Part shown: piece after piece, positions 1 to 64,000 of the stretch
How the letters are laid out: the number at the start of each line of letters is the position of its first letter
Numbering within the stretch: the first letter of the stretch is position 1
NCBI GenBank assembly: GCA_015058295.1
Contig: SVCP01000005.1
Coordinates: 1-64,000, forward strand
Source of the DNA: Anaerofustis stercorihominis
Lineage (GTDB): Bacteria > Bacillota > Clostridia > Eubacteriales > Anaerofustaceae
DNA length: 64,000 nucleotides
Reading direction: 5' to 3'
Position numbers and translations under genes: made by a program
The notes under the pieces: model-generated
What the model was told of the DNA's origin: nothing
Database searches by the model: none
Seen by the model: the letters and a program-made list of their open reading frames with translations, nothing else

Positions 1-1022
1 AACAGCATCTCCAGAAAAGGCGGAAAAGCGACATTTTTTCTTGACTGTGTGAGCATTATTATGATCTTGTCAGGCAGAAAATCCGGATTGAATTTTACAA
101 ACCCCACATATATTGCCGGCAGGAGTATGGTTATTACGCTTGAAAATACCCGAAGGAAAATCACCGCATTTCTCTTTGTCTGTGATTCGTAATAGTCTTC
201 CGATGAAGTGAGCATTGAAAGTAAAAGTCCGGGAATTATAAGCACAAACGGAGAATTTTCCGCAACGATAACGATCTTTCCTTCGCTGAGGGCGAAAACC
301 GCATCATCGGCTCTTTCCGTTGCCTGAATGTCGGAAATTATACGGTTTTTATTTTGTGACAGTGCATTTTGTATCTGTCCGCTGTCGATTATCGCCGGAA
401 TATTGAGATTATTAAGCTTTTCCCTTATCATATCCACACGGTCCGTATCTGCCTGTCCGTTCAGGTAGCACAGTGCAATTCTTGCAGGAGCTGTTGTTCC
501 GACTGTAATGAATTCCATTTTCAGTTCTTTTGTTTTCAGTCGTCTGCGGATAAGGGAAGTTGAGTCAAGAAAGTTTTCCGTAAAGCCGTCACGTGGCCCT
601 CTTATGACACCTTTGCTTTTTGCTTCCTGAATTGAGCGGCTGTTCATTTTTGTGGCGGTGATGTTTATGAAATGATTTTCTCCGTCAACAAGAAGTGCCC
701 CGTTTCCCGAAAGAACAGCGGAAATTACCTGTTCGTATGTGTTTTCTGTTTTATAATCATACACGGGTACGCTTATATCGGGAGAATTTTCGTTAAGTTC
801 TTTTTTTGTGTTTTCCGGATAAAGAAAATCGCTTGCCATTATCTTCTCAAGGACTGTACGACTTAACATATCCTTGTCGCATATGCCGTCTGTAAATATC
901 AGGACACATTCTTTTTCGCAGATATCGCCTGAGCGGAATGATCTGAAGATCACGTCATCGCAGTTTTTCAGCTCGTCTTTAAGTATTGAAATATTCACGC
1001 TGAGAGAGGTGGTTATTATCAT
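1..1022 (-). CDS. Spore germination protein, GerA/SpoVAF family (3' end outside window)
   Basis: The minus strand reads open from an ATG at 1022 to the left edge, about 340 residues, preceded by a good ribosome binding site (AAAGGAGG, 9 nt upstream). The hallmark GPRDGFTEN motif (around residue 148) and the following ITVGTTAPARIALCY segment identify the N-terminal soluble domain of GerA-type subunits. The first membrane segments begin near residue 280 (PFVLIIPGLLL). GerAA-type proteins sit in the spore inner membrane and form germinant receptors with B and C subunits; SpoVAF is a close homologue. The N-terminal extension is short compared with typical GerAA (about 480 aa), which could fit either. 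B and C subunits would lie beyond the left edge if this is a gerA operon. Family call is firm; which germinant it senses cannot be read. Confidence 0.9.
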   Translation of the reverse strand, partial: MIITTSLSVNISILKDELKNCDDVIFRSFRSGDICEKECVLIFTDGICDKDMLSRTVLEKIMASDFLYPENTKKELNENSPDISVPVYDYKTENTYEQVISAVLSGNGALLVDGENHFINITATKMNSRSIQEAKSKGVIRGPRDGFTENFLDSTSLIRRRLKTKELKMEFITVGTTAPARIALCYLNGQADTDRVDMIREKLNNLNIPAIIDSGQIQNALSQNKNRIISDIQATERADDAVFALSEGKIVIVAENSPFVLIIPGLLLSMLTSSEDYYESQTKRNAVIFLRVFSSVITILLPAIYVGFVKFNPDFLPDKIIIMLTQSRKNVAFPPFLEML

Positions 1023-1072
1023 GCAGATTCCTCCTTTTGTGTTAGTATCTGCATGTTTTTTTATTTTATACA

Positions 1073-1169
1073 CCCCGCCGCAGGCGGCAGGCGGAGCCTG
1101 CCTGCTCAAAGGCTGTGCCTTTGAGCCGCATGTGACACCGAAGGTGTCACATGCGGGCCTGCGGCGGGG
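1073..1169. repeat. Cloverleaf palindromic element (three arms on a closed stem)
   Basis: A 97-bp GC-rich block folds almost completely on either strand. A 13-bp perfect closing stem (CCCCGCCGCAGGC at 1073-1085 with 1157-1169) encloses three hairpins: 7 bp with a GGA loop (1086-1102), 10 bp with a TGT loop (1104-1126) and 13 bp with a GAA loop (1127-1155). Each loop is only 3 nt and almost no base is unpaired. It lies between gerA and the stomatin gene, just beyond the latter's terminator. It looks like a non-autonomous mobile repeat or a hairpin substrate rather than a gene. No protein reads through it convincingly. Confidence 0.8.
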
Positions 1170-1179
1170 GGGGAGAACA

Positions 1180-1212
1180 CAACAAAAAAGATGCCTTGTG
1201 GCATCTTTTCGC
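1180..1212 (-). terminator. Intrinsic terminator of the nfeD-stomatin operon
   Basis: A perfect 10-bp stem (AAAAGATGCC, 1186-1195, with 1200-1209; loop TTGT) lies 24 bases past the stomatin stop and is followed on the minus strand by a T-run. Confidence 0.85.
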
Positions 1213-1232
1213 AAATATCTGATTGTAATTTC

Positions 1233-2123
1233 TTATTTATTCTTATCCGGTTCAAGCACGCCTGTGAGTGAGCTTGCAAGACCTGCGAGGGACTGCAGTT
1301 CTGACGGAATAATGATTTTCGTAGCCTGGCCGTCAGCCATTGTCTGGAGTGCTTCGAGGCCTTTGATCGCAACTACATACTGATTCGGTTCTGCTTCTTT
1401 TATCATCTGAAGACCTTTTGCTGTAGCTTCAGCAACGGCTCTGATAGCTTCCGCTTCCCCCTGTGCTTCACGGATCTTCTTTTCTTTTACGGCATCTGCC
1501 TTGAGGATTGCGGCTTCTTTTTCACCTTCCGCACGAAGGATAGCAGCCTGTCTTTCACCTTCCGCACGAAGGACATTTTCACGTTTTTCACGTTCAGCCT
1601 TCATCTGTTTTTCCATTGCAGACTGAATATCTGCCGGCGGGAGGATGTTTTTAACTTCAACACGGACAACTTTGATTCCCCATGCGTCTGAGATTTCATC
1701 GATGATGAGACGCATCTGGTTGTTGATGTGATCCCTTGATGTAAGAGTCTGGTCAAGTTCAAGATCCCCGATAATGTTACGCAGTGTTGTTGCTGTGAGT
1801 TTTTCCATAGCCATCATCGGATTGTCATGTCCGTAGCTGAAAAGATGCGGGTCTGTTACCATGAAGTAGATAACCGTATCGATCTGCATTGTAACGTTGT
1901 CTTTTGTGATAACCGGCTGAGGCGGATAATCGGCGATACGTTCTTTCATGGAGATCCTTCTTGCTACTCTGTCGATAAACGGAACGAGGAAGTGTACTCC
2001 CGGTTCCCAGATTTCCCTGAATACTCCCAGACGCTCGATTACGAATGTGTTTGCCTGTGGGACGATACGGATGTGTGTTGCGAGAAATGCCACAAGGGCG
2101 ATGAACAGTAATACAAATACCAT
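1233..2123 (-). CDS. SPFH/band 7 (stomatin-like) membrane protein
   Basis: A 296-aa protein with one N-terminal membrane anchor (residues 1-20) followed directly by the SPFH/prohibitin domain (FVIERLGVFREIWEPGVHF onward). A long Ala/Glu/Lys-rich helical region at about residues 175-245 carries repeats of AEGE(R/K)(Q/E)AAIL, the coiled coil that drives oligomerisation in stomatins. This is the QmcA/stomatin group that forms flotillin-like membrane microdomains. It follows the nfeD gene by 26 bp, the classic stomatin-NfeD pairing. The start is supported by AAGGAG 8 nt upstream. Exact physiological role is unknown. Confidence 0.93.
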   Translation of the reverse strand: MVFVLLFIALVAFLATHIRIVPQANTFVIERLGVFREIWEPGVHFLVPFIDRVARRISMKERIADYPPQPVITKDNVTMQIDTVIYFMVTDPHLFSYGHDNPMMAMEKLTATTLRNIIGDLELDQTLTSRDHINNQMRLIIDEISDAWGIKVVRVEVKNILPPADIQSAMEKQMKAEREKRENVLRAEGERQAAILRAEGEKEAAILKADAVKEKKIREAQGEAEAIRAVAEATAKGLQMIKEAEPNQYVVAIKGLEALQTMADGQATKIIIPSELQSLAGLASSLTGVLEPDKNK

Positions 2124-2149
2124 GTTTGTGTACTCCTTAATCTGAAATT

Positions 2150-2608
2150 TTATTCATTGTCTGTTTTATAAGCGGAAACAATCAGCTTTACACCTTTTAT
2201 GTCTCCGATAATTACTTTGCTGTTTTTCGGGATGGTTTCGGTGGAGCCTTCGGGAAGTTTTGCACTCCACATCTGTCCGTTGATCTTGACCTGTCCGCCG
2301 TTCTGTTCGGTTATGTCAGTCTGTGCAAACCCTGTTTTCCCGATGAGAGCATCTGAGTTTGTCTTTATGGCCTTACTGTTTATTTTTCTCTCAAGCTTCG
2401 GCCTGACGAAGAAAAACAACGCGGCAGACACTACAGCAAATGCAATTATCTGCAGATATGTGGGTGCCGAGATCATCGCAAGTACCAGTCCTGCGAGAGA
2501 GCCGAACCCGAACCATATGCAGTAAAGACCGACGGTAGACAGTTCCACCACAACGAGCAGCACCATACTGAGTATCCACAGTATTGCGTTGATGTTTATA
2601 CCGTCCAT
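2150..2608 (-). CDS. NfeD family protein (short, membrane plus OB-fold)
   Basis: A 152-aa protein starting at 2608 with GAGGTGA just upstream; an in-frame ATG exists at 2710 but lacks such a site and would add a non-family extension. It has about three hydrophobic segments in residues 1-80 (ILWILSMVLLVVVELSTVG, then FGSLAGLVLAMI and LQIIAFAVVSAALFFF), followed by a soluble beta-rich C-terminal OB-fold (GKTGFAQTDI...GQMWSAKL). This is the truncated NfeD form lacking the ClpP-like protease domain, which acts as partner of the downstream stomatin gene. Confidence 0.9.
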   Translation of the reverse strand: MDGININAILWILSMVLLVVVELSTVGLYCIWFGFGSLAGLVLAMISAPTYLQIIAFAVVSAALFFFVRPKLERKINSKAIKTNSDALIGKTGFAQTDITEQNGGQVKINGQMWSAKLPEGSTETIPKNSKVIIGDIKGVKLIVSAYKTDNE

Positions 2609-2632
2609 AAAATCACCTCTTTCTTTGAATTT

Positions 2633-2662
2633 ATTATACATTAAGTCATTAACCATTGGCAA
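2633..2662 (-). promoter_or_regulatory. Promoter of the nfeD-stomatin operon
   Basis: Minus-strand TTGCCA (2657-2662) and TATAAT (2633-2638) separated by 18 bp, 25 bp before the nfeD start. Confidence 0.6.
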
Positions 2663-2762
2663 CTTATTTAATGAAATTTTAATAATCGCTTGTATAATAC
2701 GGGCAAACACAGACTTTTCTCATGAATTTTGCTGTGAATCTGATATTTACTTGTTTTGCGTG

Positions 2763-2791
2763 TTGTTAAATAACTTTAAAAATGTTATTAT
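2763..2791 (+). promoter_or_regulatory. Likely promoter of the cdaA-cdaR-glmM operon
   Basis: TTGTTA (2763-2768), 17-bp spacer, TATTAT (2786-2791). It leaves a leader of about 90 nt before cdaA in which I recognise no known riboswitch. Confidence 0.5.
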
Positions 2792-2886
2792 TTATATGGA
2801 TACGTGGGCTTACCGGATTTAATGGTTCACAGTTATCGTTTTACCGGTCATATGACCGCATATATTACCTTATTGGAGAAATGTTT

Positions 2887-3756
2887 ATGGGTACATTGTT
2901 CAACAGTGGAATTTTCGATATATTCAAGGCAATGAATATTGCCTCTGTGATAGATATTGCAATAACAGCATTTGCAATTTACAAATTAATATCCTGGATA
3001 AGAGGCACGCAGGCGGAACAGGTTGTGTACGGTCTTGTCATTATCTTCGCCATTACGCAGCTTTCGGACTGGTTCGGATTTATTACCATCAATTACGTAT
3101 TAAAGAGTTTCATGACGGTCGGACTTCTCGCCCTTGTAATTATGTTCCAGCCGGAACTTCGTCATGCACTCACAAAGCTCGGAAGCAGCCGTTTCAAGAT
3201 ATTCAACTTCACCATCCTCGGGAATATACTCGGGCAGGATGTTTCCGCAGAAGCTGTTCAGGATGTGGTGACAACACTCATCGATACCCTCAAGGAACTG
3301 TCTGCGACGAAAACAGGCGCACTTATCGTTATGGAAAGAGAGGCAAGGCTGACCGATATCATCAATTCCGGAGTATATCTTGATGCAAAGGTGTCAAAGA
3401 GCCTTCTGCTGAATATATTTTACCCCAAAACGCCTATGCATGACGGAGCGGTTGTTATCGGAAGCAATCATATGCGTATTACGGCTGCGGCATGTCTTCT
3501 GCCTCTTACGCAAAACCCGAATCTGAATCCGTCGCTTGGTACAAGGCACCGTGCGGCTATCGGTATAAGCGAAAAATCCGACTGCATCGTACTTGTTGTA
3601 AGTGAGGAAACAGGCGTTCTCTCTTATGCAATCGGCGGCAGACTTTCAAGATTCGTCGATCTGAAAACAATCGAAGCAATGCTTAATGACGCGTTTATGC
3701 CTGCGGAAAAGAAAAGCCTTTTCAGATCGCTGGGAGGTGGCAACGATGAAAAATAA
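2887..3756 (+). CDS. cdaA: Diadenylate cyclase CdaA (membrane type)
   Basis: A 289-aa protein that makes cyclic di-AMP from two ATP at the membrane. Three hydrophobic segments occupy residues 1-85; the DAC catalytic domain follows, with the DGA motif at about 186-188 (MHDGAVVIG) and RHR at about 220-222 (TRHRAAIGISE), the two ATP-binding signatures. The start at 2887 fits GGAG 8 nt upstream; an ATG at 2881 is too close to it. It overlaps cdaR by 11 bp and leads the operon ending in glmM, the conserved cdaA-cdaR-glmM arrangement that ties c-di-AMP to potassium and cell-wall homeostasis. Confidence 0.95.
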   Translation: MGTLFNSGIFDIFKAMNIASVIDIAITAFAIYKLISWIRGTQAEQVVYGLVIIFAITQLSDWFGFITINYVLKSFMTVGLLALVIMFQPELRHALTKLGSSRFKIFNFTILGNILGQDVSAEAVQDVVTTLIDTLKELSATKTGALIVMEREARLTDIINSGVYLDAKVSKSLLLNIFYPKTPMHDGAVVIGSNHMRITAAACLLPLTQNPNLNPSLGTRHRAAIGISEKSDCIVLVVSEETGVLSYAIGGRLSRFVDLKTIEAMLNDAFMPAEKKSLFRSLGGGNDEK

Positions 3757-4957
3757 AATCGATACAAATAAAGATAAACTCCTCCGTATGGTAATATCTC
3801 TTGTTCTTGCGTTCTTTCTCTGGGCATTTGCTCTCTCGAATACGGATCAGACCCAGACAAAGCAGTTCAAGGGTGTTCCCGTTACATTTATAAACGAAGC
3901 TAACCTCACAGCGCTTGATCTTGTACTTGATAATGACAAATTCACTGTCGATGTTACTCTTTACGGAAATACGGTGCAGGTGTCAAAAATGCAGAAAAGT
4001 GATCTTGTGGCTATAGTTGATGTATCTTCCGTAAAATCCGTAGGACTTCACAGCCTTGAAGTGAGTATATCCGGTGCGGCGCAGAATGTTAGCGTGTCGG
4101 AGATATCAAATAAGTATATCAGCGTCAGCGTAAGTGATATGAAGTTTGCTGAAAAGGTTGTTGAAATATCCAAAACAGGTACACTTGCTGAAGGATATGC
4201 CGTTATCGGTGAAGACAGCGATTTCAAAGTAGCTGAAGTTTACGGAAATGCTGAGAATGTAGGCAAAGTGGCTTCCGTGAAAGCAAATATAAATGTGAAC
4301 TCCGTATCTCAGGATGTAAGGATGAAAGCACAGCTTGTGGCATATGATGAAAATGATCAGCCGGTGAGCAATGTGACTGTTGCTCCCGAGAATGTTGATA
4401 TAAGTATTACCGTAGGCAAGATCAAGGAAGTACCGCTTGAACTCATAACTGCGGGAAATGTTCCCGAGGGATTTGTGTTCTACGGAGTGACATCGGATAT
4501 TGACACAGTAAAAATTGCTGCGAAAGAAAACATACTCAACGGTATAACATCTGTAAAAACTGCAGCTATGGATATATCTTCCAGAACTGCATCCTACACT
4601 ACAAGCGTGTCGCTTGAAGCTGTAGAAGATGTGGTGTTCCTGTCGGAAACTCCCATAAGGGTAAATGTACAGATCGAGCCGGAAGAAACCAGGGAACTGA
4701 GTTTTTCTACGGTAAGTTTCATAAATGTTACGGAAGGTCTCAGTGCATCTGCGGTACATTTTAACGGGCTGACAGCAACGTTCTCCGGTGATGGCAGGAT
4801 TATTTCGGAACTTGATACAAATGATGTAAAGGTATATGCGGATCTTAAGGATCTTGAGGAAGGAAGTCATACGGTGACGGTAGAATTTGATCTGCCCGAG
4901 GGAGTCAGGCTGAAAAATACAGAGCCGATGCAGCTTACCGTAACCGTAAGTAAATAA
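3746..4957 (+). CDS. cdaR: CdaR (YbbR-domain) regulator of CdaA
   Basis: A 403-aa extracytoplasmic protein with one N-terminal membrane anchor (about residues 11-31, LLRMVISLVLAFFLWAFALS) followed by consecutive YbbR repeats (VPVTFIN..., VEISKTGTLAEGYAVIG..., VPLELITAGNVPEGFVFYG..., FSTVSFINVTEGLSASA...). YbbR proteins bind and modulate CdaA. The start at 3746 has GGGAGGTGG upstream and overlaps the cdaA stop, indicating translational coupling. Sequence conservation is low outside the repeats, as usual for this family. Confidence 0.92.
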   Translation: MKNKIDTNKDKLLRMVISLVLAFFLWAFALSNTDQTQTKQFKGVPVTFINEANLTALDLVLDNDKFTVDVTLYGNTVQVSKMQKSDLVAIVDVSSVKSVGLHSLEVSISGAAQNVSVSEISNKYISVSVSDMKFAEKVVEISKTGTLAEGYAVIGEDSDFKVAEVYGNAENVGKVASVKANINVNSVSQDVRMKAQLVAYDENDQPVSNVTVAPENVDISITVGKIKEVPLELITAGNVPEGFVFYGVTSDIDTVKIAAKENILNGITSVKTAAMDISSRTASYTTSVSLEAVEDVVFLSETPIRVNVQIEPEETRELSFSTVSFINVTEGLSASAVHFNGLTATFSGDGRIISELDTNDVKVYADLKDLEEGSHTVTVEFDLPEGVRLKNTEPMQLTVTVSK

Positions 4958-4959
4958 AA

Positions 4960-6546
4960 ATGAGATACAAAGCAGAAGAAATAAAGATAAATATTGATAA
5001 ACTCATAAAGACAAAGCCCAGGGAAGCTATCATATCAAAGCTTTCCCTTGAGGAGTCTCTTGTGAAGAATTTTACAATTACAAGACGCTCTCTTGACAGC
5101 CGTTTTCATGAAAGCAGCGGAATATTTTATATATTCAATGTGGAGTTTGACTATCCTAAAAAGATAAAGTCCAAATCCGTGAAGCCTGCCGACAAGGACG
5201 AAGGTGTGCCTGAGGCTGAGAAGATCACAAAGGATATTCTTCGCCCTGTCATCGTCGGAGGAGGCCCTGCAGGACTGTTTGCTGCACTCAGGCTTGTGGA
5301 AGCAGGTGTATGCCCCATTCTTATTGAACGCGGAAAAGATATGCAGGAAAGAGCGGAAGATGTGAATTTATTCTGGAATGGCGGAGAGCTTGACGAAGAA
5401 TCAAACGTGCAGTTCGGTCTCGGCGGAGCAGGGGCTTTTTCCGACGGAAAACTCAACAGCAGGATAAAATCTCCGTATACGAGATATGTTGCGGGACGTC
5501 TTGTGAATTTCGGGGCAAAGTATGAGACTATGTATTCCGCAAAGCCGCATCTCGGAACGGACAAGATACGAATCATCGTTTCCGATATAAAGGCATATCT
5601 CGAGGAAAAGGGTGTGGATTTCTACTTCGGAGAGAAACTTACCTCCATTGAGATATCTGACGGAAAAGTATGCGCAGCAATCACAAATAACAACCGATTC
5701 GAAACAAACGATATTTTCCTTGCAATCGGAAACAGCGCAAGGGACACTTTTGAGATGCTTTACGAAAAGGGTGTTGCCATACAGGCAAAGCCCTTCGCCG
5801 TCGGGGTAAGGGTAGAGCATCCTGCAGAGGTGATAAACGAATATGTATACGGAAGTTACGTAGGGCATCCGCTCCTTAAAAATGCGGATTATTTACTGAA
5901 ATACCATGACGATGAGTATGACAGAAATGTATATTCCTTCTGTAACTGTCCGGGAGGATTTGTTATAAATGCGTCTTCCGAAAAAGAAAGACTTGCAATA
6001 AACGGTATGAGCTATTCAAAGCGAAACGCAAAGAATACAAACAGCGCTATCGTCGTGCAGGTAGGGCCGAAGGATTTCGGAGAGCATCCTCTCGATGGTG
6101 TGAGATTTGCAAGGGAGCTTGAAGAGAAGGCATTTGAGCTTGGCGGAGGGGATTATTCCGTTCCGTATATGTCAATAGGGGAATTTATCGGAAATGACGA
6201 TGAAGTGGACACACTCCCTACACCCAGACCTATATGCGTATACGAAGATCTGAATGAAATATTCCCGGATTTTGTAAAAGTGCCACTTAAAAATGCACTT
6301 ATGTCATTTGCTGAAAAGATTGAAGGCTTTGACAGGGGAGTTATGTCTGCGGTTGAAAGCAGAACATCTTCTCCCGTAAGAATACCGAGAACTAAAGACA
6401 CATATGAAAGCATAAATACGAAAAATCTCTATCCCATAGGCGAAGGAGCCGGCTACAGCGGGGGAATTATGAGCAGTGCTGTTGACGGAGTGAAAGCTGT
6501 GGATAGGATGATCGCAAAATATAACAAAGAAGAGGCAGGTGAATAA
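4960..6546 (+). CDS. FAD-dependent dehydrogenase-like protein (COG2509 type)
   Basis: A 528-aa flavoprotein starting 2 bp after cdaR. Residues 1-90 form a small N-terminal domain; the dinucleotide-binding motif GGGPAG is at 100-105, followed by conserved GLGGAGAFSDGKL, which is characteristic of the uncharacterised NAD(FAD)-utilising dehydrogenase family. The C-terminus has a second FAD contact (YPIGEGAGYSGGIMSSAVDG). Substrate unknown. Its position between cdaR and glmM is conserved in many clostridia as far as I know, but a link to cell-wall synthesis is only inferred from location. It is translationally close to glmM (stop 1 bp before the glmM start). Confidence 0.88.
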   Translation: MRYKAEEIKINIDKLIKTKPREAIISKLSLEESLVKNFTITRRSLDSRFHESSGIFYIFNVEFDYPKKIKSKSVKPADKDEGVPEAEKITKDILRPVIVGGGPAGLFAALRLVEAGVCPILIERGKDMQERAEDVNLFWNGGELDEESNVQFGLGGAGAFSDGKLNSRIKSPYTRYVAGRLVNFGAKYETMYSAKPHLGTDKIRIIVSDIKAYLEEKGVDFYFGEKLTSIEISDGKVCAAITNNNRFETNDIFLAIGNSARDTFEMLYEKGVAIQAKPFAVGVRVEHPAEVINEYVYGSYVGHPLLKNADYLLKYHDDEYDRNVYSFCNCPGGFVINASSEKERLAINGMSYSKRNAKNTNSAIVVQVGPKDFGEHPLDGVRFARELEEKAFELGGGDYSVPYMSIGEFIGNDDEVDTLPTPRPICVYEDLNEIFPDFVKVPLKNALMSFAEKIEGFDRGVMSAVESRTSSPVRIPRTKDTYESINTKNLYPIGEGAGYSGGIMSSAVDGVKAVDRMIAKYNKEEAGE

Positions 6547-6547
6547 T

Positions 6548-7879
6548 ATGGCAAGATTATTCGGAACAGATGGTGTAAGAGGTGTTGCAAACGAATATCT
6601 CACACCGAAAATGGCATTTGAACTCGGTGCGGCAGCGTGTGAAGTACTCAAAAAGGACGGACAGATCCCCGTTTTTGCGGTAGGCATGGACACAAGAATT
6701 TCATGTGATATGCTTTTCTGCTCCCTTGCAAGCGGCATTATGAGTGCGGGAGGAGATGTAATAGAACTTGGCATCATTCCCACTCCGGCAGTGGCGGTTC
6801 TTACAAAATACTATAAGGCAGATGCAGGTGTCGTTATCAGTGCATCTCACAATCCGTTTTACGACAATGGAATCAAATTCTTCGGCTCTGACGGATACAA
6901 GCTTGATGACGATCTTGAAGACATGATCGAAGAAAAGATGGGAAAAGTAACTGCGGTAACTCATGAAAACATCGGCTGCAAGAGTGTTATGAGTGATGCT
7001 ACGGAAATATACAAAGATTATATCCTGGAAAAATTCAGTGATCTTGATCTTTCCGGAATGAAGATCGCTCTTGACTGTGCAAACGGTGCGACGGAAAAGG
7101 TTGCGAAGATGGTATTTGAAGAGCTCGGTGCACAGGTTGATGTTATCTTTGCGCAAAGCAATGGTATAAACATCAATGTTGACTGCGGTTCAACTCATAC
7201 GGAAAATCTCAGAAAATTCGTCAAAGAAGGAAATTATGATATAGCGTTTGCTTTTGACGGCGACGGCGACAGACTTATCGTTGTTGAAAAAGACGGCGAA
7301 GAACTTAACGGTGACAGACTTATTTATGCAATAGCAGCAGATCTGAAAGAAAACGGCCTTCTTGCAAAGGATACGGTGGTCGCAACTATCATGAGCAACT
7401 ATGCAATGGACGTTGCGCTGGAAAAACGTGGTATAAAGATCGTCAGAACAAAAGTCGGCGACCGTTACATCATGCTTGAAATGCTCAAAGAAGGATATAT
7501 CTTCGGCGGGGAGCAGTCAGGACACATGATCTATCTGCCTGCAAACACAACAGGCGACGGCATTATCAGCGGTGTGCTTACCGCAAAAATGCTCAAAGAA
7601 GGCAATCTCAATAAATACCTCGATGAGATCACACTTTTCCCGCAGGCTCTTGTAAACGCAAAAGTATCAAAGGAAATGAAAGAACACTACGGTGAAAATC
7701 CCGCTGTTGCACAGGCTATCGCAAAGATAAATGAAAAATACAGCGGTTCCGGCAGACTGCTTATCCGTCCTTCGGGAACGGAAAATCTCGTGCGTGTAAT
7801 GATCGAAGGAAACGATCCCGAAGAGATCGCAAAAGACGCAAAAGAGCTTGCGAGCCTTATTGAAGAACTTTGCAGATAA
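6548..7879 (+). CDS. glmM: Phosphoglucosamine mutase
   Basis: A 443-aa enzyme converting glucosamine-6-phosphate to glucosamine-1-phosphate for UDP-GlcNAc and peptidoglycan. The catalytic phosphoserine is at about Ser100 in ISASHNPFYDNG; the Mg2+ loop FDGDGDRL is at 236-243; the substrate loop GGEQSGH and the C-terminal phosphate-binding RPSGTENLVRVMIEG are present. Length is normal. The ATG at 6548 is preferred over an in-frame GTG at 6539 because AGGTG lies just upstream. It is the last gene of the c-di-AMP operon, closed by a terminator. Confidence 0.97.
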   Translation: MARLFGTDGVRGVANEYLTPKMAFELGAAACEVLKKDGQIPVFAVGMDTRISCDMLFCSLASGIMSAGGDVIELGIIPTPAVAVLTKYYKADAGVVISASHNPFYDNGIKFFGSDGYKLDDDLEDMIEEKMGKVTAVTHENIGCKSVMSDATEIYKDYILEKFSDLDLSGMKIALDCANGATEKVAKMVFEELGAQVDVIFAQSNGININVDCGSTHTENLRKFVKEGNYDIAFAFDGDGDRLIVVEKDGEELNGDRLIYAIAADLKENGLLAKDTVVATIMSNYAMDVALEKRGIKIVRTKVGDRYIMLEMLKEGYIFGGEQSGHMIYLPANTTGDGIISGVLTAKMLKEGNLNKYLDEITLFPQALVNAKVSKEMKEHYGENPAVAQAIAKINEKYSGSGRLLIRPSGTENLVRVMIEGNDPEEIAKDAKELASLIEELCR

Positions 7880-7896
7880 TATTTTGAGAAACCTGT

Positions 7897-7927
7897 GAAA
7901 CTGCCGCATTTTACGGCAGTTTCTTTT
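7897..7927 (+). terminator. Terminator after glmM
   Basis: Perfect 10-bp stem GAAACTGCCG (7897-7906) with 7914-7923, loop of 7, then TTTT. It overlaps the start region of the next gene's leader. Confidence 0.85.
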
Positions 7928-7943
7928 GACAGAGAGGAAATTT

Positions 7944-8921
7944 ATGCACAATACAGAGATTGCCGGAAAAATATACCGGGCAGCACTTTCGTCCGGGTTT
8001 GACAATTGTGGAATAATTCCGGTGAATTATCTTGACGGATTTAAAGATCGTATCCGTCAAAGGCGGAAAGATATACCGTCAAGCACACTGTTTTATAAAG
8101 TCATAGGGTATCTGCAAAATACAAAAAAACGGTTTCCGTGGGCAAAATCATTTGTTATATGTTCATACTGGTATGGAAAATACCGTTATCCGGAAGAATT
8201 GCGTGGCCGGTATGCAAAGGATTTTTTTCTTATGCCTGAGGATCACCCCGCGAAAGGATATGATCATCTTGCATTTGAAAAATGGTTTTCTGACAATGGA
8301 ATAAGATATGCAGGCGGAGATCAATTCAGTCATTTCAGCGCAGGCCCTCTGAGATATGCGGCGGTAATGGCGGGAATGGGTATAATAAGGAAAAATAACT
8401 TTTTTTATACTGAAAATGGCTCTTACAATCTCCTGGTCGGATATGTTATAGGAGAAGAATGTGAGCTTATTCACCAACACAACCTGAAACCGTGCCCGGA
8501 TTCGTGTGATATTTGCCGCAAATCCTGCAGGACAAAGGCATTGAAGGGAGCATATACCATGGATCCGTTCAGATGTGTTTCTCTGTGGACGACCTTCGGC
8601 AAAGGCTTTGTGCCTCCGTATCTTAAAAAAGAAATGTTCGAAGAATGGATGTGCGGCTGCGATAACTGTCAGGATGCCTGTCCATATAATAAAAAGCACA
8701 ACTGGGACGAAGGAGAGAGTTTTTCGGAAATAGACGCCATAGCAGGAGAGCTTCTGCCTGAAAACATCCAAAACCTTACGGATGAGTATATACTGACGCA
8801 CATCATTCCGAAAGCCGGAAAACATCTCGGCAAAAGAGATGTTTCCACTCTGAGAAGGAATGCAAAGCGTGCGGTAAGATACAGAAAAGATATATCTTCG
8901 GATGAATATAACAAAACATAA
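7944..8921 (+). CDS. QueG-like 4Fe-4S protein (epoxyqueuosine reductase homologue)
   Basis: A 325-aa protein with an N-terminal QueG/reductive-dehalogenase-like region and a C-terminal double 4Fe-4S ferredoxin domain: CPDSCDICRKSC (about 190-201) and MCGCDNCQDACPYNKKH (about 237-253). QueG is the cobalamin-dependent epoxyqueuosine reductase of tRNA queuosine synthesis; this homologue is somewhat shorter and has no C-terminal HEAT repeat, so a different reductase role is possible. The start at 7944 has AGAGGAAA upstream. It is separated by 22 bp from the serpin gene and may be cotranscribed with it. Confidence 0.7.
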   Translation: MHNTEIAGKIYRAALSSGFDNCGIIPVNYLDGFKDRIRQRRKDIPSSTLFYKVIGYLQNTKKRFPWAKSFVICSYWYGKYRYPEELRGRYAKDFFLMPEDHPAKGYDHLAFEKWFSDNGIRYAGGDQFSHFSAGPLRYAAVMAGMGIIRKNNFFYTENGSYNLLVGYVIGEECELIHQHNLKPCPDSCDICRKSCRTKALKGAYTMDPFRCVSLWTTFGKGFVPPYLKKEMFEEWMCGCDNCQDACPYNKKHNWDEGESFSEIDAIAGELLPENIQNLTDEYILTHIIPKAGKHLGKRDVSTLRRNAKRAVRYRKDISSDEYNKT

Positions 8922-8943
8922 ATCATATACAGAAAGGGATAAT

Positions 8944-10035
8944 ATGCAGAATACAGAAAAATTAACAGAGATATTTTCTTCTTTTGCCCTGAATCTGATG
9001 AAAACAATGCCGGAAGGGGAAAATATCATTATTTCGCCGGTGTCAATACTCACAGTGCTTGCTCTGTGTATTTCCGGTACAAAGGGAGAAAGCAAAAGAC
9101 AGCTCTTGTCCTTGTTCGGAGGAATGGATGAAGACGAAATAAATTCATTTATGCAACGTGCGGAAGATATCCTTTCGGGAGATAATGTCCTGTTCGGCAT
9201 GGCAAACGGGCTCTTCGTAAACGACGAATGTATTACCCTGAAGGAAAATTTTGTCCGGACAGCAGAAAATATATACGATGCAGAAGTTTCTTCGGTGGAT
9301 CTTTCAAAGGAAGAATCACTTGAAAAAATCAATGGATGGGTAAAAGAAAAGACAAACGGGCTTATTGATAAAATTACCGATGAAGATATTTCAAAATTCG
9401 TTATGCTTATAATAAATGCCCTTGCTTTTGATGGTAAATGGATGGAACCTTTCGATCCGTATAAATCGTTCGGCGGTGTATTTTACGGAAATACTCCACA
9501 AGGTGCAGAACTTATGAATTCCACGGAAAATGCATACTTTACGGTCAGTGGCGGAGCGGGATTTGTAAAGCCGTACTTCGGAGGATACTCATTTGCGGCG
9601 ATACTTCCGGATGAAGGAGTGAGCGTAAAAGACATTTATTTGTCACTTTCTGCTGATGAGCTTATCGGGATAATGACCGGGGCTCAGCCTTGCAGGGTAG
9701 ATATTACATTCCCGGAACTTGATCTGACAACTGAACATAAACTGAAAGATCATCTTGTGTCATTGGGTATAAGCGATATTTTTGATGGATTCAGGGCGGA
9801 TTTTTCGGATATGTGTGCTGAAGCCGTATATGCGGATGATCTCATTCATAAATGCACCCTGAAAGTAGACGAAGACGGAACAAAAGCCGCGGCTGTATCT
9901 TCAATGGGCATTATGAGAATGTCTGCTGCTCCGCCTGCGAAGCACCACCTGATATTCGATCGCCCGTTTATGTTTATGATTTTCAGAGAAGAGACGAAGA
10001 TTCCCGTATTTATGGGAGCTGTATCACAGATTTAA
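8944..10035 (+). CDS. Serpin-family protease inhibitor
   Basis: A 363-aa protein spanning the whole serpin fold: N-terminal helix A region (SSFALNLMKTM, NIIISPVSILTVLAL), NALAFDGKWMEPFD in the middle, and a reactive-centre hinge EDGTKAAAVSS (about 315-325) followed by GIMRMSAAPPAKH and the C-terminal FDRPFMFMIF. The small-residue hinge is the type found in inhibitory serpins; the scissile bond is probably near MRMS. No signal peptide is visible, so the protein would be cytoplasmic unless exported otherwise, unlike the secreted or anchored serpins of bifidobacteria. Serpins are patchily distributed in bacteria, suggesting horizontal acquisition. Confidence 0.93.
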   Translation: MQNTEKLTEIFSSFALNLMKTMPEGENIIISPVSILTVLALCISGTKGESKRQLLSLFGGMDEDEINSFMQRAEDILSGDNVLFGMANGLFVNDECITLKENFVRTAENIYDAEVSSVDLSKEESLEKINGWVKEKTNGLIDKITDEDISKFVMLIINALAFDGKWMEPFDPYKSFGGVFYGNTPQGAELMNSTENAYFTVSGGAGFVKPYFGGYSFAAILPDEGVSVKDIYLSLSADELIGIMTGAQPCRVDITFPELDLTTEHKLKDHLVSLGISDIFDGFRADFSDMCAEAVYADDLIHKCTLKVDEDGTKAAAVSSMGIMRMSAAPPAKHHLIFDRPFMFMIFREETKIPVFMGAVSQI

Positions 10036-10055
10036 AATTATTCATATACTTATTG

Positions 10056-10086
10056 TGCCGGAGGGGGCTTCTCCGGCATTTTTTTG
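10056..10086 (+). terminator. Terminator after serpin gene
   Basis: TGCCGGAG (10056-10063) pairs with CTCCGGCA (10071-10078), followed by seven T. Confidence 0.88.
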
Positions 10087-10167
10087 AAAGATTTCCGTCA
10101 ATGTGAAGCATGAATTTGTTATCCGCACTACATATCAGGAATAATGATTATATAAATTTGATAATGA

Positions 10168-10196
10168 TTGCGTAATTAATTTCGTTTTGGTATAAT
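10168..10196 (+). promoter_or_regulatory. Promoter of the GPH transporter gene
   Basis: TTGCGT (10168-10173), 17-bp spacer, perfect TATAAT (10191-10196), 37 bp before the GTG start. Confidence 0.65.
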
Positions 10197-10233
10197 CGTC
10201 GTTGTATTATAATTATTCATAAAGGAGTTTTCA

Positions 10234-11634
10234 GTGGAAAAGAAAGTATCCAAAAAAGAGATCACTCTGTATGGCCTTGCGGCTTCAGCGCAGTCCATCG
10301 GTCAGATAGTTCCGTTTACATATGTAAATATGTTCATGACAGACTATCTCTTCATCAGTGCAGGCGTTACGGGAACGGTTCTTCTCATTGCGAAGATCAT
10401 TGACTTCGTCGTATGCCTTGCATCAGGCGTTATCATGGAAAAAGTCAGAATGCCCTGGGGCAGATATGCTTCATGGTATAAAGTTTTGCCGTGGATAGTA
10501 GCTACAGGCTGTATCCTTCAGATGATCGACACAACAGGTTTTATTTCATCTGAACTTATCCGTGCAGGTATCGTACTGGTAGGTTACTGCTGTCTGCACT
10601 GCTGTATGAGCTTTATTACAACAGCACGTGGCGGTATCATGCAGAAGATGGCCGGCGCGGACATGAACATGAGAAAAACACTCTCCACAAGACAGGTTCA
10701 GTTCACAGCAGCCACAACGATCATTTCTTCAGCTATCACACTTCCGGCTATTCAGCTTATGCAGCCTGTTGCCGGTGAAAGCGGAGGTTATCTCGTTGTA
10801 ACGCTTATCTTCAATGTATTTTATCTTACAGTAATGCAGATGTTTGTGAAGATGTCGCAGAAATACGACCCTCCCACAACGGATTTCGGACAGACTAAAA
10901 AAGCGGCTACGATTAAAGAAATCTTCCAGTCTATCGCTATTAACAGACAGATGCAGGTTCTTGTTATTGTGTACACTCTTTTCAGTGTAGGCACACAGCT
11001 TTTCGCAGGTCTGTGCGTATATTACTACAAAGTCATTATCAATCAGTTCTCAATGATGACGGTTGTAACAACAATCAGAAGCGTTGTTGCATTCGGTGCA
11101 AGCCTTGTTGTTCCGACTATCGGTAAAAAGCTCGGCAAGAAGATGTCTCTCGTTGTCGGTATGGGTACATATGCTGTATGTGTTCTCGGCATTTACTTCT
11201 TCGCACTCAAGTCTATCTGGATCCTCACATTCTTCCTTTGCCTCGCTCAGAGCGGAATGTATCTGTATACAGGTTTCGGCGCAAACTTCTATCTTGACTG
11301 CGGCGAATACGGTTATTATGAAACAGGCAAGGACTTCAGAACAATCGCCATTTCCGTAATGAACGTTCCTACGAAGATCGGTTTCGCTATCGGCGGAAGT
11401 GCCGTAAGCTTCGGCCTTGCGTTCATCGGCTATGAAGCAGGTATGACGGTAACACCTGAGTTTACATCAGACTTCATGATGCTCATCGGTCTCGTTCCGG
11501 CGATACTTATGTTTGCCGCTGCGGCTGTTGCATTCTTCTTCTATAAACTTACGGACGAACAGGCTGAATTCTACGCAAAAGAAAATGAAAAAAGAGAGCT
11601 TGAGATCGCAAATGCTGAAATGGCTCAGGCGTAA
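10234..11634 (+). CDS. MFS transporter of the glycoside-pentoside-hexuronide (GPH/MelB) type
   Basis: A 466-aa integral membrane protein with about 12 hydrophobic segments. The motif MPWGRYASWYKVLPW (about residues 68-82) matches the WGRYRPW loop of GPH cation-sugar symporters, and the general layout (TIKEIFQSIAINRQMQVL central loop) agrees. It starts with GTG at 10234, 7 nt after AAAGGAG. It stands alone between terminators with no sugar-catabolic gene beside it, so the substrate cannot be deduced. Codon use is strongly biased as in highly expressed genes. Confidence 0.85.
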   Translation: MEKKVSKKEITLYGLAASAQSIGQIVPFTYVNMFMTDYLFISAGVTGTVLLIAKIIDFVVCLASGVIMEKVRMPWGRYASWYKVLPWIVATGCILQMIDTTGFISSELIRAGIVLVGYCCLHCCMSFITTARGGIMQKMAGADMNMRKTLSTRQVQFTAATTIISSAITLPAIQLMQPVAGESGGYLVVTLIFNVFYLTVMQMFVKMSQKYDPPTTDFGQTKKAATIKEIFQSIAINRQMQVLVIVYTLFSVGTQLFAGLCVYYYKVIINQFSMMTVVTTIRSVVAFGASLVVPTIGKKLGKKMSLVVGMGTYAVCVLGIYFFALKSIWILTFFLCLAQSGMYLYTGFGANFYLDCGEYGYYETGKDFRTIAISVMNVPTKIGFAIGGSAVSFGLAFIGYEAGMTVTPEFTSDFMMLIGLVPAILMFAAAAVAFFFYKLTDEQAEFYAKENEKRELEIANAEMAQA

Positions 11635-11640
11635 TATTAT

Positions 11641-11675
11641 AAATGAAAGTGCATACATTGTATGCACTTTCATTT
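11641..11675. terminator. Bidirectional terminator between convergent genes
   Basis: A 16-bp perfect stem (11641-11656 with 11660-11675), ATT loop, A-rich on one side and T-rich on the other, placed between the transporter and the convergent GTPase gene. Confidence 0.9.
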
Positions 11676-11676
11676 A

Positions 11677-12825
11677 TTAATCTATGAATTTTTTTGATAT
11701 CTCAAGAATTATACCTTTGATATCTTTGCCTTCTAATATGTCTTTTGATGATTCAATAGCTTGTTTTGCTTTTTCTATATATTCAATCGAGAACTTGGAT
11801 TCTATAATTTTCTTTATCCAATCCAGATCAGATGCACTTTTATTTCCGAGATATATTTGTTCGAAAACGTAAATTGAGCTTTCTCCAAGAGCTAATATTA
11901 TTAACCCGGCAATGATTCCATTTAGCATTGCCGCTGTTAAATTTATGCCTGGGATTGTTTTTAGTGCATTTATCAGACCTTTGGCAGCTGTACTAACGGT
12001 TCCAATTTCTATCATATTGTGGAAAAGATTTTCATCCTTAGGGATCTTGTATATGTTAGACAATGCAGTAACCATTGATAGTTCCAATGTAGCTAATATT
12101 GTTGCATCAGGCATTGGGATCGGAACTGCTCCCACAGCTGTGCCTGCCGATGTTAGTGAAATTACAATCCCGTGAGCAAGGACTCGTTTGCGCTTCAAAA
12201 TAAATGATGAAATATCCTCTTCAGCAGCTCTGATTCCTTCAGGTAAAAGTTTGTTTGTAGTTTCGATAAGTCGTGTGATTCCTTCTGGTGGAGCAAAAGT
12301 AGAATCATTAATAAAATAAGCTTCTGCAACAACCGGAATGATCTCTCTTAAATTCGATGAAATTTTTTTTGTTTTGGTAAAAGCTTCTTTTACCATTTCT
12401 ATATTATCATTCCGTTCAGGAATAGAATATGATTTGGTTATTACAGTAATTATCGGTATTGATTTCCAGATTTTTATCGCATCGCACAGGTCTTTGATGG
12501 TTTTGATAAATAATTTACTTGCTGTGCCATCAACACAAAACCATATTGCATTGATTTGAGTGTCTTCTTTGCCTTCTTTAGAGCTTTCTTTGGACCATTT
12601 TTTTACTGCTCCAATCGCTTGTCGGGCTTTAAGCAGTGAAGGTTCAAAACCAACACTATCAATTATGCGAAATGGAATTTCGTTACTCTCGTAAATTGTT
12701 AATTCGCTTGTTGTTCCTCTGGTTCCTTTGCCAGTTATTGCTTTCTTCTCACCAAGGACAGCGTTAATCAGTGTGGATTTTCCTACGCCTGAGTTTCCTA
12801 TTACTAATACATTTCCTCGTTTCAT
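11677..12825 (-). CDS. Membrane-associated GTPase with C-terminal DUF697-like domain
   Basis: A 382-aa protein. The N-terminal G domain shows G1 GNSGVGKST (residues 9-17), a Thr-rich switch I (GTRGTTSE), G3 DSVG (about 56-59) and G4 TKSY. The C-terminal half (about 215-330) is hydrophobic with Gly/Ala/Pro-rich segments (GIVISLTSAGTAVGAVPIPMPDATIL, LTAAMLNGIIAGLIIL), resembling the DUF697 membrane domain found after GTPase domains. Base composition is clearly more AT-rich than flanking genes, with many ATA and AAA codons, suggesting horizontal transfer. GAGGT precedes the ATG. Function unknown; such stand-alone GTPases occur in accessory and stress contexts. Confidence 0.75.
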   Translation of the reverse strand: MKRGNVLVIGNSGVGKSTLINAVLGEKKAITGKGTRGTTSELTIYESNEIPFRIIDSVGFEPSLLKARQAIGAVKKWSKESSKEGKEDTQINAIWFCVDGTASKLFIKTIKDLCDAIKIWKSIPIITVITKSYSIPERNDNIEMVKEAFTKTKKISSNLREIIPVVAEAYFINDSTFAPPEGITRLIETTNKLLPEGIRAAEEDISSFILKRKRVLAHGIVISLTSAGTAVGAVPIPMPDATILATLELSMVTALSNIYKIPKDENLFHNMIEIGTVSTAAKGLINALKTIPGINLTAAMLNGIIAGLIILALGESSIYVFEQIYLGNKSASDLDWIKKIIESKFSIEYIEKAKQAIESSKDILEGKDIKGIILEISKKFID

Positions 12826-12908
12826 AATTTACCTCGTATGTTGTTTTGTTTTTAATATGGTTTGTAAATTTCGCGTCTGTGAAACAGAGTATTCAATTAA
12901 GCCATTTT

Positions 12909-13037
12909 TTACCCCGCAAATGCCATGACAAGCCCTGCGATTCCCAGTCCGAGGGTGAAAAGTTCCATACCTGTGGAGCATAGCTGCAGGAGTATGGCGA
13001 AAAGTATGAGAGCAATTCCTTTTTCAGTTTTTTTCAT
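12909..13037 (-). CDS. Small hydrophobic protein, 42 aa
   Basis: A 43-codon frame from ATG at 13037 to TAA at 12909, preceded by an excellent AAGGAGG 7 nt upstream. The product begins MKKTEKGIALILFAILLQLC and continues with a second Gly/Ala-rich hydrophobic stretch (FTLGLGIAGLVMAFAG), so it is probably one or two membrane helices. Its GC content resembles the host, unlike the adjacent GTPase gene. I do not recognise the family. Confidence 0.7.
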   Translation of the reverse strand: MKKTEKGIALILFAILLQLCSTGMELFTLGLGIAGLVMAFAG

Positions 13038-13162
13038 TTTATCCTCCTTGTGTGGCCTGTGAAATAATTATATTATCCCGGAAAATATTTGTCAATGAGG
13101 TGCACGAAGGGCGCAGTCTGAAAAGTTCTCATGTCCGCATTCTGCCGGAAGATAAATCATAA

Positions 13163-13221
13163 CCGAAAAAGCACAGAATACCCGCTGAAGAAGAAAGGAG
13201 ATAAAGACGGGTGTTCTGTGC
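13163..13221 (-). terminator. Probable terminator of the Fe-S/hypA/hypB operon
   Basis: A 14-bp stem with one G-T pair, GCACAGAATACCCG (13171-13184) with 13208-13221, has a 23-nt loop and is followed on the minus strand by TTTTTC. It sits 14 bp past the hypB stop. Confidence 0.6.
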
Positions 13222-13235
13222 ATGGGGATATACGA

Positions 13236-13880
13236 TTATACTGTTGTAAGCATTTTTATTACAGGCTCAAGTCCTGTTGCCTTATAAGCACTGCAGGTAT
13301 ATACTTCAGCGTTTTCGTTCAGGCTGTGAATGTCCTGCGTGAACCGCTCAACATCGAAATTTGTGTAGGGCTGAAGGTCGACCTTGTTTATGAGTACCAT
13401 ATCCGCCGTCCGGAATAAAAGAGGATATTTAAGGGGTTTGTCGTTTCCTTCCGTAACACTCGCAACGCCTATACGGATATGCTCTCCGAGGCTGAATTCC
13501 GCTGTGCAGACGAGGTTTCCGATATTGTCGATGATGACGGTGTTTATGCCGTCAAGGTCGATTTCTTCAAGGGCACGCTGTATCATATCCGCTTCAAGGT
13601 GACAGGCACCTTCTGTATTCAGCTGTATGGTGCGTATACCCATATCCTGCATACGCTGTGCATCTTTGTCCGTATAAAGATCACCTTCTATAACCGCAAC
13701 GGTATTTTTGTCGATTCTTTCGTCGGAAAGAACAGCTTCGAGAAGAGTTGTCTTTCCTGAGCCGGGGGTGCCGAGAAGATTTATCATACGGATATTTTTC
13801 TTTGTGAGATCTTCTTTTATCAGTGAAGCGATCTCATCATTTTTATTTAAAACATTTACATTTACGGTAATTGTTTTCAT
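13236..13880 (-). CDS. hypB: HypB-type nickel-insertion GTPase
   Basis: A 214-aa SIMIBI GTPase. Walker [10 protein letters not shown] lies at about 37-45, followed by [13 protein letters not shown], the Cys/His metal region [13 protein letters not shown] (about 88-100), DNIGNLVCT and NKVDL (G4). These are diagnostic of HypB, which with HypA loads nickel into [NiFe]-hydrogenase and related enzymes. It lacks both the N-terminal CxxCGC motif and the His-rich stretch seen in some HypB proteins. It immediately follows hypA (adjacent stop and start). No hydrogenase subunit is present in the window, so its client is unknown. Confidence 0.93.
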
Positions 13881-14135
13881 TTATTCTCCTTTGAACGATC
13901 TTATATACATCTGCGAAGCTCCTGTAAGGGTTTCGTCCCTTTCCATTATTATTACGGCTTCACTCATACATGTATCCTTGCGTGCGATATCGAAATAGAA
14001 ATTGAGCTGTTCTTCGTTGATGCAGGAATAAGGTCCCACACAGAGATTTATCTCAAAAACATTTCTCATATCATTCACTTTTGCCGCTTCGGATACAATA
14101 TCAATAATTTCAGAACATATTGCGCCTTCGTGCAT
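13881..14135 (-). CDS. Short HypA-like protein lacking the zinc domain
   Basis: An 84-aa protein beginning MHEGAICSEIIDIVSEAAK, which matches the nickel-binding Met-His-Glu N-terminus of HypA and its first helix; the strand INLCVGPYSCINEEQLNFYFDIA also fits. Standard HypA is about 115 aa with two CxxC pairs forming a zinc finger, which are absent here; the frame stops cleanly, with GAGA-type binding site for hypB right after. It could be a genuine short HypA variant rather than a damaged gene, because the reading frame and both spacings are intact. Located between the Fe-S protein gene (9 bp gap) and hypB. Confidence 0.75.
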   Translation of the reverse strand: MHEGAICSEIIDIVSEAAKVNDMRNVFEINLCVGPYSCINEEQLNFYFDIARKDTCMSEAVIIMERDETLTGASQMYIRSFKGE

Positions 14136-14144
14136 AGTTTCTCC

Positions 14145-15302
14145 TTATTTTACAGGCTTTTTCGTCTTTACGAAAACATCTCTCCTGTCGGGAACCATTT
14201 CCCTTACGTCGAACCTGCACTGGTTTACGCACTGTCCGCAACCGATACATTTTTCGTAATGGAATACGAGCTTTTTCTTCGCCTTGTCGTAATATGTAGC
14301 TTCTGTCGGGCAGTATTTTGCGCATCTGTTACAACCTGTGCATCTTGTTTCATCGATCATCTTCGGAGAATAGTATGCACGGTTGTGAACTTTGCTTATC
14401 GCTCCTTCACGGTATCCGCTGTAAAGAAGGCAACAGTCGGGACAACAGTTGCAGATGACGAGTTCATCGTTGTTGGCATTGTTTTCGTAGTGGAATGTAG
14501 TGTGGATACAACCTTTTTCCTCAAATTCGTCCATCATTGCGCAGGCTTCTTCATATGGAAGATGACGTGCCACTCCGTTTGCAACGAGCTGACGGCTGAT
14601 TGCTCCTACGCTGAGGCATCCTTCGATGGGAAGGCCGAGACCGCAGTCCTCATCTTTGCTCATTTTCTTGTATGTGCGGCAGAAGCAGTTCATTACGGCG
14701 ATCTCATCTTTGTTCTTTTCGAGGATTCTGTATACATCTCCCGCAGTAAGGACTTCCTGTGTGGTTGTAAGCTCCCGGTTGAGAGAGACTTCCCTTCCTC
14801 TTGCGGCGAGGGTGGAAACTTTCGGAGGTGCGCCGTTTTTCAGGGCTTTCATATTCTTGTAGTTTGAGAGTGTCCTCAGAAGGAATGTGTTTTTTTCTTT
14901 GAGGATACCCCAGAATTCCATGAACTTGTTGATCATAGCGGCTCTTTCTTCGTTGAGGGGTCCGCTTACGGCAAATTCTACCCAGCCCGGGAAGATGGAA
15001 AGTATCTGATATACATCCCTTTGTGTTTCGCTTACCGGATGGAGGAAGCTGTATTTCATCAGTCTGTTCGTCCAGAAATCATTCCAGTCTTCATCATTTC
15101 CGCCGAAAAGTTCGTGATATATGGTTTTGAGTTCTTCAACCTTGTAGCATTCTTTTCCCAGTTTCAAAAGATAATCCACTGTCTTTTCGTCCATTGCGAT
15201 ATTGAAAAGCTCGATGATCGGTTTCTGTGCGGGAATTACCGCTGTTGATACTGAGTTCATCAGATCGATGAGCTGAGTTACTTTGTTTTCAGGTAAAGTC
15301 AT
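14145..15302 (-). CDS. 4Fe-4S ferredoxin-domain protein, first gene of hypA-hypB operon
   Basis: A 385-aa protein. Residues 1-170 are helical without Cys. Then come NCFCRTYKK (about 208), a CNCCPDCC cluster (about 287-294), and a C-terminal dicluster ferredoxin: CTGCNRCAKYCP (about 325-336) and CIGCGQCVNQC (about 354-364). This looks like a soluble electron carrier or reductase that also holds a further metal site. Proteins of this type are often annotated only as 4Fe-4S binding proteins. Operon with the short hypA and hypB suggests a part in maturing or activating a nickel (or other metallo-) enzyme. GGGAG lies before the start. Function is inference. Confidence 0.75.
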   Translation of the reverse strand: MTLPENKVTQLIDLMNSVSTAVIPAQKPIIELFNIAMDEKTVDYLLKLGKECYKVEELKTIYHELFGGNDEDWNDFWTNRLMKYSFLHPVSETQRDVYQILSIFPGWVEFAVSGPLNEERAAMINKFMEFWGILKEKNTFLLRTLSNYKNMKALKNGAPPKVSTLAARGREVSLNRELTTTQEVLTAGDVYRILEKNKDEIAVMNCFCRTYKKMSKDEDCGLGLPIEGCLSVGAISRQLVANGVARHLPYEEACAMMDEFEEKGCIHTTFHYENNANNDELVICNCCPDCCLLYSGYREGAISKVHNRAYYSPKMIDETRCTGCNRCAKYCPTEATYYDKAKKKLVFHYEKCIGCGQCVNQCRFDVREMVPDRRDVFVKTKKPVK

Positions 15303-15471
15303 GTGTATTTGCTCCCTTTGTTTATGATTTTATATAATTTCGTTATGAATGTCATCTTATATTTGCAACGACGGAAGATATATTACTCCTTTAAGCTTTA
15401 TTTTACCTTTAAACAGGTTTTGAATAAACTCTTTAAAAGATGCTGTTGAACTTTTAATTTTCCGGAAGGTA

Positions 15472-15499
15472 TTGCTTTATTGTGAATATGGTGTATAAT
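15472..15499 (+). promoter_or_regulatory. Promoter of the 143-aa anchored protein gene
   Basis: TTGCTT (15472-15477), 16-bp spacer, TATAAT (15494-15499). Confidence 0.55.
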
Positions 15500-15529
15500 A
15501 GCCTGTGCATAATATCCCGAGGGGGATTT

Positions 15530-15961
15530 ATGAATAAAAAAACTAACATATTTCTGGGAACAGTATTTGTTGCACTGTTACTGATCGTTGCTTCTTCTCA
15601 ATATATGCTTTATAAGGGAAGTATCACTGCCACCAATAATTTTGACAATTCAGGGAGTATTCCCGCATCGGAAAGCAGTATATATCTGAAAAGAGGGACT
15701 GTGGGTATGAGACTGTCCGATGAAAGAATAAAAATACTCGTAAACGGCGAATATAAACCGCCGTCAGATATTGACGGAAATATTCTCACATATGATGTTC
15801 ATGAAGGCGATGTTTTTCACGCAGACCTGAGAGAAGCGGATAATTACGGAGTGATATTTATATCCTTTTCATCGGAAGGAATGCTGCTTCCCGTAAGAAG
15901 TTCAAAATTTGTGCTGAGCGGAGGCGTGAGCGAATTGTTCACTGTGAAAATCGCAGAATAG
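15530..15961 (+). CDS. Small N-terminally anchored extracytoplasmic protein, unknown function
   Basis: A 143-aa protein with a short basic N-terminus and one hydrophobic segment (about residues 8-24, FLGTVFVALLLIVASS), then a polar beta-rich domain. There is no Cys lipobox, so it is probably membrane anchored. GAGGGGG lies 5 nt before the ATG at 15530. It precedes the cmk operon but has its own promoter. I do not recognise a family. Confidence 0.75.
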   Translation: MNKKTNIFLGTVFVALLLIVASSQYMLYKGSITATNNFDNSGSIPASESSIYLKRGTVGMRLSDERIKILVNGEYKPPSDIDGNILTYDVHEGDVFHADLREADNYGVIFISFSSEGMLLPVRSSKFVLSGGVSELFTVKIAE

Positions 15962-15995
15962 TCGCAAAAAAAGCCGTATATAAAAAAGATTGTTG

Positions 15996-16024
15996 TTGAT
16001 ATCGTAAAAAAAATATACTATAAT
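15996..16024 (+). promoter_or_regulatory. Promoter of the cmk-plsC-ispH/rpsA operon
   Basis: TTGATA (15996-16001), 17-bp spacer, TATAAT (16019-16024), 27 bp before cmk. Confidence 0.7.
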
Positions 16025-16051
16025 TAACATATTAATGGAGAGAACTGCGTG

Positions 16052-16735
16052 ATGAAAAATATTCATATAGCTATTGACGGCCCCGCAGGTGCGGGAAAGA
16101 GTACTATTGCCAAGATACTTGCCGATAAGCTGGGTATTATATATCTCGATACAGGCGCAATGTATCGTGCTGTGGCATACTGTGCGAAAATGAACGGAGT
16201 AAGTTGTGATGACAACGATGCTCTGGCGAAAATATTTACGGATTTTAACCTTGAATTCAGCGACGGAGGCAGGAAACTTGCCCTCAACGGTGAAGATATT
16301 TCTGCGTTTATAAGAACGCCGGAGATCGATGTCCTGGTAGGTGGTGCCGCAAGCAATCCTTTTGTGAGAAGTCACCTTGTGAATATGCAGAGAGAAATCG
16401 CAAAAGGTGTCGGCGTTGTAATGGAAGGCAGGGATATCGGTACTGTCGTGCTGAAGGACACTCCGTATAAGTTCTATCTTGATGCATCTGTGGATGTAAG
16501 GGCAAACAGAAGATATCTGCAGAACAGGGAAAGAGGGATTGAATCGGATCTCGAAGCTATAAAAAACGACATTATCCGCAGGGATCATCTTGACAGTACA
16601 AGAGAAACTGACCCGCTCACAAAAGCGGATGATGCAATATATATTGATTCATCACTTCTCACTACCGATGAAGCGGTTGAACTGATGCTTGAAAAAATAA
16701 ACGGTATCACTAAGAGGCTGGAAGAGAATGTATAA
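16052..16735 (+). CDS. cmk: Cytidylate kinase
   Basis: A 227-aa P-loop kinase that phosphorylates CMP and dCMP. Walker A GPAGAGKST is at about 10-18, the substrate motif YLDTGAMYRA follows, and GRDIGTVVL with the RxxxRxxQNRERG lid are present. It overlaps plsC by 8 bp. The cmk-plsC-ispH-rpsA order is a conserved clostridial arrangement. The ATG at 16052 is chosen; a GTG three bases earlier is in frame. Confidence 0.96.
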   Translation: MKNIHIAIDGPAGAGKSTIAKILADKLGIIYLDTGAMYRAVAYCAKMNGVSCDDNDALAKIFTDFNLEFSDGGRKLALNGEDISAFIRTPEIDVLVGGAASNPFVRSHLVNMQREIAKGVGVVMEGRDIGTVVLKDTPYKFYLDASVDVRANRRYLQNRERGIESDLEAIKNDIIRRDHLDSTRETDPLTKADDAIYIDSSLLTTDEAVELMLEKINGITKRLEENV

Positions 16736-17330
16736 ATTTATAAGATTCTTTGCTGTAATATATCTGAAGATATTTTTCGGTTTCAAAGTATACGGCAAGG
16801 AGAATGTTCCGGAAGAAGGTAAAATGATCCTTTGCGGAAATCATTCAAGCAACAACGACACTCTTATGATCGCTATGGCCACAAAAAGAGATATTCACTT
16901 TATGGCAAAAGAGGAGCTGTTTAAAAATCCCATAATTGCGTGGGTGTTCAGGAAAGCTCATGCGATTCCCGTTCACCGTGACGGAAACGATATGCTCGCA
17001 ATCAGAAATGCCATAAGAGTTCTCGGTAACGGGGAAGTTCTCGGTATATTCCCGCAGGGTACGAGAGACAAAGGCGGAATACACAAGCCCGATGCCTTCA
17101 AGACAGGTGTTGCCACTATATCCGTAAAGACATGCTCTCCGGTAGTTCCCGTGTACATAAGCGAAGAGTATAAACTTTTCAGACGGAACCGTATATATGT
17201 GGGTGAACCCATAAACACATGGGAATTCGCTCCAAAAAAACCTTCTCAGGAAGATTATGACAGAATTGCCAACGGAATCATCAGGGGAGCCATAATCGAA
17301 CTTGAGAACAAATGGAAAGCGGAAAAGTAA
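16728..17330 (+). CDS. plsC: 1-acyl-sn-glycerol-3-phosphate acyltransferase
   Basis: A 200-aa acyltransferase of phosphatidic acid synthesis. The catalytic HX4D motif is NHSSNND (about residues 39-45), followed by the acceptor motif FPQGTRDKGG (about 106-115) and the VPVYI block. One N-terminal hydrophobic segment suggests a membrane-associated protein. It overlaps cmk and ends 4 bp before ispH/rpsA, so the three genes are likely coupled. Confidence 0.95.
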   Translation: MYKFIRFFAVIYLKIFFGFKVYGKENVPEEGKMILCGNHSSNNDTLMIAMATKRDIHFMAKEELFKNPIIAWVFRKAHAIPVHRDGNDMLAIRNAIRVLGNGEVLGIFPQGTRDKGGIHKPDAFKTGVATISVKTCSPVVPVYISEEYKLFRRNRIYVGEPINTWEFAPKKPSQEDYDRIANGIIRGAIIELENKWKAEK

Positions 17331-17334
17331 ACAG

Positions 17335-19329
17335 ATGAAAGTAATTCTTGCGAAAAGTGCAGGTTTTTGCTTCGGAGTGAACAGAGCCGTGAAAAAAGCA
17401 AAGGAAGCTGCACGCGGTTGCCCGGCTCCCGTAAATACATACGGAGAGCTTATCCATAACAAAAGGGTCGTGGACGAACTGAAATCAGCGGGAGTAGGCG
17501 TTATACAGTCCCCGGATGAAATGACGGAGGGGACCATAATCATCCGTTCTCACGGCGTTTCGAAGGATGTTTTCGATAAAGTGCGTGAAAAAGGCCTTTA
17601 TCTTGTGGATGCTACCTGTCCGAAAGTAAAATCTGTACAAAATAAGGTTGAAAAATACCACAGTATGGGGTATAATATAGTGATAGTCGGGGACAGTACA
17701 CACCCGGAAGTCATCGGAGTCAACGGTTGGTGCGAAAACAGCGCATTTATCGTGGATTCACCATCACAGGCGGCAGGATATGTCAGTGAAAAGCCTGTCT
17801 GTGTGGTTGCTCAGACGACTATAATCAAAGATCTTTTTGATGAAGTCTGCGCAGAAATAACAAAAAACAATAAAGATGCGGTCATCTTCAATACGATCTG
17901 CTCCGCAACCTCCGAAAGACAGGAGGAGGCAAAATCTCTTGCGGCAGAATGTGATGCGATGATCGTTATCGGCGGAAAGAGCAGTTCCAACACAAAAAAG
18001 CTTGCTCAGTTATGCAGTATACATACCGATCGGGTCTACCTGATAGAGTCGGCGGATGATATAAACAAAGAAGAATTTTGCGACGTAGCTTCTGTGGGGA
18101 TTACCGCAGGGGCCTCGACTCCCTCGCAAGCAATCTCGGAGGTATTTAGGATTATGGACAACACCATGGAAAATTTCGAAAAATTATTGGATGAGTTTAA
18201 AACACTCAGAACCGGCGACATCGTAACCGGAGAAGTTATTGCTGTAAACGAAGCTGAAGTTTTCGTTAATATCGGATATAAATCAGACGGCGTAATCAAA
18301 AAATCAGAATTCATGAAAGACCTTTATGAATCTCTTCCGAACGTAGTAGCTATCGGCGATAAAGTTGAAGCTATGATCACAGAAATGAACGACGGTACAG
18401 GAAACGTTGCTCTTTCAAAGATCAAAGTTGACGAAATGGCAGCAATCAACGTTGTTGGCGAAAAATTCGAAGCTAAGGAACTCGTTAAAGGTAAGATCAC
18501 AAAGATCGTTAAAGGCGGCGTTATCGTAGACCTCGGATTCGCAACAGCATTCATGCCGGGCAACCAGTATGCTCTCAAATACATCGAAGATCTCAACACA
18601 CTTCTCGGAAAAGAAGTTGAAGGAAGAATCATCGAATTCGACAGAGAAAAGAACAGAGTTATCTTCTCAAGAAAAGTTGTTCTCGTTGAAGAAAGAAACA
18701 GAAGAAGAGCAGAAACAGAAGCTAAGAAAAATGCTGCTTTCTCTAAACTCGAGCTCGACAGCATCATCACAGCTCCCGTTAAAAACATCACAGACTTCGG
18801 TCTTTTCGTTGACCTTGACGGCGTAGATGGATTTGTACACGTGTCAGACCTTTCATGGAAGAGAATTTCTAACCCGAAAAAAGCTTTCAAAGTAGGCGAA
18901 GAAGTAACAGCAAGAGTTATCGAACTCGATGAAGCTAAATACAGAGTTAAACTCTCTATCAAGAACGTTACAAAAGAACCGTGGGTTGAATTCAACGAAA
19001 CATACAAAGTTGGCGACATCATTGATGTTAAGATCAAAAACATCGCTAAATTCGGCGCATTCGCTGAAATCCTTCCGATGGTAGAAGGTCTCATCCATGT
19101 TTCTAACATGGCATACGAAAAAGTTTCTTCACCGGACAGCGTTGTTAAAACAGGCGACATCGTAAGCGTTAAGATCATCGAAATCGACAACGAAGCAAGA
19201 AGAGTTGGTCTTTCAATCAAAGACACAATGCCGGCTCCGAAAAAACGCATCGAAACAGAAAAAGCTTACTACAAAGAAGATTCAAAAGTAACACTTGGAG
19301 ATCTCTTCAAAGATTACATGAACGAATAA
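17335..19329 (+). CDS. ispH: Fused HMBPP reductase (IspH) and ribosomal protein S1
   Basis: A 664-aa bifunctional protein. Residues 1-277 are IspH (LytB): Cys in GFCFGVNRAV, THPEVIGVNGWC, and the NTICSATSERQ segment hold the three Fe-S cysteines; SSSNTKKL and AGASTPSQAI complete the fold. IspH makes IPP and DMAPP in the MEP pathway. From about residue 290 there are four S1 RNA-binding domains (LRTGDIVTGEVI, LVKGKITKIVKGGVIV, SIITAPVKNITDFGLFV, VGDIIDVKIKNIAKFGAF). This fusion is known in clostridia. Codon use changes sharply near 18170: the S1 part uses the restricted set of highly expressed genes. An internal GGAGG (18138-18142) precedes an in-frame ATG at 18154. Confidence 0.96.
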   Translation: MKVILAKSAGFCFGVNRAVKKAKEAARGCPAPVNTYGELIHNKRVVDELKSAGVGVIQSPDEMTEGTIIIRSHGVSKDVFDKVREKGLYLVDATCPKVKSVQNKVEKYHSMGYNIVIVGDSTHPEVIGVNGWCENSAFIVDSPSQAAGYVSEKPVCVVAQTTIIKDLFDEVCAEITKNNKDAVIFNTICSATSERQEEAKSLAAECDAMIVIGGKSSSNTKKLAQLCSIHTDRVYLIESADDINKEEFCDVASVGITAGASTPSQAISEVFRIMDNTMENFEKLLDEFKTLRTGDIVTGEVIAVNEAEVFVNIGYKSDGVIKKSEFMKDLYESLPNVVAIGDKVEAMITEMNDGTGNVALSKIKVDEMAAINVVGEKFEAKELVKGKITKIVKGGVIVDLGFATAFMPGNQYALKYIEDLNTLLGKEVEGRIIEFDREKNRVIFSRKVVLVEERNRRRAETEAKKNAAFSKLELDSIITAPVKNITDFGLFVDLDGVDGFVHVSDLSWKRISNPKKAFKVGEEVTARVIELDEAKYRVKLSIKNVTKEPWVEFNETYKVGDIIDVKIKNIAKFGAFAEILPMVEGLIHVSNMAYEKVSSPDSVVKTGDIVSVKIIEIDNEARRVGLSIKDTMPAPKKRIETEKAYYKEDSKVTLGDLFKDYMNE

Positions 19330-19336
19330 TCTCTAA

Positions 19337-19366
19337 AAAAACTGCCTTCGGGCAGTTTTTTTTATT
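19337..19366 (+). terminator. Terminator after ispH/rpsA
   Basis: AAAAACTGCC (19337-19346) pairs with GGCAGTTTTT (19351-19360), TTCG loop, long T-run. Confidence 0.9.
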
Positions 19367-19432
19367 TTCAGTATCTTTGTGAAAATTGCTATGCAAAAAA
19401 TGTTTTTAAAGAACAGAGCTGTATTATTTTTC

Positions 19433-19462
19433 TTGACAATATAATTCATATTAAATTAGAAT
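19433..19462 (+). promoter_or_regulatory. Promoter of the surface-protein gene
   Basis: TTGACA (19433-19438), 18-bp spacer, TAGAAT (19457-19462). Confidence 0.65.
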
Positions 19463-19520
19463 GTATGTAAATATTACAATGAATTACTTATAATGAACTA
19501 AACACATGAAGGGAGAGTAC

Positions 19521-21947
19521 ATGGGTAAAGACAGTTATCAGGAATTTCACCATGGTGAGAGAGAATACTGCCGTGAATCCGGGCCGTTAAAAAGAAAAAA
19601 GATCGGATTTACATCTGCATCAGCACTTGCAAGCGGACTTGAACTTGTTTCGGCTGCTGTTGTGATGACTGCTGTGGTTGCTGTCTGCATTGCATTTACC
19701 TTCGTGTCGGGGCTTGTTTCCGTCGGAACGAATAATGCTGTTGTTAGGATGCGTTACAACAGTCTGCCGGAAGATGTGAGCATAAGGTATGTTCTTACTC
19801 TTGAAGACGACGGAGATATCGTATACAGCGGGACAGTGGGCGGCGGTCAGAAAAGGCTGAATCTGACAGGGCTTGACGAGGAGACTTCGTATATAATTTC
19901 ATTCTACCGCTCGGACAACGGTGACAAGCTTGATGAAACGAGATTCACCACCGGTGGAAACGATATGCCTGATGTACCTCCTGCAGATGATCCTCCTGTA
20001 ACCGTACCTGAAGATGATATTCCACCTTCGGATAATGATCCTGCAGTTATGCCGGAGGCAAACGACCGGGACAAAGATGAGGAAGATATCCCGGCTGATA
20101 AACCAACGGAAGACGACAAAGACGAGGAAGATATCCCGGCTGATAAACCAACGGAAGACGACAAAGACGAGGAAGATATCCCGACTGATAAACCAACGGA
20201 AGACGATAAAGACGAAGGGGAAGATGTTCCCGGTGATATTATTCCGGAAGAACCGAAAACAGCCCCGGTCGCATTGCCTGTACAGGTGAAGTCAGCCGAA
20301 AAGGTATATGATTCTTCGCAAAATGTACTCGGATACGAAATAACGGAAATTCATACATTTGAAAATGTGGAAGATGAAGATTACACTGTCGTAATTACTT
20401 ACTCCGGAAACGAGGTAAGTGCATATGAAGCTGTTTATGACAGTGAGAACAAGACCCTCACCGTAACATTTACCGGTGCACCTACGGATTTCGGACAAAC
20501 AGCACACAGCAGTGTTTCGGTATCAAACGAAGGCGGAACTGCTGTAAGTGAAAATTCTGTTACGACACCGAATCTCGAAAGCATGAACTTCACTGTTACC
20601 GGTGACGGAAACGGAACGTTTACATATCTCGTTGAAGGTAAGATAAATATGCCGAGTGTGGGAAATGCAGTAGCTGATATAAGCATATATCCGGATATTT
20701 ACGAAGCAAGCGATGACAGTGAATTTATGCAGATGAGGTCATTCTCATATGATGTCACTTCCGGAGAATATTCAGCATCATTCAGTGCATATCACGGCGA
20801 ACCGGGAATTGTTTTTGAAGCGCTTGCGAGTGCAGGCTGTTCATGGAGCATTGATGAGAACGCACATATTCCTCAGCAGGTGCTTGAAAGTACCGAGAAG
20901 TATGTATCGGAAGGTATCAGATTCATGAATTACAGAGGACCGGGCGGAGATATAAGGTATGACGTGGAGGCAACATTCCTTACTCCGGATATTGCATCGG
21001 TTAAAAATGCACAGTTCGTCTGGGAACTGCTGCCGTTTGATACGGAATTCGGCTCAAGCGGAAGTTCATATGTTACAGATGTATTCGAGGCAACTTCTGT
21101 AGAATTCGATCCGCAGACAGGATATGCCAAAGCAGTGTTCGAAATGTCGGACGAGAATGATGCATACGGCATGGGGCTGAGTGCTCAGGGTGATGAATAC
21201 AGATGGACAGTAAATCTTGAGTATACGGATTCCGCCGGCACTGTTGTAAGTACACCTGATTGTATTGCGAAGATCAGTTTCCCATACGCAATAATTGCCG
21301 ATATGAGAAGCGTTTCATACAGCCTCGGAGAAAACTTATATGTAGATTTCACGTATGAGCGTACATTTACGGAGTTTTATGACGGTGAATTGTATGTAAG
21401 TAAATCGAGAATTTACCTGAGTCCGACTTCATGGTCATTCGTCGGCGAACCTGAAGTAAAAGTTGACGGAAATGTTGTGACGATCAGTGGGACCATAACA
21501 GGGACAGAACCGACAGACACCGGCCTGCAGGTGAATTGCGACTGGATAGTAGACGGACAGATCATTGAGGTAGGCTATATCGGTTCGTCGATTACAACAT
21601 CCGTATTTCCGACGGACCCGACGATGAGTTATGACGAAAATACAGCGCAGTATGTGGAAACTCACAGGTTTGAAAATGTGGAGGAAAATTACAGCTATCA
21701 CAATTATGTGAGTATAAGTACTGCGGACGGAAACGAATACACGGTCATTTACGATGAACAGGCTGTTACTACAGATCCGACCGGCTGTGTTGTTGTTGAA
21801 TGGCTTGATGAAAACGGTGATACGGTGGTTACTGTAAGAAGAAACGCTGCTTCTGCAGGAGATGAAACAGTTGTCAGACACTATATGTGGGATGAACTCA
21901 ACTATGCACGAAGTACGTTTACATACGATAGCTCGGATATACAATGA
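19521..21947 (+). CDS. Large membrane-anchored surface protein with acidic repeat linker
   Basis: An 808-aa protein. Residues 1-35 are cytoplasmic and charged; a membrane segment follows (about 40-72, Ala/Val-rich), with no signal peptidase site evident, giving a type II topology. A beta-sandwich-like stretch (about 75-140) resembles a fibronectin-like module (GLDEETSYIISFYRSDNG). Then comes an Asp/Pro/Glu-rich linker containing three 15-residue repeats (DKDEEDIPADKPTED). The remaining 550 residues are beta-rich, in several Ig-like units, two of which start with similar strands (EITEIHTFENVEDEDY and VETHRFENVEENY). No sorting motif is seen. Start at 19521 has AGGGAG upstream. Function unknown, probably cell-surface interaction. 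MscS follows 38 bp later. Confidence 0.8.
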   Translation: MGKDSYQEFHHGEREYCRESGPLKRKKIGFTSASALASGLELVSAAVVMTAVVAVCIAFTFVSGLVSVGTNNAVVRMRYNSLPEDVSIRYVLTLEDDGDIVYSGTVGGGQKRLNLTGLDEETSYIISFYRSDNGDKLDETRFTTGGNDMPDVPPADDPPVTVPEDDIPPSDNDPAVMPEANDRDKDEEDIPADKPTEDDKDEEDIPADKPTEDDKDEEDIPTDKPTEDDKDEGEDVPGDIIPEEPKTAPVALPVQVKSAEKVYDSSQNVLGYEITEIHTFENVEDEDYTVVITYSGNEVSAYEAVYDSENKTLTVTFTGAPTDFGQTAHSSVSVSNEGGTAVSENSVTTPNLESMNFTVTGDGNGTFTYLVEGKINMPSVGNAVADISIYPDIYEASDDSEFMQMRSFSYDVTSGEYSASFSAYHGEPGIVFEALASAGCSWSIDENAHIPQQVLESTEKYVSEGIRFMNYRGPGGDIRYDVEATFLTPDIASVKNAQFVWELLPFDTEFGSSGSSYVTDVFEATSVEFDPQTGYAKAVFEMSDENDAYGMGLSAQGDEYRWTVNLEYTDSAGTVVSTPDCIAKISFPYAIIADMRSVSYSLGENLYVDFTYERTFTEFYDGELYVSKSRIYLSPTSWSFVGEPEVKVDGNVVTISGTITGTEPTDTGLQVNCDWIVDGQIIEVGYIGSSITTSVFPTDPTMSYDENTAQYVETHRFENVEENYSYHNYVSISTADGNEYTVIYDEQAVTTDPTGCVVVEWLDENGDTVVTVRRNAASAGDETVVRHYMWDELNYARSTFTYDSSDIQ
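20070..20204 (+). repeat. Three 45-bp tandem repeats inside the surface-protein gene
   Basis: Period 45 bp (20070-20114, 20115-20159, 20160-20204), nearly identical, plus a partial fourth unit. Each encodes 15 acidic, Pro-containing residues. Recent slippage-type expansion of a linker. Confidence 0.93.
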
Positions 21948-21985
21948 TGAAATCCGATATGAATATAAATAAAAAAGGAGTAAAT

Positions 21986-22912
21986 ATGAAAAAAAACAAT
22001 AAACTTGTTCTTATAGCAGTTCTTGCAATAGTATTTCTTGTCCTCGTGAATCCGGGTATCAACCCTGTTCTGAGCGATACTATGAAGCAGGATATCAGCC
22101 TCGGCATTTCCGAAGCATTCGGAGGATTATTCTCAAGTGCAGGAGTTTTGTCTGTGGCAAAACTCATCACTGCAGCAGCCGTTGTGGTGTTTGTGTGGCT
22201 TGTATGTACGGTAATATGCTTTATCCTCGGAGGAATGGAAAAGAAAGGCGGACAAAAAAGCTCAATGGCAGGCCTCTTCGGCAGCCTCACGAAGTTCGTG
22301 TGTGCGATCATCGCATTGGTGTGGGCACTCGGTGTTCTTGGAGTAAATGTGGCCGGGATTTTTGCTTCTCTCGGAATCGCATCTCTCATAATCGGCTTCG
22401 GTGCGCAGAGTCTTATTGAAGATGCTATTACCGGAATATTCATTATCTTCGAAGGTCAGTATAACGTCGGGGACATCATCGTTCTTGATGAATTCCGTGG
22501 TACAGTGAGAAAGATCGGTGTGAGAACAACAAGTATCGAAGACAGCGGCGGAAACCTGAAGATCGTAAATAACTCCGATATCAGAAACCTCCAGAACCGC
22601 TCAAGAAACGTTTCCGTTGCAGTGTGCGATGTAGGTATCTCATATGACGAAGACATCAACCGTGTTGAAGATGTCATTAAAAATAATATCGACGATATTT
22701 ACAGAAGAAACAAAAACATATTCCTTTCAGCACCGAAATATGCAGGTGTGGAAACGCTCGCAGATTCATGCGTTGTGCTTCGTCTGACTGTTGATGTTAC
22801 GGAAGAAAATTTCTTTGTAGGCAAGAGACTCCTCAACAAAGAAATCAAACTTTTATTTGATGCAAACAACATCGAAATACCTTTCAGCCAGCTTGTTGTT
22901 CACAATGCATAG
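21986..22912 (+). CDS. Small-conductance mechanosensitive channel, MscS family
   Basis: A 308-aa membrane protein. Three hydrophobic segments occupy about residues 6-135; the pore-lining third helix and its exit contain LGVNVAGIFASLGIASLIIGFGAQSLIEDAI, the MscS signature, and the beta domain begins with IFIIFEGQYNVGDIIVLDEFRGTVRKIGVRTT. It opens under hypo-osmotic tension to release solutes. Start at 21986 is supported by AAAGGAG. It probably shares a transcript with the surface-protein gene. Confidence 0.95.
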   Translation: MKKNNKLVLIAVLAIVFLVLVNPGINPVLSDTMKQDISLGISEAFGGLFSSAGVLSVAKLITAAAVVVFVWLVCTVICFILGGMEKKGGQKSSMAGLFGSLTKFVCAIIALVWALGVLGVNVAGIFASLGIASLIIGFGAQSLIEDAITGIFIIFEGQYNVGDIIVLDEFRGTVRKIGVRTTSIEDSGGNLKIVNNSDIRNLQNRSRNVSVAVCDVGISYDEDINRVEDVIKNNIDDIYRRNKNIFLSAPKYAGVETLADSCVVLRLTVDVTEENFFVGKRLLNKEIKLLFDANNIEIPFSQLVVHNA

Positions 22913-22950
22913 ACAAATACAAAACCCCCAAAGATTTTTTGAAGGTTTGA

Positions 22951-22976
22951 GACCTCATCTTCCGATGAGGTCTTTT
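22951..22976 (+). terminator. Terminator after mscS
   Basis: GACCTCATC (22951-22959) pairs with GATGAGGTC (22964-22972), loop TTCC, then TTTT. Confidence 0.85.
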
Positions 22977-22988
22977 GTTGCGCTTTTT

Positions 22989-23016
22989 ACAAAAAAAGAC
23001 GGTGAAAACCGTCTTT
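22989..23016 (-). terminator. Terminator after recA
   Basis: AAAGACGGT (22995-23003) pairs with ACCGTCTTT (23008-23016); on the minus strand it ends in seven T. Confidence 0.85.
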
Positions 23017-23026
23017 ACAATATGTA

Positions 23027-24052
23027 TTATTCTTCTGTTGCATCATCGTCCGCATCCGGTGCAGGTGTTCCTCTGAGGGCGGCACGGACTTTTGCATCGA
23101 CTTCTTCCATTATATCGGGGTTTTCCGTAAGATATTTCTTTGCGTTTTCTCTGCCTTGTCCGATCTTCTGTCCTTCGTAGGCATACCATGAGCCGGATTT
23201 TTCGATTATTCCGATATTTGTCGCCATATCGATGAGGTCCCCTTCACGTGAGATTCCCACACCGTAGATAATATCGAATTCTGCGGTTTTGAACGGGGGA
23301 GCAACTTTATTCTTTACTATTTTGACTTTTGTTCTGTTTCCGAAGACTTCCGTTCCGTTTTTGAGAGTGTCACTTCTTCTTACGTCCATTCTTACGGATG
23401 CGTAGTATTTAAGCGCATTTCCGCCTGTTGTGACTTCCGGATTTCCGAATACGACTCCTATCTTTGAGCGGAGCTGGTTAATGAAGACTACGGTTGTTCT
23501 CGTTCTGCTGATGACTGCTGTAAGTTTTCTGAGCGCCTTTGACATAAGTCTTGCGTGCGCGCCCATTGTGGCATCTCCCATTTCTCCTTCGATTTCTGCT
23601 TTCGGTACGAGAGCCGCAACGGAGTCGATTACGATAACATCAATGGCAGAGCTTCTTACAAGTGCTTCGCAGATCTCGAGCGCCTGTTCACCTGTGTCAG
23701 GCTGAGATACGATGAGTTCGTCGATGTCTACTCCGATATTTTCCGCATAAACCGGATCCAGTGCGTGTTCCGCATCAATGAATGCGGCGATGCCGCCGTT
23801 TTTCTGTGCTTCCGCAACGATGTGAAGAGCTACTGTGGTTTTACCCGAAGATTCCGGGCCGTATATTTCAACAACTCTTCCTCTCGGAACTCCTCCAACT
23901 CCGAGGGCGTGGTCCAGTGAGATTGATGATGTGGAAATAACTTCGACAGATGCGTCAGCCTGTTCCCCGAGTTTCATTACGGAGCCTTTTCCGTAAGCTT
24001 TTTCTATACTTTTCAGCGCCGCTTCCAGCGATTTTTGTTTTTCGTTATCCAT
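23027..24052 (-). CDS. recA: Recombinase RecA
   Basis: A 341-aa protein of normal length. Walker [10 protein letters not shown] (about 64-72), Walker [11 protein letters not shown], the L1 loop with [16 protein letters not shown] and the L2 region [22 protein letters not shown] are all present. RecA forms filaments on ssDNA for recombination and SOS induction. It has its own promoter and a LexA-type box, and lies after ogt and pncC on the same strand, the latter being the common cinA-recA neighbourhood. Confidence 0.98.
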
Positions 24053-24081
24053 AAGCGTCCTTCTTTCCTCAAAGATTTGTT

Positions 24082-24095
24082 CGAATGTATGTTTG
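24082..24095. promoter_or_regulatory. LexA (SOS) operator-like box before recA
   Basis: The sequence CGAATGTATGTTTG matches the Gram-positive SOS box CGAACNNNNGTTYG with one mismatch in the left half. It sits just downstream of the recA -10 element, a position suitable for repression. Confidence 0.6.
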
Positions 24096-24100
24096 ATATA

Positions 24101-24129
24101 ATTATAAGCTATATTTGCTGCTCAGTCAA
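24101..24129 (-). promoter_or_regulatory. recA promoter
   Basis: Minus-strand TTGACT (24124-24129), 17-bp spacer, TATAAT (24101-24106). It lies between pncC and recA, so recA can be induced independently. Confidence 0.75.
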
Positions 24130-24140
24130 GTATTTTTGTT

Positions 24141-24611
24141 TTATAGTTGCTCAGTAAGTGAAATCAGCTCTTTGATTGCGGTATTTACGCATTGTTCTCT
24201 TACGGAGTTTCTGTCTCCATTATATATATTTGCAAAAATTTTCGTTTTTCCTTTAAAAAATATGCAGATATAAGCACTTCCCACAGGATTTTTATCTGTT
24301 CCTCCGCCGGGGCCTGCGTATCCGGTGAAGCTGACTGCGATCTCGCTTTTAAAAAGCTTTGCGGCGCCACGGGCCATTTCTTCGGCACATTCTTTGCTTA
24401 CTTCCGTATATTTTTCAATTGTCTCTTTCTTTACTCCAAGAACATTCATCTTCACATCATTGATATAGCTGACTATACATCCGTTCACTGCGGCAGATGA
24501 GCCGGGAATATCTGTCAGCGTTTTTGAGAACAGTCCTCCTGTGAGGGATTCCGCAGACGATATGTGAAGATTATTCTTTGTAAGCAGTTCAATAAGGTAT
24601 TTTGCTCTCAT
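24141..24611 (-). CDS. pncC: CinA C-terminal-domain protein (nicotinamide-nucleotide amidohydrolase)
   Basis: A 156-aa stand-alone CinA C-terminal domain. The family motifs AESLTGGLFSKTLTDIPGSS (about 20-39) and FTGYAGPGGGTDKNPVGSAYI (about 105-125) are clear. PncC deamidates NMN, recycling it into NAD. The N-terminal MoCF-like domain of full-length CinA is missing, as in E. coli YgaD. AAGGAAC precedes the ATG. It follows ogt by 12 bp and precedes recA. Confidence 0.92.
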   Translation of the reverse strand: MRAKYLIELLTKNNLHISSAESLTGGLFSKTLTDIPGSSAAVNGCIVSYINDVKMNVLGVKKETIEKYTEVSKECAEEMARGAAKLFKSEIAVSFTGYAGPGGGTDKNPVGSAYICIFFKGKTKIFANIYNGDRNSVREQCVNTAIKELISLTEQL

Positions 24612-24623
24612 ATGGTTTGTTCC

Positions 24624-25091
24624 TTAATCAAAATATATCCCTTCAATATTCATCAGCATTTTTTTCATATCTTCACCGATAGCAAACCCGAATTTATTTT
24701 CTGATGCACCCACAACTCTGTGGCATGGGATAAGTATGAGCATGGGATTTTTGTTCAGCGCATTTCCCACAGCCCTTGCGAGATTTTTGTTCCCCAGACT
24801 CTGTGCAATATCTCCGTATGTCATACTCTCACCGTAAGGTATGCGGGAAGTGATTTCCCACACTTTTTTCTGAAATTCCGTTCCTTCGGGAAAGATGGGA
24901 ATATCAAAATTTATGCGTTCTCCCCTGAAATACTCCCGGAGGCATTTCGCTGTCATATCTGAAATATAGTTTTTCTCTTCGGAAGAGTATGGCAATGTCT
25001 TTTTACCTATGAATATATCCGTAATCTTATCATCTTTTACGGCAATTCCGAAGGTAAGACCTTGTATATCATAATACCATAATTTTTTCAT
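24624..25091 (-). CDS. ogt: Methylated-DNA--protein-cysteine methyltransferase
   Basis: A 155-aa protein with the acceptor-cysteine motif LIPCHRVVGASENKFGFAIG near residue 120 and the helix-turn-helix region VWEITSRIPYGESMTYGDIA. It repairs O6-alkylguanine by suicidal transfer. An in-frame ATG at 25118 would add nine residues; neither start has a good ribosome binding site, and 25091 (MKKLWYYDIQG) fits the family N-terminus better. First gene of the ogt-pncC cluster before recA. Confidence 0.93.
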   Translation of the reverse strand: MKKLWYYDIQGLTFGIAVKDDKITDIFIGKKTLPYSSEEKNYISDMTAKCLREYFRGERINFDIPIFPEGTEFQKKVWEITSRIPYGESMTYGDIAQSLGNKNLARAVGNALNKNPMLILIPCHRVVGASENKFGFAIGEDMKKMLMNIEGIYFD

Positions 25092-25192
25092 TGTGTATCC
25101 GACAAATGTATTTTTCATTCAGATACTATCACAATTTTTCAATCATGGCAAATTATTTTCAATGCAAAAGGTATTATATATTATTGCAATGC

Positions 25193-25221
25193 TTGATTTG
25201 ATGCGATATTTGTAATATAAT
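25193..25221 (+). promoter_or_regulatory. Promoter of the PPOX-family gene
   Basis: TTGATT (25193-25198), 17-bp spacer, TATAAT (25216-25221). Confidence 0.7.
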
Positions 25222-25275
25222 ATCATCAGGTTGCTATGCAACAAGTGTGGCAAAAATATTTTTAAGGAGAAAGCA

Positions 25276-25668
25276 ATGAAACAGGTATATGAATTTCTTA
25301 AAGAAGCAAAAACTTATTATCTTGCAACTGTAGAAGGCGATCAGCCGAGAGTCCGCCCTTTCGGAACAGTAAATATTTTCGAAGACAAACTCTATATCCA
25401 GACAGGAAAAGTAAAACCCTGCTCAAAACAGATGGCCGAAAATCCGAAGGTTGAAATCAGCGCTATGGCAGGCGGAAGATGGATCAGAATTGAAGCTACA
25501 ATGGTAAACGATGACAGATTCGAAGCTAAGGATTCAATGCTTGATGCATATCCGCACCTGAGAAAACAGTATGATCCGGCAGACGACAACACACAGGTTC
25601 TTTACATGAAAGATGCAACGGCAACAATCTGCTCATTCACAGCAGAACCGGTTGTAATCAAATTCTAA
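25276..25668 (+). CDS. Pyridoxamine 5'-phosphate oxidase-like flavin-binding protein
   Basis: A 130-aa split-barrel protein: YYLATVEGDQPRVRPFGTVNIFEDKLYIQTGKVKPCSKQM is typical of small PPOX-like FMN- or F420-binding proteins of anaerobes (often called NimC/NimA-like). The highly biased codon use (AAA, ACA, AGA, ATC) suggests high expression. AAGGAG precedes the ATG at 25276. Monocistronic with its own terminator. Substrate unknown. Confidence 0.88.
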   Translation: MKQVYEFLKEAKTYYLATVEGDQPRVRPFGTVNIFEDKLYIQTGKVKPCSKQMAENPKVEISAMAGGRWIRIEATMVNDDRFEAKDSMLDAYPHLRKQYDPADDNTQVLYMKDATATICSFTAEPVVIKF

Positions 25669-25688
25669 ACGCTATACATCATTTCGAA

Positions 25689-25722
25689 GGATTGCCGGGG
25701 AAATTCTCCGGCAGTCTTTTTA
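25689..25722 (+). terminator. Terminator after PPOX-family gene
   Basis: A GATTGCCGGGG arm pairs with CTCCGGCAGTC, followed by five T. Confidence 0.8.
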
Positions 25723-25877
25723 TTTGTGTCCGGGCAGGCAAATGTGATTATGTCACAGAAAAATTTCACAAAAATATAATATAATTCATTATACTATTGC
25801 TAACGGGCAATCAAAAATGTAAAATATATGCTGTTGCAAAAAGAAAACAGCAGCATTATATTAACGGAGGAAAAATA

Positions 25878-26894
25878 ATGAAACTCAGAAAAACACTCTC
25901 AATCGTGCTTGCAGTAATGATGATGCTTGCACTCGTCGCAGGATGCGGCGGAAAAGATGACACAAACAACAACGATACTCCGGACACAGGTGCACAGGGC
26001 GCTGTGAAAACAGGTGTATCAATCGTTGCAAGTGTTGCATCAAGCAAAGATGCTGAACTCGCTCAGACAGACGTGACTGTTGTTGCGGTAACAGTCGATG
26101 ACAACGGTGTTATCGATGACTGCGTGATCGATGTTATCCAGGCAAAAGTAAACTTCGATGCAACAGGCACAATCACAACAGACCTCTCAGCTACATTCCC
26201 CTCAAAGAACGAACTCGGTTCAGCATACGGAATGGTAAAAGCAAGCAAGATCGGCAAGGAATGGAACGAACAGGCTCAGGCATTTGCTGATTATGTTGTT
26301 GGTAAAACAGTTGCTGAAGTAAAAGGCATCAAAGTTGAAGGCGGAAAAGCCACAGATGCAGACATTGCTTCTTCAGTAACAATTTCTGTAGGTGATTTCA
26401 TCACAGGTATCGAAGCAGCTGTAAACAATGCGGCTCACCTTGGCGCACAGAAAGGCGATGAACTCAGAGTTGAAAGCATCACAACAATTGCAAAGAGCAC
26501 AAATGCAGCAGCTGATGCAGAAGGTCTTGCACAGGCATACGCAACAATCACAGCTCTCACAGCAAAAGACGAAACTATCACAAGCTGCATTATCGATGCG
26601 GTTCAGGCAGATGTCAAATTCGACGCAACAGGCAAGATCACATCAGATCTTAATGCTGTAATCAAGACAAAGAACGAACTTGCAGATGCATACGGAATGA
26701 AAAAAGCAAGCAAGATCGGTAAAGAATGGAACGAACAGGCTCAGGCATTTGCAGCATATGTAACAGGCAAAACATTCTCTCAGGCAGCAGGTATTGCTGT
26801 TGAAGGCGGAAAAGCAACAGATGCTGACCTCGCTTCTTCAGTAACTATCTCTGTAGGCGATTTCCTCGCTCTTATTGCGAAAGCAGCAAAATAA
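25878..26894 (+). CDS. Lipoprotein with two tandem FMN-bind-like domains
   Basis: A 338-aa lipoprotein with lipobox LALVAGC (Cys about residue 24). After a short acidic linker, two homologous units of about 140 residues follow, sharing GKEWNEQAQAFA-YV-GKT, (K/A)VEGGKATDAD(I/L)ASSVTISVGDF and V(N/K)FDATG(T/K)IT(T/S)DL. The architecture resembles COG4939-type membrane-anchored lipoproteins. It is 3 bp upstream of apbE, an FMN transferase, so covalent flavinylation and a role in extracytoplasmic electron transfer are plausible but inferred; a FDATG motif in each unit could be the acceptor threonine. Codon use indicates strong expression. ACGGAGG lies before the start. Confidence 0.8.
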   Translation: MKLRKTLSIVLAVMMMLALVAGCGGKDDTNNNDTPDTGAQGAVKTGVSIVASVASSKDAELAQTDVTVVAVTVDDNGVIDDCVIDVIQAKVNFDATGTITTDLSATFPSKNELGSAYGMVKASKIGKEWNEQAQAFADYVVGKTVAEVKGIKVEGGKATDADIASSVTISVGDFITGIEAAVNNAAHLGAQKGDELRVESITTIAKSTNAAADAEGLAQAYATITALTAKDETITSCIIDAVQADVKFDATGKITSDLNAVIKTKNELADAYGMKKASKIGKEWNEQAQAFAAYVTGKTFSQAAGIAVEGGKATDADLASSVTISVGDFLALIAKAAK

Positions 26895-26897
26895 TTT

Positions 26898-27917
26898 ATG
26901 AAAAAGATTCTCGGCTTGATGCTTGCGGCTCTGCTCCTGTTATGTGGTTGCGGTGCAGGCAGAGAGCAATACCGTGCAACATTTCTTACGTTGTTCGATA
27001 CGGTGAGTACTGTTATCGGATATGACGAAGATGAGGAAAGCTTTACCCGGACAGCACAGAATATATACGATGAGCTGGAAGAATATCACAGGCTGTTCGA
27101 TATATACAATACATACGAAGGTATAAACAACATAAAGACCATCAACGATAATGCAGGCATACAGGCCGTAAATGTCGATAAGAAGATAATCGATATGCTT
27201 TTGTTCTGCAAAGAGATGTATTACGAAACAGATGGTGCTGTAAACGTATGTATGGGGAGCGTATTGTCATTGTGGAGCGAAGCACGAAGACAGGGAATCG
27301 ATGATCCCACAAATGCGGCGCTTCCCGATGGGGAAGCGCTTTTGCGTGGAGCAGAGCACACAGATATTACTGAGCTCGTGATCGACGAAGTGAATTCCAC
27401 CGTATATCTTGCAGACAGACATATGAAACTTGATGTAGGGGCAATAGCCAAAGGATATGCTGTTGAGATGGTTACGCGTTCTCTCCCTGAAGGAATGCTT
27501 ATTTCCGCAGGAGGGAATGTTGCTTCAAGCGGAAACAAGCCCGACGGAGAAAGCTGGACCGTAGGTATACAGGACCCGTTCAGTGACGAAGGCGAATATC
27601 TTCTTACCGTTTCGATAGATGACGAAAGCGTGGTTTCAAGCGGGGATTATCAGAGGAGATATACGGTAGACGGAAAAGAATATCATCATATCATCTCTCC
27701 CGAAACGCTTATGCCTGTAGACAGATACAGTTGTGTTACTGTCATATGCGAAGATTCCGCTGTTGCGGATGCGCTTTCCACAGCATTATTTATTCTTGAC
27801 AGGGATAGAGGAGAGGCTCTGCTTGAAAAATACGGTGCACATGCTGTATGGGTATATAAAGACGGAAGCGAATATTACAGCGAAGGATTTTCTTCATATA
27901 CAGACAAGCATAAATAA
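26898..27917 (+). CDS. apbE: FAD:protein FMN transferase (lipoprotein)
   Basis: A 339-aa lipoprotein (lipobox LLLLCGC near residue 18) of the ApbE family. Conserved blocks: ATFLTLFDTVSTVIGY near the N-terminus, KLDVGAIAKGYAVE (about 176-189), ISAGGNVASSGNKPDG (about 201-216) and a late region with PVDRYSCVTVICEDSAVADALSTALFI. ApbE attaches FMN to Thr/Ser of extracytoplasmic proteins. It follows the duplicated lipoprotein by 3 bp, likely its substrate, and precedes the DUF1622 gene. Confidence 0.95.
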   Translation: MKKILGLMLAALLLLCGCGAGREQYRATFLTLFDTVSTVIGYDEDEESFTRTAQNIYDELEEYHRLFDIYNTYEGINNIKTINDNAGIQAVNVDKKIIDMLLFCKEMYYETDGAVNVCMGSVLSLWSEARRQGIDDPTNAALPDGEALLRGAEHTDITELVIDEVNSTVYLADRHMKLDVGAIAKGYAVEMVTRSLPEGMLISAGGNVASSGNKPDGESWTVGIQDPFSDEGEYLLTVSIDDESVVSSGDYQRRYTVDGKEYHHIISPETLMPVDRYSCVTVICEDSAVADALSTALFILDRDRGEALLEKYGAHAVWVYKDGSEYYSEGFSSYTDKHK

Positions 27918-27928
27918 AGGAGTACACT

Positions 27929-28255
27929 ATGGAACTTTTTCACAGCATTGAAAATATTTTTGGCATATTCGTAAATTACGGCATACTTCTCCTTGAGTTT
28001 ATCGGCGTGGTTATACTTCTCGTTACGGCCGGAAAATGTGTGTTTATGTGGTTGAAAAAACATGAGGGAGTTCAGCTTGAGCTTGCAAAAGGCATCGCTC
28101 TTTCTCTGGAATTCAAGCTTGGCGGAGAGGTACTCAGAACTGTTATTGTCAGGGAGAAAAGTGAGCTTCTTGTCCTCGGGGCAATTGTTCTTATAAGAGC
28201 GGCTCTGACCTTCATCATTCACTGGGAGATCAGTAAAGAAGAACAACATGAATAG
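27929..28255 (+). CDS. DUF1622 family membrane protein
   Basis: A 108-aa protein with two or three membrane segments (about 14-40, IFVNYGILLLEFIGVVILLV, and about 82-100, LLVLGAIVLIRAALTFIIHW) and a cytoplasmic loop with LELAKGIALSLEFKLGGEVLRTVIVRE, the DUF1622 core. Function unknown. Starts 11 bp after apbE with AAGGAG; probably same transcript. Confidence 0.88.
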   Translation: MELFHSIENIFGIFVNYGILLLEFIGVVILLVTAGKCVFMWLKKHEGVQLELAKGIALSLEFKLGGEVLRTVIVREKSELLVLGAIVLIRAALTFIIHWEISKEEQHE

Positions 28256-28269
28256 ATTATTTTGATTCA

Positions 28270-28294
28270 GACTGCGGACTTCCGCAGTCTTTTG
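28270..28294 (+). terminator. Terminator after DUF1622 gene
   Basis: GACTGCGGA (28270-28278) pairs with TCCGCAGTC (28281-28289), then TTTTG. Confidence 0.82.
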
Positions 28295-28365
28295 ACAAAA
28301 TTTGTTGTGTTTTATATTTGTACGGATTAAACAAAAATAAAAGTATATTTTTTTAATTCTTCGTA

Positions 28366-28394
28366 TTGTTAAGAAAATGCATCAATGGTATAAT
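28366..28394 (+). promoter_or_regulatory. Promoter of the UroD-like methyltransferase gene
   Basis: TTGTTA (28366-28371), 17-bp spacer, TATAAT (28389-28394). Confidence 0.75.
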
Positions 28395-28427
28395 AAGAAT
28401 ACAAGTATAATTATTAAGGAGAACAAC

Positions 28428-29498
28428 ATGGGATTGGATAAAAAATTTGATATCAGTGAATTAACACCTGTAGAAGTACTTCCGGGCAGAGGCGATGCTC
28501 CGGGTATCCCTCTTTATGACACACCTATCCTTCCGAAAGACAACATCAGAATGATGTACGAAGGAAAAACACCGATGTGGGCACCGTTCACAAACGGCGA
28601 ACAGCTCAACTTCAAAGTTTCCTGCGACCCGGAAAACGTTGCAAGAAGCCCCTTCGGAGCAGGCGGCGGAATTGACGGATACGGTATTGAATGGGTATTT
28701 GTACCGGCAGCAGGCGGCGCTATGGTAAAACCGGGCAATCCGAAAGTTACGGATATCTCAAAATGGGAAGAATGTGTTACTATCCCCGATCCGGACAGCT
28801 GGGACTGGGAAGGTTTCGTTGAAGAAAGAAAAGACAAAGGTCATCCGAGACTTGCTGATTATGTAACAGTACCGGGATGCCTCTTTGAAAGACTTATCGC
28901 ATGCATGGACTATGAAGGCGCTGTAGTTGCTCTTATCGACGAAGATCAGCAGGAACATGTACACCGTTTCTTCAGAACAGTTGTTGAAGTACATAAGAAA
29001 ACATACTCAAACATCAAAAAATATATCGATCCGGTATATGTAAACTTCAACGATGACTGGGGTACACAGAAAGCTCAGGCATTCTCCACAGAAACATACC
29101 GTGAAATGATCTTCCCGTATGTAAAGGAAATCATGGATCACTGCAAATCTCTCGGTCTTCCGGTAGATCTTCACTCCTGCGGATTCATCGAACCGTTCGT
29201 TCCGATGATCATCGAAGCAGGTTTCGCAAGCTGGGGCGGACAGCCGCTTAACGACAAAGCTAAGCTCAAAAAGCTCTATGACAACGGCCAGTTCGTATTC
29301 ACAGCAAACATCGATCTTCCGATGGATGCAACAGAAGAAGAAATGGATGCTGCAGTTGAAGAATTCATCACAGGTATCGGTGCTGACAACCGTTGCTTCA
29401 TCAGCGTAACAGGTCCGGCAGTTCTTCGTGACAAGCTCTATGCAGCATCACGTAAAAACTACGACAAACTCGTTGCAGAAGGAAAAGCAGTTCTGTAA
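28428..29498 (+). CDS. Uroporphyrinogen-decarboxylase-like protein (corrinoid/methyl-transfer type)
   Basis: A 356-aa TIM-barrel protein of the UroD superfamily. The segment VDLHSCGFIEPFVPMIIEAGF (about 245-265) carries the His-x-Cys zinc motif of the MtaA/MtbA/CmuA methyltransferase branch rather than of haem UroD; no haem genes are nearby. Such proteins move methyl groups from corrinoid proteins. It is monocistronic, strongly promoted, and has very biased codons, so it is probably abundant. No corrinoid protein or substrate methyltransferase lies in the window, leaving its methyl donor unknown. Confidence 0.85.
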   Translation: MGLDKKFDISELTPVEVLPGRGDAPGIPLYDTPILPKDNIRMMYEGKTPMWAPFTNGEQLNFKVSCDPENVARSPFGAGGGIDGYGIEWVFVPAAGGAMVKPGNPKVTDISKWEECVTIPDPDSWDWEGFVEERKDKGHPRLADYVTVPGCLFERLIACMDYEGAVVALIDEDQQEHVHRFFRTVVEVHKKTYSNIKKYIDPVYVNFNDDWGTQKAQAFSTETYREMIFPYVKEIMDHCKSLGLPVDLHSCGFIEPFVPMIIEAGFASWGGQPLNDKAKLKKLYDNGQFVFTANIDLPMDATEEEMDAAVEEFITGIGADNRCFISVTGPAVLRDKLYAASRKNYDKLVAEGKAVL

Positions 29499-29519
29499 TA
29501 TTAGTATCAGTATATTTCA

Positions 29520-29545
29520 AAGACCGTCAGATGACGGTCTTTTGT
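29520..29545 (+). terminator. Terminator after UroD-like gene
   Basis: AAGACCGTCA (29520-29529) pairs with TGACGGTCTT, followed by TTG. Confidence 0.82.
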
Positions 29546-29691
29546 GTTCGTATGATAATACTGTTACCCGGACTGTGAACTGATTATTGGAGGAATGATA
29601 TCAATTATCCGGTGGATTTATATTTGTTTTTATGATATAATTTTCACACAGAGCGGGACAGGCTTTTGATGTATTTATAAGGAGGCATAAT

Positions 29692-30339
29692 ATGAATAAT
29701 TCCATAGTGACTTACGAAACATTTCACGGAAGTGCAAAGAAAGTTGCTCAGACAATAGCGGACAAACTCGGTTGCAAATACATAAATGTTGATACTCCGT
29801 TTGAGGCGGAAGATCTCAGAGAAATAAATAATATTATACTCGTATTTAACTTCAGAGGTCCGTATACTGCACAGCTTACAAAACTGTATCTTGGCAGGGT
29901 AAAGGAACAGTTGAAAAACAAGAATGTGATTCTTGTGGGTGAAGGTTTGTTCTCCGAGCAGGAATTCCCGGTTGTAGCAGAAGAAATCAACAAAAACTAT
30001 CCGTCGAAGACATTCAACAAATTCTTTGTGACAGGTCAGCTCAGGGTTGATACTCTTTCCCCGGAAGAAAGGGCATTGCTGGATAAATTCAGCGAGCTTA
30101 CGGGAATGGAAATCAAGGATATGGGAGAACTTGATCTTGAAAAAGCCGCACAGGTTGCTGATGAAATCTCGGTTCTTGTAAATTCTGAAGAATTTACGGC
30201 AGAGGCGGAATCAGTAGCGGACGGAATGAATACAAAATGGGTGTGTCTCATTTGCGGACATGCACATTTCGGTGAAAATCCTCCGGAAATCTGTCCTGTA
30301 TGCGGAGTTTCTGCGGATAATTTCGAGAAAGAAGAATAA
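29692..30339 (+). CDS. Flavodoxin-like protein with C-terminal rubredoxin-like domain
   Basis: A 215-aa protein. Residues 1-140 look like a flavodoxin fold (SIVTYETFHGSAKKVAQTIADKL; ILVGEGLFSEQEF). After a helical linker, residues 180-215 form a rubrerythrin-type rubredoxin domain with two CxxC pairs (WVCLICGHAHFGENPPEICPVCG), an iron site. The combination suggests a small soluble electron-transfer protein, perhaps in oxidative stress defence of an anaerobe. GGAGG lies 9 nt before the ATG. Confidence 0.85.
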   Translation: MNNSIVTYETFHGSAKKVAQTIADKLGCKYINVDTPFEAEDLREINNIILVFNFRGPYTAQLTKLYLGRVKEQLKNKNVILVGEGLFSEQEFPVVAEEINKNYPSKTFNKFFVTGQLRVDTLSPEERALLDKFSELTGMEIKDMGELDLEKAAQVADEISVLVNSEEFTAEAESVADGMNTKWVCLICGHAHFGENPPEICPVCGVSADNFEKEE

Positions 30340-30347
30340 TGACTTTC

Positions 30348-30371
30348 AGGCCGTGAATATCACGGCTTTTT
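30348..30371 (+). terminator. Terminator after flavodoxin-rubredoxin gene
   Basis: GCCGTGA pairs with TCACGGC, ATA loop, then five T. Confidence 0.78.
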
Positions 30372-30526
30372 ATATTAAATCAGCATTTTTCTCTTTTTTA
30401 ACGCAAAATCAGACAAAATACGGACACTTTTTTGATAATTTCCCCTTCCATTTTCGGTAATATTAATATATAATAATGTGGTTAACAAGTAAAATCACAA
30501 AATCAAACTCGGAGGAATCGATTTTC

Positions 30527-31723
30527 ATGAAAATCTTAGTTGTAAACTGTGGTAGTTCATCACTCAAATATCAGCTTATCGACATGGACACACAGGATGT
30601 TCTCGCTTCAGGTCTTGCTGAAAGAATCGGCATGACAGGAATCGGTCAGTTGACACATAAACCGACAGGTAAAGAAAAAGTATATTCAGAACAGCCGTTC
30701 CCTGATCATCAGGTAGCAATCGAGCTCGTTCTCAAAAGACTCGTTGACCCGGTATGCGGCGTTATCACATCTATGGAAGAAATCGACGCAGTTGGTCACA
30801 GAGTACTCCACGGCGGTATGAAATGCACAGAAAGCGCAATCATCAATGATTACGTTCTCGCAGCAATCGAAGAATGTGTTCCCCTCGGACCGCTCCACAA
30901 CCCGGCAAACCTTATCGGTATCCGTGCTTGCGAAGCAATCCTTCCGGGAGTTCCGCAGGTAGCAGTATTTGATACAGCTTTCCATCAGACAATGCCGGAT
31001 TACGCTTATCTTTACCCGATCCCGTATGAATATTTTGAAAAACACCAGCTCAGAAAATACGGCTTCCACGGCACATCTCACCGTTATGTAACAATGAGAG
31101 CCCAGGAAATGCTCGGTACAGATAAATTCAAACTCGTTACATGCCACCTCGGCAACGGCGCAAGCTGCGCAGCAGTACTTGACGGCAAAGTAATGGATAC
31201 ATCAATGGGTCTTACTCCGCTTGATGGTCTTTGCATGGGTACAAGAAGTGGTACGGTTGACCCGGCTGTTGTTAAGTTCCTTTGCGACAAAGAAGGCTAC
31301 ACAGTAGACGAAGTTGACACAATCCTCAACAAGAAGAGCGGTATCCTTGGTGTATCAGGCGTTTCAAACGACTTCAGAGACGTTGAAAAAGCTATGAACG
31401 AAGGTAACGACCGTGCAAGACTCGCTCTTGATATCTTCTACTACAGAGTTCGTATGACAATCGGTCAGTACGCAGCAGCTCTCGGCGGACTGGATGCAAT
31501 CCTCTTCACAGCAGGCGTAGGCGAAAACTCTGCATATGCAAGAACAAGAATTCTTGAAGGTCTTGAATTCCTCGGAATCGAAATCGACGAAACAGAAAAC
31601 GCTAAGAGAGGCGAAGAACTCTTCATCAACACACCGGACTCAAAAGTTAAAGTAATGGTAGTTCCGACAAATGAAGAACTCATGATCGCTCTTGATACTA
31701 AAGAACTCGTAGAAAAACTCTAA
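30527..31723 (+). CDS. ackA: Acetate kinase
   Basis: A 398-aa ASKHA-fold kinase that makes ATP and acetate from acetyl phosphate. NCGSSSLKYQ at 7-16, VGHRVLHGGMK, FDTAFHQTMP (with catalytic Asp), GTRSGTVDPAV and FTAGVGENSA are all intact. Highly biased codons indicate strong expression, fitting fermentative energy metabolism. The usual partner pta is not adjacent. CGGAGGAAT lies 8 nt before the ATG. Confidence 0.97.
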   Translation: MKILVVNCGSSSLKYQLIDMDTQDVLASGLAERIGMTGIGQLTHKPTGKEKVYSEQPFPDHQVAIELVLKRLVDPVCGVITSMEEIDAVGHRVLHGGMKCTESAIINDYVLAAIEECVPLGPLHNPANLIGIRACEAILPGVPQVAVFDTAFHQTMPDYAYLYPIPYEYFEKHQLRKYGFHGTSHRYVTMRAQEMLGTDKFKLVTCHLGNGASCAAVLDGKVMDTSMGLTPLDGLCMGTRSGTVDPAVVKFLCDKEGYTVDEVDTILNKKSGILGVSGVSNDFRDVEKAMNEGNDRARLALDIFYYRVRMTIGQYAAALGGLDAILFTAGVGENSAYARTRILEGLEFLGIEIDETENAKRGEELFINTPDSKVKVMVVPTNEELMIALDTKELVEKL

Positions 31724-31829
31724 TAAGTTTTTCGGACAAGCAGGCTCAGACAGTATACGGTATGTGGATTTTATCTTGTCGAAGGTTTGTTTATGGTACA
31801 AAAAATGTTTTTAAAAAGCATTGTTTATC

Positions 31830-31858
31830 TTGACAATAAGGCAAAATAAAAGTATAAT
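31830..31858 (+). promoter_or_regulatory. Consensus promoter of rpmF (and possibly plsX)
   Basis: Perfect TTGACA (31830-31835), 17-bp spacer, perfect TATAAT (31853-31858). Confidence 0.85.
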
Positions 31859-31936
31859 AACATACTGTGTTAGAGTAAAACGCTAAAATCTCCGGCTTTA
31901 TGCGGGAGGATGAGAATAGAGCAGGAGGTGACGGAA

Positions 31937-32116
31937 ATGGCAGTACCGAAGAGAAAACAGTCAAAGTCCAGAACAAATAAAAGAAGAGCTAATTTCAAAC
32001 TGACTTCACCCGCTATGTCAGTATGCTCATGCGGAGAAATGAAGTTGCCGCACAGAGTATGCCCGGTTTGCGGTGGATACAGAGGCAAACAGGTTCTCGA
32101 AATGGACGAAGAATAA
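31937..32116 (+). CDS. rpmF: Ribosomal protein L32
   Basis: A 59-aa protein, [19 protein letters not shown] at the N-terminus and a four-cysteine zinc ribbon ([17 protein letters not shown]). This is the zinc-binding form of L32. The start at 31937 follows GGAGGTG. The yceD (DUF177) gene that often precedes rpmF is absent here; rpmF-plsX-acp order is otherwise standard. Confidence 0.96.
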
Positions 32117-32127
32117 TTAGAATTTTG

Positions 32128-32156
32128 GGCAGGTTGTTTGAGCAATCTGCCTTTTT
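32128..32156 (+). terminator. Terminator or attenuator between rpmF and plsX
   Basis: GGCAGGTTG (32128-32136) pairs with CAATCTGCC (32143-32151), followed by five T. It would let plsX be expressed at a fraction of rpmF level. Confidence 0.7.
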
Positions 32157-32174
32157 CTGTATGCGGAGGTTTTT

Positions 32175-33188
32175 ATGAAAATATATCTTGATGTGATGGG
32201 CGGAGACAATGCCCCTCAGGAGATAATAAAAGGTGCCGTAATGGCAAAACGTGATAAAAATTACGACATAATACTTGTCGGCGATGAAGATATAATAAAG
32301 GAAGAACTTTCACGCCGGGGAGAAGGAGAAAACAGTTTTGAGATCCTCCATGCACCTGAAGTCATAGACATGAGTGAAGATCCCATAAAAGCCGTAAGAT
32401 CAAAGAGAAATTCTTCCATCGTTCTTGGCTGCAAAGAAATAAAGGGAAAAGATGACTGTGCATTTGTAAGCGCAGGCAGTACGGGAGCTATCCTTGCCGG
32501 TGCATCTATGTTTGCAGGCAGAATAAAAGGCGTAAAACGCCCTGCGCTTGGTGTAGTCCTTTACGGAGTAAAACCTGTACTGTTAATGGACAACGGAGCA
32601 AATACGGAATTCAAGGCACAGCATCTTCTCGAGTTTGCCAAGATGGGAAGCCTGTATATGCAGAAGGTCATGAATGTGGCATCTCCGCAAGTCGCCCTTG
32701 CAAACAACGGAACAGAAGAAAGCAAGGGAGCTCCTCTTTATAAGGAAGCTCACGCACTGCTCAAGGAAAAGGCAGATAATTTCCTGGGAAATATTGAGAT
32801 GAAAGATCTTTTCGCAGGAAAAGCGGATATTATCGTCTGTGACGGGTTTACGGGAAATATGATCCTCAAAACAGCGGAGGGATCGCTTAAATTCGCAGTA
32901 AGTACTCTCAAGAGTGTCCTTAAACAAAATGCCAAGAATCTCGTTGCGGGAGCGCTCATAAAGAAAGACCTTGAGAAGGCATTTGCTTCATTCGATCCGT
33001 CAAATACAGGAGGTGTTCCTCTTTTCGGAATTGACGGGGCAGTGTTCAAGGCTCACGGCTCAAGTGATGCTCTTGCCATTAAAAATGCCATTATAAAAGC
33101 TGCGGAATTTGTTGAAAGCGGATTTTTACATGATGCAAGGGAAACATTTGCGGCAATGAAAGAATCAGACGCAGAAAATGCGGAATAA
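32175..33188 (+). CDS. plsX: Phosphate acyltransferase PlsX
   Basis: A 337-aa enzyme that makes acyl-phosphate from acyl-ACP, first step of phospholipid synthesis. Begins MKIYLDVMGGDNAPQEIIKGA, the family signature; SAGSTGAILAG and CDGFTGNMILKTAEG are conserved. Normal length. It precedes two acyl carrier protein genes. GCGGAGG lies before the ATG. Confidence 0.97.
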   Translation: MKIYLDVMGGDNAPQEIIKGAVMAKRDKNYDIILVGDEDIIKEELSRRGEGENSFEILHAPEVIDMSEDPIKAVRSKRNSSIVLGCKEIKGKDDCAFVSAGSTGAILAGASMFAGRIKGVKRPALGVVLYGVKPVLLMDNGANTEFKAQHLLEFAKMGSLYMQKVMNVASPQVALANNGTEESKGAPLYKEAHALLKEKADNFLGNIEMKDLFAGKADIIVCDGFTGNMILKTAEGSLKFAVSTLKSVLKQNAKNLVAGALIKKDLEKAFASFDPSNTGGVPLFGIDGAVFKAHGSSDALAIKNAIIKAAEFVESGFLHDARETFAAMKESDAENAE

Positions 33189-33295
33189 AAATACGATTAT
33201 TTTGTGGTATGAAAGGATTTTGTTTGTAAAAAGCTTTATCCGTGCTACAATATTCATATTGCATATGATGCAAAATAAAAAACGAGGAGAAATTT

Positions 33296-33520
33296 ATGTT
33301 TGAAACAGTAAGAGAAATTATAGCTGAACAGCTGGACATAAATATAAGCGAGATCACTATGGAGTCAAGATTTGACGAAGATCTTGAAGCGGATTCTTTT
33401 GAAATTATGGAACTCGTGGTTCAGATTGAGGACAGATACAATATCACTGTTGCGGATGAAGATCTTGAAAAGATAGCAACTGTGGGCGATGTTGTGAATA
33501 TGCTTGAAAAAATGGTGTAA
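33296..33520 (+). CDS. Acyl carrier protein homologue 1 (ADSF variant)
   Basis: A 74-aa four-helix protein with LEADSFEIMELVVQIEDRYNI: the phosphopantetheine-accepting serine (about residue 37) is present but in a DSF rather than DSL context. It is only 13 bp upstream of a second, more canonical ACP. ACGAGGAGA precedes the ATG. A weak promoter (TACAAT, 33246-33251) lies before it. Confidence 0.9.
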   Translation: MFETVREIIAEQLDINISEITMESRFDEDLEADSFEIMELVVQIEDRYNITVADEDLEKIATVGDVVNMLEKMV

Positions 33521-33533
33521 TAAAGGTGAAAAT

Positions 33534-33770
33534 ATGAACGATATTCTGAAAAAAGTAATAGAAATTACATGCGATCAGATGGGAGTGCAGGAACATGAGA
33601 TAGATCCCGAAGCAAATATCATGGATTCTCTCAGAGCGGATTCCCTTGATATGGTTGAGATTATTATGTCAGTTGAAGATGAGTTCAATATTGATATCCC
33701 GGATGAGGATGCTGAAGTGCTCTTTACGATCAATGATGTTGTTGAGTATGTAGAGAGAAAACTTGCGTAA
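33534..33770 (+). CDS. acpP: Acyl carrier protein
   Basis: A 78-aa ACP with the classical RADSLDMVEIIMSVEDEFNIDIPDEDAE segment; the 4'-phosphopantetheine serine is at about 39. It carries acyl chains for fatty acid synthesis and for PlsX. The start at 33534 follows AAAGGTGAA. Which of the two tandem ACPs serves fatty acid synthesis is uncertain, but this one is closest to the consensus. Confidence 0.94.
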   Translation: MNDILKKVIEITCDQMGVQEHEIDPEANIMDSLRADSLDMVEIIMSVEDEFNIDIPDEDAEVLFTINDVVEYVERKLA

Positions 33771-33816
33771 GCATGTGAAATAACGGGATGAAATATTTCC
33801 CGGGAAAAGAATAAAT

Positions 33817-33849
33817 ACTCTTTCCGGAAATTAATTTTCCGGAAAGAGT
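33817..33849 (+). promoter_or_regulatory. Strong hairpin in the rnc leader
   Basis: A 14-bp perfect stem (ACTCTTTCCGGAAA at 33817-33830 with 33836-33849) ends 28 bp before the rnc start and is not followed by a proper T-run, so it is not a good terminator. It is preceded by another small palindrome (ATTTCCCGGGAAAA). It may be an RNase III processing site. Confidence 0.6.
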
Positions 33850-33877
33850 TTACATTGCAAAATATACGGAGGTACAA

Positions 33878-34561
33878 ATGGATTTTTCTGTTCTGGAAAA
33901 AAATATAGGTTATAAGTTTAAAAACGAAAATCTTCTTATAAATGCCATGACACATTCGTCTGCAATGAATGAACATAAAAATACGAGCAATCAGAGATTA
34001 GAGTTTCTTGGTGATGCTGTTCTTCAGATAATAATCAGCGATCATCTTTATGTGAGTCTTCCCTCAGAAAACGAAGGTTCACTCTCTAAGCTTCGCTCTT
34101 TGATTGTTTGTACGGATTCATTGCACGTTGCGTCAATGCCCCTTGAGCTGAATCAGTATCTGATTCTCGGACGAGGTGAATTGCTCAGCGGTGGCAGAGA
34201 TAAAAAAAATATTATAGCTGACGCATATGAAAGTGTCGTCGGAGCAATATATCTTGACGGCGGGTATGAAAATGCGAGGGATTTTGTGATGAGATCCCTT
34301 TCTGATATTATCACAAAGGCAATGAGCGGAAGACTGACTTATGATTATAAGACTACTCTGCAGGAATATGTTCAGGCTAATATTCAGAAGCCGCTTTCAT
34401 ACGAACTTGTAAAAGTGGAAGGCCCTGAACACGATCAGACATTTTATTCAAGGGCGGTCATCGGAGAAATATTCTATGAGACAGCCAGTGGACACAGCAG
34501 AAAGCAGTCTGAGCAGAGTGCTGCAAACCGCGCACTTAAAGCACTCGGTGTGATAGACTGA
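33878..34561 (+). CDS. rnc: Ribonuclease III
   Basis: A 227-aa endonuclease for double-stranded RNA (rRNA maturation). The RNase III signature QRLEFLGDAVLQ lies at about 44-55, the second acidic site ADAYESVVGAIYLDGG follows, and a C-terminal dsRNA-binding domain starts with YKTTLQEYVQANIQKPLSYEL. Normal length; TACGGAGG before the ATG. Followed 11 bp later by smc, the common rnc-smc-ftsY order. Confidence 0.97.
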   Translation: MDFSVLEKNIGYKFKNENLLINAMTHSSAMNEHKNTSNQRLEFLGDAVLQIIISDHLYVSLPSENEGSLSKLRSLIVCTDSLHVASMPLELNQYLILGRGELLSGGRDKKNIIADAYESVVGAIYLDGGYENARDFVMRSLSDIITKAMSGRLTYDYKTTLQEYVQANIQKPLSYELVKVEGPEHDQTFYSRAVIGEIFYETASGHSRKQSEQSAANRALKALGVID

Positions 34562-34572
34562 TAAGAGGATAT

Positions 34573-37500
34573 ATGCGACTTAAAAGTATAGAAATATTCG
34601 GATTCAAATCCTTCGGAAAAAAGATAATAGTGGATTTTTCAAGCCCTGTAACGGCAATCGTCGGTCCTAACGGCAGCGGAAAGAGCAACATCGTTGATGC
34701 TGTAAGGTGGGTGCTCGGTGAACAGAGAGTAAAATCTCTCCGTGTGGGAAAAATGGAAGATATTATCTTTTCCGGAACGGAGAACAAACGTGCCCTGGGA
34801 TATGCGCAGGTCAGTCTCATTCTGGATAACTCCGACGGAATGTTCAGAATAGATTATGACGAAATAGCCATCACAAGAAGGCTGTTCCGTTCAGGGGAAA
34901 GTGAATATCTTATAAACAAGACAAAATGCCGTCTTAAAGACATTCAGGAACTTCTGATGGATACGGGACTCAGCAGGGAAGGGTATTCAATCATCGGACA
35001 AGGACAGATCGAATCCGTAGTAAACAACTCCCCGCAGGAAAGAAAACTTCTTATTGAAGAAGCCGTAGGTATAGTCAAATATAAATCAGGAAAGATCGAA
35101 GCCGAAAAACAGCTTGAAAAAGCGGCGGCGAATTTATATCGTATTACGGATATAATATCGGAAATAGAATCCCGACTGCCCAATCTTAAAAAGCAGGCGC
35201 AGAAGGCAGAGACTTTCCGCGAGCTTTCCACACAGCTCAGGGATATCGAAGTTGCAATTTTTGTTTCACGGACAGATATGCTCAGTGAAAGCCTTGAAAA
35301 TGAAAATAAGGCAAAAGCAGCAATAGAAGAATCTCTTGAGGATATTTCACGTCAGATTTCGGAGAACGAAGAAAAGAAGGAATCACTCCGCATGAAAATC
35401 AACGGAAAGGAAGATGCTCTTCTTATCCTTTCTTCGGAACTTGCAGAAGCGGAAAGTGAATATGAAAAGATCTCAGGCATTCTTTCCGATGCGAAGAAGG
35501 AAAAGAGCGTAAACGAAGGCAAGATACAGGTTATTTCTGCAGAAGTTGAATACCTTAACAAATCCGCCGGTGAACTTTCCGAAAAGAAAGCATCTCTGAA
35601 AGAAAGTCTCGCAAAACTCAGGGAAGAAGAAGCGGCCCTTTCTGCGGTTTACGAAGAAAAACGCAGAATAAGCGAAGAACTCCGTGCCAAGCATGAAGAA
35701 TCGGAAAGAAATATCCGGGAGCTCAGCAGAAAGCTTGACGAAGAAAATAAAAAACTTCTCTCTCTCAGGGAAGAAGAGGCAAAGATCCGTCTCAGATGCG
35801 AAAATGCTGTTGTATCCCGTGAGGAATACGAAGCAAATCTCTCTGCAAAAGAAATTCAGGCAGAAAATGACAGAAAACTTCTTGCAGAGAATGAATATGC
35901 ATCAAGACTTTCATCTCTTGAAGAGAGTATGAAAGATAAGAAGGCATCTGTAGATAACATCACCGCAAAAGGCGAAAGTCTCCGTGATGATATAAGCGAA
36001 GTTTTTACTGCAATGCAGACAAAACAGGCAAGACTGAACCTGTTAAAAGGATTTGACGAAAGCCTGCAGGGTTATAAAAATGCGGTAAAGAAAATCGATG
36101 AGCTTAAAAAGAACGATGAGTATTTCGCAAAGGGCATCAGAGGCATTCTCGGGGAAGTCGTAAGGCATGAGCCGGAATATGCGGAAGCAGTATCAAAGGC
36201 TCTCGGTGGTGCCATTGAATATATAATCACCTCCGATGAGAAAGTTGCTTCCCGTGCCATTGAGCTTCTTAAAAAGAACAAATGGGGAAGGCTGACATTC
36301 ATGCCCCGCAATATCGTTACATCATCGAAATTCAATATAAGCGAAGATGTGAAAAAAATGCCCGGATACATCGGACTTGCGGTGGAGCTTGTTTCGTGTG
36401 ATGATGAATTCAGGCAGATAGTAGACAATGTGCTTTATCGGACGGTTGTAGCGGATAATCTTGACAACGCAAATAAAATCGCTTCCCGTCTTGCTCACAG
36501 AAACAAGATAGTAACTCTCGACGGGGATGTTATCCTTTCCGGCGGAGCTATGGTCGGCGGAAGAAGCAAAAACGAAGACAGCGGAGTCCTCTCAAGAAAA
36601 GCAGAGATACAGACTCTTGAAAAAGAGATCGCATTCATGAAGGATAAATATGACAAGCTTCTTTCCGAAAGAAGCGGTTGTGCGGAAGAATACAAAAATG
36701 CAAAAGCGGACTATGATGACTGCCAGGCGGAATATCTTTCTGTCAGGGAGAAATATACGGAGTTTGAGCTGTCACAGAAGAGTATAAAAGATAAGATCCG
36801 TGAAACTGAATCGGATATAGCATCTGTCAATAAAAAAATAACGGAGATGATTTCTCTGGAGGAACTCTGCAATATTCAGCTTTCGGAATTTGCCGGAATG
36901 ATAGAGGAGTCCCTCAGATATATTGATGAACTTTCTTCCGGGAAGGAAGAATCGGACAGCTCCGCAAGAGATGCGGTCTTCGCGGCAATAAACGAAGCAA
37001 ATGAAGCGGGAGCTGCTCTCTCAAACAAGACACAGAGTATTAATTTCACGCTTGAAAATATCCGTGAGACGGAAGAGGGAATCGAAAGAAACAAAAAAGA
37101 AATCCTCGAAAAGGAAAAGCTTATTTCCGAGACCGTATCGGGAAGCGCACATCTTGACAGTATAATATCCGGATATGAACTCAGGGAATCTTCTGCAGAC
37201 GAGAAAAGAAATTCTCTCAGAAATTCAGAAAGAACACTGCGTGAAGATATATCTTCTCTGAAAGATGAAGATTCGTCTGTAGGCGAAGTTATTACATCGC
37301 TCTTTGCGGATAAATCTGTGGTAGTGGAAAAACTGGGTAAAGTGCAGAATGAAGTGAATAAAATATCACTTCAGATAGACAACCTTGCGCAGAATATGCT
37401 TGAGGATTACGAAATTACATATTCTCTCGCGAAAGAGATGAACCATGTCATCTCAAAAGCGGATCTTGGGGAAGCCCTGCAGAATGTGGGTTCTCTTAAA

Positions 37501-38136
37501 GAACGTATCAAAAAGCTCGGCAATATAAATGCAGATGCTATCGACGAATACGCAAACGAAAGAAGCCGCTTTGAGGATATGTGTATGCAGAGAGATGACC
37601 TTATAAAATCCTCCGAAGAACTCAGGGGCATAATAAGTGATATTTCCGAAAATATGCTTATTCAGTTCAAAAGGGAATTTGCTGTCATACAGAAGGAATT
37701 CAATACAGTATTCCGTGAACTCTTTAACGGAGGCGAAGCACGCCTTGTACTTACGGATCCGGATGATATACTCAACTCCGGCGTTGACATCATCGCACAG
37801 CCGCCGAAAACGAAGCTGAAAAATATTTCTTCACTTTCCGGCGGAGAAAAGACTATGACGGCCATTTCGCTTATTTTCGCAATACTGCGTATCAAGCCTT
37901 CGCCGTTTACGGTTCTGGACGAAATCGATGCTGCGCTTGACGATGCGAATGTAGTCAGATTCTGCGAATATCTTGCGTCTATAAAGAAAGACAATCAGTT
38001 TGTTATTATCACCCATAAGAAAAAGACCATGGAAAACTGTGATGTGCTTTATGGGGCGACGATGAACAGCGACGGCATAACAAAGATACTTTCCGTAAAG
38101 CTTACGGATATTAACGAGAAAGGGGAATTGCTATGA
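34573..38136 (+). CDS. smc: Chromosome segregation protein SMC
   Basis: A 1187-aa SMC protein. N-terminal Walker A GPNGSGKSNIVDAVRWVLGEQ (32 onward), long coiled coils (about 170-490 and 690-1010), a hinge domain at about 510-670 (GIRGILGEVVRHEPEYAEAV... LGGAIEYIITSDEKVA), and the C-terminal ABC signature LSGGEKTMTAISLIFAIL with Walker B PFTVLDEIDAALDD. It condenses and segregates chromosomes with ScpAB. It overlaps ftsY by 4 bp (ATGA). Confidence 0.98.
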   Translation: MRLKSIEIFGFKSFGKKIIVDFSSPVTAIVGPNGSGKSNIVDAVRWVLGEQRVKSLRVGKMEDIIFSGTENKRALGYAQVSLILDNSDGMFRIDYDEIAITRRLFRSGESEYLINKTKCRLKDIQELLMDTGLSREGYSIIGQGQIESVVNNSPQERKLLIEEAVGIVKYKSGKIEAEKQLEKAAANLYRITDIISEIESRLPNLKKQAQKAETFRELSTQLRDIEVAIFVSRTDMLSESLENENKAKAAIEESLEDISRQISENEEKKESLRMKINGKEDALLILSSELAEAESEYEKISGILSDAKKEKSVNEGKIQVISAEVEYLNKSAGELSEKKASLKESLAKLREEEAALSAVYEEKRRISEELRAKHEESERNIRELSRKLDEENKKLLSLREEEAKIRLRCENAVVSREEYEANLSAKEIQAENDRKLLAENEYASRLSSLEESMKDKKASVDNITAKGESLRDDISEVFTAMQTKQARLNLLKGFDESLQGYKNAVKKIDELKKNDEYFAKGIRGILGEVVRHEPEYAEAVSKALGGAIEYIITSDEKVASRAIELLKKNKWGRLTFMPRNIVTSSKFNISEDVKKMPGYIGLAVELVSCDDEFRQIVDNVLYRTVVADNLDNANKIASRLAHRNKIVTLDGDVILSGGAMVGGRSKNEDSGVLSRKAEIQTLEKEIAFMKDKYDKLLSERSGCAEEYKNAKADYDDCQAEYLSVREKYTEFELSQKSIKDKIRETESDIASVNKKITEMISLEELCNIQLSEFAGMIEESLRYIDELSSGKEESDSSARDAVFAAINEANEAGAALSNKTQSINFTLENIRETEEGIERNKKEILEKEKLISETVSGSAHLDSIISGYELRESSADEKRNSLRNSERTLREDISSLKDEDSSVGEVITSLFADKSVVVEKLGKVQNEVNKISLQIDNLAQNMLEDYEITYSLAKEMNHVISKADLGEALQNVGSLKERIKKLGNINADAIDEYANERSRFEDMCMQRDDLIKSSEELRGIISDISENMLIQFKREFAVIQKEFNTVFRELFNGGEARLVLTDPDDILNSGVDIIAQPPKTKLKNISSLSGGEKTMTAISLIFAILRIKPSPFTVLDEIDAALDDANVVRFCEYLASIKKDNQFVIITHKKKTMENCDVLYGATMNSDGITKILSVKLTDINEKGELL

Positions 38137-39038
38137 AAAACGACAAAATGGAAAAAGGCTTTTTAAAGACGAAAAAGACCCTTATGGAAAGGATCAAGGG
38201 TGCATTCACAGGTGAGATCGATGAAGATCTTTATGAAGAACTTACGGAGATACTCGTTCTTGCGGATGTAGGATTTCCCATTGCCGAAAAAATAATCGAT
38301 TCCTCAAGGGAATACCTTTCACGCGGTCAGCTCAAAGATGAAGAAGCTGTAATAGATGCCGTAAAGAGAAGCGCAAGTGATCTTCTCAACGAAAAAGCAA
38401 AAGTCCCCGGTGATGAACCGGTTGAAACTCCGGCAATTATCCTCGTCAGTGGCGTTAACGGAGTAGGAAAGACAACCAGTATCGCAAAGCTTGCGAATAT
38501 GTATAAAAATAAAGGCAAGAGTGTTCTTTTAGCTGCAGCGGACACATTCCGTGCGGCAGCAAGTGAACAGCTTGCGGTGTGGGCGGAAAGACTTGATGTT
38601 CCCATTATCAAAAGCCAGGAAGGACAGGACGCGGCAGGAATTATCTTTGATGCGCTTTCCTCAGGTCATGCAAAGGGATACGATGTAATAATATGCGATA
38701 CTGCAGGCAGACTTCAGAGCAAGAAAAATCTCATGAACGAGCTTGAAAAGATGTACCGTGTGTGCGAGAAGAACAAAGGGGATTATAACCTTTATTCACT
38801 TGTAATCCTCGATGCTATGAGCGGGCAGAATTCCCTTGTACAGCTCGAAAGCTTCTCCGAAATGAAAAAGCCCGACGGAATAATCGTAACAAAGCTTGAC
38901 GGAAGCGCAAAAGGCGGCGTTATCCTTGCAATCGCATCAACAAGTGAGATTCCCATCTGGTATGTTGGTGTGGGTGAAGGTGTTGATGATATAGAAACAT
39001 TTGATGTTGACAGTTATATAGACGCCATATTTGAATAA
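38133..39038 (+). CDS. ftsY: Signal recognition particle receptor FtsY
   Basis: A 301-aa SRP GTPase comprising only the N and G domains, without the long acidic A domain. GVNGVGKTTSIAKLAN (about 106-121), DTFRAAASEQL, DTAGRLQSKKNLMNEL and TKLDGSAKGG are diagnostic. It docks ribosome-SRP complexes at the membrane. Translationally coupled to smc. Confidence 0.97.
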   Translation: MKNDKMEKGFLKTKKTLMERIKGAFTGEIDEDLYEELTEILVLADVGFPIAEKIIDSSREYLSRGQLKDEEAVIDAVKRSASDLLNEKAKVPGDEPVETPAIILVSGVNGVGKTTSIAKLANMYKNKGKSVLLAAADTFRAAASEQLAVWAERLDVPIIKSQEGQDAAGIIFDALSSGHAKGYDVIICDTAGRLQSKKNLMNELEKMYRVCEKNKGDYNLYSLVILDAMSGQNSLVQLESFSEMKKPDGIIVTKLDGSAKGGVILAIASTSEIPIWYVGVGEGVDDIETFDVDSYIDAIFE

Positions 39039-39165
39039 ATGCATATATGCATAATTTGACGTGCATATTCAATGCATATGTGCGGTGTATGTGTGCATAA
39101 TAAGCGCGTAATGTGTATAAAAATGAATAAAAAGTATATTGGGGATATGGATGAAAGAGATTTTA

Positions 39166-39189
39166 TGCATTTTTATGAATTTTTTTGCA
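39166..39189. promoter_or_regulatory. Two overlapping ARG-box-like operators
   Basis: TGCATTTTTATGAA (39166-39179) and TGAATTTTTTTGCA (39176-39189) each match the ArgR box pattern TGNATWWWWATNCA at 13 of 14 positions. They lie just upstream of the -35 of an amino acid ABC transporter operon. Upstream (39040-39099) there are five further TGCATA repeats. Confidence 0.5.
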
Positions 39190-39197
39190 TAAAACTA

Positions 39198-39226
39198 TTG
39201 ACAAAACCTGAAAACGGTAGTATATT
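39198..39226 (+). promoter_or_regulatory. Promoter of the amino acid ABC transporter operon
   Basis: TTGACA (39198-39203), 17-bp spacer, TATATT (39221-39226). Confidence 0.8.
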
Positions 39227-39273
39227 ACACCTATCGAAAAAATATTAACCAATTTACGGAAGGAAAGAAAATT

Positions 39274-40104
39274 ATGAAAAAAATATTTGCACTTTGTCTC
39301 GTAGCTCTTATGATCTTCTCTCTCGCAGCTTGCGGCGGAGACGACGCAAAAGCAAACAAATACGGCCTTATCAACGAAGGTAAGCTTATGGTAGCTATGG
39401 AAGCTGAATATCCGCCGATGGAATACAAAGATGAAAACGGCAAACTCGTAGGCTTCGACGTTGAAATGATGGCAGCAATCGGTGAAAAACTCGGCGTAGA
39501 AATCGAATACGTTGAAATGGCTTGGGACGGTATCTTCATGGGTCTCTCAGCAAGCCACTATGATGCAGTTTGCTCAGGCGTTTCTGTAACACAGGAAAGA
39601 ATCGATGCACAGCAGATGCAGTTCTCAGAAGCTTATATGAACAACGGTCAGTATATTATCGTTCGTGAAGGCGTTACAAACGTAAATCAGCCGGAAGATC
39701 TTGCAGGACTTAAAGTAGGTGTTCAGTTCCAGACAACAGCTGACATCGCTGCTCAGAAATACAAAAACGAAGACGGTATCGACTTTGAACTCACAGCATA
39801 TGACAGCGTACAGCAGGCATTCCTCGGTCTCGAAGCTGGCCAGCTCGATGTAGTAGTTGCAGACGCATCAGTAGCAGTTGCATACGTAAACGCAAATGAC
39901 GACAAATTCGACATTTCAAACGCAAAACTCACAAACGAACCGATGGCTATCGCAGTTGCATACGGCAACGACGAACTTACAGAAGCTCTCAACGGCGCTC
40001 TCGCTGAACTCGTAGCTGACGGCACACTCGCTAAGCTCTCAGAAAAATATGTAGGTACAGACCTTACACAGAACATTGATATGAATCTCGTATCTGTAGA
40101 ATAG
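39274..40104 (+). CDS. Polar amino acid ABC transporter, substrate-binding lipoprotein
   Basis: A 276-aa lipoprotein (lipobox MIFSLAAC, Cys about 21) of solute-binding family 3. LMVAMEAEYPPMEYKDENGKLVGFDVEMMAAIG and YDAVCSGVSVTQERID are typical, and the ligand-binding lobe ends with LSEKYVGTDLTQ. Extremely biased codons indicate abundant expression. The neighbouring ARG-box-like sites make arginine, lysine or a related basic amino acid the likely ligand, but this is inference. A hairpin after the gene separates it from the permease. Confidence 0.92.
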   Translation: MKKIFALCLVALMIFSLAACGGDDAKANKYGLINEGKLMVAMEAEYPPMEYKDENGKLVGFDVEMMAAIGEKLGVEIEYVEMAWDGIFMGLSASHYDAVCSGVSVTQERIDAQQMQFSEAYMNNGQYIIVREGVTNVNQPEDLAGLKVGVQFQTTADIAAQKYKNEDGIDFELTAYDSVQQAFLGLEAGQLDVVVADASVAVAYVNANDDKFDISNAKLTNEPMAIAVAYGNDELTEALNGALAELVADGTLAKLSEKYVGTDLTQNIDMNLVSVE

Positions 40105-40148
40105 TCAAAATCAGTCTGAAAAATACATAAAACAATACTAAAAGCTGA

Positions 40149-40178
40149 TTTAAGGGGCTGAAAAGCCCCTTAAATTTT
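40149..40178 (+). terminator. Attenuating hairpin between binding-protein and permease genes
   Basis: TTTAAGGGGCT (40149-40159) pairs perfectly with 40164-40174, loop GAAA, T-rich tail. Such hairpins allow more binding protein than permease. Confidence 0.78.
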
Positions 40179-40218
40179 ATCCGTAATACGCAAATAATTT
40201 TATTCAGAGGTATTATAT

Positions 40219-40875
40219 ATGACACCACAACAAATGCAGTTGTTCCTTGAAGGAACATTAATGACTTTGAAGCTCACATTCCTGAGTATTTCAATCGGTC
40301 TCGTGCTGGCATTCTTCATTGCGGTAATGAGAATGTCCAAAAATAAGATACTCAAGGGTTTTGCTTGGTTCTATACATGGATCATCAGAGGAACTCCGCT
40401 GTTTCTGCAGATGCTTATGATCAACTTTGCCATTCCTATTATTTATAAGGACATCACAGGGCAGATTCTCCGTAACTGGGAGCCGTTTATTGCAGGTATT
40501 GTTGCCCTTTCTCTCAATACGGCAGCTTATACATCGGAAGTTATCCGTTCGGGCATTGAATCCATCGACAAAGGACAGTGGGAAGCTGCCCAGGCTCTCG
40601 GTATGACAAAATCCCAGACTATGATGAAAGTCATCGTACCGCAGACAATAAAGAGACTTATTCCACCTTTCTGTAACGAGTTCACGACAATCCTCAAGGA
40701 TACATCTCTCGTTTCAACTATCGGTATTACGGAAGTAGTAAGAACGTCAAAACAATTCGCCGGAACAGGGGAGTGGGTGTACTATCTTTATGGTGGTGCG
40801 ATTTATCTCTTCTTCACATCTTTGTCCACGATAATTTTCGACAAGCTTGAAAAAGTTGCCGGAAAGTATGAGTAG
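40219..40875 (+). CDS. Polar amino acid ABC transporter, permease
   Basis: A 218-aa membrane protein with about five helices. It has the His/Glu/Gln permease features: TLKLTFLSISIGLVLAFFIAVMRMS near the N-terminus, WIIRGTPLFLQ, and the EAA loop EAAQALGMTKSQTMMKVIVPQ that contacts the ATPase. One permease with one ATPase suggests a homodimeric channel. Confidence 0.95.
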   Translation: MTPQQMQLFLEGTLMTLKLTFLSISIGLVLAFFIAVMRMSKNKILKGFAWFYTWIIRGTPLFLQMLMINFAIPIIYKDITGQILRNWEPFIAGIVALSLNTAAYTSEVIRSGIESIDKGQWEAAQALGMTKSQTMMKVIVPQTIKRLIPPFCNEFTTILKDTSLVSTIGITEVVRTSKQFAGTGEWVYYLYGGAIYLFFTSLSTIIFDKLEKVAGKYE

Positions 40876-40887
40876 GAGGGTATTGTT

Positions 40888-41652
40888 ATGTCAATGATCC
40901 GTGTTGAAAATCTTAAAAAACATTTCGGTGAACTTGAAGTTCTCAGGGGAATCGATTTTGAAGTACAGAAAGGTGAAGTTGTATGTATCATCGGTCCGTC
41001 AGGGTCCGGGAAAAGTACACTTCTGCGTTGTCTGAATCAGCTTGAAATCCTTACAAGCGGTAAAATATACATAGAAGAAAAGCTCGTTGCTGACCGTGAT
41101 GAAAGCGGTGCGGACAAACTGAACCTTCCGCAGAAGGAAGTCATTGCCCTTTGCGAAGATCTCGGGATGGTGTTCCAGAGATTCAATCTCTTCCCGCACA
41201 AAACAGTCCTTGGAAACCTTATGCTTGCTCCTATGACAGTAAAAAAAGTCGACGGAACAAAAGCAAAAGAAAAGGCGATGGAACTTCTCGGAAAAGTAGG
41301 CCTTGCAGATAAAGCAAACGAATATCCGTCACGTCTTTCCGGCGGACAGCAGCAGAGGGTCGCTATCGCCCGTGCTCTTTGTATGGAACCGAACATTATG
41401 CTCTTTGATGAACCTACGTCAGCCCTCGACCCGGAGCTTGTAGGTGAAGTTCTTGAAGTAATGAAAGATCTTGCAAACGAAGGTATGACAATGGTCGTTG
41501 TAACTCACGAAATGAGCTTTGCAAGGGAAGTTGCAACAAGAGTTATTTTCATGGACGGCGGATATATCGTAGAAGAAGGAACTCCGGAAGATGTATTTGA
41601 CAATCCGCAGAATGACCGTACAAAGGATTTTTTACGCAAGGTCCGCAATTAA
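40888..41652 (+). CDS. Polar amino acid ABC transporter, ATP-binding protein
   Basis: A 254-aa ATPase: Walker [10 protein letters not shown] (about 34-42), Q-loop [13 protein letters not shown], signature [15 protein letters not shown], Walker [15 protein letters not shown] and switch His in [10 protein letters not shown]. It is the HisP/GlnQ/ArtP type. An unusual insertion ([18 protein letters not shown], about 65-83) lies between Walker A and the Q-loop, as also seen in clostridial homologues. Starts 12 bp after the permease gene with GTAGGAGGG. Confidence 0.96.
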
Positions 41653-41660
41653 TGCTCGTC

Positions 41661-41772
41661 TGAATTTCCGCATGCTGTGTTGTTTGCGGCGTTGCCCGTG
41701 CTCATTTACTGCAAGTAAACCACGCACGTCCGACTTGCAAGCCGCCTTGCCTGCGAAAATTTATACTTCGCT
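41661..41772. repeat. Dispersed palindromic element, copy A
   Basis: An intergenic inverted-repeat block after the ABC operon. Outer arms TGAATTTCCGCA (41661-41672) and TGCGAAAATTTA (41752-41763) pair; within are the blocks CTGTGTTG, GCTCATTTAC-GCAA-GTAAACCAC (central hairpin) and GCCGCCTTGCCT, followed by TACTTCGC. The same blocks recur in copies B (53473-53614) and C (55418-55570) with different but self-complementary arms. A partial second left end (GCTGTGTTG) follows near 41797. No coding potential seen. Confidence 0.75.
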
Positions 41773-41870
41773 TAAAGCCGTACAGAATTCGTTTGTGCTG
41801 TGTTGGGCGGTATCTGCGTGATAATGCGATAAATACAGCAAAAAATAATTGAAATATAGTGGCAAATATG

Positions 41871-41899
41871 TTGACAGAAGCATATTTATATGCTAAAAT
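41871..41899 (+). promoter_or_regulatory. Promoter of infC-rpmI-rplT
   Basis: TTGACA (41871-41876), 17-bp spacer, TAAAAT (41894-41899). Confidence 0.8.
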
Positions 41900-41905
41900 A
41901 CTTGC

Positions 41906-42031
41906 GTTATGTAAAGCAGAAGAAATTGCTTCTCACCTTCCGACTAAGGTTGTAAGGTCAAATATATTGCCACAATGCGTATGCGTATCAATATATGGGT
42001 TGCAGTTTTCTGCGACCTATTTATTTTTTTA
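41906..42031 (+). ncRNA. infC leader RNA, probable autoregulatory (L20-leader-like) element
   Basis: About 125 nt of transcribed leader between the promoter and infC contain a hairpin (AGAAG...CTTCT), an ACCTT...AAGGT pairing, and finally a terminator-like stem with a T-run directly before the infC ribosome binding site. In Firmicutes infC-rpmI-rplT leaders are regulated by L20 through premature termination. I infer the same role; the exact Rfam family cannot be confirmed by eye. Confidence 0.6.
41998..42031 (+). terminator. Attenuator terminator in the infC leader
   Basis: GGTTGCAG (41998-42005) pairs with CTGCGACC (42010-42017), one G-T pair, followed by a T-rich tail with seven consecutive T. 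Confidence 0.72.
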
Positions 42032-42046
42032 CGGAGGTGAATTCGC

Positions 42047-42559
42047 ATTAAAGAATTTCAGATCAACGAACAGATCCGGGATAAAGAGATCAGAGTTATC
42101 GACGAAAACGGCGTAATGCTCGGAGTTATGTCTGCAAGAGAAGCTCAGGTAATCGCTGATGAAAGAGAACTCGACCTTGTAAAAGTCTCTCCGGACGCAA
42201 AGCCGCCTGTATGTAAGATACTTGACTATGGAAAGTTCCGTTACGAACAGGCAAGAAGAGAAAAAGAATCCAAAAAGAACCAGAAAGTGACAGAAATCAA
42301 AGAAGTAAGGACTTCTGTCAGAGTTCAGGATCACGATCTTCAGGTCAAAGTAAAGGCTATTTCCAAGTTCATTGAAGACGGCAACAAAGTAAAAGTGTCT
42401 GTTCGCTTCAGAGGAAGAGAAATGTCTTACACAGAAACCGGCAAGACCTTGCTTCTCAAGATCAAGGATATGCTCGGCGATACTTGTGTAGTGGAAAAAC
42501 CGCCTAAAATGGAAGGTCGCAGCTATGTAATGTATCTTGCACCAAAAAAACAATCATAA
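42047..42559 (+). CDS. infC: Translation initiation factor IF-3
   Basis: A 170-aa protein starting at the non-standard codon ATT (42047), 7 nt after GGAGGTG; no ATG or GTG lies in a suitable place, and the N-terminus KEFQINEQIRDKEIRVIDENG is required by the family. Conserved DLVKVSPDAKPPVCKILDYGKFRYEQ and VKVSVRFRGREMSYTETG are present. AUU starts underlie IF-3 autoregulation in E. coli. First gene of the infC-rpmI-rplT operon. Confidence 0.96.
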   Translation: MKEFQINEQIRDKEIRVIDENGVMLGVMSAREAQVIADERELDLVKVSPDAKPPVCKILDYGKFRYEQARREKESKKNQKVTEIKEVRTSVRVQDHDLQVKVKAISKFIEDGNKVKVSVRFRGREMSYTETGKTLLLKIKDMLGDTCVVEKPPKMEGRSYVMYLAPKKQS

Positions 42560-42589
42560 CGAATACGAAATACTCAGGAGGAAATTTTC

Positions 42590-42784
42590 ATGCCTAAAAT
42601 GAAATCGCACAGAGGTGCTTCTAAGAGATTCAAAAGAAAAAAATCAGGATTGATCAAGCGTTCAAGCGCTATGAAGAACCATATCCTCAACAAGAAAACA
42701 ACAAAAAGACTCCGTAAGCTCAGAAAAGGCGGCTACATTTCCAAAGCTGACTCTAAGAGAATCGGTCAGATTATCGTAAGATAA
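42590..42784 (+). CDS. rpmI: Ribosomal protein L35
   Basis: A 64-aa basic protein, [20 protein letters not shown] at the N-terminus and [20 protein letters not shown] later, the L35 signature. GAGGAAA precedes the ATG. Normal length. Confidence 0.97.
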
Positions 42785-42808
42785 TTAAGTTTAAGGAGGA
42801 TATAAGAA

Positions 42809-43165
42809 ATGGCTAGAATTAAAAGAGGCATTAACGTAAAAAGAAAACATAAAAAAGTATTGAAACAGGCTAAAGGTTACTACGGTGCTAAATCGAAGCT
42901 TTATCGTTCAGCTACAGAAGCTGTAATGAGAGCACAGAGAAGCGCATTTGCAGGCAGAAAGCAGAAAAAGAGAGATATGAGAAAACTCTGGATCGCAAGA
43001 ATCAACGCTGCTGCAAGACTCAACGACCTCAGCTACTCAAGAATGATGCACGGCCTTAAAGTTGCAGGCGTAAACATCGACAGAAAAATGCTCGCTGACC
43101 TCGCTATGAACGATGCAGCTGCATTCACAGCTCTCGCTGAAACAGCTAAAGAAGCTCTTGCTTAA
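42809..43165 (+). CDS. rplT: Ribosomal protein L20
   Basis: A 118-aa basic protein ([37 protein letters not shown]), 23S rRNA assembly protein and likely repressor of its own operon through the leader. AAGGAGG precedes the ATG. Confidence 0.97.
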
Positions 43166-43177
43166 TGAGCTTTATAT

Positions 43178-43206
43178 ACCATCGGATTTTTCCGGTGGTT
43201 TTTTTA
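43178..43206 (+). terminator. Terminator after rplT
   Basis: ACCATCGG (43178-43185) pairs with CCGGTGGT (43192-43199), then a run of T. Confidence 0.82.
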
Positions 43207-43217
43207 TAATATTGAGA

Positions 43218-43250
43218 CACAAAATAAAAATGGCAGTGCGACTGCCATTT
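43218..43250 (-). terminator. Terminator after the alpha/beta hydrolase gene
   Basis: AAATGGCAGT (43228-43237) pairs with ACTGCCATTT (43241-43250), GCG loop; the minus strand continues TTATTTTG after the stem. It begins at the stop codon. Confidence 0.8.
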
Positions 43251-44193
43251 ACAGATATTTTTCTATGAAGTTGTCGATTGTCTTCCAGTATCTTTCATTT
43301 TCAATTACTTCGGACATGCAATGTCTCGCACCTTTTACGCTCATTTTTTCTTTAGGTACGTTTGCGGCATTGTATAATTCGTCCAGGAAAGAAAATGGCA
43401 CAAAATCGTCGTCTTCACCGTGGATGAAAAGTACCGGGATCTTACATTTTTTTATCTGGGAAAGAGGCGATGCTTCGCTGAATGTATACCCGGCTTTTTT
43501 TCTGCTGATAATGTCTGCAATGTGCATAATGGGAAATGCAGGAAGGTGATATCTTACCTTGAGCTGAAGGGAAAATTCTTCCCATACGCCGAGATATGCG
43601 CAGTCGGAGATTGCAAGGCGGACATTTTCAGCAAGATCTTCTTCACCTACGGTGTTCAGAACCGTTGCGGCTCCCATTGACTGACCGAAAAGGATTATTT
43701 TGGATTGAGGGTCGCTTTTTATAATCTCCTCTGCCCATAGTTTTATGTCAAGCCTTTCAAGCCAGCCCATACCTCTGAATCTGCCGCCGCTTTTTCCGTG
43801 TGCTCTTGCATCAACTGCGAGTATATTGAAATTGTCTTTGTAAAGATGCTCCGCTTTACCGAGCATACCGGAAAGATCGCTCGTATAGCCGTGGCACAGA
43901 ATTGCGTATTTGTGAGAGTCGGCTTTGAGGAAGTATCCGAAGAGTTCCGTACCATCAAAGGCATTAACAGTTCTTTCTTCTGCGTTTTTATAGAAAAATT
44001 CTTTCCATTCTTTGCTTCCGCCGATGACAGTAACTGCATAAGCAAGCTCATCCGGATCTGTGGAGAGGCTTTCGAGTCCTTCTTTATGCTCCATTTTTCT
44101 GTCAAGTACAAAATGCACAAGATAATTTGCGATGAAAAAGCATATTATACCGATGAGTATGACTGCAGATAATAAAATCAACAGGATCTTCAT
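43249..44193 (-). CDS. Membrane-anchored alpha/beta hydrolase
   Basis: A 314-aa protein with an N-terminal membrane helix (about 3-27) and an alpha/beta-hydrolase domain of the type labelled dienelactone or acylglycerol hydrolase. Catalytic triad visible: nucleophile Ser in GQSMGAA (about 169-175), Asp in HGEDDDFVP, and His in GARHCMSE; HGYTSD is the oxyanion motif. Faces outward if the N-terminal helix is a signal anchor. Substrate unknown; it sits downstream of spoVA genes but is a separate unit (74-bp gap). Confidence 0.9.
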   Translation of the reverse strand: MKILLILLSAVILIGIICFFIANYLVHFVLDRKMEHKEGLESLSTDPDELAYAVTVIGGSKEWKEFFYKNAEERTVNAFDGTELFGYFLKADSHKYAILCHGYTSDLSGMLGKAEHLYKDNFNILAVDARAHGKSGGRFRGMGWLERLDIKLWAEEIIKSDPQSKIILFGQSMGAATVLNTVGEEDLAENVRLAISDCAYLGVWEEFSLQLKVRYHLPAFPIMHIADIISRKKAGYTFSEASPLSQIKKCKIPVLFIHGEDDDFVPFSFLDELYNAANVPKEKMSVKGARHCMSEVIENERYWKTIDNFIEKYL

Positions 44194-44274
44194 TTATGTT
44201 CCCTCCGGAATGTTTTTTTATATTTTATCATCATACCGGGGGAAAATAAAGAATATCACAGAAAAATCTGCAGT

Positions 44275-44646
44275 TTACATCTTCGTCTTTGCCCGTCCGA
44301 GGAGGGCCATAATAAAACCGAATACTATAGCCGCACATATACCTCCGGCGGTTGCTGTCAGTCCGCCTGTAAATATTCCGATAAAGCCATTTTTATGAAT
44401 TGCGGAAATTGTGCCTTTTACGAGGGAATAGCCGAATCCTGTAAGGGGTACTGTAGCTCCGGCTTTTCCGAATTTTGCTATAGGTTCGTATATGCCGATA
44501 GCTGTGAGGATTACGCCTAAGGTAATATATATTACGAGGATCTGCCCGGAAACGAGCTTCGTATTATCAATAACTATCTGCGCAATAAGGCACAGTATTC
44601 CGCCGACGATGAATACAGGTATATAATCTACTATAATATCAAGCAT
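44275..44646 (-). CDS. spoVAE: Stage V sporulation protein AE
   Basis: A 123-aa protein with three or four membrane segments; IPVFIVGGILCLIAQIVIDNT and VPLTGFGYSLVKGTISAIHKNGFIGIFTGGLTATAGGI are SpoVAE/SpoVAEb signatures. SpoVA proteins form the channel for dipicolinic acid uptake in sporulation and release in germination. It overlaps spoVAD by 8 bp (ATG within the spoVAD end). Confidence 0.95.
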   Translation of the reverse strand: MLDIIVDYIPVFIVGGILCLIAQIVIDNTKLVSGQILVIYITLGVILTAIGIYEPIAKFGKAGATVPLTGFGYSLVKGTISAIHKNGFIGIFTGGLTATAGGICAAIVFGFIMALLGRAKTKM

Positions 44647-45667
44647 TTTGTTTCCCTTTCTTGTTTGAGATCACCACCGCATGAGCTATTGACGGAATGG
44701 AATTTTTCTGATAAGAAGATACTGTTGATAAAAGCGCTCCTGTAGGAACAAACAGTATCTTTTCAAGTTCTTTATTTTTTAATTTCCTGTAAATATGCCC
44801 TGCAAAGACACTCGAAGAGCATCCTGCTCCGCTTCCTCCTGTTTCTGCGTGTTGTTTTGTTGTGTCGTATATCATATGCCCGCAGTCGTTCAGCCTTCCG
44901 CATGGATTATATCCTTCCATTGTGAGAATATCCGTAAGAATGTCAAGCCCTATCTTCGCAAGGTCTCCCGTATATACCATATCATAATCATCAAATGATG
45001 TTCCTGTATCCCTGAAGTGCCTGAGTATGGTGTGCGCCGCCGCAGGTGCCATGGCCGTACCCATATTTGCCGCATCTTTCTGATCGAAATCCACGATTTT
45101 CCCGATGGTCATGTGTGTTATATAAGGACCGCTGCCACCTTTTTCAAGGCTCACGCATCCGGCGCCGGTTACCGTTCTCTGCGCAGTTGATTTTGACTGA
45201 CTTCCCAGCTCAAGGGGCGTGCGGTATTGTCGTTCTGCCGTGCTGAAATGGCTTGATGTGCAGGCAATGACCCTGTTGACAGCTCCCGATTCTATCGCAG
45301 TTGAGCCGATCTGCAGAGCCTGCGCAAATGATGCACAGGCAGAATATATTCCCCAGTACATCATATCATAGTTAAGTGCCGTGAAAGTGGTCGTTATGAG
45401 CTGATTGAGAAGATCTCCTCCGATGATTATATCAATGTCGCTCTGGGTAAATTTTCCCTTTCTCATAAGTGTATCAATGCTTGTTTTCAGCATCATACAT
45501 TCGCCTTTTTCGAAGGTGCTTTCGCCGAGGCAGTCATCACTCACCACAAGATCAAAATCATTCCCTAAAAGTCCCTGCCCCTCCATAGGTCCGACAACGG
45601 ATGCTGTCTGCGAAATGGAAATCTTTTCATCAAAAACTATAGTCTGTTCTCCGATTTTCTTTGCCAT
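44639..45667 (-). CDS. spoVAD: Stage V sporulation protein AD
   Basis: A 342-aa thiolase-fold protein that binds dipicolinic acid. MAKKIGEQTIVFDEKISISQTASVVGPMEG at the start, ECMMLKTSIDTLMRK, SACASFAQAL and the C-terminal block DCGHMIYD are typical. TAGGAGG lies 5 nt upstream. Second gene of spoVAC-AD-AE. Confidence 0.97.
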   Translation of the reverse strand: MAKKIGEQTIVFDEKISISQTASVVGPMEGQGLLGNDFDLVVSDDCLGESTFEKGECMMLKTSIDTLMRKGKFTQSDIDIIIGGDLLNQLITTTFTALNYDMMYWGIYSACASFAQALQIGSTAIESGAVNRVIACTSSHFSTAERQYRTPLELGSQSKSTAQRTVTGAGCVSLEKGGSGPYITHMTIGKIVDFDQKDAANMGTAMAPAAAHTILRHFRDTGTSFDDYDMVYTGDLAKIGLDILTDILTMEGYNPCGRLNDCGHMIYDTTKQHAETGGSGAGCSSSVFAGHIYRKLKNKELEKILFVPTGALLSTVSSYQKNSIPSIAHAVVISNKKGKQNA

Positions 45668-45675
45668 ATATCCTC

Positions 45676-46131
45676 CTAAGATACCATAAGGTAAATGTAA
45701 TAGATTATTCCCACTATCCAGCTCGAGGTGATACCATAAACGAGTACCGGGCCCGCAACCTTAAACATATTTGCTCCCAGACCGAAAATAAATCCTTCTG
45801 ACTTGAATTCCATAGCGCAGGAAACGATGGAGTTTGCAAAGCCCGTAATGGGAACGAATGTCCCTGCTCCTGCAACTCTTCCTATTTTATCGAATATGCC
45901 GAGACCTGTAAGAAGTGCTGTGAGGAATATAAGAATTATTGTCTGAATTGTGGAGGCTTCCGTATAATTCAGGCCGTATCCCTGGAATATATCTATCAGT
46001 ATCTGTGAGAAAACGCATATTCCTCCTCCGATTGTGAATGCGGCAATTCCGTGCTTTACATAAGGCGGTTTCGGGGTTGCTTTAGGGACAGCTTTGTCAA
46101 ATTCCTCCCTGAGTCGTGTTTTATCGTCCAT
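45676..46131 (-). CDS. spoVAC: Stage V sporulation protein AC
   Basis: A 151-aa membrane protein: PKPPYVKHGIAAFTIGGGICVFSQILIDIF, then VAGAGTFVPITGFANSIVSCAMEFKSEGFIFGLGANMFKVAGPV. SpoVAC acts as a mechanosensitive channel in the spore inner membrane. Start chosen at 46131 (MDDKTRLREE) because GGAAGGT lies at the correct distance; an in-frame ATG at 46167 has none. First gene of the operon. Confidence 0.96.
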   Translation of the reverse strand: MDDKTRLREEFDKAVPKATPKPPYVKHGIAAFTIGGGICVFSQILIDIFQGYGLNYTEASTIQTIILIFLTALLTGLGIFDKIGRVAGAGTFVPITGFANSIVSCAMEFKSEGFIFGLGANMFKVAGPVLVYGITSSWIVGIIYYIYLMVS

Positions 46132-46161
46132 AAGTTTACCTTCCGTGAATTTATTTTGTAA

Positions 46162-46190
46162 TAGCATCTGTATTTTTCGTTATTTTATGC
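46162..46190 (-). promoter_or_regulatory. Candidate forespore sigma G/F promoter of spoVA
   Basis: On the minus strand GCATA (46186-46190) and GATGCTA (46162-46168) are separated by 17 bp, close to the sigma G consensus GHATR and CATNNTA with one mismatch, 30 bp before spoVAC. spoVA is a sigma G regulon in Bacillus. Confidence 0.5.
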
Positions 46191-46218
46191 ATTGATGAAA
46201 ATAATGTGTTGACTTTTA

Positions 46219-46247
46219 TTGGTAAGAAAGGAAATCTTATGTATAAT
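46219..46247 (+). promoter_or_regulatory. Promoter of the tandem small-protein genes
   Basis: TTGGTA (46219-46224), 17-bp spacer, TATAAT (46242-46247). Confidence 0.6.
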
Positions 46248-46273
46248 TTAAATATAAGCAATGCGGAGGTAAA

Positions 46274-46417
46274 ATGATGAAGGGGAAATTTACAACAAAA
46301 GATGTGGTTCTATATTCATTGCTTGCAGCGCTTGCATTGTTGGTTCTCTGGCAGATTTATGGATTTCTTGAGCTTGTTATATATATCATTCGCGGGATAT
46401 ATTATTCGGTGATATAA
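46274..46417 (+). CDS. Small membrane protein, 47 aa, paralogue of the next gene's N-terminus
   Basis: A 48-codon frame with GCGGAGG 4-5 nt before the ATG. The product MMKGKFTTKDVVLYSLLAAL then continues with a single hydrophobic helix and ends at IRGIYYSVI. Its N-terminus matches the following protein (MKGKFTTREKVLLSILAV), so it appears to be a shortened duplicate. An alternative ATG lies one codon later. Unknown function. Confidence 0.7.
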   Translation: MMKGKFTTKDVVLYSLLAALALLVLWQIYGFLELVIYIIRGIYYSVI

Positions 46418-46453
46418 TATGAAATTTAATTTAAAGCCGTCAGGAGGAATATT

Positions 46454-46957
46454 ATGAAGGGGAAATTTACAACAAGAGAAAAGGTTCTTTTGTCCATACT
46501 TGCAGTAATTACAGTGGCAATTATCTGGTGTGTCTGTTTTTCCGCAGATACGGTTGATTATGTGGATTTTTCTTCCGATGAAGTTACTTGCGTGGAGATT
46601 GGATTCGACACAGGAAAGAAGCTTACTTTCTCCGAAAGAGAAGATATAGATTTTATACATAAAATGTTTGACGATACTCGTATCGCCCGTTCCGCACATC
46701 CTGACTGGGGCAATTTCCCGTGGATCGCTCTCGGCGGAACGAGAATAATAAATTTTGTATTCTACATCGATGACGGTTACAGCTATCATTACGAACTGTA
46801 TGACTCTACAGATCTCAGAGTAAACAATGTGTATATGACAGACAAAGACGGAAATAAAAGTGATATTGATTTTGTCAAAGTGCCTCTTTCGCCGATAATA
46901 TCGGATTTTGCGTGGTATGCGTACGATAAATATGAACCGGAGCAGATAATCCGTTAA
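46454..46957 (+). CDS. Membrane-anchored extracytoplasmic protein, unknown function
   Basis: A 167-aa protein with an N-terminal anchor (about 9-27, VLLSILAVITVAIIWCVCF) and a soluble domain rich in acidic and aromatic residues. AGGAGGAA precedes the ATG. The first 18 residues resemble those of the preceding 47-aa protein. No known family recognised. Confidence 0.78.
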   Translation: MKGKFTTREKVLLSILAVITVAIIWCVCFSADTVDYVDFSSDEVTCVEIGFDTGKKLTFSEREDIDFIHKMFDDTRIARSAHPDWGNFPWIALGGTRIINFVFYIDDGYSYHYELYDSTDLRVNNVYMTDKDGNKSDIDFVKVPLSPIISDFAWYAYDKYEPEQIIR

Positions 46958-46970
46958 ATTAATACAAAAA

Positions 46971-47003
46971 TATCCCTTACTTTCAGTAAGGGGTATTTTT
47001 TCG
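46971..47003 (+). terminator. Terminator after the 167-aa protein gene
   Basis: TATCCCTTAC (46971-46980) pairs with GTAAGGGGTA, followed by six T. Confidence 0.83.
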
Positions 47004-47033
47004 TCTGATATCCGATAAATCTTATTCTGAATG

Positions 47034-47063
47034 AAAAAGCGATACGTGAAGTATCGCTTTTGG
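47034..47063 (-). terminator. Terminator after the minus-strand lipoprotein gene
   Basis: AAAAGCGATAC (47035-47045) pairs with GTATCGCTTTT (47051-47061); on the minus strand it ends with TTTTTC. Confidence 0.83.
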
Positions 47064-47065
47064 GT

Positions 47066-47722
47066 TTATTCAAAAACTTCTGTTGTCTGTACCATTACGT
47101 TGATCACATCCAAAACCGCCTGTTTCTGTGAATCTTCGTAGTATGTACCTGTATACATACAGAGCCTGTTATCAACAACCGCGTACAGTGCAATCTGATT
47201 TGTGGGAGGTGTCTGCTTGAGGACTTCTCTGCCGCCGAGTGCATCGATCTCTGCTTCTGTAAATAAACCGTTTTTGATCGCCTGATCAATGAGTTCGTCG
47301 TTAATAACCGTCACCAGTTCGATATAAATTACATTTTCATCGTTCAGTCTGCGAAGTTCAAAAACCGAGATTTCTGCAAATCCTATATTTTGTTCAATAG
47401 AGCCTCTGAATGATTCCAGAGCAGCTTCATCGAGTTTCTTCGGGAATGCGGTAAGGTTCTGGATGTTGATATTTACAGCTCCGCCCTGTGTATTCATTGT
47501 CTGTGTGTACATTACTGTGAGGGGGAGTGTGTAGTCAAATCCCGTCCACTCGTCCGCAGGGAAACCTGCTTTTATGGTGTCATCTGTCACATATGCAAGT
47601 TCAGATGATGTTTTGTCCGTTACTTCAAGTACGGGAATGTCCGATGTGTCGTCTCCGCAGGAAAAAAGTCCAAGTGTGAGTAACAGTACAAGTAGTATTG
47701 CTGATAGTTTTTTTAATGTCAT
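47066..47722 (-). CDS. Lipoprotein, unknown function
   Basis: A 218-aa protein with a lipobox (LGLFSC, Cys about 22) followed by GDDTSD. The mature part is an alpha/beta domain with TQGGAVNINIQNLTAFPKKLDE and a C-terminal segment NQIALYAVVDNRLCMYTGTYYEDSQKQAVLDVINVM, resembling proteins of the PsbP-like or DUF1795 kind in outline only. Monocistronic with own promoter and terminator. Confidence 0.8.
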   Translation of the reverse strand: MTLKKLSAILLVLLLTLGLFSCGDDTSDIPVLEVTDKTSSELAYVTDDTIKAGFPADEWTGFDYTLPLTVMYTQTMNTQGGAVNINIQNLTAFPKKLDEAALESFRGSIEQNIGFAEISVFELRRLNDENVIYIELVTVINDELIDQAIKNGLFTEAEIDALGGREVLKQTPPTNQIALYAVVDNRLCMYTGTYYEDSQKQAVLDVINVMVQTTEVFE

Positions 47723-47755
47723 TTATTCCTCTTCCTTTTATGTTTTTATGACTTG

Positions 47756-47784
47756 ATTATAGCATATATAAACTAAACACGCAA
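47756..47784 (-). promoter_or_regulatory. Promoter of the 218-aa lipoprotein gene
   Basis: Minus-strand TTGCGT (47779-47784), 17-bp spacer, TATAAT (47756-47761). Confidence 0.65.
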
Positions 47785-47856
47785 CAGCGCAATGATTATA
47801 CATGCGAAAAGTTTATATATTATAATCTTGAATCGCACATATTCGCATTGTGTATA

Positions 47857-48810
47857 TCAGGAGTTAATATACTCATAAATCTCATCAATAAACGCTTCCG
47901 TATTGTCTTCAGAGTATTCTATTTCCTGGGAATACAGCCTGCATATTTCAATGTAATCATTTTCGGAGAAGGCTTTCTGTCGTTCTGAGACGGCTTTACA
48001 TATTGCATTTATTATGATTGTAGAAATAACACAAAACAGTACCCTTTCATAAAAACACCCGTCATCGAGGGAGCCTGCAAGGTGACGATACAGAAAATAT
48101 ACAATAAGCTGTTCCGTCATCATTTCATATTCTGTGGGGAAAGTCAGCATATCATCATTATCACACTCATAAAGAACCGCAATATAGTTTTTCCAGCTTT
48201 CGTCGAGAATTTCCAGAGAATACATAAAATCTGCCCACTGCGTAAAAGATATGTCGGGCAGAGAGCAGTTATTATATAACAGCAATTTCTTTATTCTGTC
48301 AGAAATATTCTTTTCTCTGTCCGTAAGAATATCAATCATATCATTCCTGCGAAATATGAGCTCGATTTCTTCGAATGTAAAATCTTCCTTGTCCATATCT
48401 CCATCGGAGAGAAGTGTGAATTTATCCTTATTCGTCAGTATCACCCTTGCTGCTTCTTCGCAGGAAAGGCCCAGGCCGATCTCGGTTCTGTCCGTAAAGA
48501 AATTTCTGAAACGGGGGTGGTCCGTGCATATCTGACAGAGAGAATCTTCCCCCATATGTGTGAAGATATCGCAGAGGTTGTTTTTATTCAGAAACGGGCA
48601 TCTCTCATCTTCCGTAAGGATAAATGAGGCGGTGTCACCGTCGGCAGTGATGCATTTTTTTATTCTTTCCGAAAGAACACCTTCGTGTGTACGGTATTTT
48701 TCAAGAGTCTGTGCATCTATGTCTATTTCCCATCCGATACAGCAGTTGTGAGTGCATTTGTCGGCAATGCATCTGAAGTTATTGTAATAATTTGGTATGT
48801 AAATATTCAT
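47857..48810 (-). CDS. FliB-type lysine-N-methylase
   Basis: A 317-aa protein of the flagellin lysine N-methylase family. The N-terminal cysteine set FRCIADKCTHNCCIGWEIDID, CPFLNKNNLCDI and LCQICTDHPRFRNFF is diagnostic and probably binds a metal cluster. FliB methylates flagellin lysines in Salmonella, but many anaerobes carry homologues away from flagellar genes. No motility gene is in this window, so the target is uncertain. Confidence 0.9.
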   Translation of the reverse strand: MNIYIPNYYNNFRCIADKCTHNCCIGWEIDIDAQTLEKYRTHEGVLSERIKKCITADGDTASFILTEDERCPFLNKNNLCDIFTHMGEDSLCQICTDHPRFRNFFTDRTEIGLGLSCEEAARVILTNKDKFTLLSDGDMDKEDFTFEEIELIFRRNDMIDILTDREKNISDRIKKLLLYNNCSLPDISFTQWADFMYSLEILDESWKNYIAVLYECDNDDMLTFPTEYEMMTEQLIVYFLYRHLAGSLDDGCFYERVLFCVISTIIINAICKAVSERQKAFSENDYIEICRLYSQEIEYSEDNTEAFIDEIYEYINS

Positions 48811-48824
48811 ATTTGTTTTATCTG

Positions 48825-48850
48825 AAAAAAACCCGACAAATGTCGGGTCT
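48825..48850 (-). terminator. Terminator after efp
   Basis: ACCCGACA (48831-48838) pairs with TGTCGGGT (48841-48848), long T-run on the minus strand. Confidence 0.85.
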
Positions 48851-48864
48851 TTGATACATTTTAA

Positions 48865-49425
48865 TTATTTAAGTCTTGACATGTATTCGCCTGTTCTTGT
48901 GTCGATACGGATTGTATCGCCTTCGTTTACGAAGAGGGGAACGAGAACGAGTGCGCCTGTTTCAACTGTTGCCGGTTTTGTTGCACCTGTTGCTGTGTTG
49001 CCTGCAACTGCCGGTTCACAAACAGTGATAAGAAGTTCTACAAAGTTCGGTGCTTCAACGCTGAAAGCTTCGCCTTTGTGGAATTTGATTGTTGCTGTCA
49101 TGTCTTCTTTGATGTATTTGATAGCGTCTTCTACCTGTGCATAGTTAAGCGGAACCTGATCGTATGTTTCGTTGTCCATGAAGTAGTAAAGTTCGCCGTC
49201 ATTGTAGAGGTACTGCATTTCTTTTGTTTCGATCATAGCCTTCGGGAATTTGTCCGTCGGGTTGAATGTTCTTTCTACAGTAGCACCTGTTTTTACGTTT
49301 CTGATTTTTGTTCTTACAAAGGCACTGCCTTTGCCCGGTTTAACGTGCTGGAAATCTACGACTACGTAAACATCTCCGTCCATTTCAAAGGTAATACCGT
49401 TTTTGAAATCACCTGCTGTTACCAT
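48865..49425 (-). CDS. efp: Translation elongation factor P
   Basis: A 186-aa three-domain [43 protein letters not shown] contains the modified-lysine loop (GKGSA, Lys about 32). EF-P relieves ribosome stalling at polyproline. Normal length, high-expression codons. No modification enzyme gene is adjacent. Confidence 0.97.
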
Positions 49426-49567
49426 ATTAAATTATCTCGCTTTCGTTTATCTGTCTTACTTGGATTATACCACTCTCTGCATTATAGCATAAAGTATATC
49501 ATCGGTAAATGTTTTTTTAGCTTATATGCCCAAAAAGTAGCATTTTTTCGGGTTGATTGTATTGTTT

Positions 49568-50230
49568 TTACATCTTTGCCGAAAGTTTTGTTATTGATTT
49601 TGTCACAAGTTCTTTTGCTTCCGTCACATTATCCTTCAATGCACCTGTAAATACTGCCGCACTCAGAAGGCTGTCATTCAGAAGTGAGAGGTCTGCGTTG
49701 ATGATTATTTCGCATCCGTTACTTCTTACGGAGAAATTTTTCACAAGAGGAAGGATATCTTTTGTTACTGTCTGCTTTTTCTTGTTTAGCTTTGTAATAA
49801 GTATCTCCTTTGTGCCGTTCATATATTCTGAGAGTGCATTTGCCGCATCTGCCGCTTTATTTTCATCTTCCGCGCAGAGAATTATTTCATAATTTCCCCA
49901 TACGAGAATGGAGGAGAGGGAAGGCGTGCTTTCTGTAACCGGTTCCACACTTACGATAATGAGATCTCTCGGAAGGGTCTTTGTGAGCCTCTCTTTTATT
50001 TCCTGCGCATCAAACTCTCCCACAAGCGCCACATCAAGGTATTCTTCCTTCGATGCCACAAACAGCGGCAGCGGAGGTGAATATGTCATTTTCGGGTGCG
50101 GATGAAAGCCCTGTGTGTATTCAAGCTGAATACGTGTTCTTCTGAACGCCCGCTGGAATACTTTCTGCAGGTCAAGCTGTGAAATAAAAATGAGGGAATC
50201 TTTCTTTTCGTAGCATATTCTATACTTCAA
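49568..50230 (-). CDS. TIGR03936 (DUF2344) radical-SAM-associated protein
   Basis: A 220-aa protein beginning MKYRICYEKKDSLIFISQLDLQKVFQRAFRRTRIQLEYTQGFHPHPKMTY, the DUF2344 signature. It is always found beside or fused with the TIGR03960 radical SAM protein, as here where it overlaps that gene by 11 bp. Role unknown, likely RNA or protein modification given frequent neighbourhood with rne/rng and ribosomal genes. Confidence 0.92.
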   Translation of the reverse strand: MKYRICYEKKDSLIFISQLDLQKVFQRAFRRTRIQLEYTQGFHPHPKMTYSPPLPLFVASKEEYLDVALVGEFDAQEIKERLTKTLPRDLIIVSVEPVTESTPSLSSILVWGNYEIILCAEDENKAADAANALSEYMNGTKEILITKLNKKKQTVTKDILPLVKNFSVRSNGCEIIINADLSLLNDSLLSAAVFTGALKDNVTEAKELVTKSITKLSAKM

Positions 50231-52064
50231 AGTCGCATTTTCCTCCTTCTTTGTTTATTCCGCAGTTTGCGCAGGATTCGTAGCAGTTTTTCGTTGTGGT
50301 TGCTTTCTCTGCCTTCTTTGCTTCACGTACGAAAAATTCCTTTGTTACGCCGATGTCAATGAAGTCCCACGGCGTTGTTTCGTCGTAGGCGAATTCACGG
50401 GATGCTATTTTTTTATGGTCAAGGCCGAATTTGCGGAATGCCTGTGCCCACACATCATCCTTATAATAATCTCCCCAGCTGTCAAAGTAACATCCGTTTT
50501 CGTATGCCTCTATGATAACATCATTGAGTTCTCTGCCGCCTCTTGCAAAGGCTGCTTCCATTACGGATACTGACGAGTCGTGATAGGTGAGTCTTACTTT
50601 TCTGTTTACGTTATCTATAAGAAGTCTCTGCTTCCTGTCAAATTCTTCTTTGCTGTCCTGCGGGAAGAACTGAAACGGAGTATGCGGTTTCGGCACAAAA
50701 CATGCAACTGAAATGGAAAGTTGCAGATCTTTCGGTCTGAGCTTTAATCCGAAATAAATATCAACTATCTTCTGCATCAACTCTCCGATGGCGATGACAT
50801 CTTCGTCTGTTTCAAAGGGAAGACCCATCATAAAATACAGTTTGATCTTTGTGAAGCCGTTGCGGAATGCCTGCTCCATAGTTGTGAGGATATCTTCTTC
50901 CGTAACGTTTTTGTTGATAATATCCCTCATTCTCTGGCTTCCTGCTTCCGGAGCAAGGGTAAGGGGGATAATTCTGCCTTTCTGAATTGAGTTTACAAGT
51001 CCGAGGCTGAAAGAGTCGATTCTGAGTGAAGGAAGGGATACGTTTATCTTGTCGTTTTCGTATTCTTCCATAATATAGCTTATAGCTTCCGTGCAGTATT
51101 TATAATCCGTGGTTGAAAGGGAAGAAAGTGAGATTTCTTCGTATCCTGAGGAAGTAAGCTGGTCATCGATCTGTTTTTTGATGTTTTCGAGACTTTTCTG
51201 TCTGACAGGGCGGTATATAAATCCTGCCTGACAGAAACGGCAACCACGGGGGCACCCACGCATGATCTCTATCATTACTCTGTCGTGTACAGCTTCCACA
51301 AACGGAACGAGTGTGTCTTCCGGATAATATACATCGTTCATATCCGGGATATATGTTCTCTTTATGCTCATGGGAGCGCCTTCAACGAGCGCTTTTCTTT
51401 CGTATTTTTCGTTTACTTCGTAAAACGCAGGAATATAAATTCCTTCAATGTGCATTATAGCCTTCAGATATTCCTGTTTTGATTTGTTTTTATACTGTTT
51501 ATATATTTCGATAAGTTCGGGAACTGCCTTTTCTCCTTCTCCGATAAGGATAATATCAAATATATCACAGTACGGTTCCGGGTTTACATTACAGGGGCCT
51601 CCTGCGATGATAATCGGATAACCGAAATCTTCTCTGTCACGGCTTCTGTATGGGATTCCTGCAAGATCAAGCATGTAAAGTACATTTGTAATGCACATTT
51701 CGTACTGAATTGAAAATCCCACGAAGTCAAAATCCATGAGAGGAGTGAAGCTTTCAAGACCGTAAAGGGGGATATTATGTTCCCGCATAAGTTTTGCCAT
51801 ATCTTCCCACGGAGCATACGCTCTTTCGCAGGTTACCTCCTGCATATCATTGAGAAGTGAGTACATTATCTTCATACCCATATGGCTCATGCCGACTTCG
51901 TAAGTGTCCGGGAAGGTAAATGCAAATTTTACTTCGGCATCTTCCTTTGGTGGTCTGCTTCCGATCTCTCCGCCTGTATATCGTGCGGGTTTGAGCACAT
52001 AGGGAAGTATCTTCGTATAAAGGGTCTCTTTTATTGTTTCGGGTGTAAAGTCTGTTCTTTTCAT
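50220..52064 (-). CDS. TIGR03960 B12-binding-domain radical SAM protein
   Basis: A 614-aa protein. An N-terminal B12-binding-like domain (GSRPPKEDAEVKFAFTFPDTYEVGMSHMGMKI) is followed by the radical SAM core with RGCPRGCRFCQAGF (CxxxCxxC). The C-terminus includes a CYESCANCGIN cluster. Function unknown; partner is the downstream DUF2344 protein. The frame extends upstream to 52223, but 52064 (MKRTDFTPETIKE) fits the family. No ribosome binding site precedes it, and a TATAAT lies only 7 bp before the ATG, so the mRNA is probably leaderless. Confidence 0.93.
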   Translation of the reverse strand: MKRTDFTPETIKETLYTKILPYVLKPARYTGGEIGSRPPKEDAEVKFAFTFPDTYEVGMSHMGMKIMYSLLNDMQEVTCERAYAPWEDMAKLMREHNIPLYGLESFTPLMDFDFVGFSIQYEMCITNVLYMLDLAGIPYRSRDREDFGYPIIIAGGPCNVNPEPYCDIFDIILIGEGEKAVPELIEIYKQYKNKSKQEYLKAIMHIEGIYIPAFYEVNEKYERKALVEGAPMSIKRTYIPDMNDVYYPEDTLVPFVEAVHDRVMIEIMRGCPRGCRFCQAGFIYRPVRQKSLENIKKQIDDQLTSSGYEEISLSSLSTTDYKYCTEAISYIMEEYENDKINVSLPSLRIDSFSLGLVNSIQKGRIIPLTLAPEAGSQRMRDIINKNVTEEDILTTMEQAFRNGFTKIKLYFMMGLPFETDEDVIAIGELMQKIVDIYFGLKLRPKDLQLSISVACFVPKPHTPFQFFPQDSKEEFDRKQRLLIDNVNRKVRLTYHDSSVSVMEAAFARGGRELNDVIIEAYENGCYFDSWGDYYKDDVWAQAFRKFGLDHKKIASREFAYDETTPWDFIDIGVTKEFFVREAKKAEKATTTKNCYESCANCGINKEGGKCDFEV

Positions 52065-52071
52065 AAATTTT

Positions 52072-52100
52072 ATTATAGCAGAAAAACTCACGGTCTGCAA
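52072..52100 (-). promoter_or_regulatory. Promoter abutting the TIGR03960 start codon
   Basis: Minus-strand TTGCAG (52095-52100), 17-bp spacer, TATAAT (52072-52077); the -10 ends 7 bp before the ATG at 52064, so transcription should begin at or next to the start codon. Confidence 0.65.
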
Positions 52101-52187
52101 AAAAACCTCATAATTCATAGAAAAAAATTCATAAGCACAACGCAAATGGCAAAAATGTATTTTTTTCCAGTAACAAGCGATAATGTG

Positions 52188-52216
52188 TTGACATTTTATG
52201 CGGGTGAATGTATAAT
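52188..52216 (+). promoter_or_regulatory. argG promoter
   Basis: Perfect TTGACA (52188-52193), 17-bp spacer, perfect TATAAT (52211-52216). Confidence 0.88.
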
Positions 52217-52222
52217 AATGCA
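52209..52222. promoter_or_regulatory. ARG-box-like operator over the argG -10
   Basis: TGTATAATAATGCA matches TGNATWWWWATNCA at all 14 positions and covers the -10, suitable for arginine-dependent ArgR repression of argG. Confidence 0.6.
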
Positions 52223-52258
52223 AGTGTTATTAATTAAATATACAAGAGGTACATAGAA

Positions 52259-53464
52259 ATGACAATGAAAATAGTTCTTGCTTATTCAGGCGGTCTCGAT
52301 ACAAGTACTATCGTTCCCTGGCTCAAAGAAAATTATGACTGTGAAGTTCACGCTGTATGCGTAAACGTAGGACAGGGCGACAACGAAGAAGAAGTAGTAT
52401 CCCGTGGTCTCAGAATCGGTGCTACAACAGTTCAGTATGTAAACGTAGAAGAAGAATTCGTAAACGATTATGTATTCCCGATGCTTAAATCAGGTGCTAA
52501 ATACGAAGGAAAATACCTTCTCGGTACATCAATCGCACGTCCGCTTATCGCAAAAGTTCTCGTAGACAAAGCAAGAGAACTCGGTGCTGACGCTATCTGC
52601 CACGGCGCAACAGGCAAAGGAAACGACCAGGTACGTTTCGAACTTACTATCATGGCTCTCGCTCCGGAAATGAAGATCATCGCTCCGTGGAGAATCTGGG
52701 ACATCAAATCACGTCAGGATGCACTTGATTACTGCGCAGCAAGAGGAATCGATCTTCCTATGTCAGCAGAAACAAGCTATTCAAGAGACGAAAATATGTG
52801 GCACCTTTCACACGAAGGACTTGAACTCGAAGATCCGGCAAACGGCCCGAACTACGACAAACTCCTACAGCTCACAACTCCGCTCGAAAAGACACCGGAT
52901 GAAGGCGAAGTTGTTGAAATCGAATTTGTAAAAGGTATCCCCGTTAAAGTAAACGGCAAAGAAATGGGCGGAGCAGAAATGATCCACCACCTCAACAAGA
53001 TCGGCGGAAAACACGGCATCGGCGTTGTTGATATGGTTGAAAACCGTGTAGTTGGTATGAAATCCCGTGGTGTATACGAAACACCGGCAGGAAGTATCCT
53101 TTACTTCGCACACGAAGAACTCGAAGAACTCTGCCTCGACAGAGAAATGTCAGCTCTCAAGAGAGAATTTGCCCTCAAATATGCAAACATGGTATATGAA
53201 GGAAAATGGTTCTCAAGAACAAGAGAAGCTCTCGATGCATTCGTTGACAAAACACAGGAAACTGTTACAGGTACAGTAAAAGTAAAACTTTACAAAGGTC
53301 ACCTCATCAATATGGGCAAGACATCTCCGTATTCACTCTATAACCAGGAGATCTCTTCATTCGTAACAGGCGAACTTTACGATCACAAAGATTCAGAAGG
53401 ATTCATCAAGCTTTACGGACTTCCGCTTAAAATTAATGCTATGATGAAAATGAACAATAAGTAA
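52259..53464 (+). CDS. argG: Argininosuccinate synthase
   Basis: A 401-aa enzyme joining citrulline and aspartate with [22 protein letters not shown] (about 3-21) is the PP-loop; [16 protein letters not shown] and the C-terminal [16 protein letters not shown] are conserved. Highly biased codons. Start at 52259, AGAGGT about 9 nt upstream; Met3 is a possible alternative. Not followed by argH, but by a palindromic repeat. Confidence 0.97.
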
Positions 53465-53472
53465 TTCTTGTC

Positions 53473-53614
53473 TAAATGGACGAACCAAAAGAACCATCTG
53501 TGGATGGTTCTTTTTTACTGCGTTGTTTTGAATTTTTGTGCGCTCACGTACTCTTGGGTACGCCACGCTTACAAAAATCCAAAGCCGCCTTGTCTTCGTC
53601 CATTTATACTTCGC
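53473..53614. repeat. Dispersed palindromic element, copy B
   Basis: Outer arms TAAATGGACGAA (53473-53484) and TTCGTCCATTTA (53595-53606) pair perfectly. Inside are a terminator hairpin, then CTGCGTTG, a long imperfect stem (TTTTGAATTTTTGTGCG with CGCTTACAAAAATCCAAA), the central GCTCACGTAC...GGTACGCCACGC hairpin, GCCGCCTTGTCT and TACTTCGC. Same skeleton as copies A and C. It occupies most of the 306-bp argG to HTH gap. Confidence 0.78.
53485..53517 (+). terminator. argG terminator, first copy
   Basis: AAGAACCATC (53489-53498) pairs with GATGGTTCTT (53503-53512), TGTG loop, T-run. Duplicated at 53659-53691. Confidence 0.85.
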
Positions 53615-53658
53615 ATTACCGTGAATTGTATATGTGCGGGAAGGTATGAAGTAACGAT

Positions 53659-53691
53659 CCAAAAGCACCATCTGTGGATGGTTCTTTTTTA
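53659..53691 (+). terminator. Duplicated terminator hairpin, second copy
   Basis: 33-bp block identical to 53485-53517 except one base (GCACC for GAACC), which weakens one pair. The two copies flank the core of element B, 174 bp apart. Confidence 0.8.
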
Positions 53692-53770
53692 GAATTAATA
53701 TATGTTTATATAGGTGTAAATTGCCAATCATATATATCTGTAAATAAATGCAAAAGGGCAGAATAAAGTT

Positions 53771-53971
53771 ATGATCAGATTGACTCTTGACAAGGCATTG
53801 GAAAAATCCGGCATCAGCAGATATGAGCTTGCTAAAAGAACGGGTATGCAATATCAGATAATAGATAATTACTATAAAAACAAAGTGAAAAGATATGACA
53901 GCTATGTGCTTGACAGAATTTGCGAAGCGTTGGGTTGTGATATTTCGGATATTATAGAATATACAAAGTGA
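53771..53971 (+). CDS. Cro/CI-type helix-turn-helix protein
   Basis: A 66-aa single-domain XRE-family protein: LTLDKALEKSGISRYELAKRTGMQYQIIDNYYKNKVKRYDSYVLDRICEALGC contains the HTH (about 17-38). Similar small Cro-like regulators (YozG type) are common in Firmicutes. Weak ribosome binding site. Target unknown; possibly neighbouring genes. Confidence 0.85.
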   Translation: MIRLTLDKALEKSGISRYELAKRTGMQYQIIDNYYKNKVKRYDSYVLDRICEALGCDISDIIEYTK

Positions 53972-53972
53972 T

Positions 53973-54002
53973 ACAGCTGTGTAAATCACAGCTGTTTTTT
54001 TA
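53973..54002 (+). terminator. Terminator after the HTH gene
   Basis: ACAGCTGTG (53973-53981) pairs with CACAGCTGT (53987-53995), followed by seven T. Confidence 0.87.
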
Positions 54003-54130
54003 TTCAGTTCAACGTATGCCGGGCATAACTCAATCTGTTGTTTATTAAAATTGCATTAAATTTCCCAAAATCTTACAATTATGGTGTATAATAAAAATAA
54101 TAAACGCATTTATATTATTTTGGGGGAAAA

Positions 54131-55048
54131 ATGAAGAAGATAATATGTGTATTGGCTGTATGCCTGCTTCTTGCAGGCTGTGACGGCGGACTCGTGGGTC
54201 AGAAAATGACTGAACCGCCGCAGATTGTTGTAAGCGCGTCAGACGTACTTATAGATTACGAAGTCGTAAAAGATAAATGGGGAAAGAATATATACGACAG
54301 GCCGGGGGATGTTGATATTCTTATGCAGACGGATATCGGTGTATTTCCTCCCGACAGTGAAATAACCGTGGATTTCGGGGAAAACACTCCCGACAGTGCG
54401 GAAGTTATCATAACTGATATCAAGATGCTTGCAACGGGATATGAAACTGCAGTGATATCCGAAAAAGCATACGAGCCTTTTGAAGGACTTCTCAGCCTGA
54501 AGGAAGATACGACGGCAGAAGGTTATGATCTTCGTATGTTTGTCATAAAGGCAAAATGGGGAGAAAAATATGAAGCATCGTATATATTTGCGATGAGAAC
54601 TCCCGCATCTGCTGAAAAAAACAACGCCGATGATGAATATTCCCTCGAATGTGAGTATTATCTTTTCAGTGCAGGATATAACGCAGAACTTTCTGCCTAC
54701 GGCGGAGCAAAGATATTTGATACATACGAAGCGTACAACGAATTCTGTTCACGTTACGGAATATCTGTGGGAGAAGGCTCTCTGACGGAAGAAACATTCG
54801 GAAAAAATAATGTTATCGTCGTATTTGACTATGATTCTCCTTCTCCTGCATACAGACAGCCGGAGACTGTAATAAAAAGGCATCGGCTTACAGTGACGAA
54901 ATATGACGAAACAGATAAGATAACCGATTCGAGCATTGTTACAAGAGGGTATGTAATAGTTATCTCAAAGGATACCTGCAGGGTATTTGATATTGATGAC
55001 GATTCTGATCTGTATTATATATGGGGAAGAACCGATATGGAGGAATAA
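54131..55048 (+). CDS. Lipoprotein, unknown function
   Basis: A 305-aa lipoprotein (lipobox LLLAGC, Cys about 17). No known domain recognised; the mature protein is beta-rich with two parts, separated by an acidic linker near residue 170 (AEKNNADDEYS). TATAAT at 54087-54092 could be its -10. Directly precedes a 111-aa gene (stop TAA then ATG one base later), so likely an operon. Confidence 0.8.
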   Translation: MKKIICVLAVCLLLAGCDGGLVGQKMTEPPQIVVSASDVLIDYEVVKDKWGKNIYDRPGDVDILMQTDIGVFPPDSEITVDFGENTPDSAEVIITDIKMLATGYETAVISEKAYEPFEGLLSLKEDTTAEGYDLRMFVIKAKWGEKYEASYIFAMRTPASAEKNNADDEYSLECEYYLFSAGYNAELSAYGGAKIFDTYEAYNEFCSRYGISVGEGSLTEETFGKNNVIVVFDYDSPSPAYRQPETVIKRHRLTVTKYDETDKITDSSIVTRGYVIVISKDTCRVFDIDDDSDLYYIWGRTDMEE

Positions 55049-55384
55049 ATGGCAAAAGTAATGAAAGGCAGAGGAGATGTTGACGCGCTCGCCGCAAAAC
55101 TTGAAAGAAGCATTGATCTGTCAGGCGCATCCACAAAGCTTGTGTACAAGGCAAAAAGAAAGCTCAGCGGAGTGAAGATAGTGATCATGGTATTTGAGCG
55201 GTACTATATGAGAAATTCCTCAAATACATCTCTCACAATCCTGCTTACTTCCGACGCACGTGAGATAACTGCGGATATTATTCCTGCCGGAGGCGGCAAC
55301 GGACTTCTGGGATTTGATCTTGGAAGTGAAGATGATTTTGAGGAAGATGTTATTGAGATCCTCAGGAAAGAAGATTTTAAATAA
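55049..55384 (+). CDS. Hypothetical protein, possibly DUF6054-like
   Basis: A 111-aa protein: KGRGDVDALAAKLERSIDLSGASTKLVYKAKRKLSGVKIVIMVFERYYMR followed by a beta-rich part. It recalls small clostridial DUF6054 proteins, but I hold this loosely. Starts directly after the lipoprotein gene stop; GGAGG upstream. Soluble, no signal peptide. Confidence 0.75.
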   Translation: MAKVMKGRGDVDALAAKLERSIDLSGASTKLVYKAKRKLSGVKIVIMVFERYYMRNSSNTSLTILLTSDAREITADIIPAGGGNGLLGFDLGSEDDFEEDVIEILRKEDFK

Positions 55385-55387
55385 ATA

Positions 55388-55411
55388 AAGCTGTCGGATT
55401 TCCGACAGCTT
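55388..55411 (+). terminator. Palindromic terminator, first copy
   Basis: AAGCTGTCGGA pairs with TCCGACAGCTT through a short loop; 3 bases after the gene stop. Repeated exactly at 55616-55639. Confidence 0.75.
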
Positions 55412-55417
55412 CAGCTT

Positions 55418-55570
55418 GTCGAAAAAGCCCAAACCGCCAAATCATTTATTTGCTGATTTAGTGAGGATTTGGCTTGCTGTGTTAAATTTCCGACTCGAAA
55501 ATGCTCATTTACGGATAGTAAACCACACATTTTCTCGCGTAAATTTGCCTTGCCTTTGGACTTTTCGAGC
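55418..55570. repeat. Dispersed palindromic element, copy C
   Basis: Outer arms GTCGAAAAAGCCCAAA (55418-55433) and TTTGGACTTTTCGAGC (55555-55570) pair with one bulge. Inside are a CCAAATC...GATTTGG hairpin, CTGTGTT, a stem of AAATTTCCGACTCGAAAATG with CATTTTCTCGCGTAAATTT, the central GCTCATTTAC...GTAAACCAC hairpin and TTGCCTTGCCT. Lies between convergent genes. Confidence 0.78.
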
Positions 55571-55587
55571 AACCTGTTAATAAAAAC

Positions 55588-55614
55588 AAACCGCCAAAAG
55601 TTTTTTGACGGTTT
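55588..55614. terminator. Additional hairpin after copy C
   Basis: AAACCGCCAAAA pairs imperfectly with TTTTTTGACGGTTT; part of the tandem hairpin array between convergent genes. Confidence 0.5.
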
Positions 55615-55615
55615 A

Positions 55616-55639
55616 AAGCTGTCGGATTTCCGACAGCTT
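55616..55639 (-). terminator. Palindromic terminator, second copy
   Basis: 24-bp block identical to 55388-55411; serves the minus-strand gene ending at 55645. The two copies bracket element C, 228 bp apart. Confidence 0.75.
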
Positions 55640-55644
55640 TTGTG

Positions 55645-56148
55645 TTATCTTTCTATGCCAAGTATATCGTAATATTCATCACTGAAAATTATTTTGCTGT
55701 AATCGAAGTCCTTTTGTAATTCTTTTACATAAGAAAACGGATCGTTTATTTCTTTTACTCCGAGGCTTCCGATAAACTGCAATATGGGTTCTTTTTCTTT
55801 TTTATAAATTTCCTTTTCGTTTTTTACATGTTGCGAAAACTGAGTTTCATTCATCCATATTATCTGTTCAACGGGGTTTGCTTCCGTGCAGGCAAGTATC
55901 AGCCCGAGAAAATCTTCAAAGCTCCTAGCAACCGGATACACATTTATGTCCGCACAGCTTTCGGGATTTGCCGCGAATACCATATCATCATATCCGTCGA
56001 TAAAACAGTACAGTATACATCCTTCAAGTCCTATGGGAGTTGCGTTTTCGGGATAGCACCAGTAGGGGTAATAATTTTCTGTGCTTTCAAGGGAAATTAC
56101 GGAATAATCAAGTCCGCTGTTTATGAATTTATTATAAAGATTATTCAT
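55645..56148 (-). CDS. Hypothetical protein, 167 aa
   Basis: A soluble acidic protein with many aromatic residues (STENYYPYWCYPENATPIGLEG near the N-terminus; IIFSDEYYDILGIER at the end). AAGGAG precedes the ATG at 56148; a longer frame to 56208 exists but overlaps the previous gene without a binding site. It overlaps the upstream gene by 8 bp, suggesting coupled expression. I do not recognise the family; the composition recalls SMI1/KNR4-type proteins, but no clear motif is present. Confidence 0.72.
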   Translation of the reverse strand: MNNLYNKFINSGLDYSVISLESTENYYPYWCYPENATPIGLEGCILYCFIDGYDDMVFAANPESCADINVYPVARSFEDFLGLILACTEANPVEQIIWMNETQFSQHVKNEKEIYKKEKEPILQFIGSLGVKEINDPFSYVKELQKDFDYSKIIFSDEYYDILGIER

Positions 56149-56653
56149 AGTTTCTCCTTCTGTGCCACTCGTTCCAGAATGCAATATATCCGTTTCTGTC
56201 GAGTTCATCTGTCGGAATTATCTTAGGCGTGCATGATTTATAAAAATCCTCTACCGTATCCGCAAAACGCAGTACTTCTTTTCTGTATTCATCAACCGGA
56301 ATAATATATTCTTCTCCTTCGGGGAAGATAAGCTTTACATTATCTCCCTGATGTACCGTTGACCAGTCTGTTCCACGATCACATCCGCTGATCATTACTT
56401 CTGTCAGGTCTTTGTTTGCAAAAACGCTGTGCCCGCAGCAGGGGATCATCTGTATGTCGTATTCAGACATTATTTTATCTTCCGTCAGTGTCTTCAGAAG
56501 ATACAGTGCGGTTGCGCTGACTGTACCCATGTCTTCGATCAGCGTATCACCTATGTGAAGTGAGACTTTTCCGTGAAGACATCTGTCCTCGGGATCATCT
56601 TTTGCGCCTCCGATCCACTCCGGATTACTCATTTCTATTCTGAATTTCTGCAT
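56141..56653 (-). CDS. Hypothetical protein, 170 aa
   Basis: A soluble protein with MQKFRIEMSNPEWIGGAKDDPEDRCLHGKV at the start, a Cys/His-containing MIPCCGHSVF segment (about 70-79) and a C-terminal helical part ending GYIAFWNEWHRRRNYE. GGAGGT precedes the ATG. Coupled with the following 167-aa protein gene. The N-terminal beta part resembles small DUF-type immunity-like proteins, but I cannot assign it. Confidence 0.7.
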   Translation of the reverse strand: MQKFRIEMSNPEWIGGAKDDPEDRCLHGKVSLHIGDTLIEDMGTVSATALYLLKTLTEDKIMSEYDIQMIPCCGHSVFANKDLTEVMISGCDRGTDWSTVHQGDNVKLIFPEGEEYIIPVDEYRKEVLRFADTVEDFYKSCTPKIIPTDELDRNGYIAFWNEWHRRRNYE

Positions 56654-56678
56654 CTGTACCTCCTTCGATGAGAAATAT

Positions 56679-57809
56679 CTACCGCCTGTTGTTCACTCCG
56701 TACATATACACGTAGCTCATCATATTTCCGTTGAAAAGCTTTCTGTTTTTGTCTGCTTTTTTGCCGTAACAGCGTGTGAAATCCTCATTTGCGCAGAGAA
56801 CATACATTCTCCAGTCGTCGAGGGATTCGTAGACTTTTCTCATATCCTTATATAATTTTTCTGTCTGCTTTCTTTCGCCGATGCGCTCCGCATAGGGGGG
56901 ATTGGTGATTATGATTCCGCCTTTTTTCTTTGAGGAAAAATCTCTCATATCCATCTTCTGAAAATGCACCATATTTTCTACGCCCGCCCGCTTTGCGTTC
57001 TCTCTCGCTTTTTTCAGAACATTTCCGTCGATGTCGTTTCCGAGGATCTGATTTTGTACAGGGCGGATCTTTGAGATACCCTCTTCTTTTACTTCCTCAA
57101 AAGCTCTTTTATTGTACATATCCCACTGCTCAAATCCGAAATGCCTGTTGAGTCCCGGCGGAGTGTTTGATGCTATCATCGCTCCTTCGATGAGTATGGT
57201 GCCGCTTCCGCACATAATGTCGCAAAGAGGCTCTTTTCCGTAATATCCGGAAAGGAGTACAAGCCCTGCCGCAAGATCTTCTTTCAGAGGCGCTTTTCCC
57301 TGAGATGTTCGGTATCCTCTTTTGTGGAGGCTTTCTCCGCTTGTGTTGAGGCATATCTTTGCTATATTGTTTCTGATATATGCGTATATGGGATAATTGC
57401 TTCCGCTTTCGGGAATCTTATCTGTTTTGTATGAACGTTTCATACTTTCCACTGCGGCTTTTTTGATTATTCTCTGGCAATCGGATTTGGAAAATAATTC
57501 ACTTTTTACGCTGGTTATCTTCTCTACTCCGAAACGTGCGTTTTTCGGAAGAAACGCTGAAAAATCAATTGCGTTTACGTTGTCAAACAACTCATCAAAG
57601 CTCCTCGCTTCAAATTCCGCAAGTTCGATGAGAACTCTCGTGGCTGTTCTGAGATTAAGATTCAGTCTGTATACATCGTTCATATCGCCCATTACACTGA
57701 CGAATCCTTCTGCGCTCCCGGCAATTTCATATCCGAGACGGAGAATTTCCTTTTTGAGCATACTCTCAAGCCCGAATGAGCAACGGGCGGTGATTAAAAA
57801 TTTATCCAT
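56679..57809 (-). CDS. RlmL/YpsC-like RNA N2-guanine methyltransferase
   Basis: A 376-aa protein with N-terminal ferredoxin-like plus THUMP RNA-binding domain (about 1-150) and a class I SAM methyltransferase domain: [17 protein letters not shown] (about 189-205) and catalytic [10 protein letters not shown] (about 297-306), the N2-guanine methylase motif. The family modifies 23S rRNA (RlmL N-terminal half) in Gram-positives. It overlaps uvrB by 8 bp. A TTG 9 bases earlier is an alternative start. Confidence 0.92.
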
Positions 57810-59799
57810 TATTGTCAAGCTGCTTTCTTAAATTTGATATTCTGTCGCGAAGTGCCGCTGCTCTTTCGAAATTAAGGTCTTCCGCCGCCGCAAACATTTC
57901 GTTTTCAAGGTTTCTGATAATTTCCTCAACATCGCTGATAGGAGAGAATTTGTCTTCTTTTTTTGTTTTCTTTCTCTTTTCCTTCATTTCTTCGTCTTTG
58001 ATTGTCATTGTTTCAAGAGTTGAAGAAATAGTCTTTCTGATTCCCTGCGGAGTGATGTTGTGTTTTTCGTTGTAGGATTTTTGTATATCTCTTCTTCTGT
58101 TTGTTTCATCAATGGCACTCTGCATTGAGCCTGTCATGGTATCCGCATACATAATAACATGTCCGTCAATGTTTCTTGCGGCACGTCCGATAGTCTGAAT
58201 GAGAGATGTTTCACTTCTGAGGAAGCCTTCTTTGTCTGCATCGAGTATGGCAACAAGGCTTACTTCGGGAATGTCAAGACCCTCCCTGAGAAGATTTATG
58301 CCGATTATTGCATCGTATACTCCCGAGCGGAGGTCATTGATTATTTTCATTCGCTCAACAGTCTCAACATCCGAATGCAGATACGCAACGCTCAGCCCGA
58401 CCTTTGAGAAATATGCGGTGAGGTCTTCCGCCATTCTCTTTGTGAGGGTTGTAATAAGGGCTTTCTGTCCTTTTTTGATTATCTTATTGAGTTCACCGAT
58501 AAGATGATCGATCTGTCCTTCTGTGGGAACAACAGTGATCTTCGGGTCTAAAAGTCCTGTGGGGCGTACGATCTGCTGAACGACATTCTGCGTATGTTCG
58601 TTTTCATACGGTCCGGGAGTTGCGGAGGTGAAAATTACCTGATTGAGCTTTGACTCAAATTCTTCGAAATTCAGCGGACGGTTGTCGAATGCGCTGGGCA
58701 GGCGGAATCCGTAATCCACAAGATTCTGCTTTCTTGAGCGGTCTCCTCCGAACATTCCGCGAACCTGCGGTATGCTTACATGGGATTCGTCGATTATAAG
58801 AAGGTAATCATCATCAAAGTAATCCATCAGCGTAAACGGAGGCTCTCCCGGAAGGGAGCGGTTGAGATGACGCGTATAGTTTTCGATACCCTTGCAGTAT
58901 CCCATTTCCCTGAGAAGTTCCAGATCATAGTTTGTCCTCTGCATAAGGCGCTGTGCTTCCACGAGCTTTCCTTCCTCTTTGAACTGTGCAACCCTCTGGG
59001 CAAGCTCTTCGGATATGGTCTGAATGGCAACTTCCATATTTTCGGGAGATGTTACATAGTGTGATGCAGGGTATATCGCCGCATGTTTCACATATCTGAG
59101 CACCTGCCCCGTAACGGCAGATATTTCGGCTATTCTGTCTATCTCATCACCGAAAAGCTCTACTCTTATTGCCGTATCTGTTGCTGATGCAGGGAATATG
59201 TCGATAATATCTCCCCTGAGACGGAATGTACCTCTGTGAAAGTCTATTTCATCACGGGTATACTGAATGTCTATGAGCTTTCTTGCGATCTCGTCACGTT
59301 CTTTTGTCATTCCCGGACGAAGAGAAAGTACCTGCCTTTCGTATTCTTCCGGGCTTCCGAGACCGTATATACAGCTGACACTTGCAACAACTATAACATC
59401 CCTTCTTTCGGAAAGTGCCGCTGTTGCGGAGTGGCGCATCTTTTCGATCTCATCGTTTATGTCCGCATCTTTTTCTATATATAAGTCTCTTCCGGGAACA
59501 TATGCTTCCGGCTGGTAATAATCATAATAGGACACAAAATACTCCACTGCATTTTCAGGGAAAAAGCTCTTGAATTCCGAATAAAGCTGTGCTGCGAGGG
59601 TCTTGTTGTGGGCAAGGACAAGAGTAGGTTTATTCACCTTTTCTATTACGTTTGCAACAGTAAAAGTCTTTCCCGAGCCTGTAACTCCGAGAAGTGTCTG
59701 GAATTTCTTTCCGCTGTTGATGCCGTCTGCAAGATTTGCTATAGCCTCAGGCTGATCTCCTGTGGGCGAATAGTCGGATACAAGTCTGAACTCACTCAT
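57802..59799 (-). CDS. uvrB: Excinuclease ABC subunit B
   Basis: A 665-aa helicase-like repair protein. Walker [10 protein letters not shown] (39-47), the beta-hairpin [15 protein letters not shown], Walker [14 protein letters not shown], motif [11 protein letters not shown] and a C-terminal UVR motif ([30 protein letters not shown]) are complete. It loads onto DNA damage delivered by UvrA. Between two overlapping genes; no SOS box recognised upstream of the unit. uvrA is not in the window. Confidence 0.98.
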
Positions 59800-60136
59800 T
59801 TACTTTGTCTCCTTCGAGGTATGTGATCTTTTTGTTGTGTGCTTTTGCGTATTCTATCTCACTTTTTGTGCTTTCACCGATATATCCTCCCACATTTATG
59901 ACAAATATTTCATCTGACATATCGATTTTTGCCTTATGGATATCATCGAGCATCTGTTTTGTCTTTGTGAGAGTTCCTTCGTCCATTCCTTCCCACACTT
60001 CGCTGTCTCCGCTGTGGCCGAAAAGGCCGACGGAGATCACTATATTGCCTTTTAATGTCAGTTCCTTTTGTGCCTGCATAAATTCGTCTTTGAACCGTGT
60101 GGACCCACACAGTGTTATTACGTTATATTTTTTCAT
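59792..60136 (-). CDS. Small nucleotide-fold protein (nucleoside 2-deoxyribosyltransferase-like)
   Basis: A 114-aa protein: [41 protein letters not shown] and [31 protein letters not shown]. The CGSTRFK loop and ExEYA helix resemble the nucleoside 2-deoxyribosyltransferase/TIR-like fold (also DUF4406-type proteins). Enzymatic activity not established. Starts with GAAGGA and overlaps uvrB by 8 bp, so it may be coexpressed with repair. Confidence 0.82.
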
Positions 60137-60181
60137 TTTATGTCCTTCGTGTCTGTATTCTTCGTTTTACTTTTGAGAAAC

Positions 60182-60213
60182 AAACAGACCGCCGGAAGAA
60201 TACGACGGTCCGT
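60182..60213 (-). terminator. Weak terminator after lspA
   Basis: GACCGCCG (60187-60194) pairs with CGACGGTC (60203-60210) with one mismatch; the minus strand continues TGTTTGTTT. Confidence 0.5.
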
Positions 60214-60217
60214 AGCT

Positions 60218-60676
60218 TTAAATTATTATCTCTTTATCAAATATGAGGTTCAGGCAGAAAAGTGCCGCTCCCACGCAGATGAAGCAGTCTGCCACATTGA
60301 ATATGGCAAAGTCTATGAGAGTAAAGTCAAAATAGTCCACCACATATCCGTAAAGGATCCTGTCTATAATATTGCCTGTGGCTCCGCCGATTATCATACT
60401 TATGGAAGAAAGGTACCAGAGTTTTTTGCTGTTGAGTTTTGTCTGTCTGTAAAGAAAGATGCACAGAAACAAGGCTATTACTGTTGAAAATACAGTCAGT
60501 GCAAAAGTGCTGTCGGAAAACATACTGAATGCGGCGCCTGTATTTTCGCAATATGTCAGGTGAAATACTCCTTCCCACAGAGGGATTTCTTTTATGGGAA
60601 GCAGATATTTCACTGCAAGGACTTTACTTATTCTGTCCAGAATTACAGATGTTATGATAATCGTCAAATAAAGCAT
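60218..60676 (-). CDS. lspA: Lipoprotein signal peptidase (signal peptidase II)
   Basis: A 152-aa, four-helix membrane protease. The catalytic aspartates lie in GGATGNIIDRILYGYVVDYFDF and FAIFNVADCFIC. It cleaves prolipoproteins such as the several in this window. Its usual partner rluD/lgt is not adjacent; a DUF308-like membrane protein gene lies 20 bp upstream. Confidence 0.96.
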   Translation of the reverse strand: MLYLTIIITSVILDRISKVLAVKYLLPIKEIPLWEGVFHLTYCENTGAAFSMFSDSTFALTVFSTVIALFLCIFLYRQTKLNSKKLWYLSSISMIIGGATGNIIDRILYGYVVDYFDFTLIDFAIFNVADCFICVGAALFCLNLIFDKEIII

Positions 60677-60695
60677 AATGTTCTTCCGGTATATC

Positions 60696-61562
60696 CTATT
60701 TTTTCAGGAACGAACCGAAAAATCCTTTCTTCTTTGTTGTTTCTTCCTGCTTTGGTGTGCTTTCAACTATCTCCGCTTCAACGGTTTCCTCCGGTGTTTG
60801 TTCCGTTGTGATCACCGGTTCGGAAGGGAGGTCTTTGATCTGATTATTGGCTGTTTTATTTTCTGAAGTTACATCCTGTTGATCGTTACCATCGGGAAGT
60901 TCCGGGTTTCTCTTTGCGGCTTCAAGCGCTTCCGGAAGTCCCTTCTGTATCTCTTCTTCCCTGATTTTCTTTTCACGTGATTCCTTTTCGTCGGTCTTCT
61001 GATAAATTCCGAAGAAAACGAGGAGTGTTCCTGCACCGATGAGTATATATGCCAGATAGCTTATGGAATATGAAACTATCTTTTCGCAGAATACGGCAAT
61101 AAATAACCCTGCCGCCATCATCAGAAATGCCCAGAGCATTACATTTTTCCTTTTAAGCGAGCCTTTTACTTTGCCGAAGGTATTAAGTGCCCCTCTTGCA
61201 ATAAGCCATGCGCTTGTGATATACAGTGAAATACGTACTTCGTAAAGATATATTGTCGCAGGAATGAAATACAGTGCTGTGACGAGGCTGAGACCACCCA
61301 TGCCCAGAATGAGCTTATGATCCGCTCCGCTTTTCTTATATTTCAAGGCGGCAACAATATCACTTATGCCGATAAGAGCGAATATCACGCCCAGAACCAT
61401 ATAGCTGACTGTCATTACCGTTGAAGGGAAGAATTTTTCTAGTATCCCGCTTATAAACAACACAAGTCCTATGGCTATATTTCTGATCCATGAGGTGTTT
61501 TTCTGCTGTTTGTTTTTTTGTGTATCGGTATCATTATTTTTGATATTCTGCTGCTTGTCCAA
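60696..61562 (-). CDS. Multi-spanning membrane protein, HdeD/DUF308-like
   Basis: A 288-aa protein. A polar N-terminus of about 25 residues, then six hydrophobic segments with the short-repeat pattern of HdeD/DUF308 (GLVLFISGILEKFFP; MVLGVIFALIGISDIVAAL; LGMGGLSLVTALYFIP; AWLIARGALNTFG; WAFLMMAAGLFIAVF; YILIGAGTLLVFFGIY), and a long charged C-terminal tail rich in Glu/Lys/Pro. Start is TTG at 61562, 7 nt after AAAGGAG; the frame is open to 61643 but without a binding site. Role unknown, perhaps acid or stress related. Confidence 0.8.
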   Translation of the reverse strand: MDKQQNIKNNDTDTQKNKQQKNTSWIRNIAIGLVLFISGILEKFFPSTVMTVSYMVLGVIFALIGISDIVAALKYKKSGADHKLILGMGGLSLVTALYFIPATIYLYEVRISLYITSAWLIARGALNTFGKVKGSLKRKNVMLWAFLMMAAGLFIAVFCEKIVSYSISYLAYILIGAGTLLVFFGIYQKTDEKESREKKIREEEIQKGLPEALEAAKRNPELPDGNDQQDVTSENKTANNQIKDLPSEPVITTEQTPEETVEAEIVESTPKQEETTKKKGFFGSFLKK

Positions 61563-61721
61563 GGGTATTCTCCTTTTTTTATGCTTTGATAGTATTATAC
61601 CAAAACTTTCCCTGCAAGCAAACATATTTGCAGTAATACGCAAATAATTTGTACTTGTGTTATGCTGTGTTTGAAATTATCGCGCAAAGATGATACAATA
61701 TCACCGATTGGAGAGTGGATT

Positions 61722-62984
61722 ATGAAATTATCGATCACTACTTTAGGCTGTAAAGTCAACGTATACGACTCTGAGAGCATTGCTTCGGAGCTTATAAATG
61801 CAGGGTTTGAGTATGCGCACGAAGACGAAGAAGCCGATGTGTATATAGTAAATACCTGTGCGGTAACCAACGAAAGTGAGAGAAAGTGCCGCCAGCTTAT
61901 AAGAAAACTTCATTCACAGCACGAAAATGCACTTATTGTCGTTACGGGATGTTATTCCGAGACCCGCAGGGAAGATATTGAAAATATAGAAGGTGTTGGT
62001 ATAATTACAGGGACAACCGACCGTGCGATGACAGCCGGGTTGATACTCAGGCATTTCGGAATTGAATCAGACAGAAATGATGATGGTGAATTCACTGCTG
62101 TCACATCATTCGAGGGACGTACAAGAGCGGTTATAAAAGTTCAGGACGGCTGCAAGATGTTCTGCAAATACTGCATAATTCCGTATGCGAGAAACAAAAT
62201 GAGCTCTGCAGAATGCAGGGATGTTATCTCTCAGGTAAAAGAAATAATAAACGGCGGATTCCGCGAAATAACACTTACGGGAATTCATCTTGCCTCATAT
62301 CGTGACAGCGAAGGAAATAAGCTCATAGACCTTATCGAAAAAATTGATAAAGAGACAGATATCGAAAGAATGAGGCTCGGATCTCTCGAACCAAGGCTTC
62401 TGAGCGAAGAGTTTCTTATGCGTCTGAGAAATGTACGGAGCTTCTGTCCGCATTTTCATCTGTCACTGCAGAGCGGAAGTTCCGTTACGCTGAAACGAAT
62501 GGGAAGACATTATTCTGCGGAAGAATATTCTGAGATCGTAACCCGTCTCAGAAGATATTTCCCCGAAAGCACCATAACCACCGATGTTATAGTCGGCTTT
62601 CCCGGTGAGAGCGAAGAGGACTTTGCGGAAAGCATGGATTTTGTGGAAAATATAGCATTTTCACATGTTCATGTGTTCCCGTACTCTCCGAAAAAAGGAA
62701 CTCCTGCCCATGACTACGACGGGCAGATCACACAGAAAGAAAAAAAATCGAGAGTTGCACGGATGAGCGAAGCTTCCTTCAGAGGACGGGAAAAAGCCCT
62801 TTCGGAAATGACGGGTAACAGCTACAAAGTATTGTTCGAGGAACGAAACAATGAAGGCCTCTGGGTCGGCTACAGTGAAAACTATGTGTTGTTTGCAGTC
62901 CGCAGTGAAGAAGACCTCTCGAATAAAATTTGTGATACAAAGGCGTTAAAAGTGTGTAAGGAATATATTTTCGGGGAAATCTGA
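61722..62984 (+). CDS. mtaB: tRNA t6A37 methylthiotransferase MtaB
   Basis: A 420-aa radical SAM enzyme. N-terminal UPF0004 domain KLSITTLGCKVNVYDSES with Cys cluster (NTCAVTNESERKCRQLIR; TGCYSE), radical SAM motif GCKMFCKYCIIPYARNK (about 144-160), and a C-terminal TRAM-like region. It converts t6A37 to ms2t6A37 in tRNA. CKVN rather than CQMN distinguishes MtaB from MiaB. Start at 61722 is preceded by TTGGAGAG. Confidence 0.95.
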   Translation: MKLSITTLGCKVNVYDSESIASELINAGFEYAHEDEEADVYIVNTCAVTNESERKCRQLIRKLHSQHENALIVVTGCYSETRREDIENIEGVGIITGTTDRAMTAGLILRHFGIESDRNDDGEFTAVTSFEGRTRAVIKVQDGCKMFCKYCIIPYARNKMSSAECRDVISQVKEIINGGFREITLTGIHLASYRDSEGNKLIDLIEKIDKETDIERMRLGSLEPRLLSEEFLMRLRNVRSFCPHFHLSLQSGSSVTLKRMGRHYSAEEYSEIVTRLRRYFPESTITTDVIVGFPGESEEDFAESMDFVENIAFSHVHVFPYSPKKGTPAHDYDGQITQKEKKSRVARMSEASFRGREKALSEMTGNSYKVLFEERNNEGLWVGYSENYVLFAVRSEEDLSNKICDTKALKVCKEYIFGEI

Positions 62985-63013
62985 TTGATTTTTACATTTT
63001 GTTGTGGTATATT
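62985..63013 (+). promoter_or_regulatory. Promoter of the HIT gene
   Basis: TTGATT (62985-62990) directly after the mtaB stop, 17-bp spacer, TATATT (63008-63013). Confidence 0.68.
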
Positions 63014-63045
63014 CTCCTTGTAAAAAGTATGTTCAGGAGGAAATC

Positions 63046-63387
63046 ATGAGCGATTGTTTATTCTGCAAGATAGCAAATAAAGAAATTCCTTCGGAAATAG
63101 TATATGAAGACAACAGAGTCATTGCTTTTAAGGATATAGCTCCTCAGGCACCGGTTCATATTATCGTTATTCCTATCGAACATTTTGACTGTGTACTGAA
63201 TGTTCCCGCAGGAAACGATATTATTTCTCATATACATTCTGTCATCAACAGACTTGCGATCAAATACGACCTTGCACAGAAAGGTTTCAGAATCGTAAAC
63301 AACTGCGGAGACGACGGAGGACAATCCGTAAAACATCTGCACTACCACCTTATTGGCGGCAGGGCGATGGGCTGGCCGCCGGGTTGA
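63046..63387 (+). CDS. HIT-family protein (HinT-like nucleotidyl hydrolase)
   Basis: A 113-aa protein with CLFCKIANKEIPSEIVYEDNRV at the N-terminus and the histidine triad KHLHYHLIGG (about 97-106). HinT hydrolyses AMP-lysine type phosphoramidates. CAGGAGGAA precedes the ATG at 63046. Confidence 0.96.
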   Translation: MSDCLFCKIANKEIPSEIVYEDNRVIAFKDIAPQAPVHIIVIPIEHFDCVLNVPAGNDIISHIHSVINRLAIKYDLAQKGFRIVNNCGDDGGQSVKHLHYHLIGGRAMGWPPG

Positions 63388-63427
63388 TGGACAGAAATAA
63401 AAATATGAAAAAAATATTCTGTAAATC

Positions 63428-63455
63428 TTGACTTATAAAAAAAGTCTGATATAAT
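63428..63455 (+). promoter_or_regulatory. Promoter of rpsU
   Basis: TTGACT (63428-63433), 16-bp spacer, TATAAT (63450-63455). Confidence 0.75.
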
Positions 63456-63513
63456 TATAAGGTGTATTAATTCATATGCAAACTAAATCCCACAGTAGAG
63501 GGGAGGGTAGGAT

Positions 63514-63693
63514 ATGTCAGAAGTTAAAGTCAGAGAAGGCGAATCTTTGGAAAGCGCCCTTAAGAGATTTAAGAAAAAGACTGCACTCGCAGGCATAATG
63601 TCAGAAATGAGAAAAAGAGAACATTATGAAAAGCCGAGTGTAAAGAGAAAGAAAAAACAGGAAGCTGCAAGAAAAAAAAGAAATAAAAGATAA
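63514..63693 (+). CDS. rpsU: Ribosomal protein S21
   Basis: A 59-aa basic protein, [20 protein letters not shown] at the start and a highly basic C-terminus. GAGGGGAGGG lies upstream of the ATG. rpsU-yqeY order is typical in Firmicutes, with a terminator between. Confidence 0.96.
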
Positions 63694-63705
63694 TAGCTTC
63701 TCATA

Positions 63706-63729
63706 CCTCCCGATTCCGGGAGGTTTTTT
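63706..63729 (+). terminator. Terminator between rpsU and yqeY
   Basis: CCTCCCG (63706-63712) pairs with CGGGAGG (63717-63723), then six T. Confidence 0.83.
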
Positions 63730-63769
63730 CGTTGAAAAAATAATAAATTAATTATAACGGAGCATATAA

Positions 63770-64000
63770 ATGAGTATAAAAGAAAGATTGCAGGCAGAAT
63801 TGAAAACAGCCATGAAAGAACATGATGCTATTCTTAAAAACGTGGTAAATCTTGTCAGGGCCGCTATTCTGCAGTATGAAAAAGACAACAAAACAGAAGC
63901 TGATGAAGAAAAGATCGTTGAACTTATTTCAAAACAGGTTAAACAGAGAAGAGATGCTCTTGCTGATTTTGAAAAAGCAGGCAGAGAAGATCTTATCAGC
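63770..64000 (+). CDS. yqeY: GatB/YqeY domain protein (3' end outside window)
   Basis: 77 codons of a small helical protein: MSIKERLQAELKTAMKEHDA, then VVNLVRAAILQYEKDNKTEADEEKIVELISKQVKQRRDALADFEKAGR, matching the YqeY family related to the tail of GatB. It may act with tRNA. Cut by the window edge (full length about 148 aa expected). ACGGAG precedes the ATG. Confidence 0.93.
   Translation, partial: MSIKERLQAELKTAMKEHDAILKNVVNLVRAAILQYEKDNKTEADEEKIVELISKQVKQRRDALADFEKAGREDLIS

Follow-up and report, generated by a model that had tools for sequence, protein, structure and literature searches.

The region analysed here, a 64,000-nucleotide stretch of the Anaerofustis stercorihominis genome (hereafter the window), contains three palindromic stretches, A, B and C, that share short conserved blocks and have arms that differ in sequence while still pairing within each copy; what kind of element are they, and why do they lie directly behind genes? 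The three copies and their conserved blocks are present at the positions first described, and a pattern for the core matched three times in the window, compared with 0.18 matches expected from shuffles. R1, a covariance (structure) model of the window's type that was trained with copy A and without copies B and C, detected copy A at an E value of 1.6e-32, copy B at 7.6e-14 (53491-53618), and copy C at 8.3e-6 (inner part, 55475-55554). Copy A is a complete 125-bp element of type A on the minus strand (41651-41775), and is also detected on that strand by R2 (E 5e-5), a model built without any sequence from the window genome. Its start overlaps the TAA stop codon of the upstream ABC-transporter ATPase gene, with no terminator preceding it, and it carries the two sides of the loop-2 block, CTGTGTT (41675-41681) and GCCTTGCCT (41744-41752), around the core hairpin GCTCA-TTTAC..GTAAA-CCAC (41700-41723).

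Copy B (53466-53618, minus strand; fold z -7.97) is a full element with outer arms TAAATGGACGAA (53473-53484) and TTCGTCCATTTA (53595-53606), the loop-2 block CTGCGTT (53518-53524), the core hairpin GCTCA-CGTAC..GTACG-CCAC (53542-53566), and the block GCCTTGTCT (53587-53595). It also contains one extra, terminator-like hairpin on the plus strand (53487-53516), immediately 5' of CTGCGTT, and a second copy of this hairpin, with 29 of 30 bases the same, is located 42 bp beyond the end of copy B (53661-53690, plus strand). At another locus, L006, a similar hairpin occupies the equivalent position. Copy C (55412-55576, minus strand) is a type-C element of 165 bp, running from CAGCTTGTCGAAAAAGCC to GGACTTTTCGAGCAACCTG, with CTGTGTT at 55477-55483, the core hairpin GCTCA-TTTAC..GTAAA-CCAC at 55503-55526, GCCTTGCCT at 55547-55555, and an extra type-C hairpin, CCGCCAAATC..GATTTGGC, between the outer stem and loop 2 (55434-55473). 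The three copies had been presented as alike, and this holds for the inner 80 bp common to A, B and C; copy C, however, is a distinct subtype with other ends. Similarly, the loop in the core is present, but its length is 4-6 nt and not a fixed five.

Across the 1.83-Mb window genome, the core pattern gave 25 matches and a reversed-pattern control gave none, R1 found 42 copies at E ≤ 7e-4, and at least eight copies are present in a second genome of the same genus. Among elements of the window type, 57 cells were changed on both sides, compared with 21.7 in shuffles, and the covariation score was 0.290 compared with 0.111 when shuffled, a value that 0 of 500 shuffles reached. The initial annotation had proposed a dispersed family under selection for base pairing, a proposal to be abandoned if neither further copies nor covariation existed; both were found, the copies by pattern and by model and the covariation above that of shuffles, and the proposal survived. 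The similar repeats that it had thought might exist in related genomes are present in the same genus and in other genomes, and the covariance-model search of the genome and its relatives returned many matches with strong covariation.

The observation is in fact much larger than first described, extending from a genome-wide family to a multi-phylum superfamily of imperfect hairpins whose internal loops are conserved and whose stems covary freely. R1 detects foreign elements, down to an E value of 4e-9, and R2 detects copy A of the window and 15 others; because each model finds the other side's elements, the window type is homologous to the superfamily. The superfamily covariation score was 0.681 compared with 0.195 (413 double-changed cells compared with 148; 0 of 500 shuffles), and the arms are 87.6% paired, compared with 30-47% when slid. 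Elements with detectable ends are 125-180 bp in length (median 160), contain no open reading frame of their own, and are paired in their arms up to the ends; their interior is conserved across phyla, and their ends differ between clades. Hosts belong to the Bacillota, the Actinomycetota and the Gammaproteobacteria (one gammaproteobacterium), and 42 carriers were found among 391 genomes of the class. Copy numbers reach 109 in Frankia sp. CIT1, 92 in Streptomyces sp. NBC_01481, 66 in a Blautia MAG, 56 in a Butyrivibrio MAG, and 34 in Guyparkeria hydrothermalis. Elements on plasmids were seen in Streptomyces replicons only, where they are intergenic, and no transposase adjoins the two that were inspected. 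Five matches to the superfamily pattern in viral contigs looked like coding sequence and were rejected as elements. Searches of Rfam 15 with the window and 27 element-bearing loci at the gathering score, and at E ≤ 1, returned nothing relevant, and the family is undescribed in the open PMC papers searched by sequence string and by topic; we could find neither a name for the superfamily in Rfam or the open literature nor the enzyme that moves it.

The location directly downstream of genes is general, as 22 of the 24 copies in the window genome with a callable upstream gene follow that gene on the same strand, and in the window's genus the copies lie in a fixed orientation just past stop codons and terminators. 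This position, together with copies such as A that begin at a stop codon with no terminator ahead, is compatible with a 3' UTR RNA structure that is co-transcribed with the upstream gene and protects or processes the mRNA end. However, for many copies the start lies within or past the T-tract of an intact terminator, the strand that folds better runs antisense to the upstream gene, orientation relative to genes in other genomes is roughly even (46 against 36), and foreign copies are recent, TA-flanked insertions, so that a role in the 3' UTR is very unlikely. The initial annotation had left the choice between a 3' UTR structure and a mobile repeat; it is thus partly supported, in that a dispersed family selected for base pairing, with relatives elsewhere, is upheld, the 3' UTR RNA is not, and the mobile repeat is the favoured of the two.

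Folding energy and mismatch asymmetry place the structural constraint on the complement of the strand first described. The complement folds better by 16.4 kcal/mol on average and in 119 of 121 elements (117 of 120 with DNA folding parameters), and among copies from the window's own genus it is the better-folding strand, antisense to the upstream gene, in 25 of 28. Mismatches on the folded strand comprise 199 G.T compared with 27 A.C and 72 G.A compared with 10 C.T, and this asymmetry is distributed along the entire arm and is seen in low- and high-GC genomes. The window's genus displays no wobble excess (18 G.T and 34 A.C, conserved loop mismatches included), with 60 G.A compared with 0 C.T, and for this reason the strand preference there is supported by folding energy and the G.A/C.T imbalance. 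Sequence comparison thus indicates that one strand is selected to fold, whether as RNA or as single-stranded DNA. The folded strand showed no excess of promoter signal over the other strand. The G.A-rich loops were also considered as kink-turns, an idea that was dropped because, relative to the G.A pairs, the bulge is on the wrong side.

Movement is indicated by a foreign genome of the Clostridiaceae, G459, which contains 18 copies of 160 bp with 98-100% identity across the query. Every one of these copies has TA on both sides, mostly as part of CTAG; moreover, among 70 elements having a detectable end, 50 carry TA near each end. In this one genome, the near-identical copies show that full-length elements insert at TA, often CTAG, and the flanks of the 18 copies point to a duplication of the TA; insertion at TA is consistent with the data from the window's genus. 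An empty site for copies B and C was sought in G001, which harbors argG at 89% identity, and the sequence beyond argG was not recovered; no empty site was obtained for any window copy.

Duplication of TA with a preference for CTAG fits the IS630/Tc1-like and IS5/IS427-like families of insertion sequences, and DDE_Tnp_1 genes occur in some carriers; the copies could accordingly be ordinary MITEs of such insertion sequences, with a resident DDE transposase binding the TA/CTAG ends and the conserved interior carried as a passenger. Yet an interior conserved across phyla with ends that vary by clade is the reverse of what end binding by itself predicts. Furthermore, IS630 DDE_3 is absent from eight of nine carrier genomes, the window genome included, and DDE_Tnp_1 is absent from the window genome, G001 and G413, leaving both the window genome and G001 with neither; nor was an intact insertion sequence with matching ends found in G459 or G596. 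Such an origin is possible, but we consider it doubtful. No autonomous copy with a gene or transposase between its halves was found among lone half-matches in foreign loci, G459 and G596, and no transposase between element halves was seen even in a 20-contig genome. Only the label "MITE-like" is used here, because no insertion sequence with matching ends was found in G459 or G596 and because DDE_3 and DDE_Tnp_1 are absent from the window genome.

A strand-specific fold that tolerates G.T pairs would also suit folded single-stranded DNA moved by a Y1 (HUH) transposase, as has been proposed for REP/RAYT and IS200/IS605 systems, and Y1-family genes are present in seven of nine carrier genomes, with RAYT-like single genes in G000 and G001. 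However, two carriers, G267 and G413, have no Y1 gene, an R1 search revealed no element at the Y1 loci of G000, G001, G268, G370, G407, G447 and G459, and inspection of the RAYT-like loci in G000, G001, G268, G370 and G407 showed no flanking copies. In G000/G001 the protein has DRANFL where the proteins of other carriers have DNHVHM or DNHIHV, and to judge from these residues its HUH motif looks degraded. In addition, the elements have no GTAG tag, and their TA flanks set them apart from IS200/IS605, the transposition of which is not known to produce a target duplication; movement by a Y1 enzyme is therefore unlikely. IS630, DDE_Tnp_1 and Y1 were each rejected as the partner transposase, as none tracks the element among carriers.

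The type-C elements exhibit a different kind of flank. Terminator X (55387-55411, plus strand), the first of a duplicated pair around copy C, matches the second, X' (55615-55639, plus strand), exactly over 25 bp, with a 26-bp match also recorded, and the type-C unit includes a further hairpin, Y (ACAAACCGCCAAAAG..TTTTTTGACGGTTT, 55586-55614); both sides of the Y stem change between copies. Terminator duplication within a locus, at a score of at least 15, was found for 5 of 12 type-C copies compared with 0 of 132 cross-locus pairs, showing that in the window's genus copy C and several of its type-C siblings sit between duplicates of a locus-specific host terminator. These duplications span 16-27 bp, unlike the 2-bp TA duplication, and two insertion modes may be mixed; they would represent an unusual target choice and merit separate study.

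Type-C units combine the terminator-like hairpin Y with flanking duplications of 16-27 bp, an arrangement that target-primed reverse transcription could produce, and the folded strand might accordingly be a structured RNA that aids its own spread by retroposition, as a bacterial counterpart of SINEs. The tolerance of G.T pairs, the G.A-rich loops and the addition of hairpin modules at one loop are RNA-like, and L006 looks 5'-truncated; nevertheless, the folded strand has no promoter signal, the anatomy of type C would require transcription of the other strand, and the recent TA-flanked copies resemble DNA transposition, which makes retroposition rather unlikely. The terminator-like hairpins that accompany type C, and the siting at gene ends, would also be expected if transcription terminators, intrinsic or bidirectional, had spread by copying through the genome. 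An intrinsic terminator is a GC-rich hairpin followed by a T-tract, whereas the hairpins of types A and B lack a following T-tract, and these elements greatly exceed terminators in length and often occur beside intact ones, the terminators being located beside or inside the elements; this explanation is highly improbable.

Taken together, these data indicate that the copies are probably non-autonomous, MITE-like mobile elements, the folded strand of which is recognised by a factor acting in trans. Comparison of copies establishes that the elements move and that their fold is strand-specific. Each element is a single long hairpin with imperfect pairing, in which conserved internal loops alternate, ladder-like, with stems that are free in sequence provided they pair. 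The following mechanism is proposed. A factor supplied in trans would most likely recognise the folded single strand by way of the conserved internal loops and the TA ends, and the same putative factor would move the element, with terminators and gene ends serving as tolerated landing sites. A more far-reaching version, which we put forward only as a speculative and improbable proposal, is a deeply conserved, phylum-crossing selfish element whose essential part is the folded strand and not its ends, moving in a structure-guided and possibly RNA-mediated manner and swapping its terminal repeats and its moving enzyme between hosts; in the window's genus it would insert into terminator hairpins and duplicate them whole.

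Small palindromic repeats are commonly regarded as genus-specific remnants of local insertion sequences. The elements described here follow a single structural plan in Bacillota, Actinomycetota and a gammaproteobacterium, at up to approximately 100 copies per genome, with strong covariation and a clear preference for one strand. If the MITE-like reading is true, they would rank with the most widespread non-coding mobile elements of bacteria and would explain some contig breaks as well as hairpins between genes that lack annotation, and the identity of the enzyme or host process by which the folded strand is recognised would become a testable question. The covariance model is ready for annotating such hairpins in genomes.

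Several known systems share features with these elements. Integron attC sites are imperfect hairpins with one functional strand, and the elements are similar in this respect; they differ in being scattered single copies at gene ends, without cassette arrays. Group IIC introns insert behind terminator hairpins but are not known to duplicate the terminator, whereas the elements are much shorter and type C does duplicate it; the Rfam searches gave no group II intron match. BOX elements are modular and tightly folded, as the elements are, and SPRITE is terminator-like; both have been described as pneumococcal or streptococcal (PMC3049150), differ in sequence from the elements, and have no reported multi-loop ladder. 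The CGTC-tagged REPs are likewise phylum-crossing palindromic repeats with no dedicated transposase, and the superfamily block CTGCGTTGTCGTC contains CGTC; however, these REPs are 20-40 bp long, have a CCA tail and an 8-9-bp stem that starts with AT, and occur mostly in alphaproteobacteria (PMC3733652), and the elements have neither that stem nor the tail and are about five times longer. REPs of the GTAG superfamily resemble the elements in being palindromic, dispersed, often downstream of genes, and able to fold into hairpins when single-stranded, but they measure 20-40 bp, carry a GT(A/G)G head, and flank RAYT genes (PMC2817692), whereas the elements are 125-180 bp, with no GTAG/GTGG head and no flanked RAYT-like gene. 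The following features are shared with MITEs such as RUP, Nezha, ERIC and the Correia elements (PMC3049150): a length below 200 bp, no open reading frame, extensive pairing, terminal inverted repeats, target duplication, intergenic location, and many near-identical copies in some genomes. No matching insertion sequence was found for the elements, and MITEs are usually restricted to one genus or species, with ends that match a resident insertion sequence; the elements, in contrast, have an interior that is conserved across three phyla.

The initial annotation had placed three segments with shared blocks in the window, and their positions were confirmed here; they lie within copy A (41651-41775), copy B (53466-53618) and copy C (55412-55576). 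The core GCTCANNTAC..GTA occurs 3 times in the window versus 0.18 times expected from shuffles; a stricter core pattern has 25 matches in the 1.83-Mb genome, split 12 and 13 between the strands, and the reversed control of that pattern has 0 matches in the same genome. Additional copies in the genome and similar repeats in related genomes had also been considered possible, and both were found: a search with R1, a covariance model made from own-genome copies, returned 42 copies at E<=7e-4 and 45 at E<=0.1, while at least 8 are present in the same-genus genome G001 and one each in two other genomes of the order. Single copies in the same order lie between ornithine carbamoyltransferase-like and phosphoglucomutase-like genes (L057, genome G041) and, in genome G040, between a gap-like and a pgk-like gene (L058). 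A same-strand gene precedes 22 of the 24 own-genome pattern copies for which an upstream gene could be called, and these copies lie at or just beyond a stop codon or terminator T-tract. The two exceptions are loci L001 and L019, the former of which, from a reading of its sequence, appears to lie behind an SRP RNA gene. Orientation bias relative to genes is absent in other genomes (46 vs 36).

When the copies were folded, a recurring design was observed, namely a long hairpin in which free-sequence stems alternate with three conserved internal loops. In loop 1, GCTTGTCTRAAT lies across from ATTTATMCTKCGC; in loop 2, CTGYGTTG stands opposite CCGCCTTGYCT; and the third loop flanks the core hairpin, whose arms covary (TTTAC/GTAAA, TGTAC/GTACA, CGTAC/GTACG). 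The earlier proposal that pairing is preserved as sequence changes held in 12 aligned own-genome copies, in which 57 cells have both partners altered yet still paired (shuffles: 21.7), covariation scores 0.290 (shuffles: 0.111), and pairing is lost once partners are slid.

Related hairpins were collected with the loop-2 pattern in the phylum and then with a longer pattern in the genome collection, and a large set was found in Bacillota, Actinomycetota and the gammaproteobacterium Guyparkeria. The invariance within the two search blocks in this superfamily is partly forced by the collecting pattern; the stems and tip hairpin are unaffected. Window-type loop 1 is also present in some members (e.g., L146, L148, L180, L232 and L084), and R1 recovered foreign elements in place with E down to 4e-9. 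Conversely, R2, a covariance model built from 57 foreign elements without any own-genome sequence, recovered window copy A (E 5e-5, minus strand) along with 15 further elements at own-genus and same-order loci. R2-positive genomes number 42 of 391 in the class, and R2 copy numbers are 109 in Frankia sp. CIT1, 92 in Streptomyces sp. NBC_01481, 66 in a Blautia MAG, 56 in a Butyrivibrio MAG and 34 in Guyparkeria hydrothermalis. The alignment of these 57 elements has a covariation score of 0.681 versus 0.195 in shuffles, and 87.6% of its cells are paired versus 30-47% with partners slid.

The strand first described is the less stable one: its complement gives the better fold for 119 of 121 superfamily elements (mean gain 16.4 kcal/mol), for 117 of 120 under DNA parameters, and for 25 of 28 copies from the window's genus. 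If the double strand alone mattered, equal numbers of complementary mismatches would be expected; among single mismatches between good pairs in superfamily outer arms, G.T outnumbers A.C (199 vs 27) and G.A outnumbers C.T (72 vs 10). The mismatch excess is distributed along the arm and is seen in low-GC (142 vs 25) and high-GC (57 vs 2) genomes. In the window's genus the wobble excess is not seen (18 vs 34, conserved loop mismatches counted in) and G.A versus C.T is 60 versus 0, so the strand claim there rests on folding energy and on G.A/C.T. The folded strand may take the form of RNA or of single-stranded DNA, and no promoter signal favouring RNA was found for it.

Evidence of mobility came from one Clostridiaceae genome, G459, in which 18 copies of 160 bp share 98-100% identity over the query and have TA at each flank, mostly inside CTAG, with unrelated outer sequence. 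TA lies near both ends in 50 of 70 superfamily elements with detectable ends. For the window copies, the empty-site comparison located argG of G001 and yielded no empty site. As to the moving enzyme, IS630 DDE_3, DDE_Tnp_1 and Y1 are each absent from some carriers, both DDE families are absent from the window genome, and none of the RAYT-like genes in carriers adjoins an element. Nor did the foreign genomes searched, G596 among them, yield a copy whose halves enclose a gene. In the window's genus, the RAYT-like Y1 proteins have DRANFL in place of the DNHVHM or DNHIHV of other carriers (G001:C73:12856-13170, L301 and L328; end of G000:C8, L325), and the DRANFL protein is possibly a domesticated transposase. 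Many of the recent copies in G459 (L265, L267, L270, L275, L276, L278) lie in CTAG with AGCGTGTTTGAAA or a similar sequence behind it, resembling the terminus of a different repeat that serves as landing site. Locus L344 has a long palindrome, TTATTTATTATTCGTTGTACTAGTACAACGAATAATAAATAA, with CTAG at its centre, adjoining an element as if two elements were joined end-to-end.

The window holds three subtypes. Copy A is the plain, full-length element; copy B is full length with an additional terminator-like hairpin immediately ahead of loop 2, a near copy of which lies 42 bp beyond the end of B; and copy C, with distinct ends, has only the inner 80 bp in common with A and B, its own extra hairpin preceding loop 2, and hairpin Y trailing behind. 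An exactly duplicated 25-bp terminator (55387-55411 and 55615-55639) brackets copy C. The stretches before and after the element match at score >=15 in 5 of 12 type-C copies (two genomes), versus 0 of 132 cross-locus comparisons. The duplicated terminator varies between loci, so the type-C duplication looks like one made on insertion. Hairpin modules were gained at loop 2 in several lineages, namely window B and C and a G596 subfamily (L349, L358-L362, L366), in which the extra hairpin CACAAAAAATACCAAC..GTTGGCATTTTTTGTG has a matching insertion on the opposite side. Own-genome locus L006 starts at ACTGCGTTG straight after the T-tract of a terminator, as though cut short at loop 2, and L058 has loop 2 twice within one hairpin. 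A second structured element, GCGTCGAAACATCTTTGATTTGCCTCGAAAGTACC..., of about 220 bp, lies directly after CCACGC in own-genome loci L001, L005, L008, L010 and L021, an identical spot in five copies of differing subtypes, and looks like a secondary insert targeting the hairpin; the type-C copy L003 has another insert there, of different sequence and similar multi-hairpin design.

That the element is a mobile repeat with a strand-specific fold is well supported. The most economical reading is that a putative trans-acting factor recognises the folded strand, because this jointly accounts for the conserved loops, covarying stems, strand bias and changing ends. The element belongs to no Rfam family, and no name for it was found in Rfam or open PMC papers, the scope within which it is unnamed. 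It does not fit the published definitions of GTAG REPs (PMC2817692) or CGTC REPs (PMC3733652), and does not match BOX, RUP or SPRITE (PMC3049150). It resembles MITEs in its size and ends, its TA flanks and its recent bursts; unlike MITEs, it has no evident parent IS, and its interior, rather than its ends, is common to phyla.
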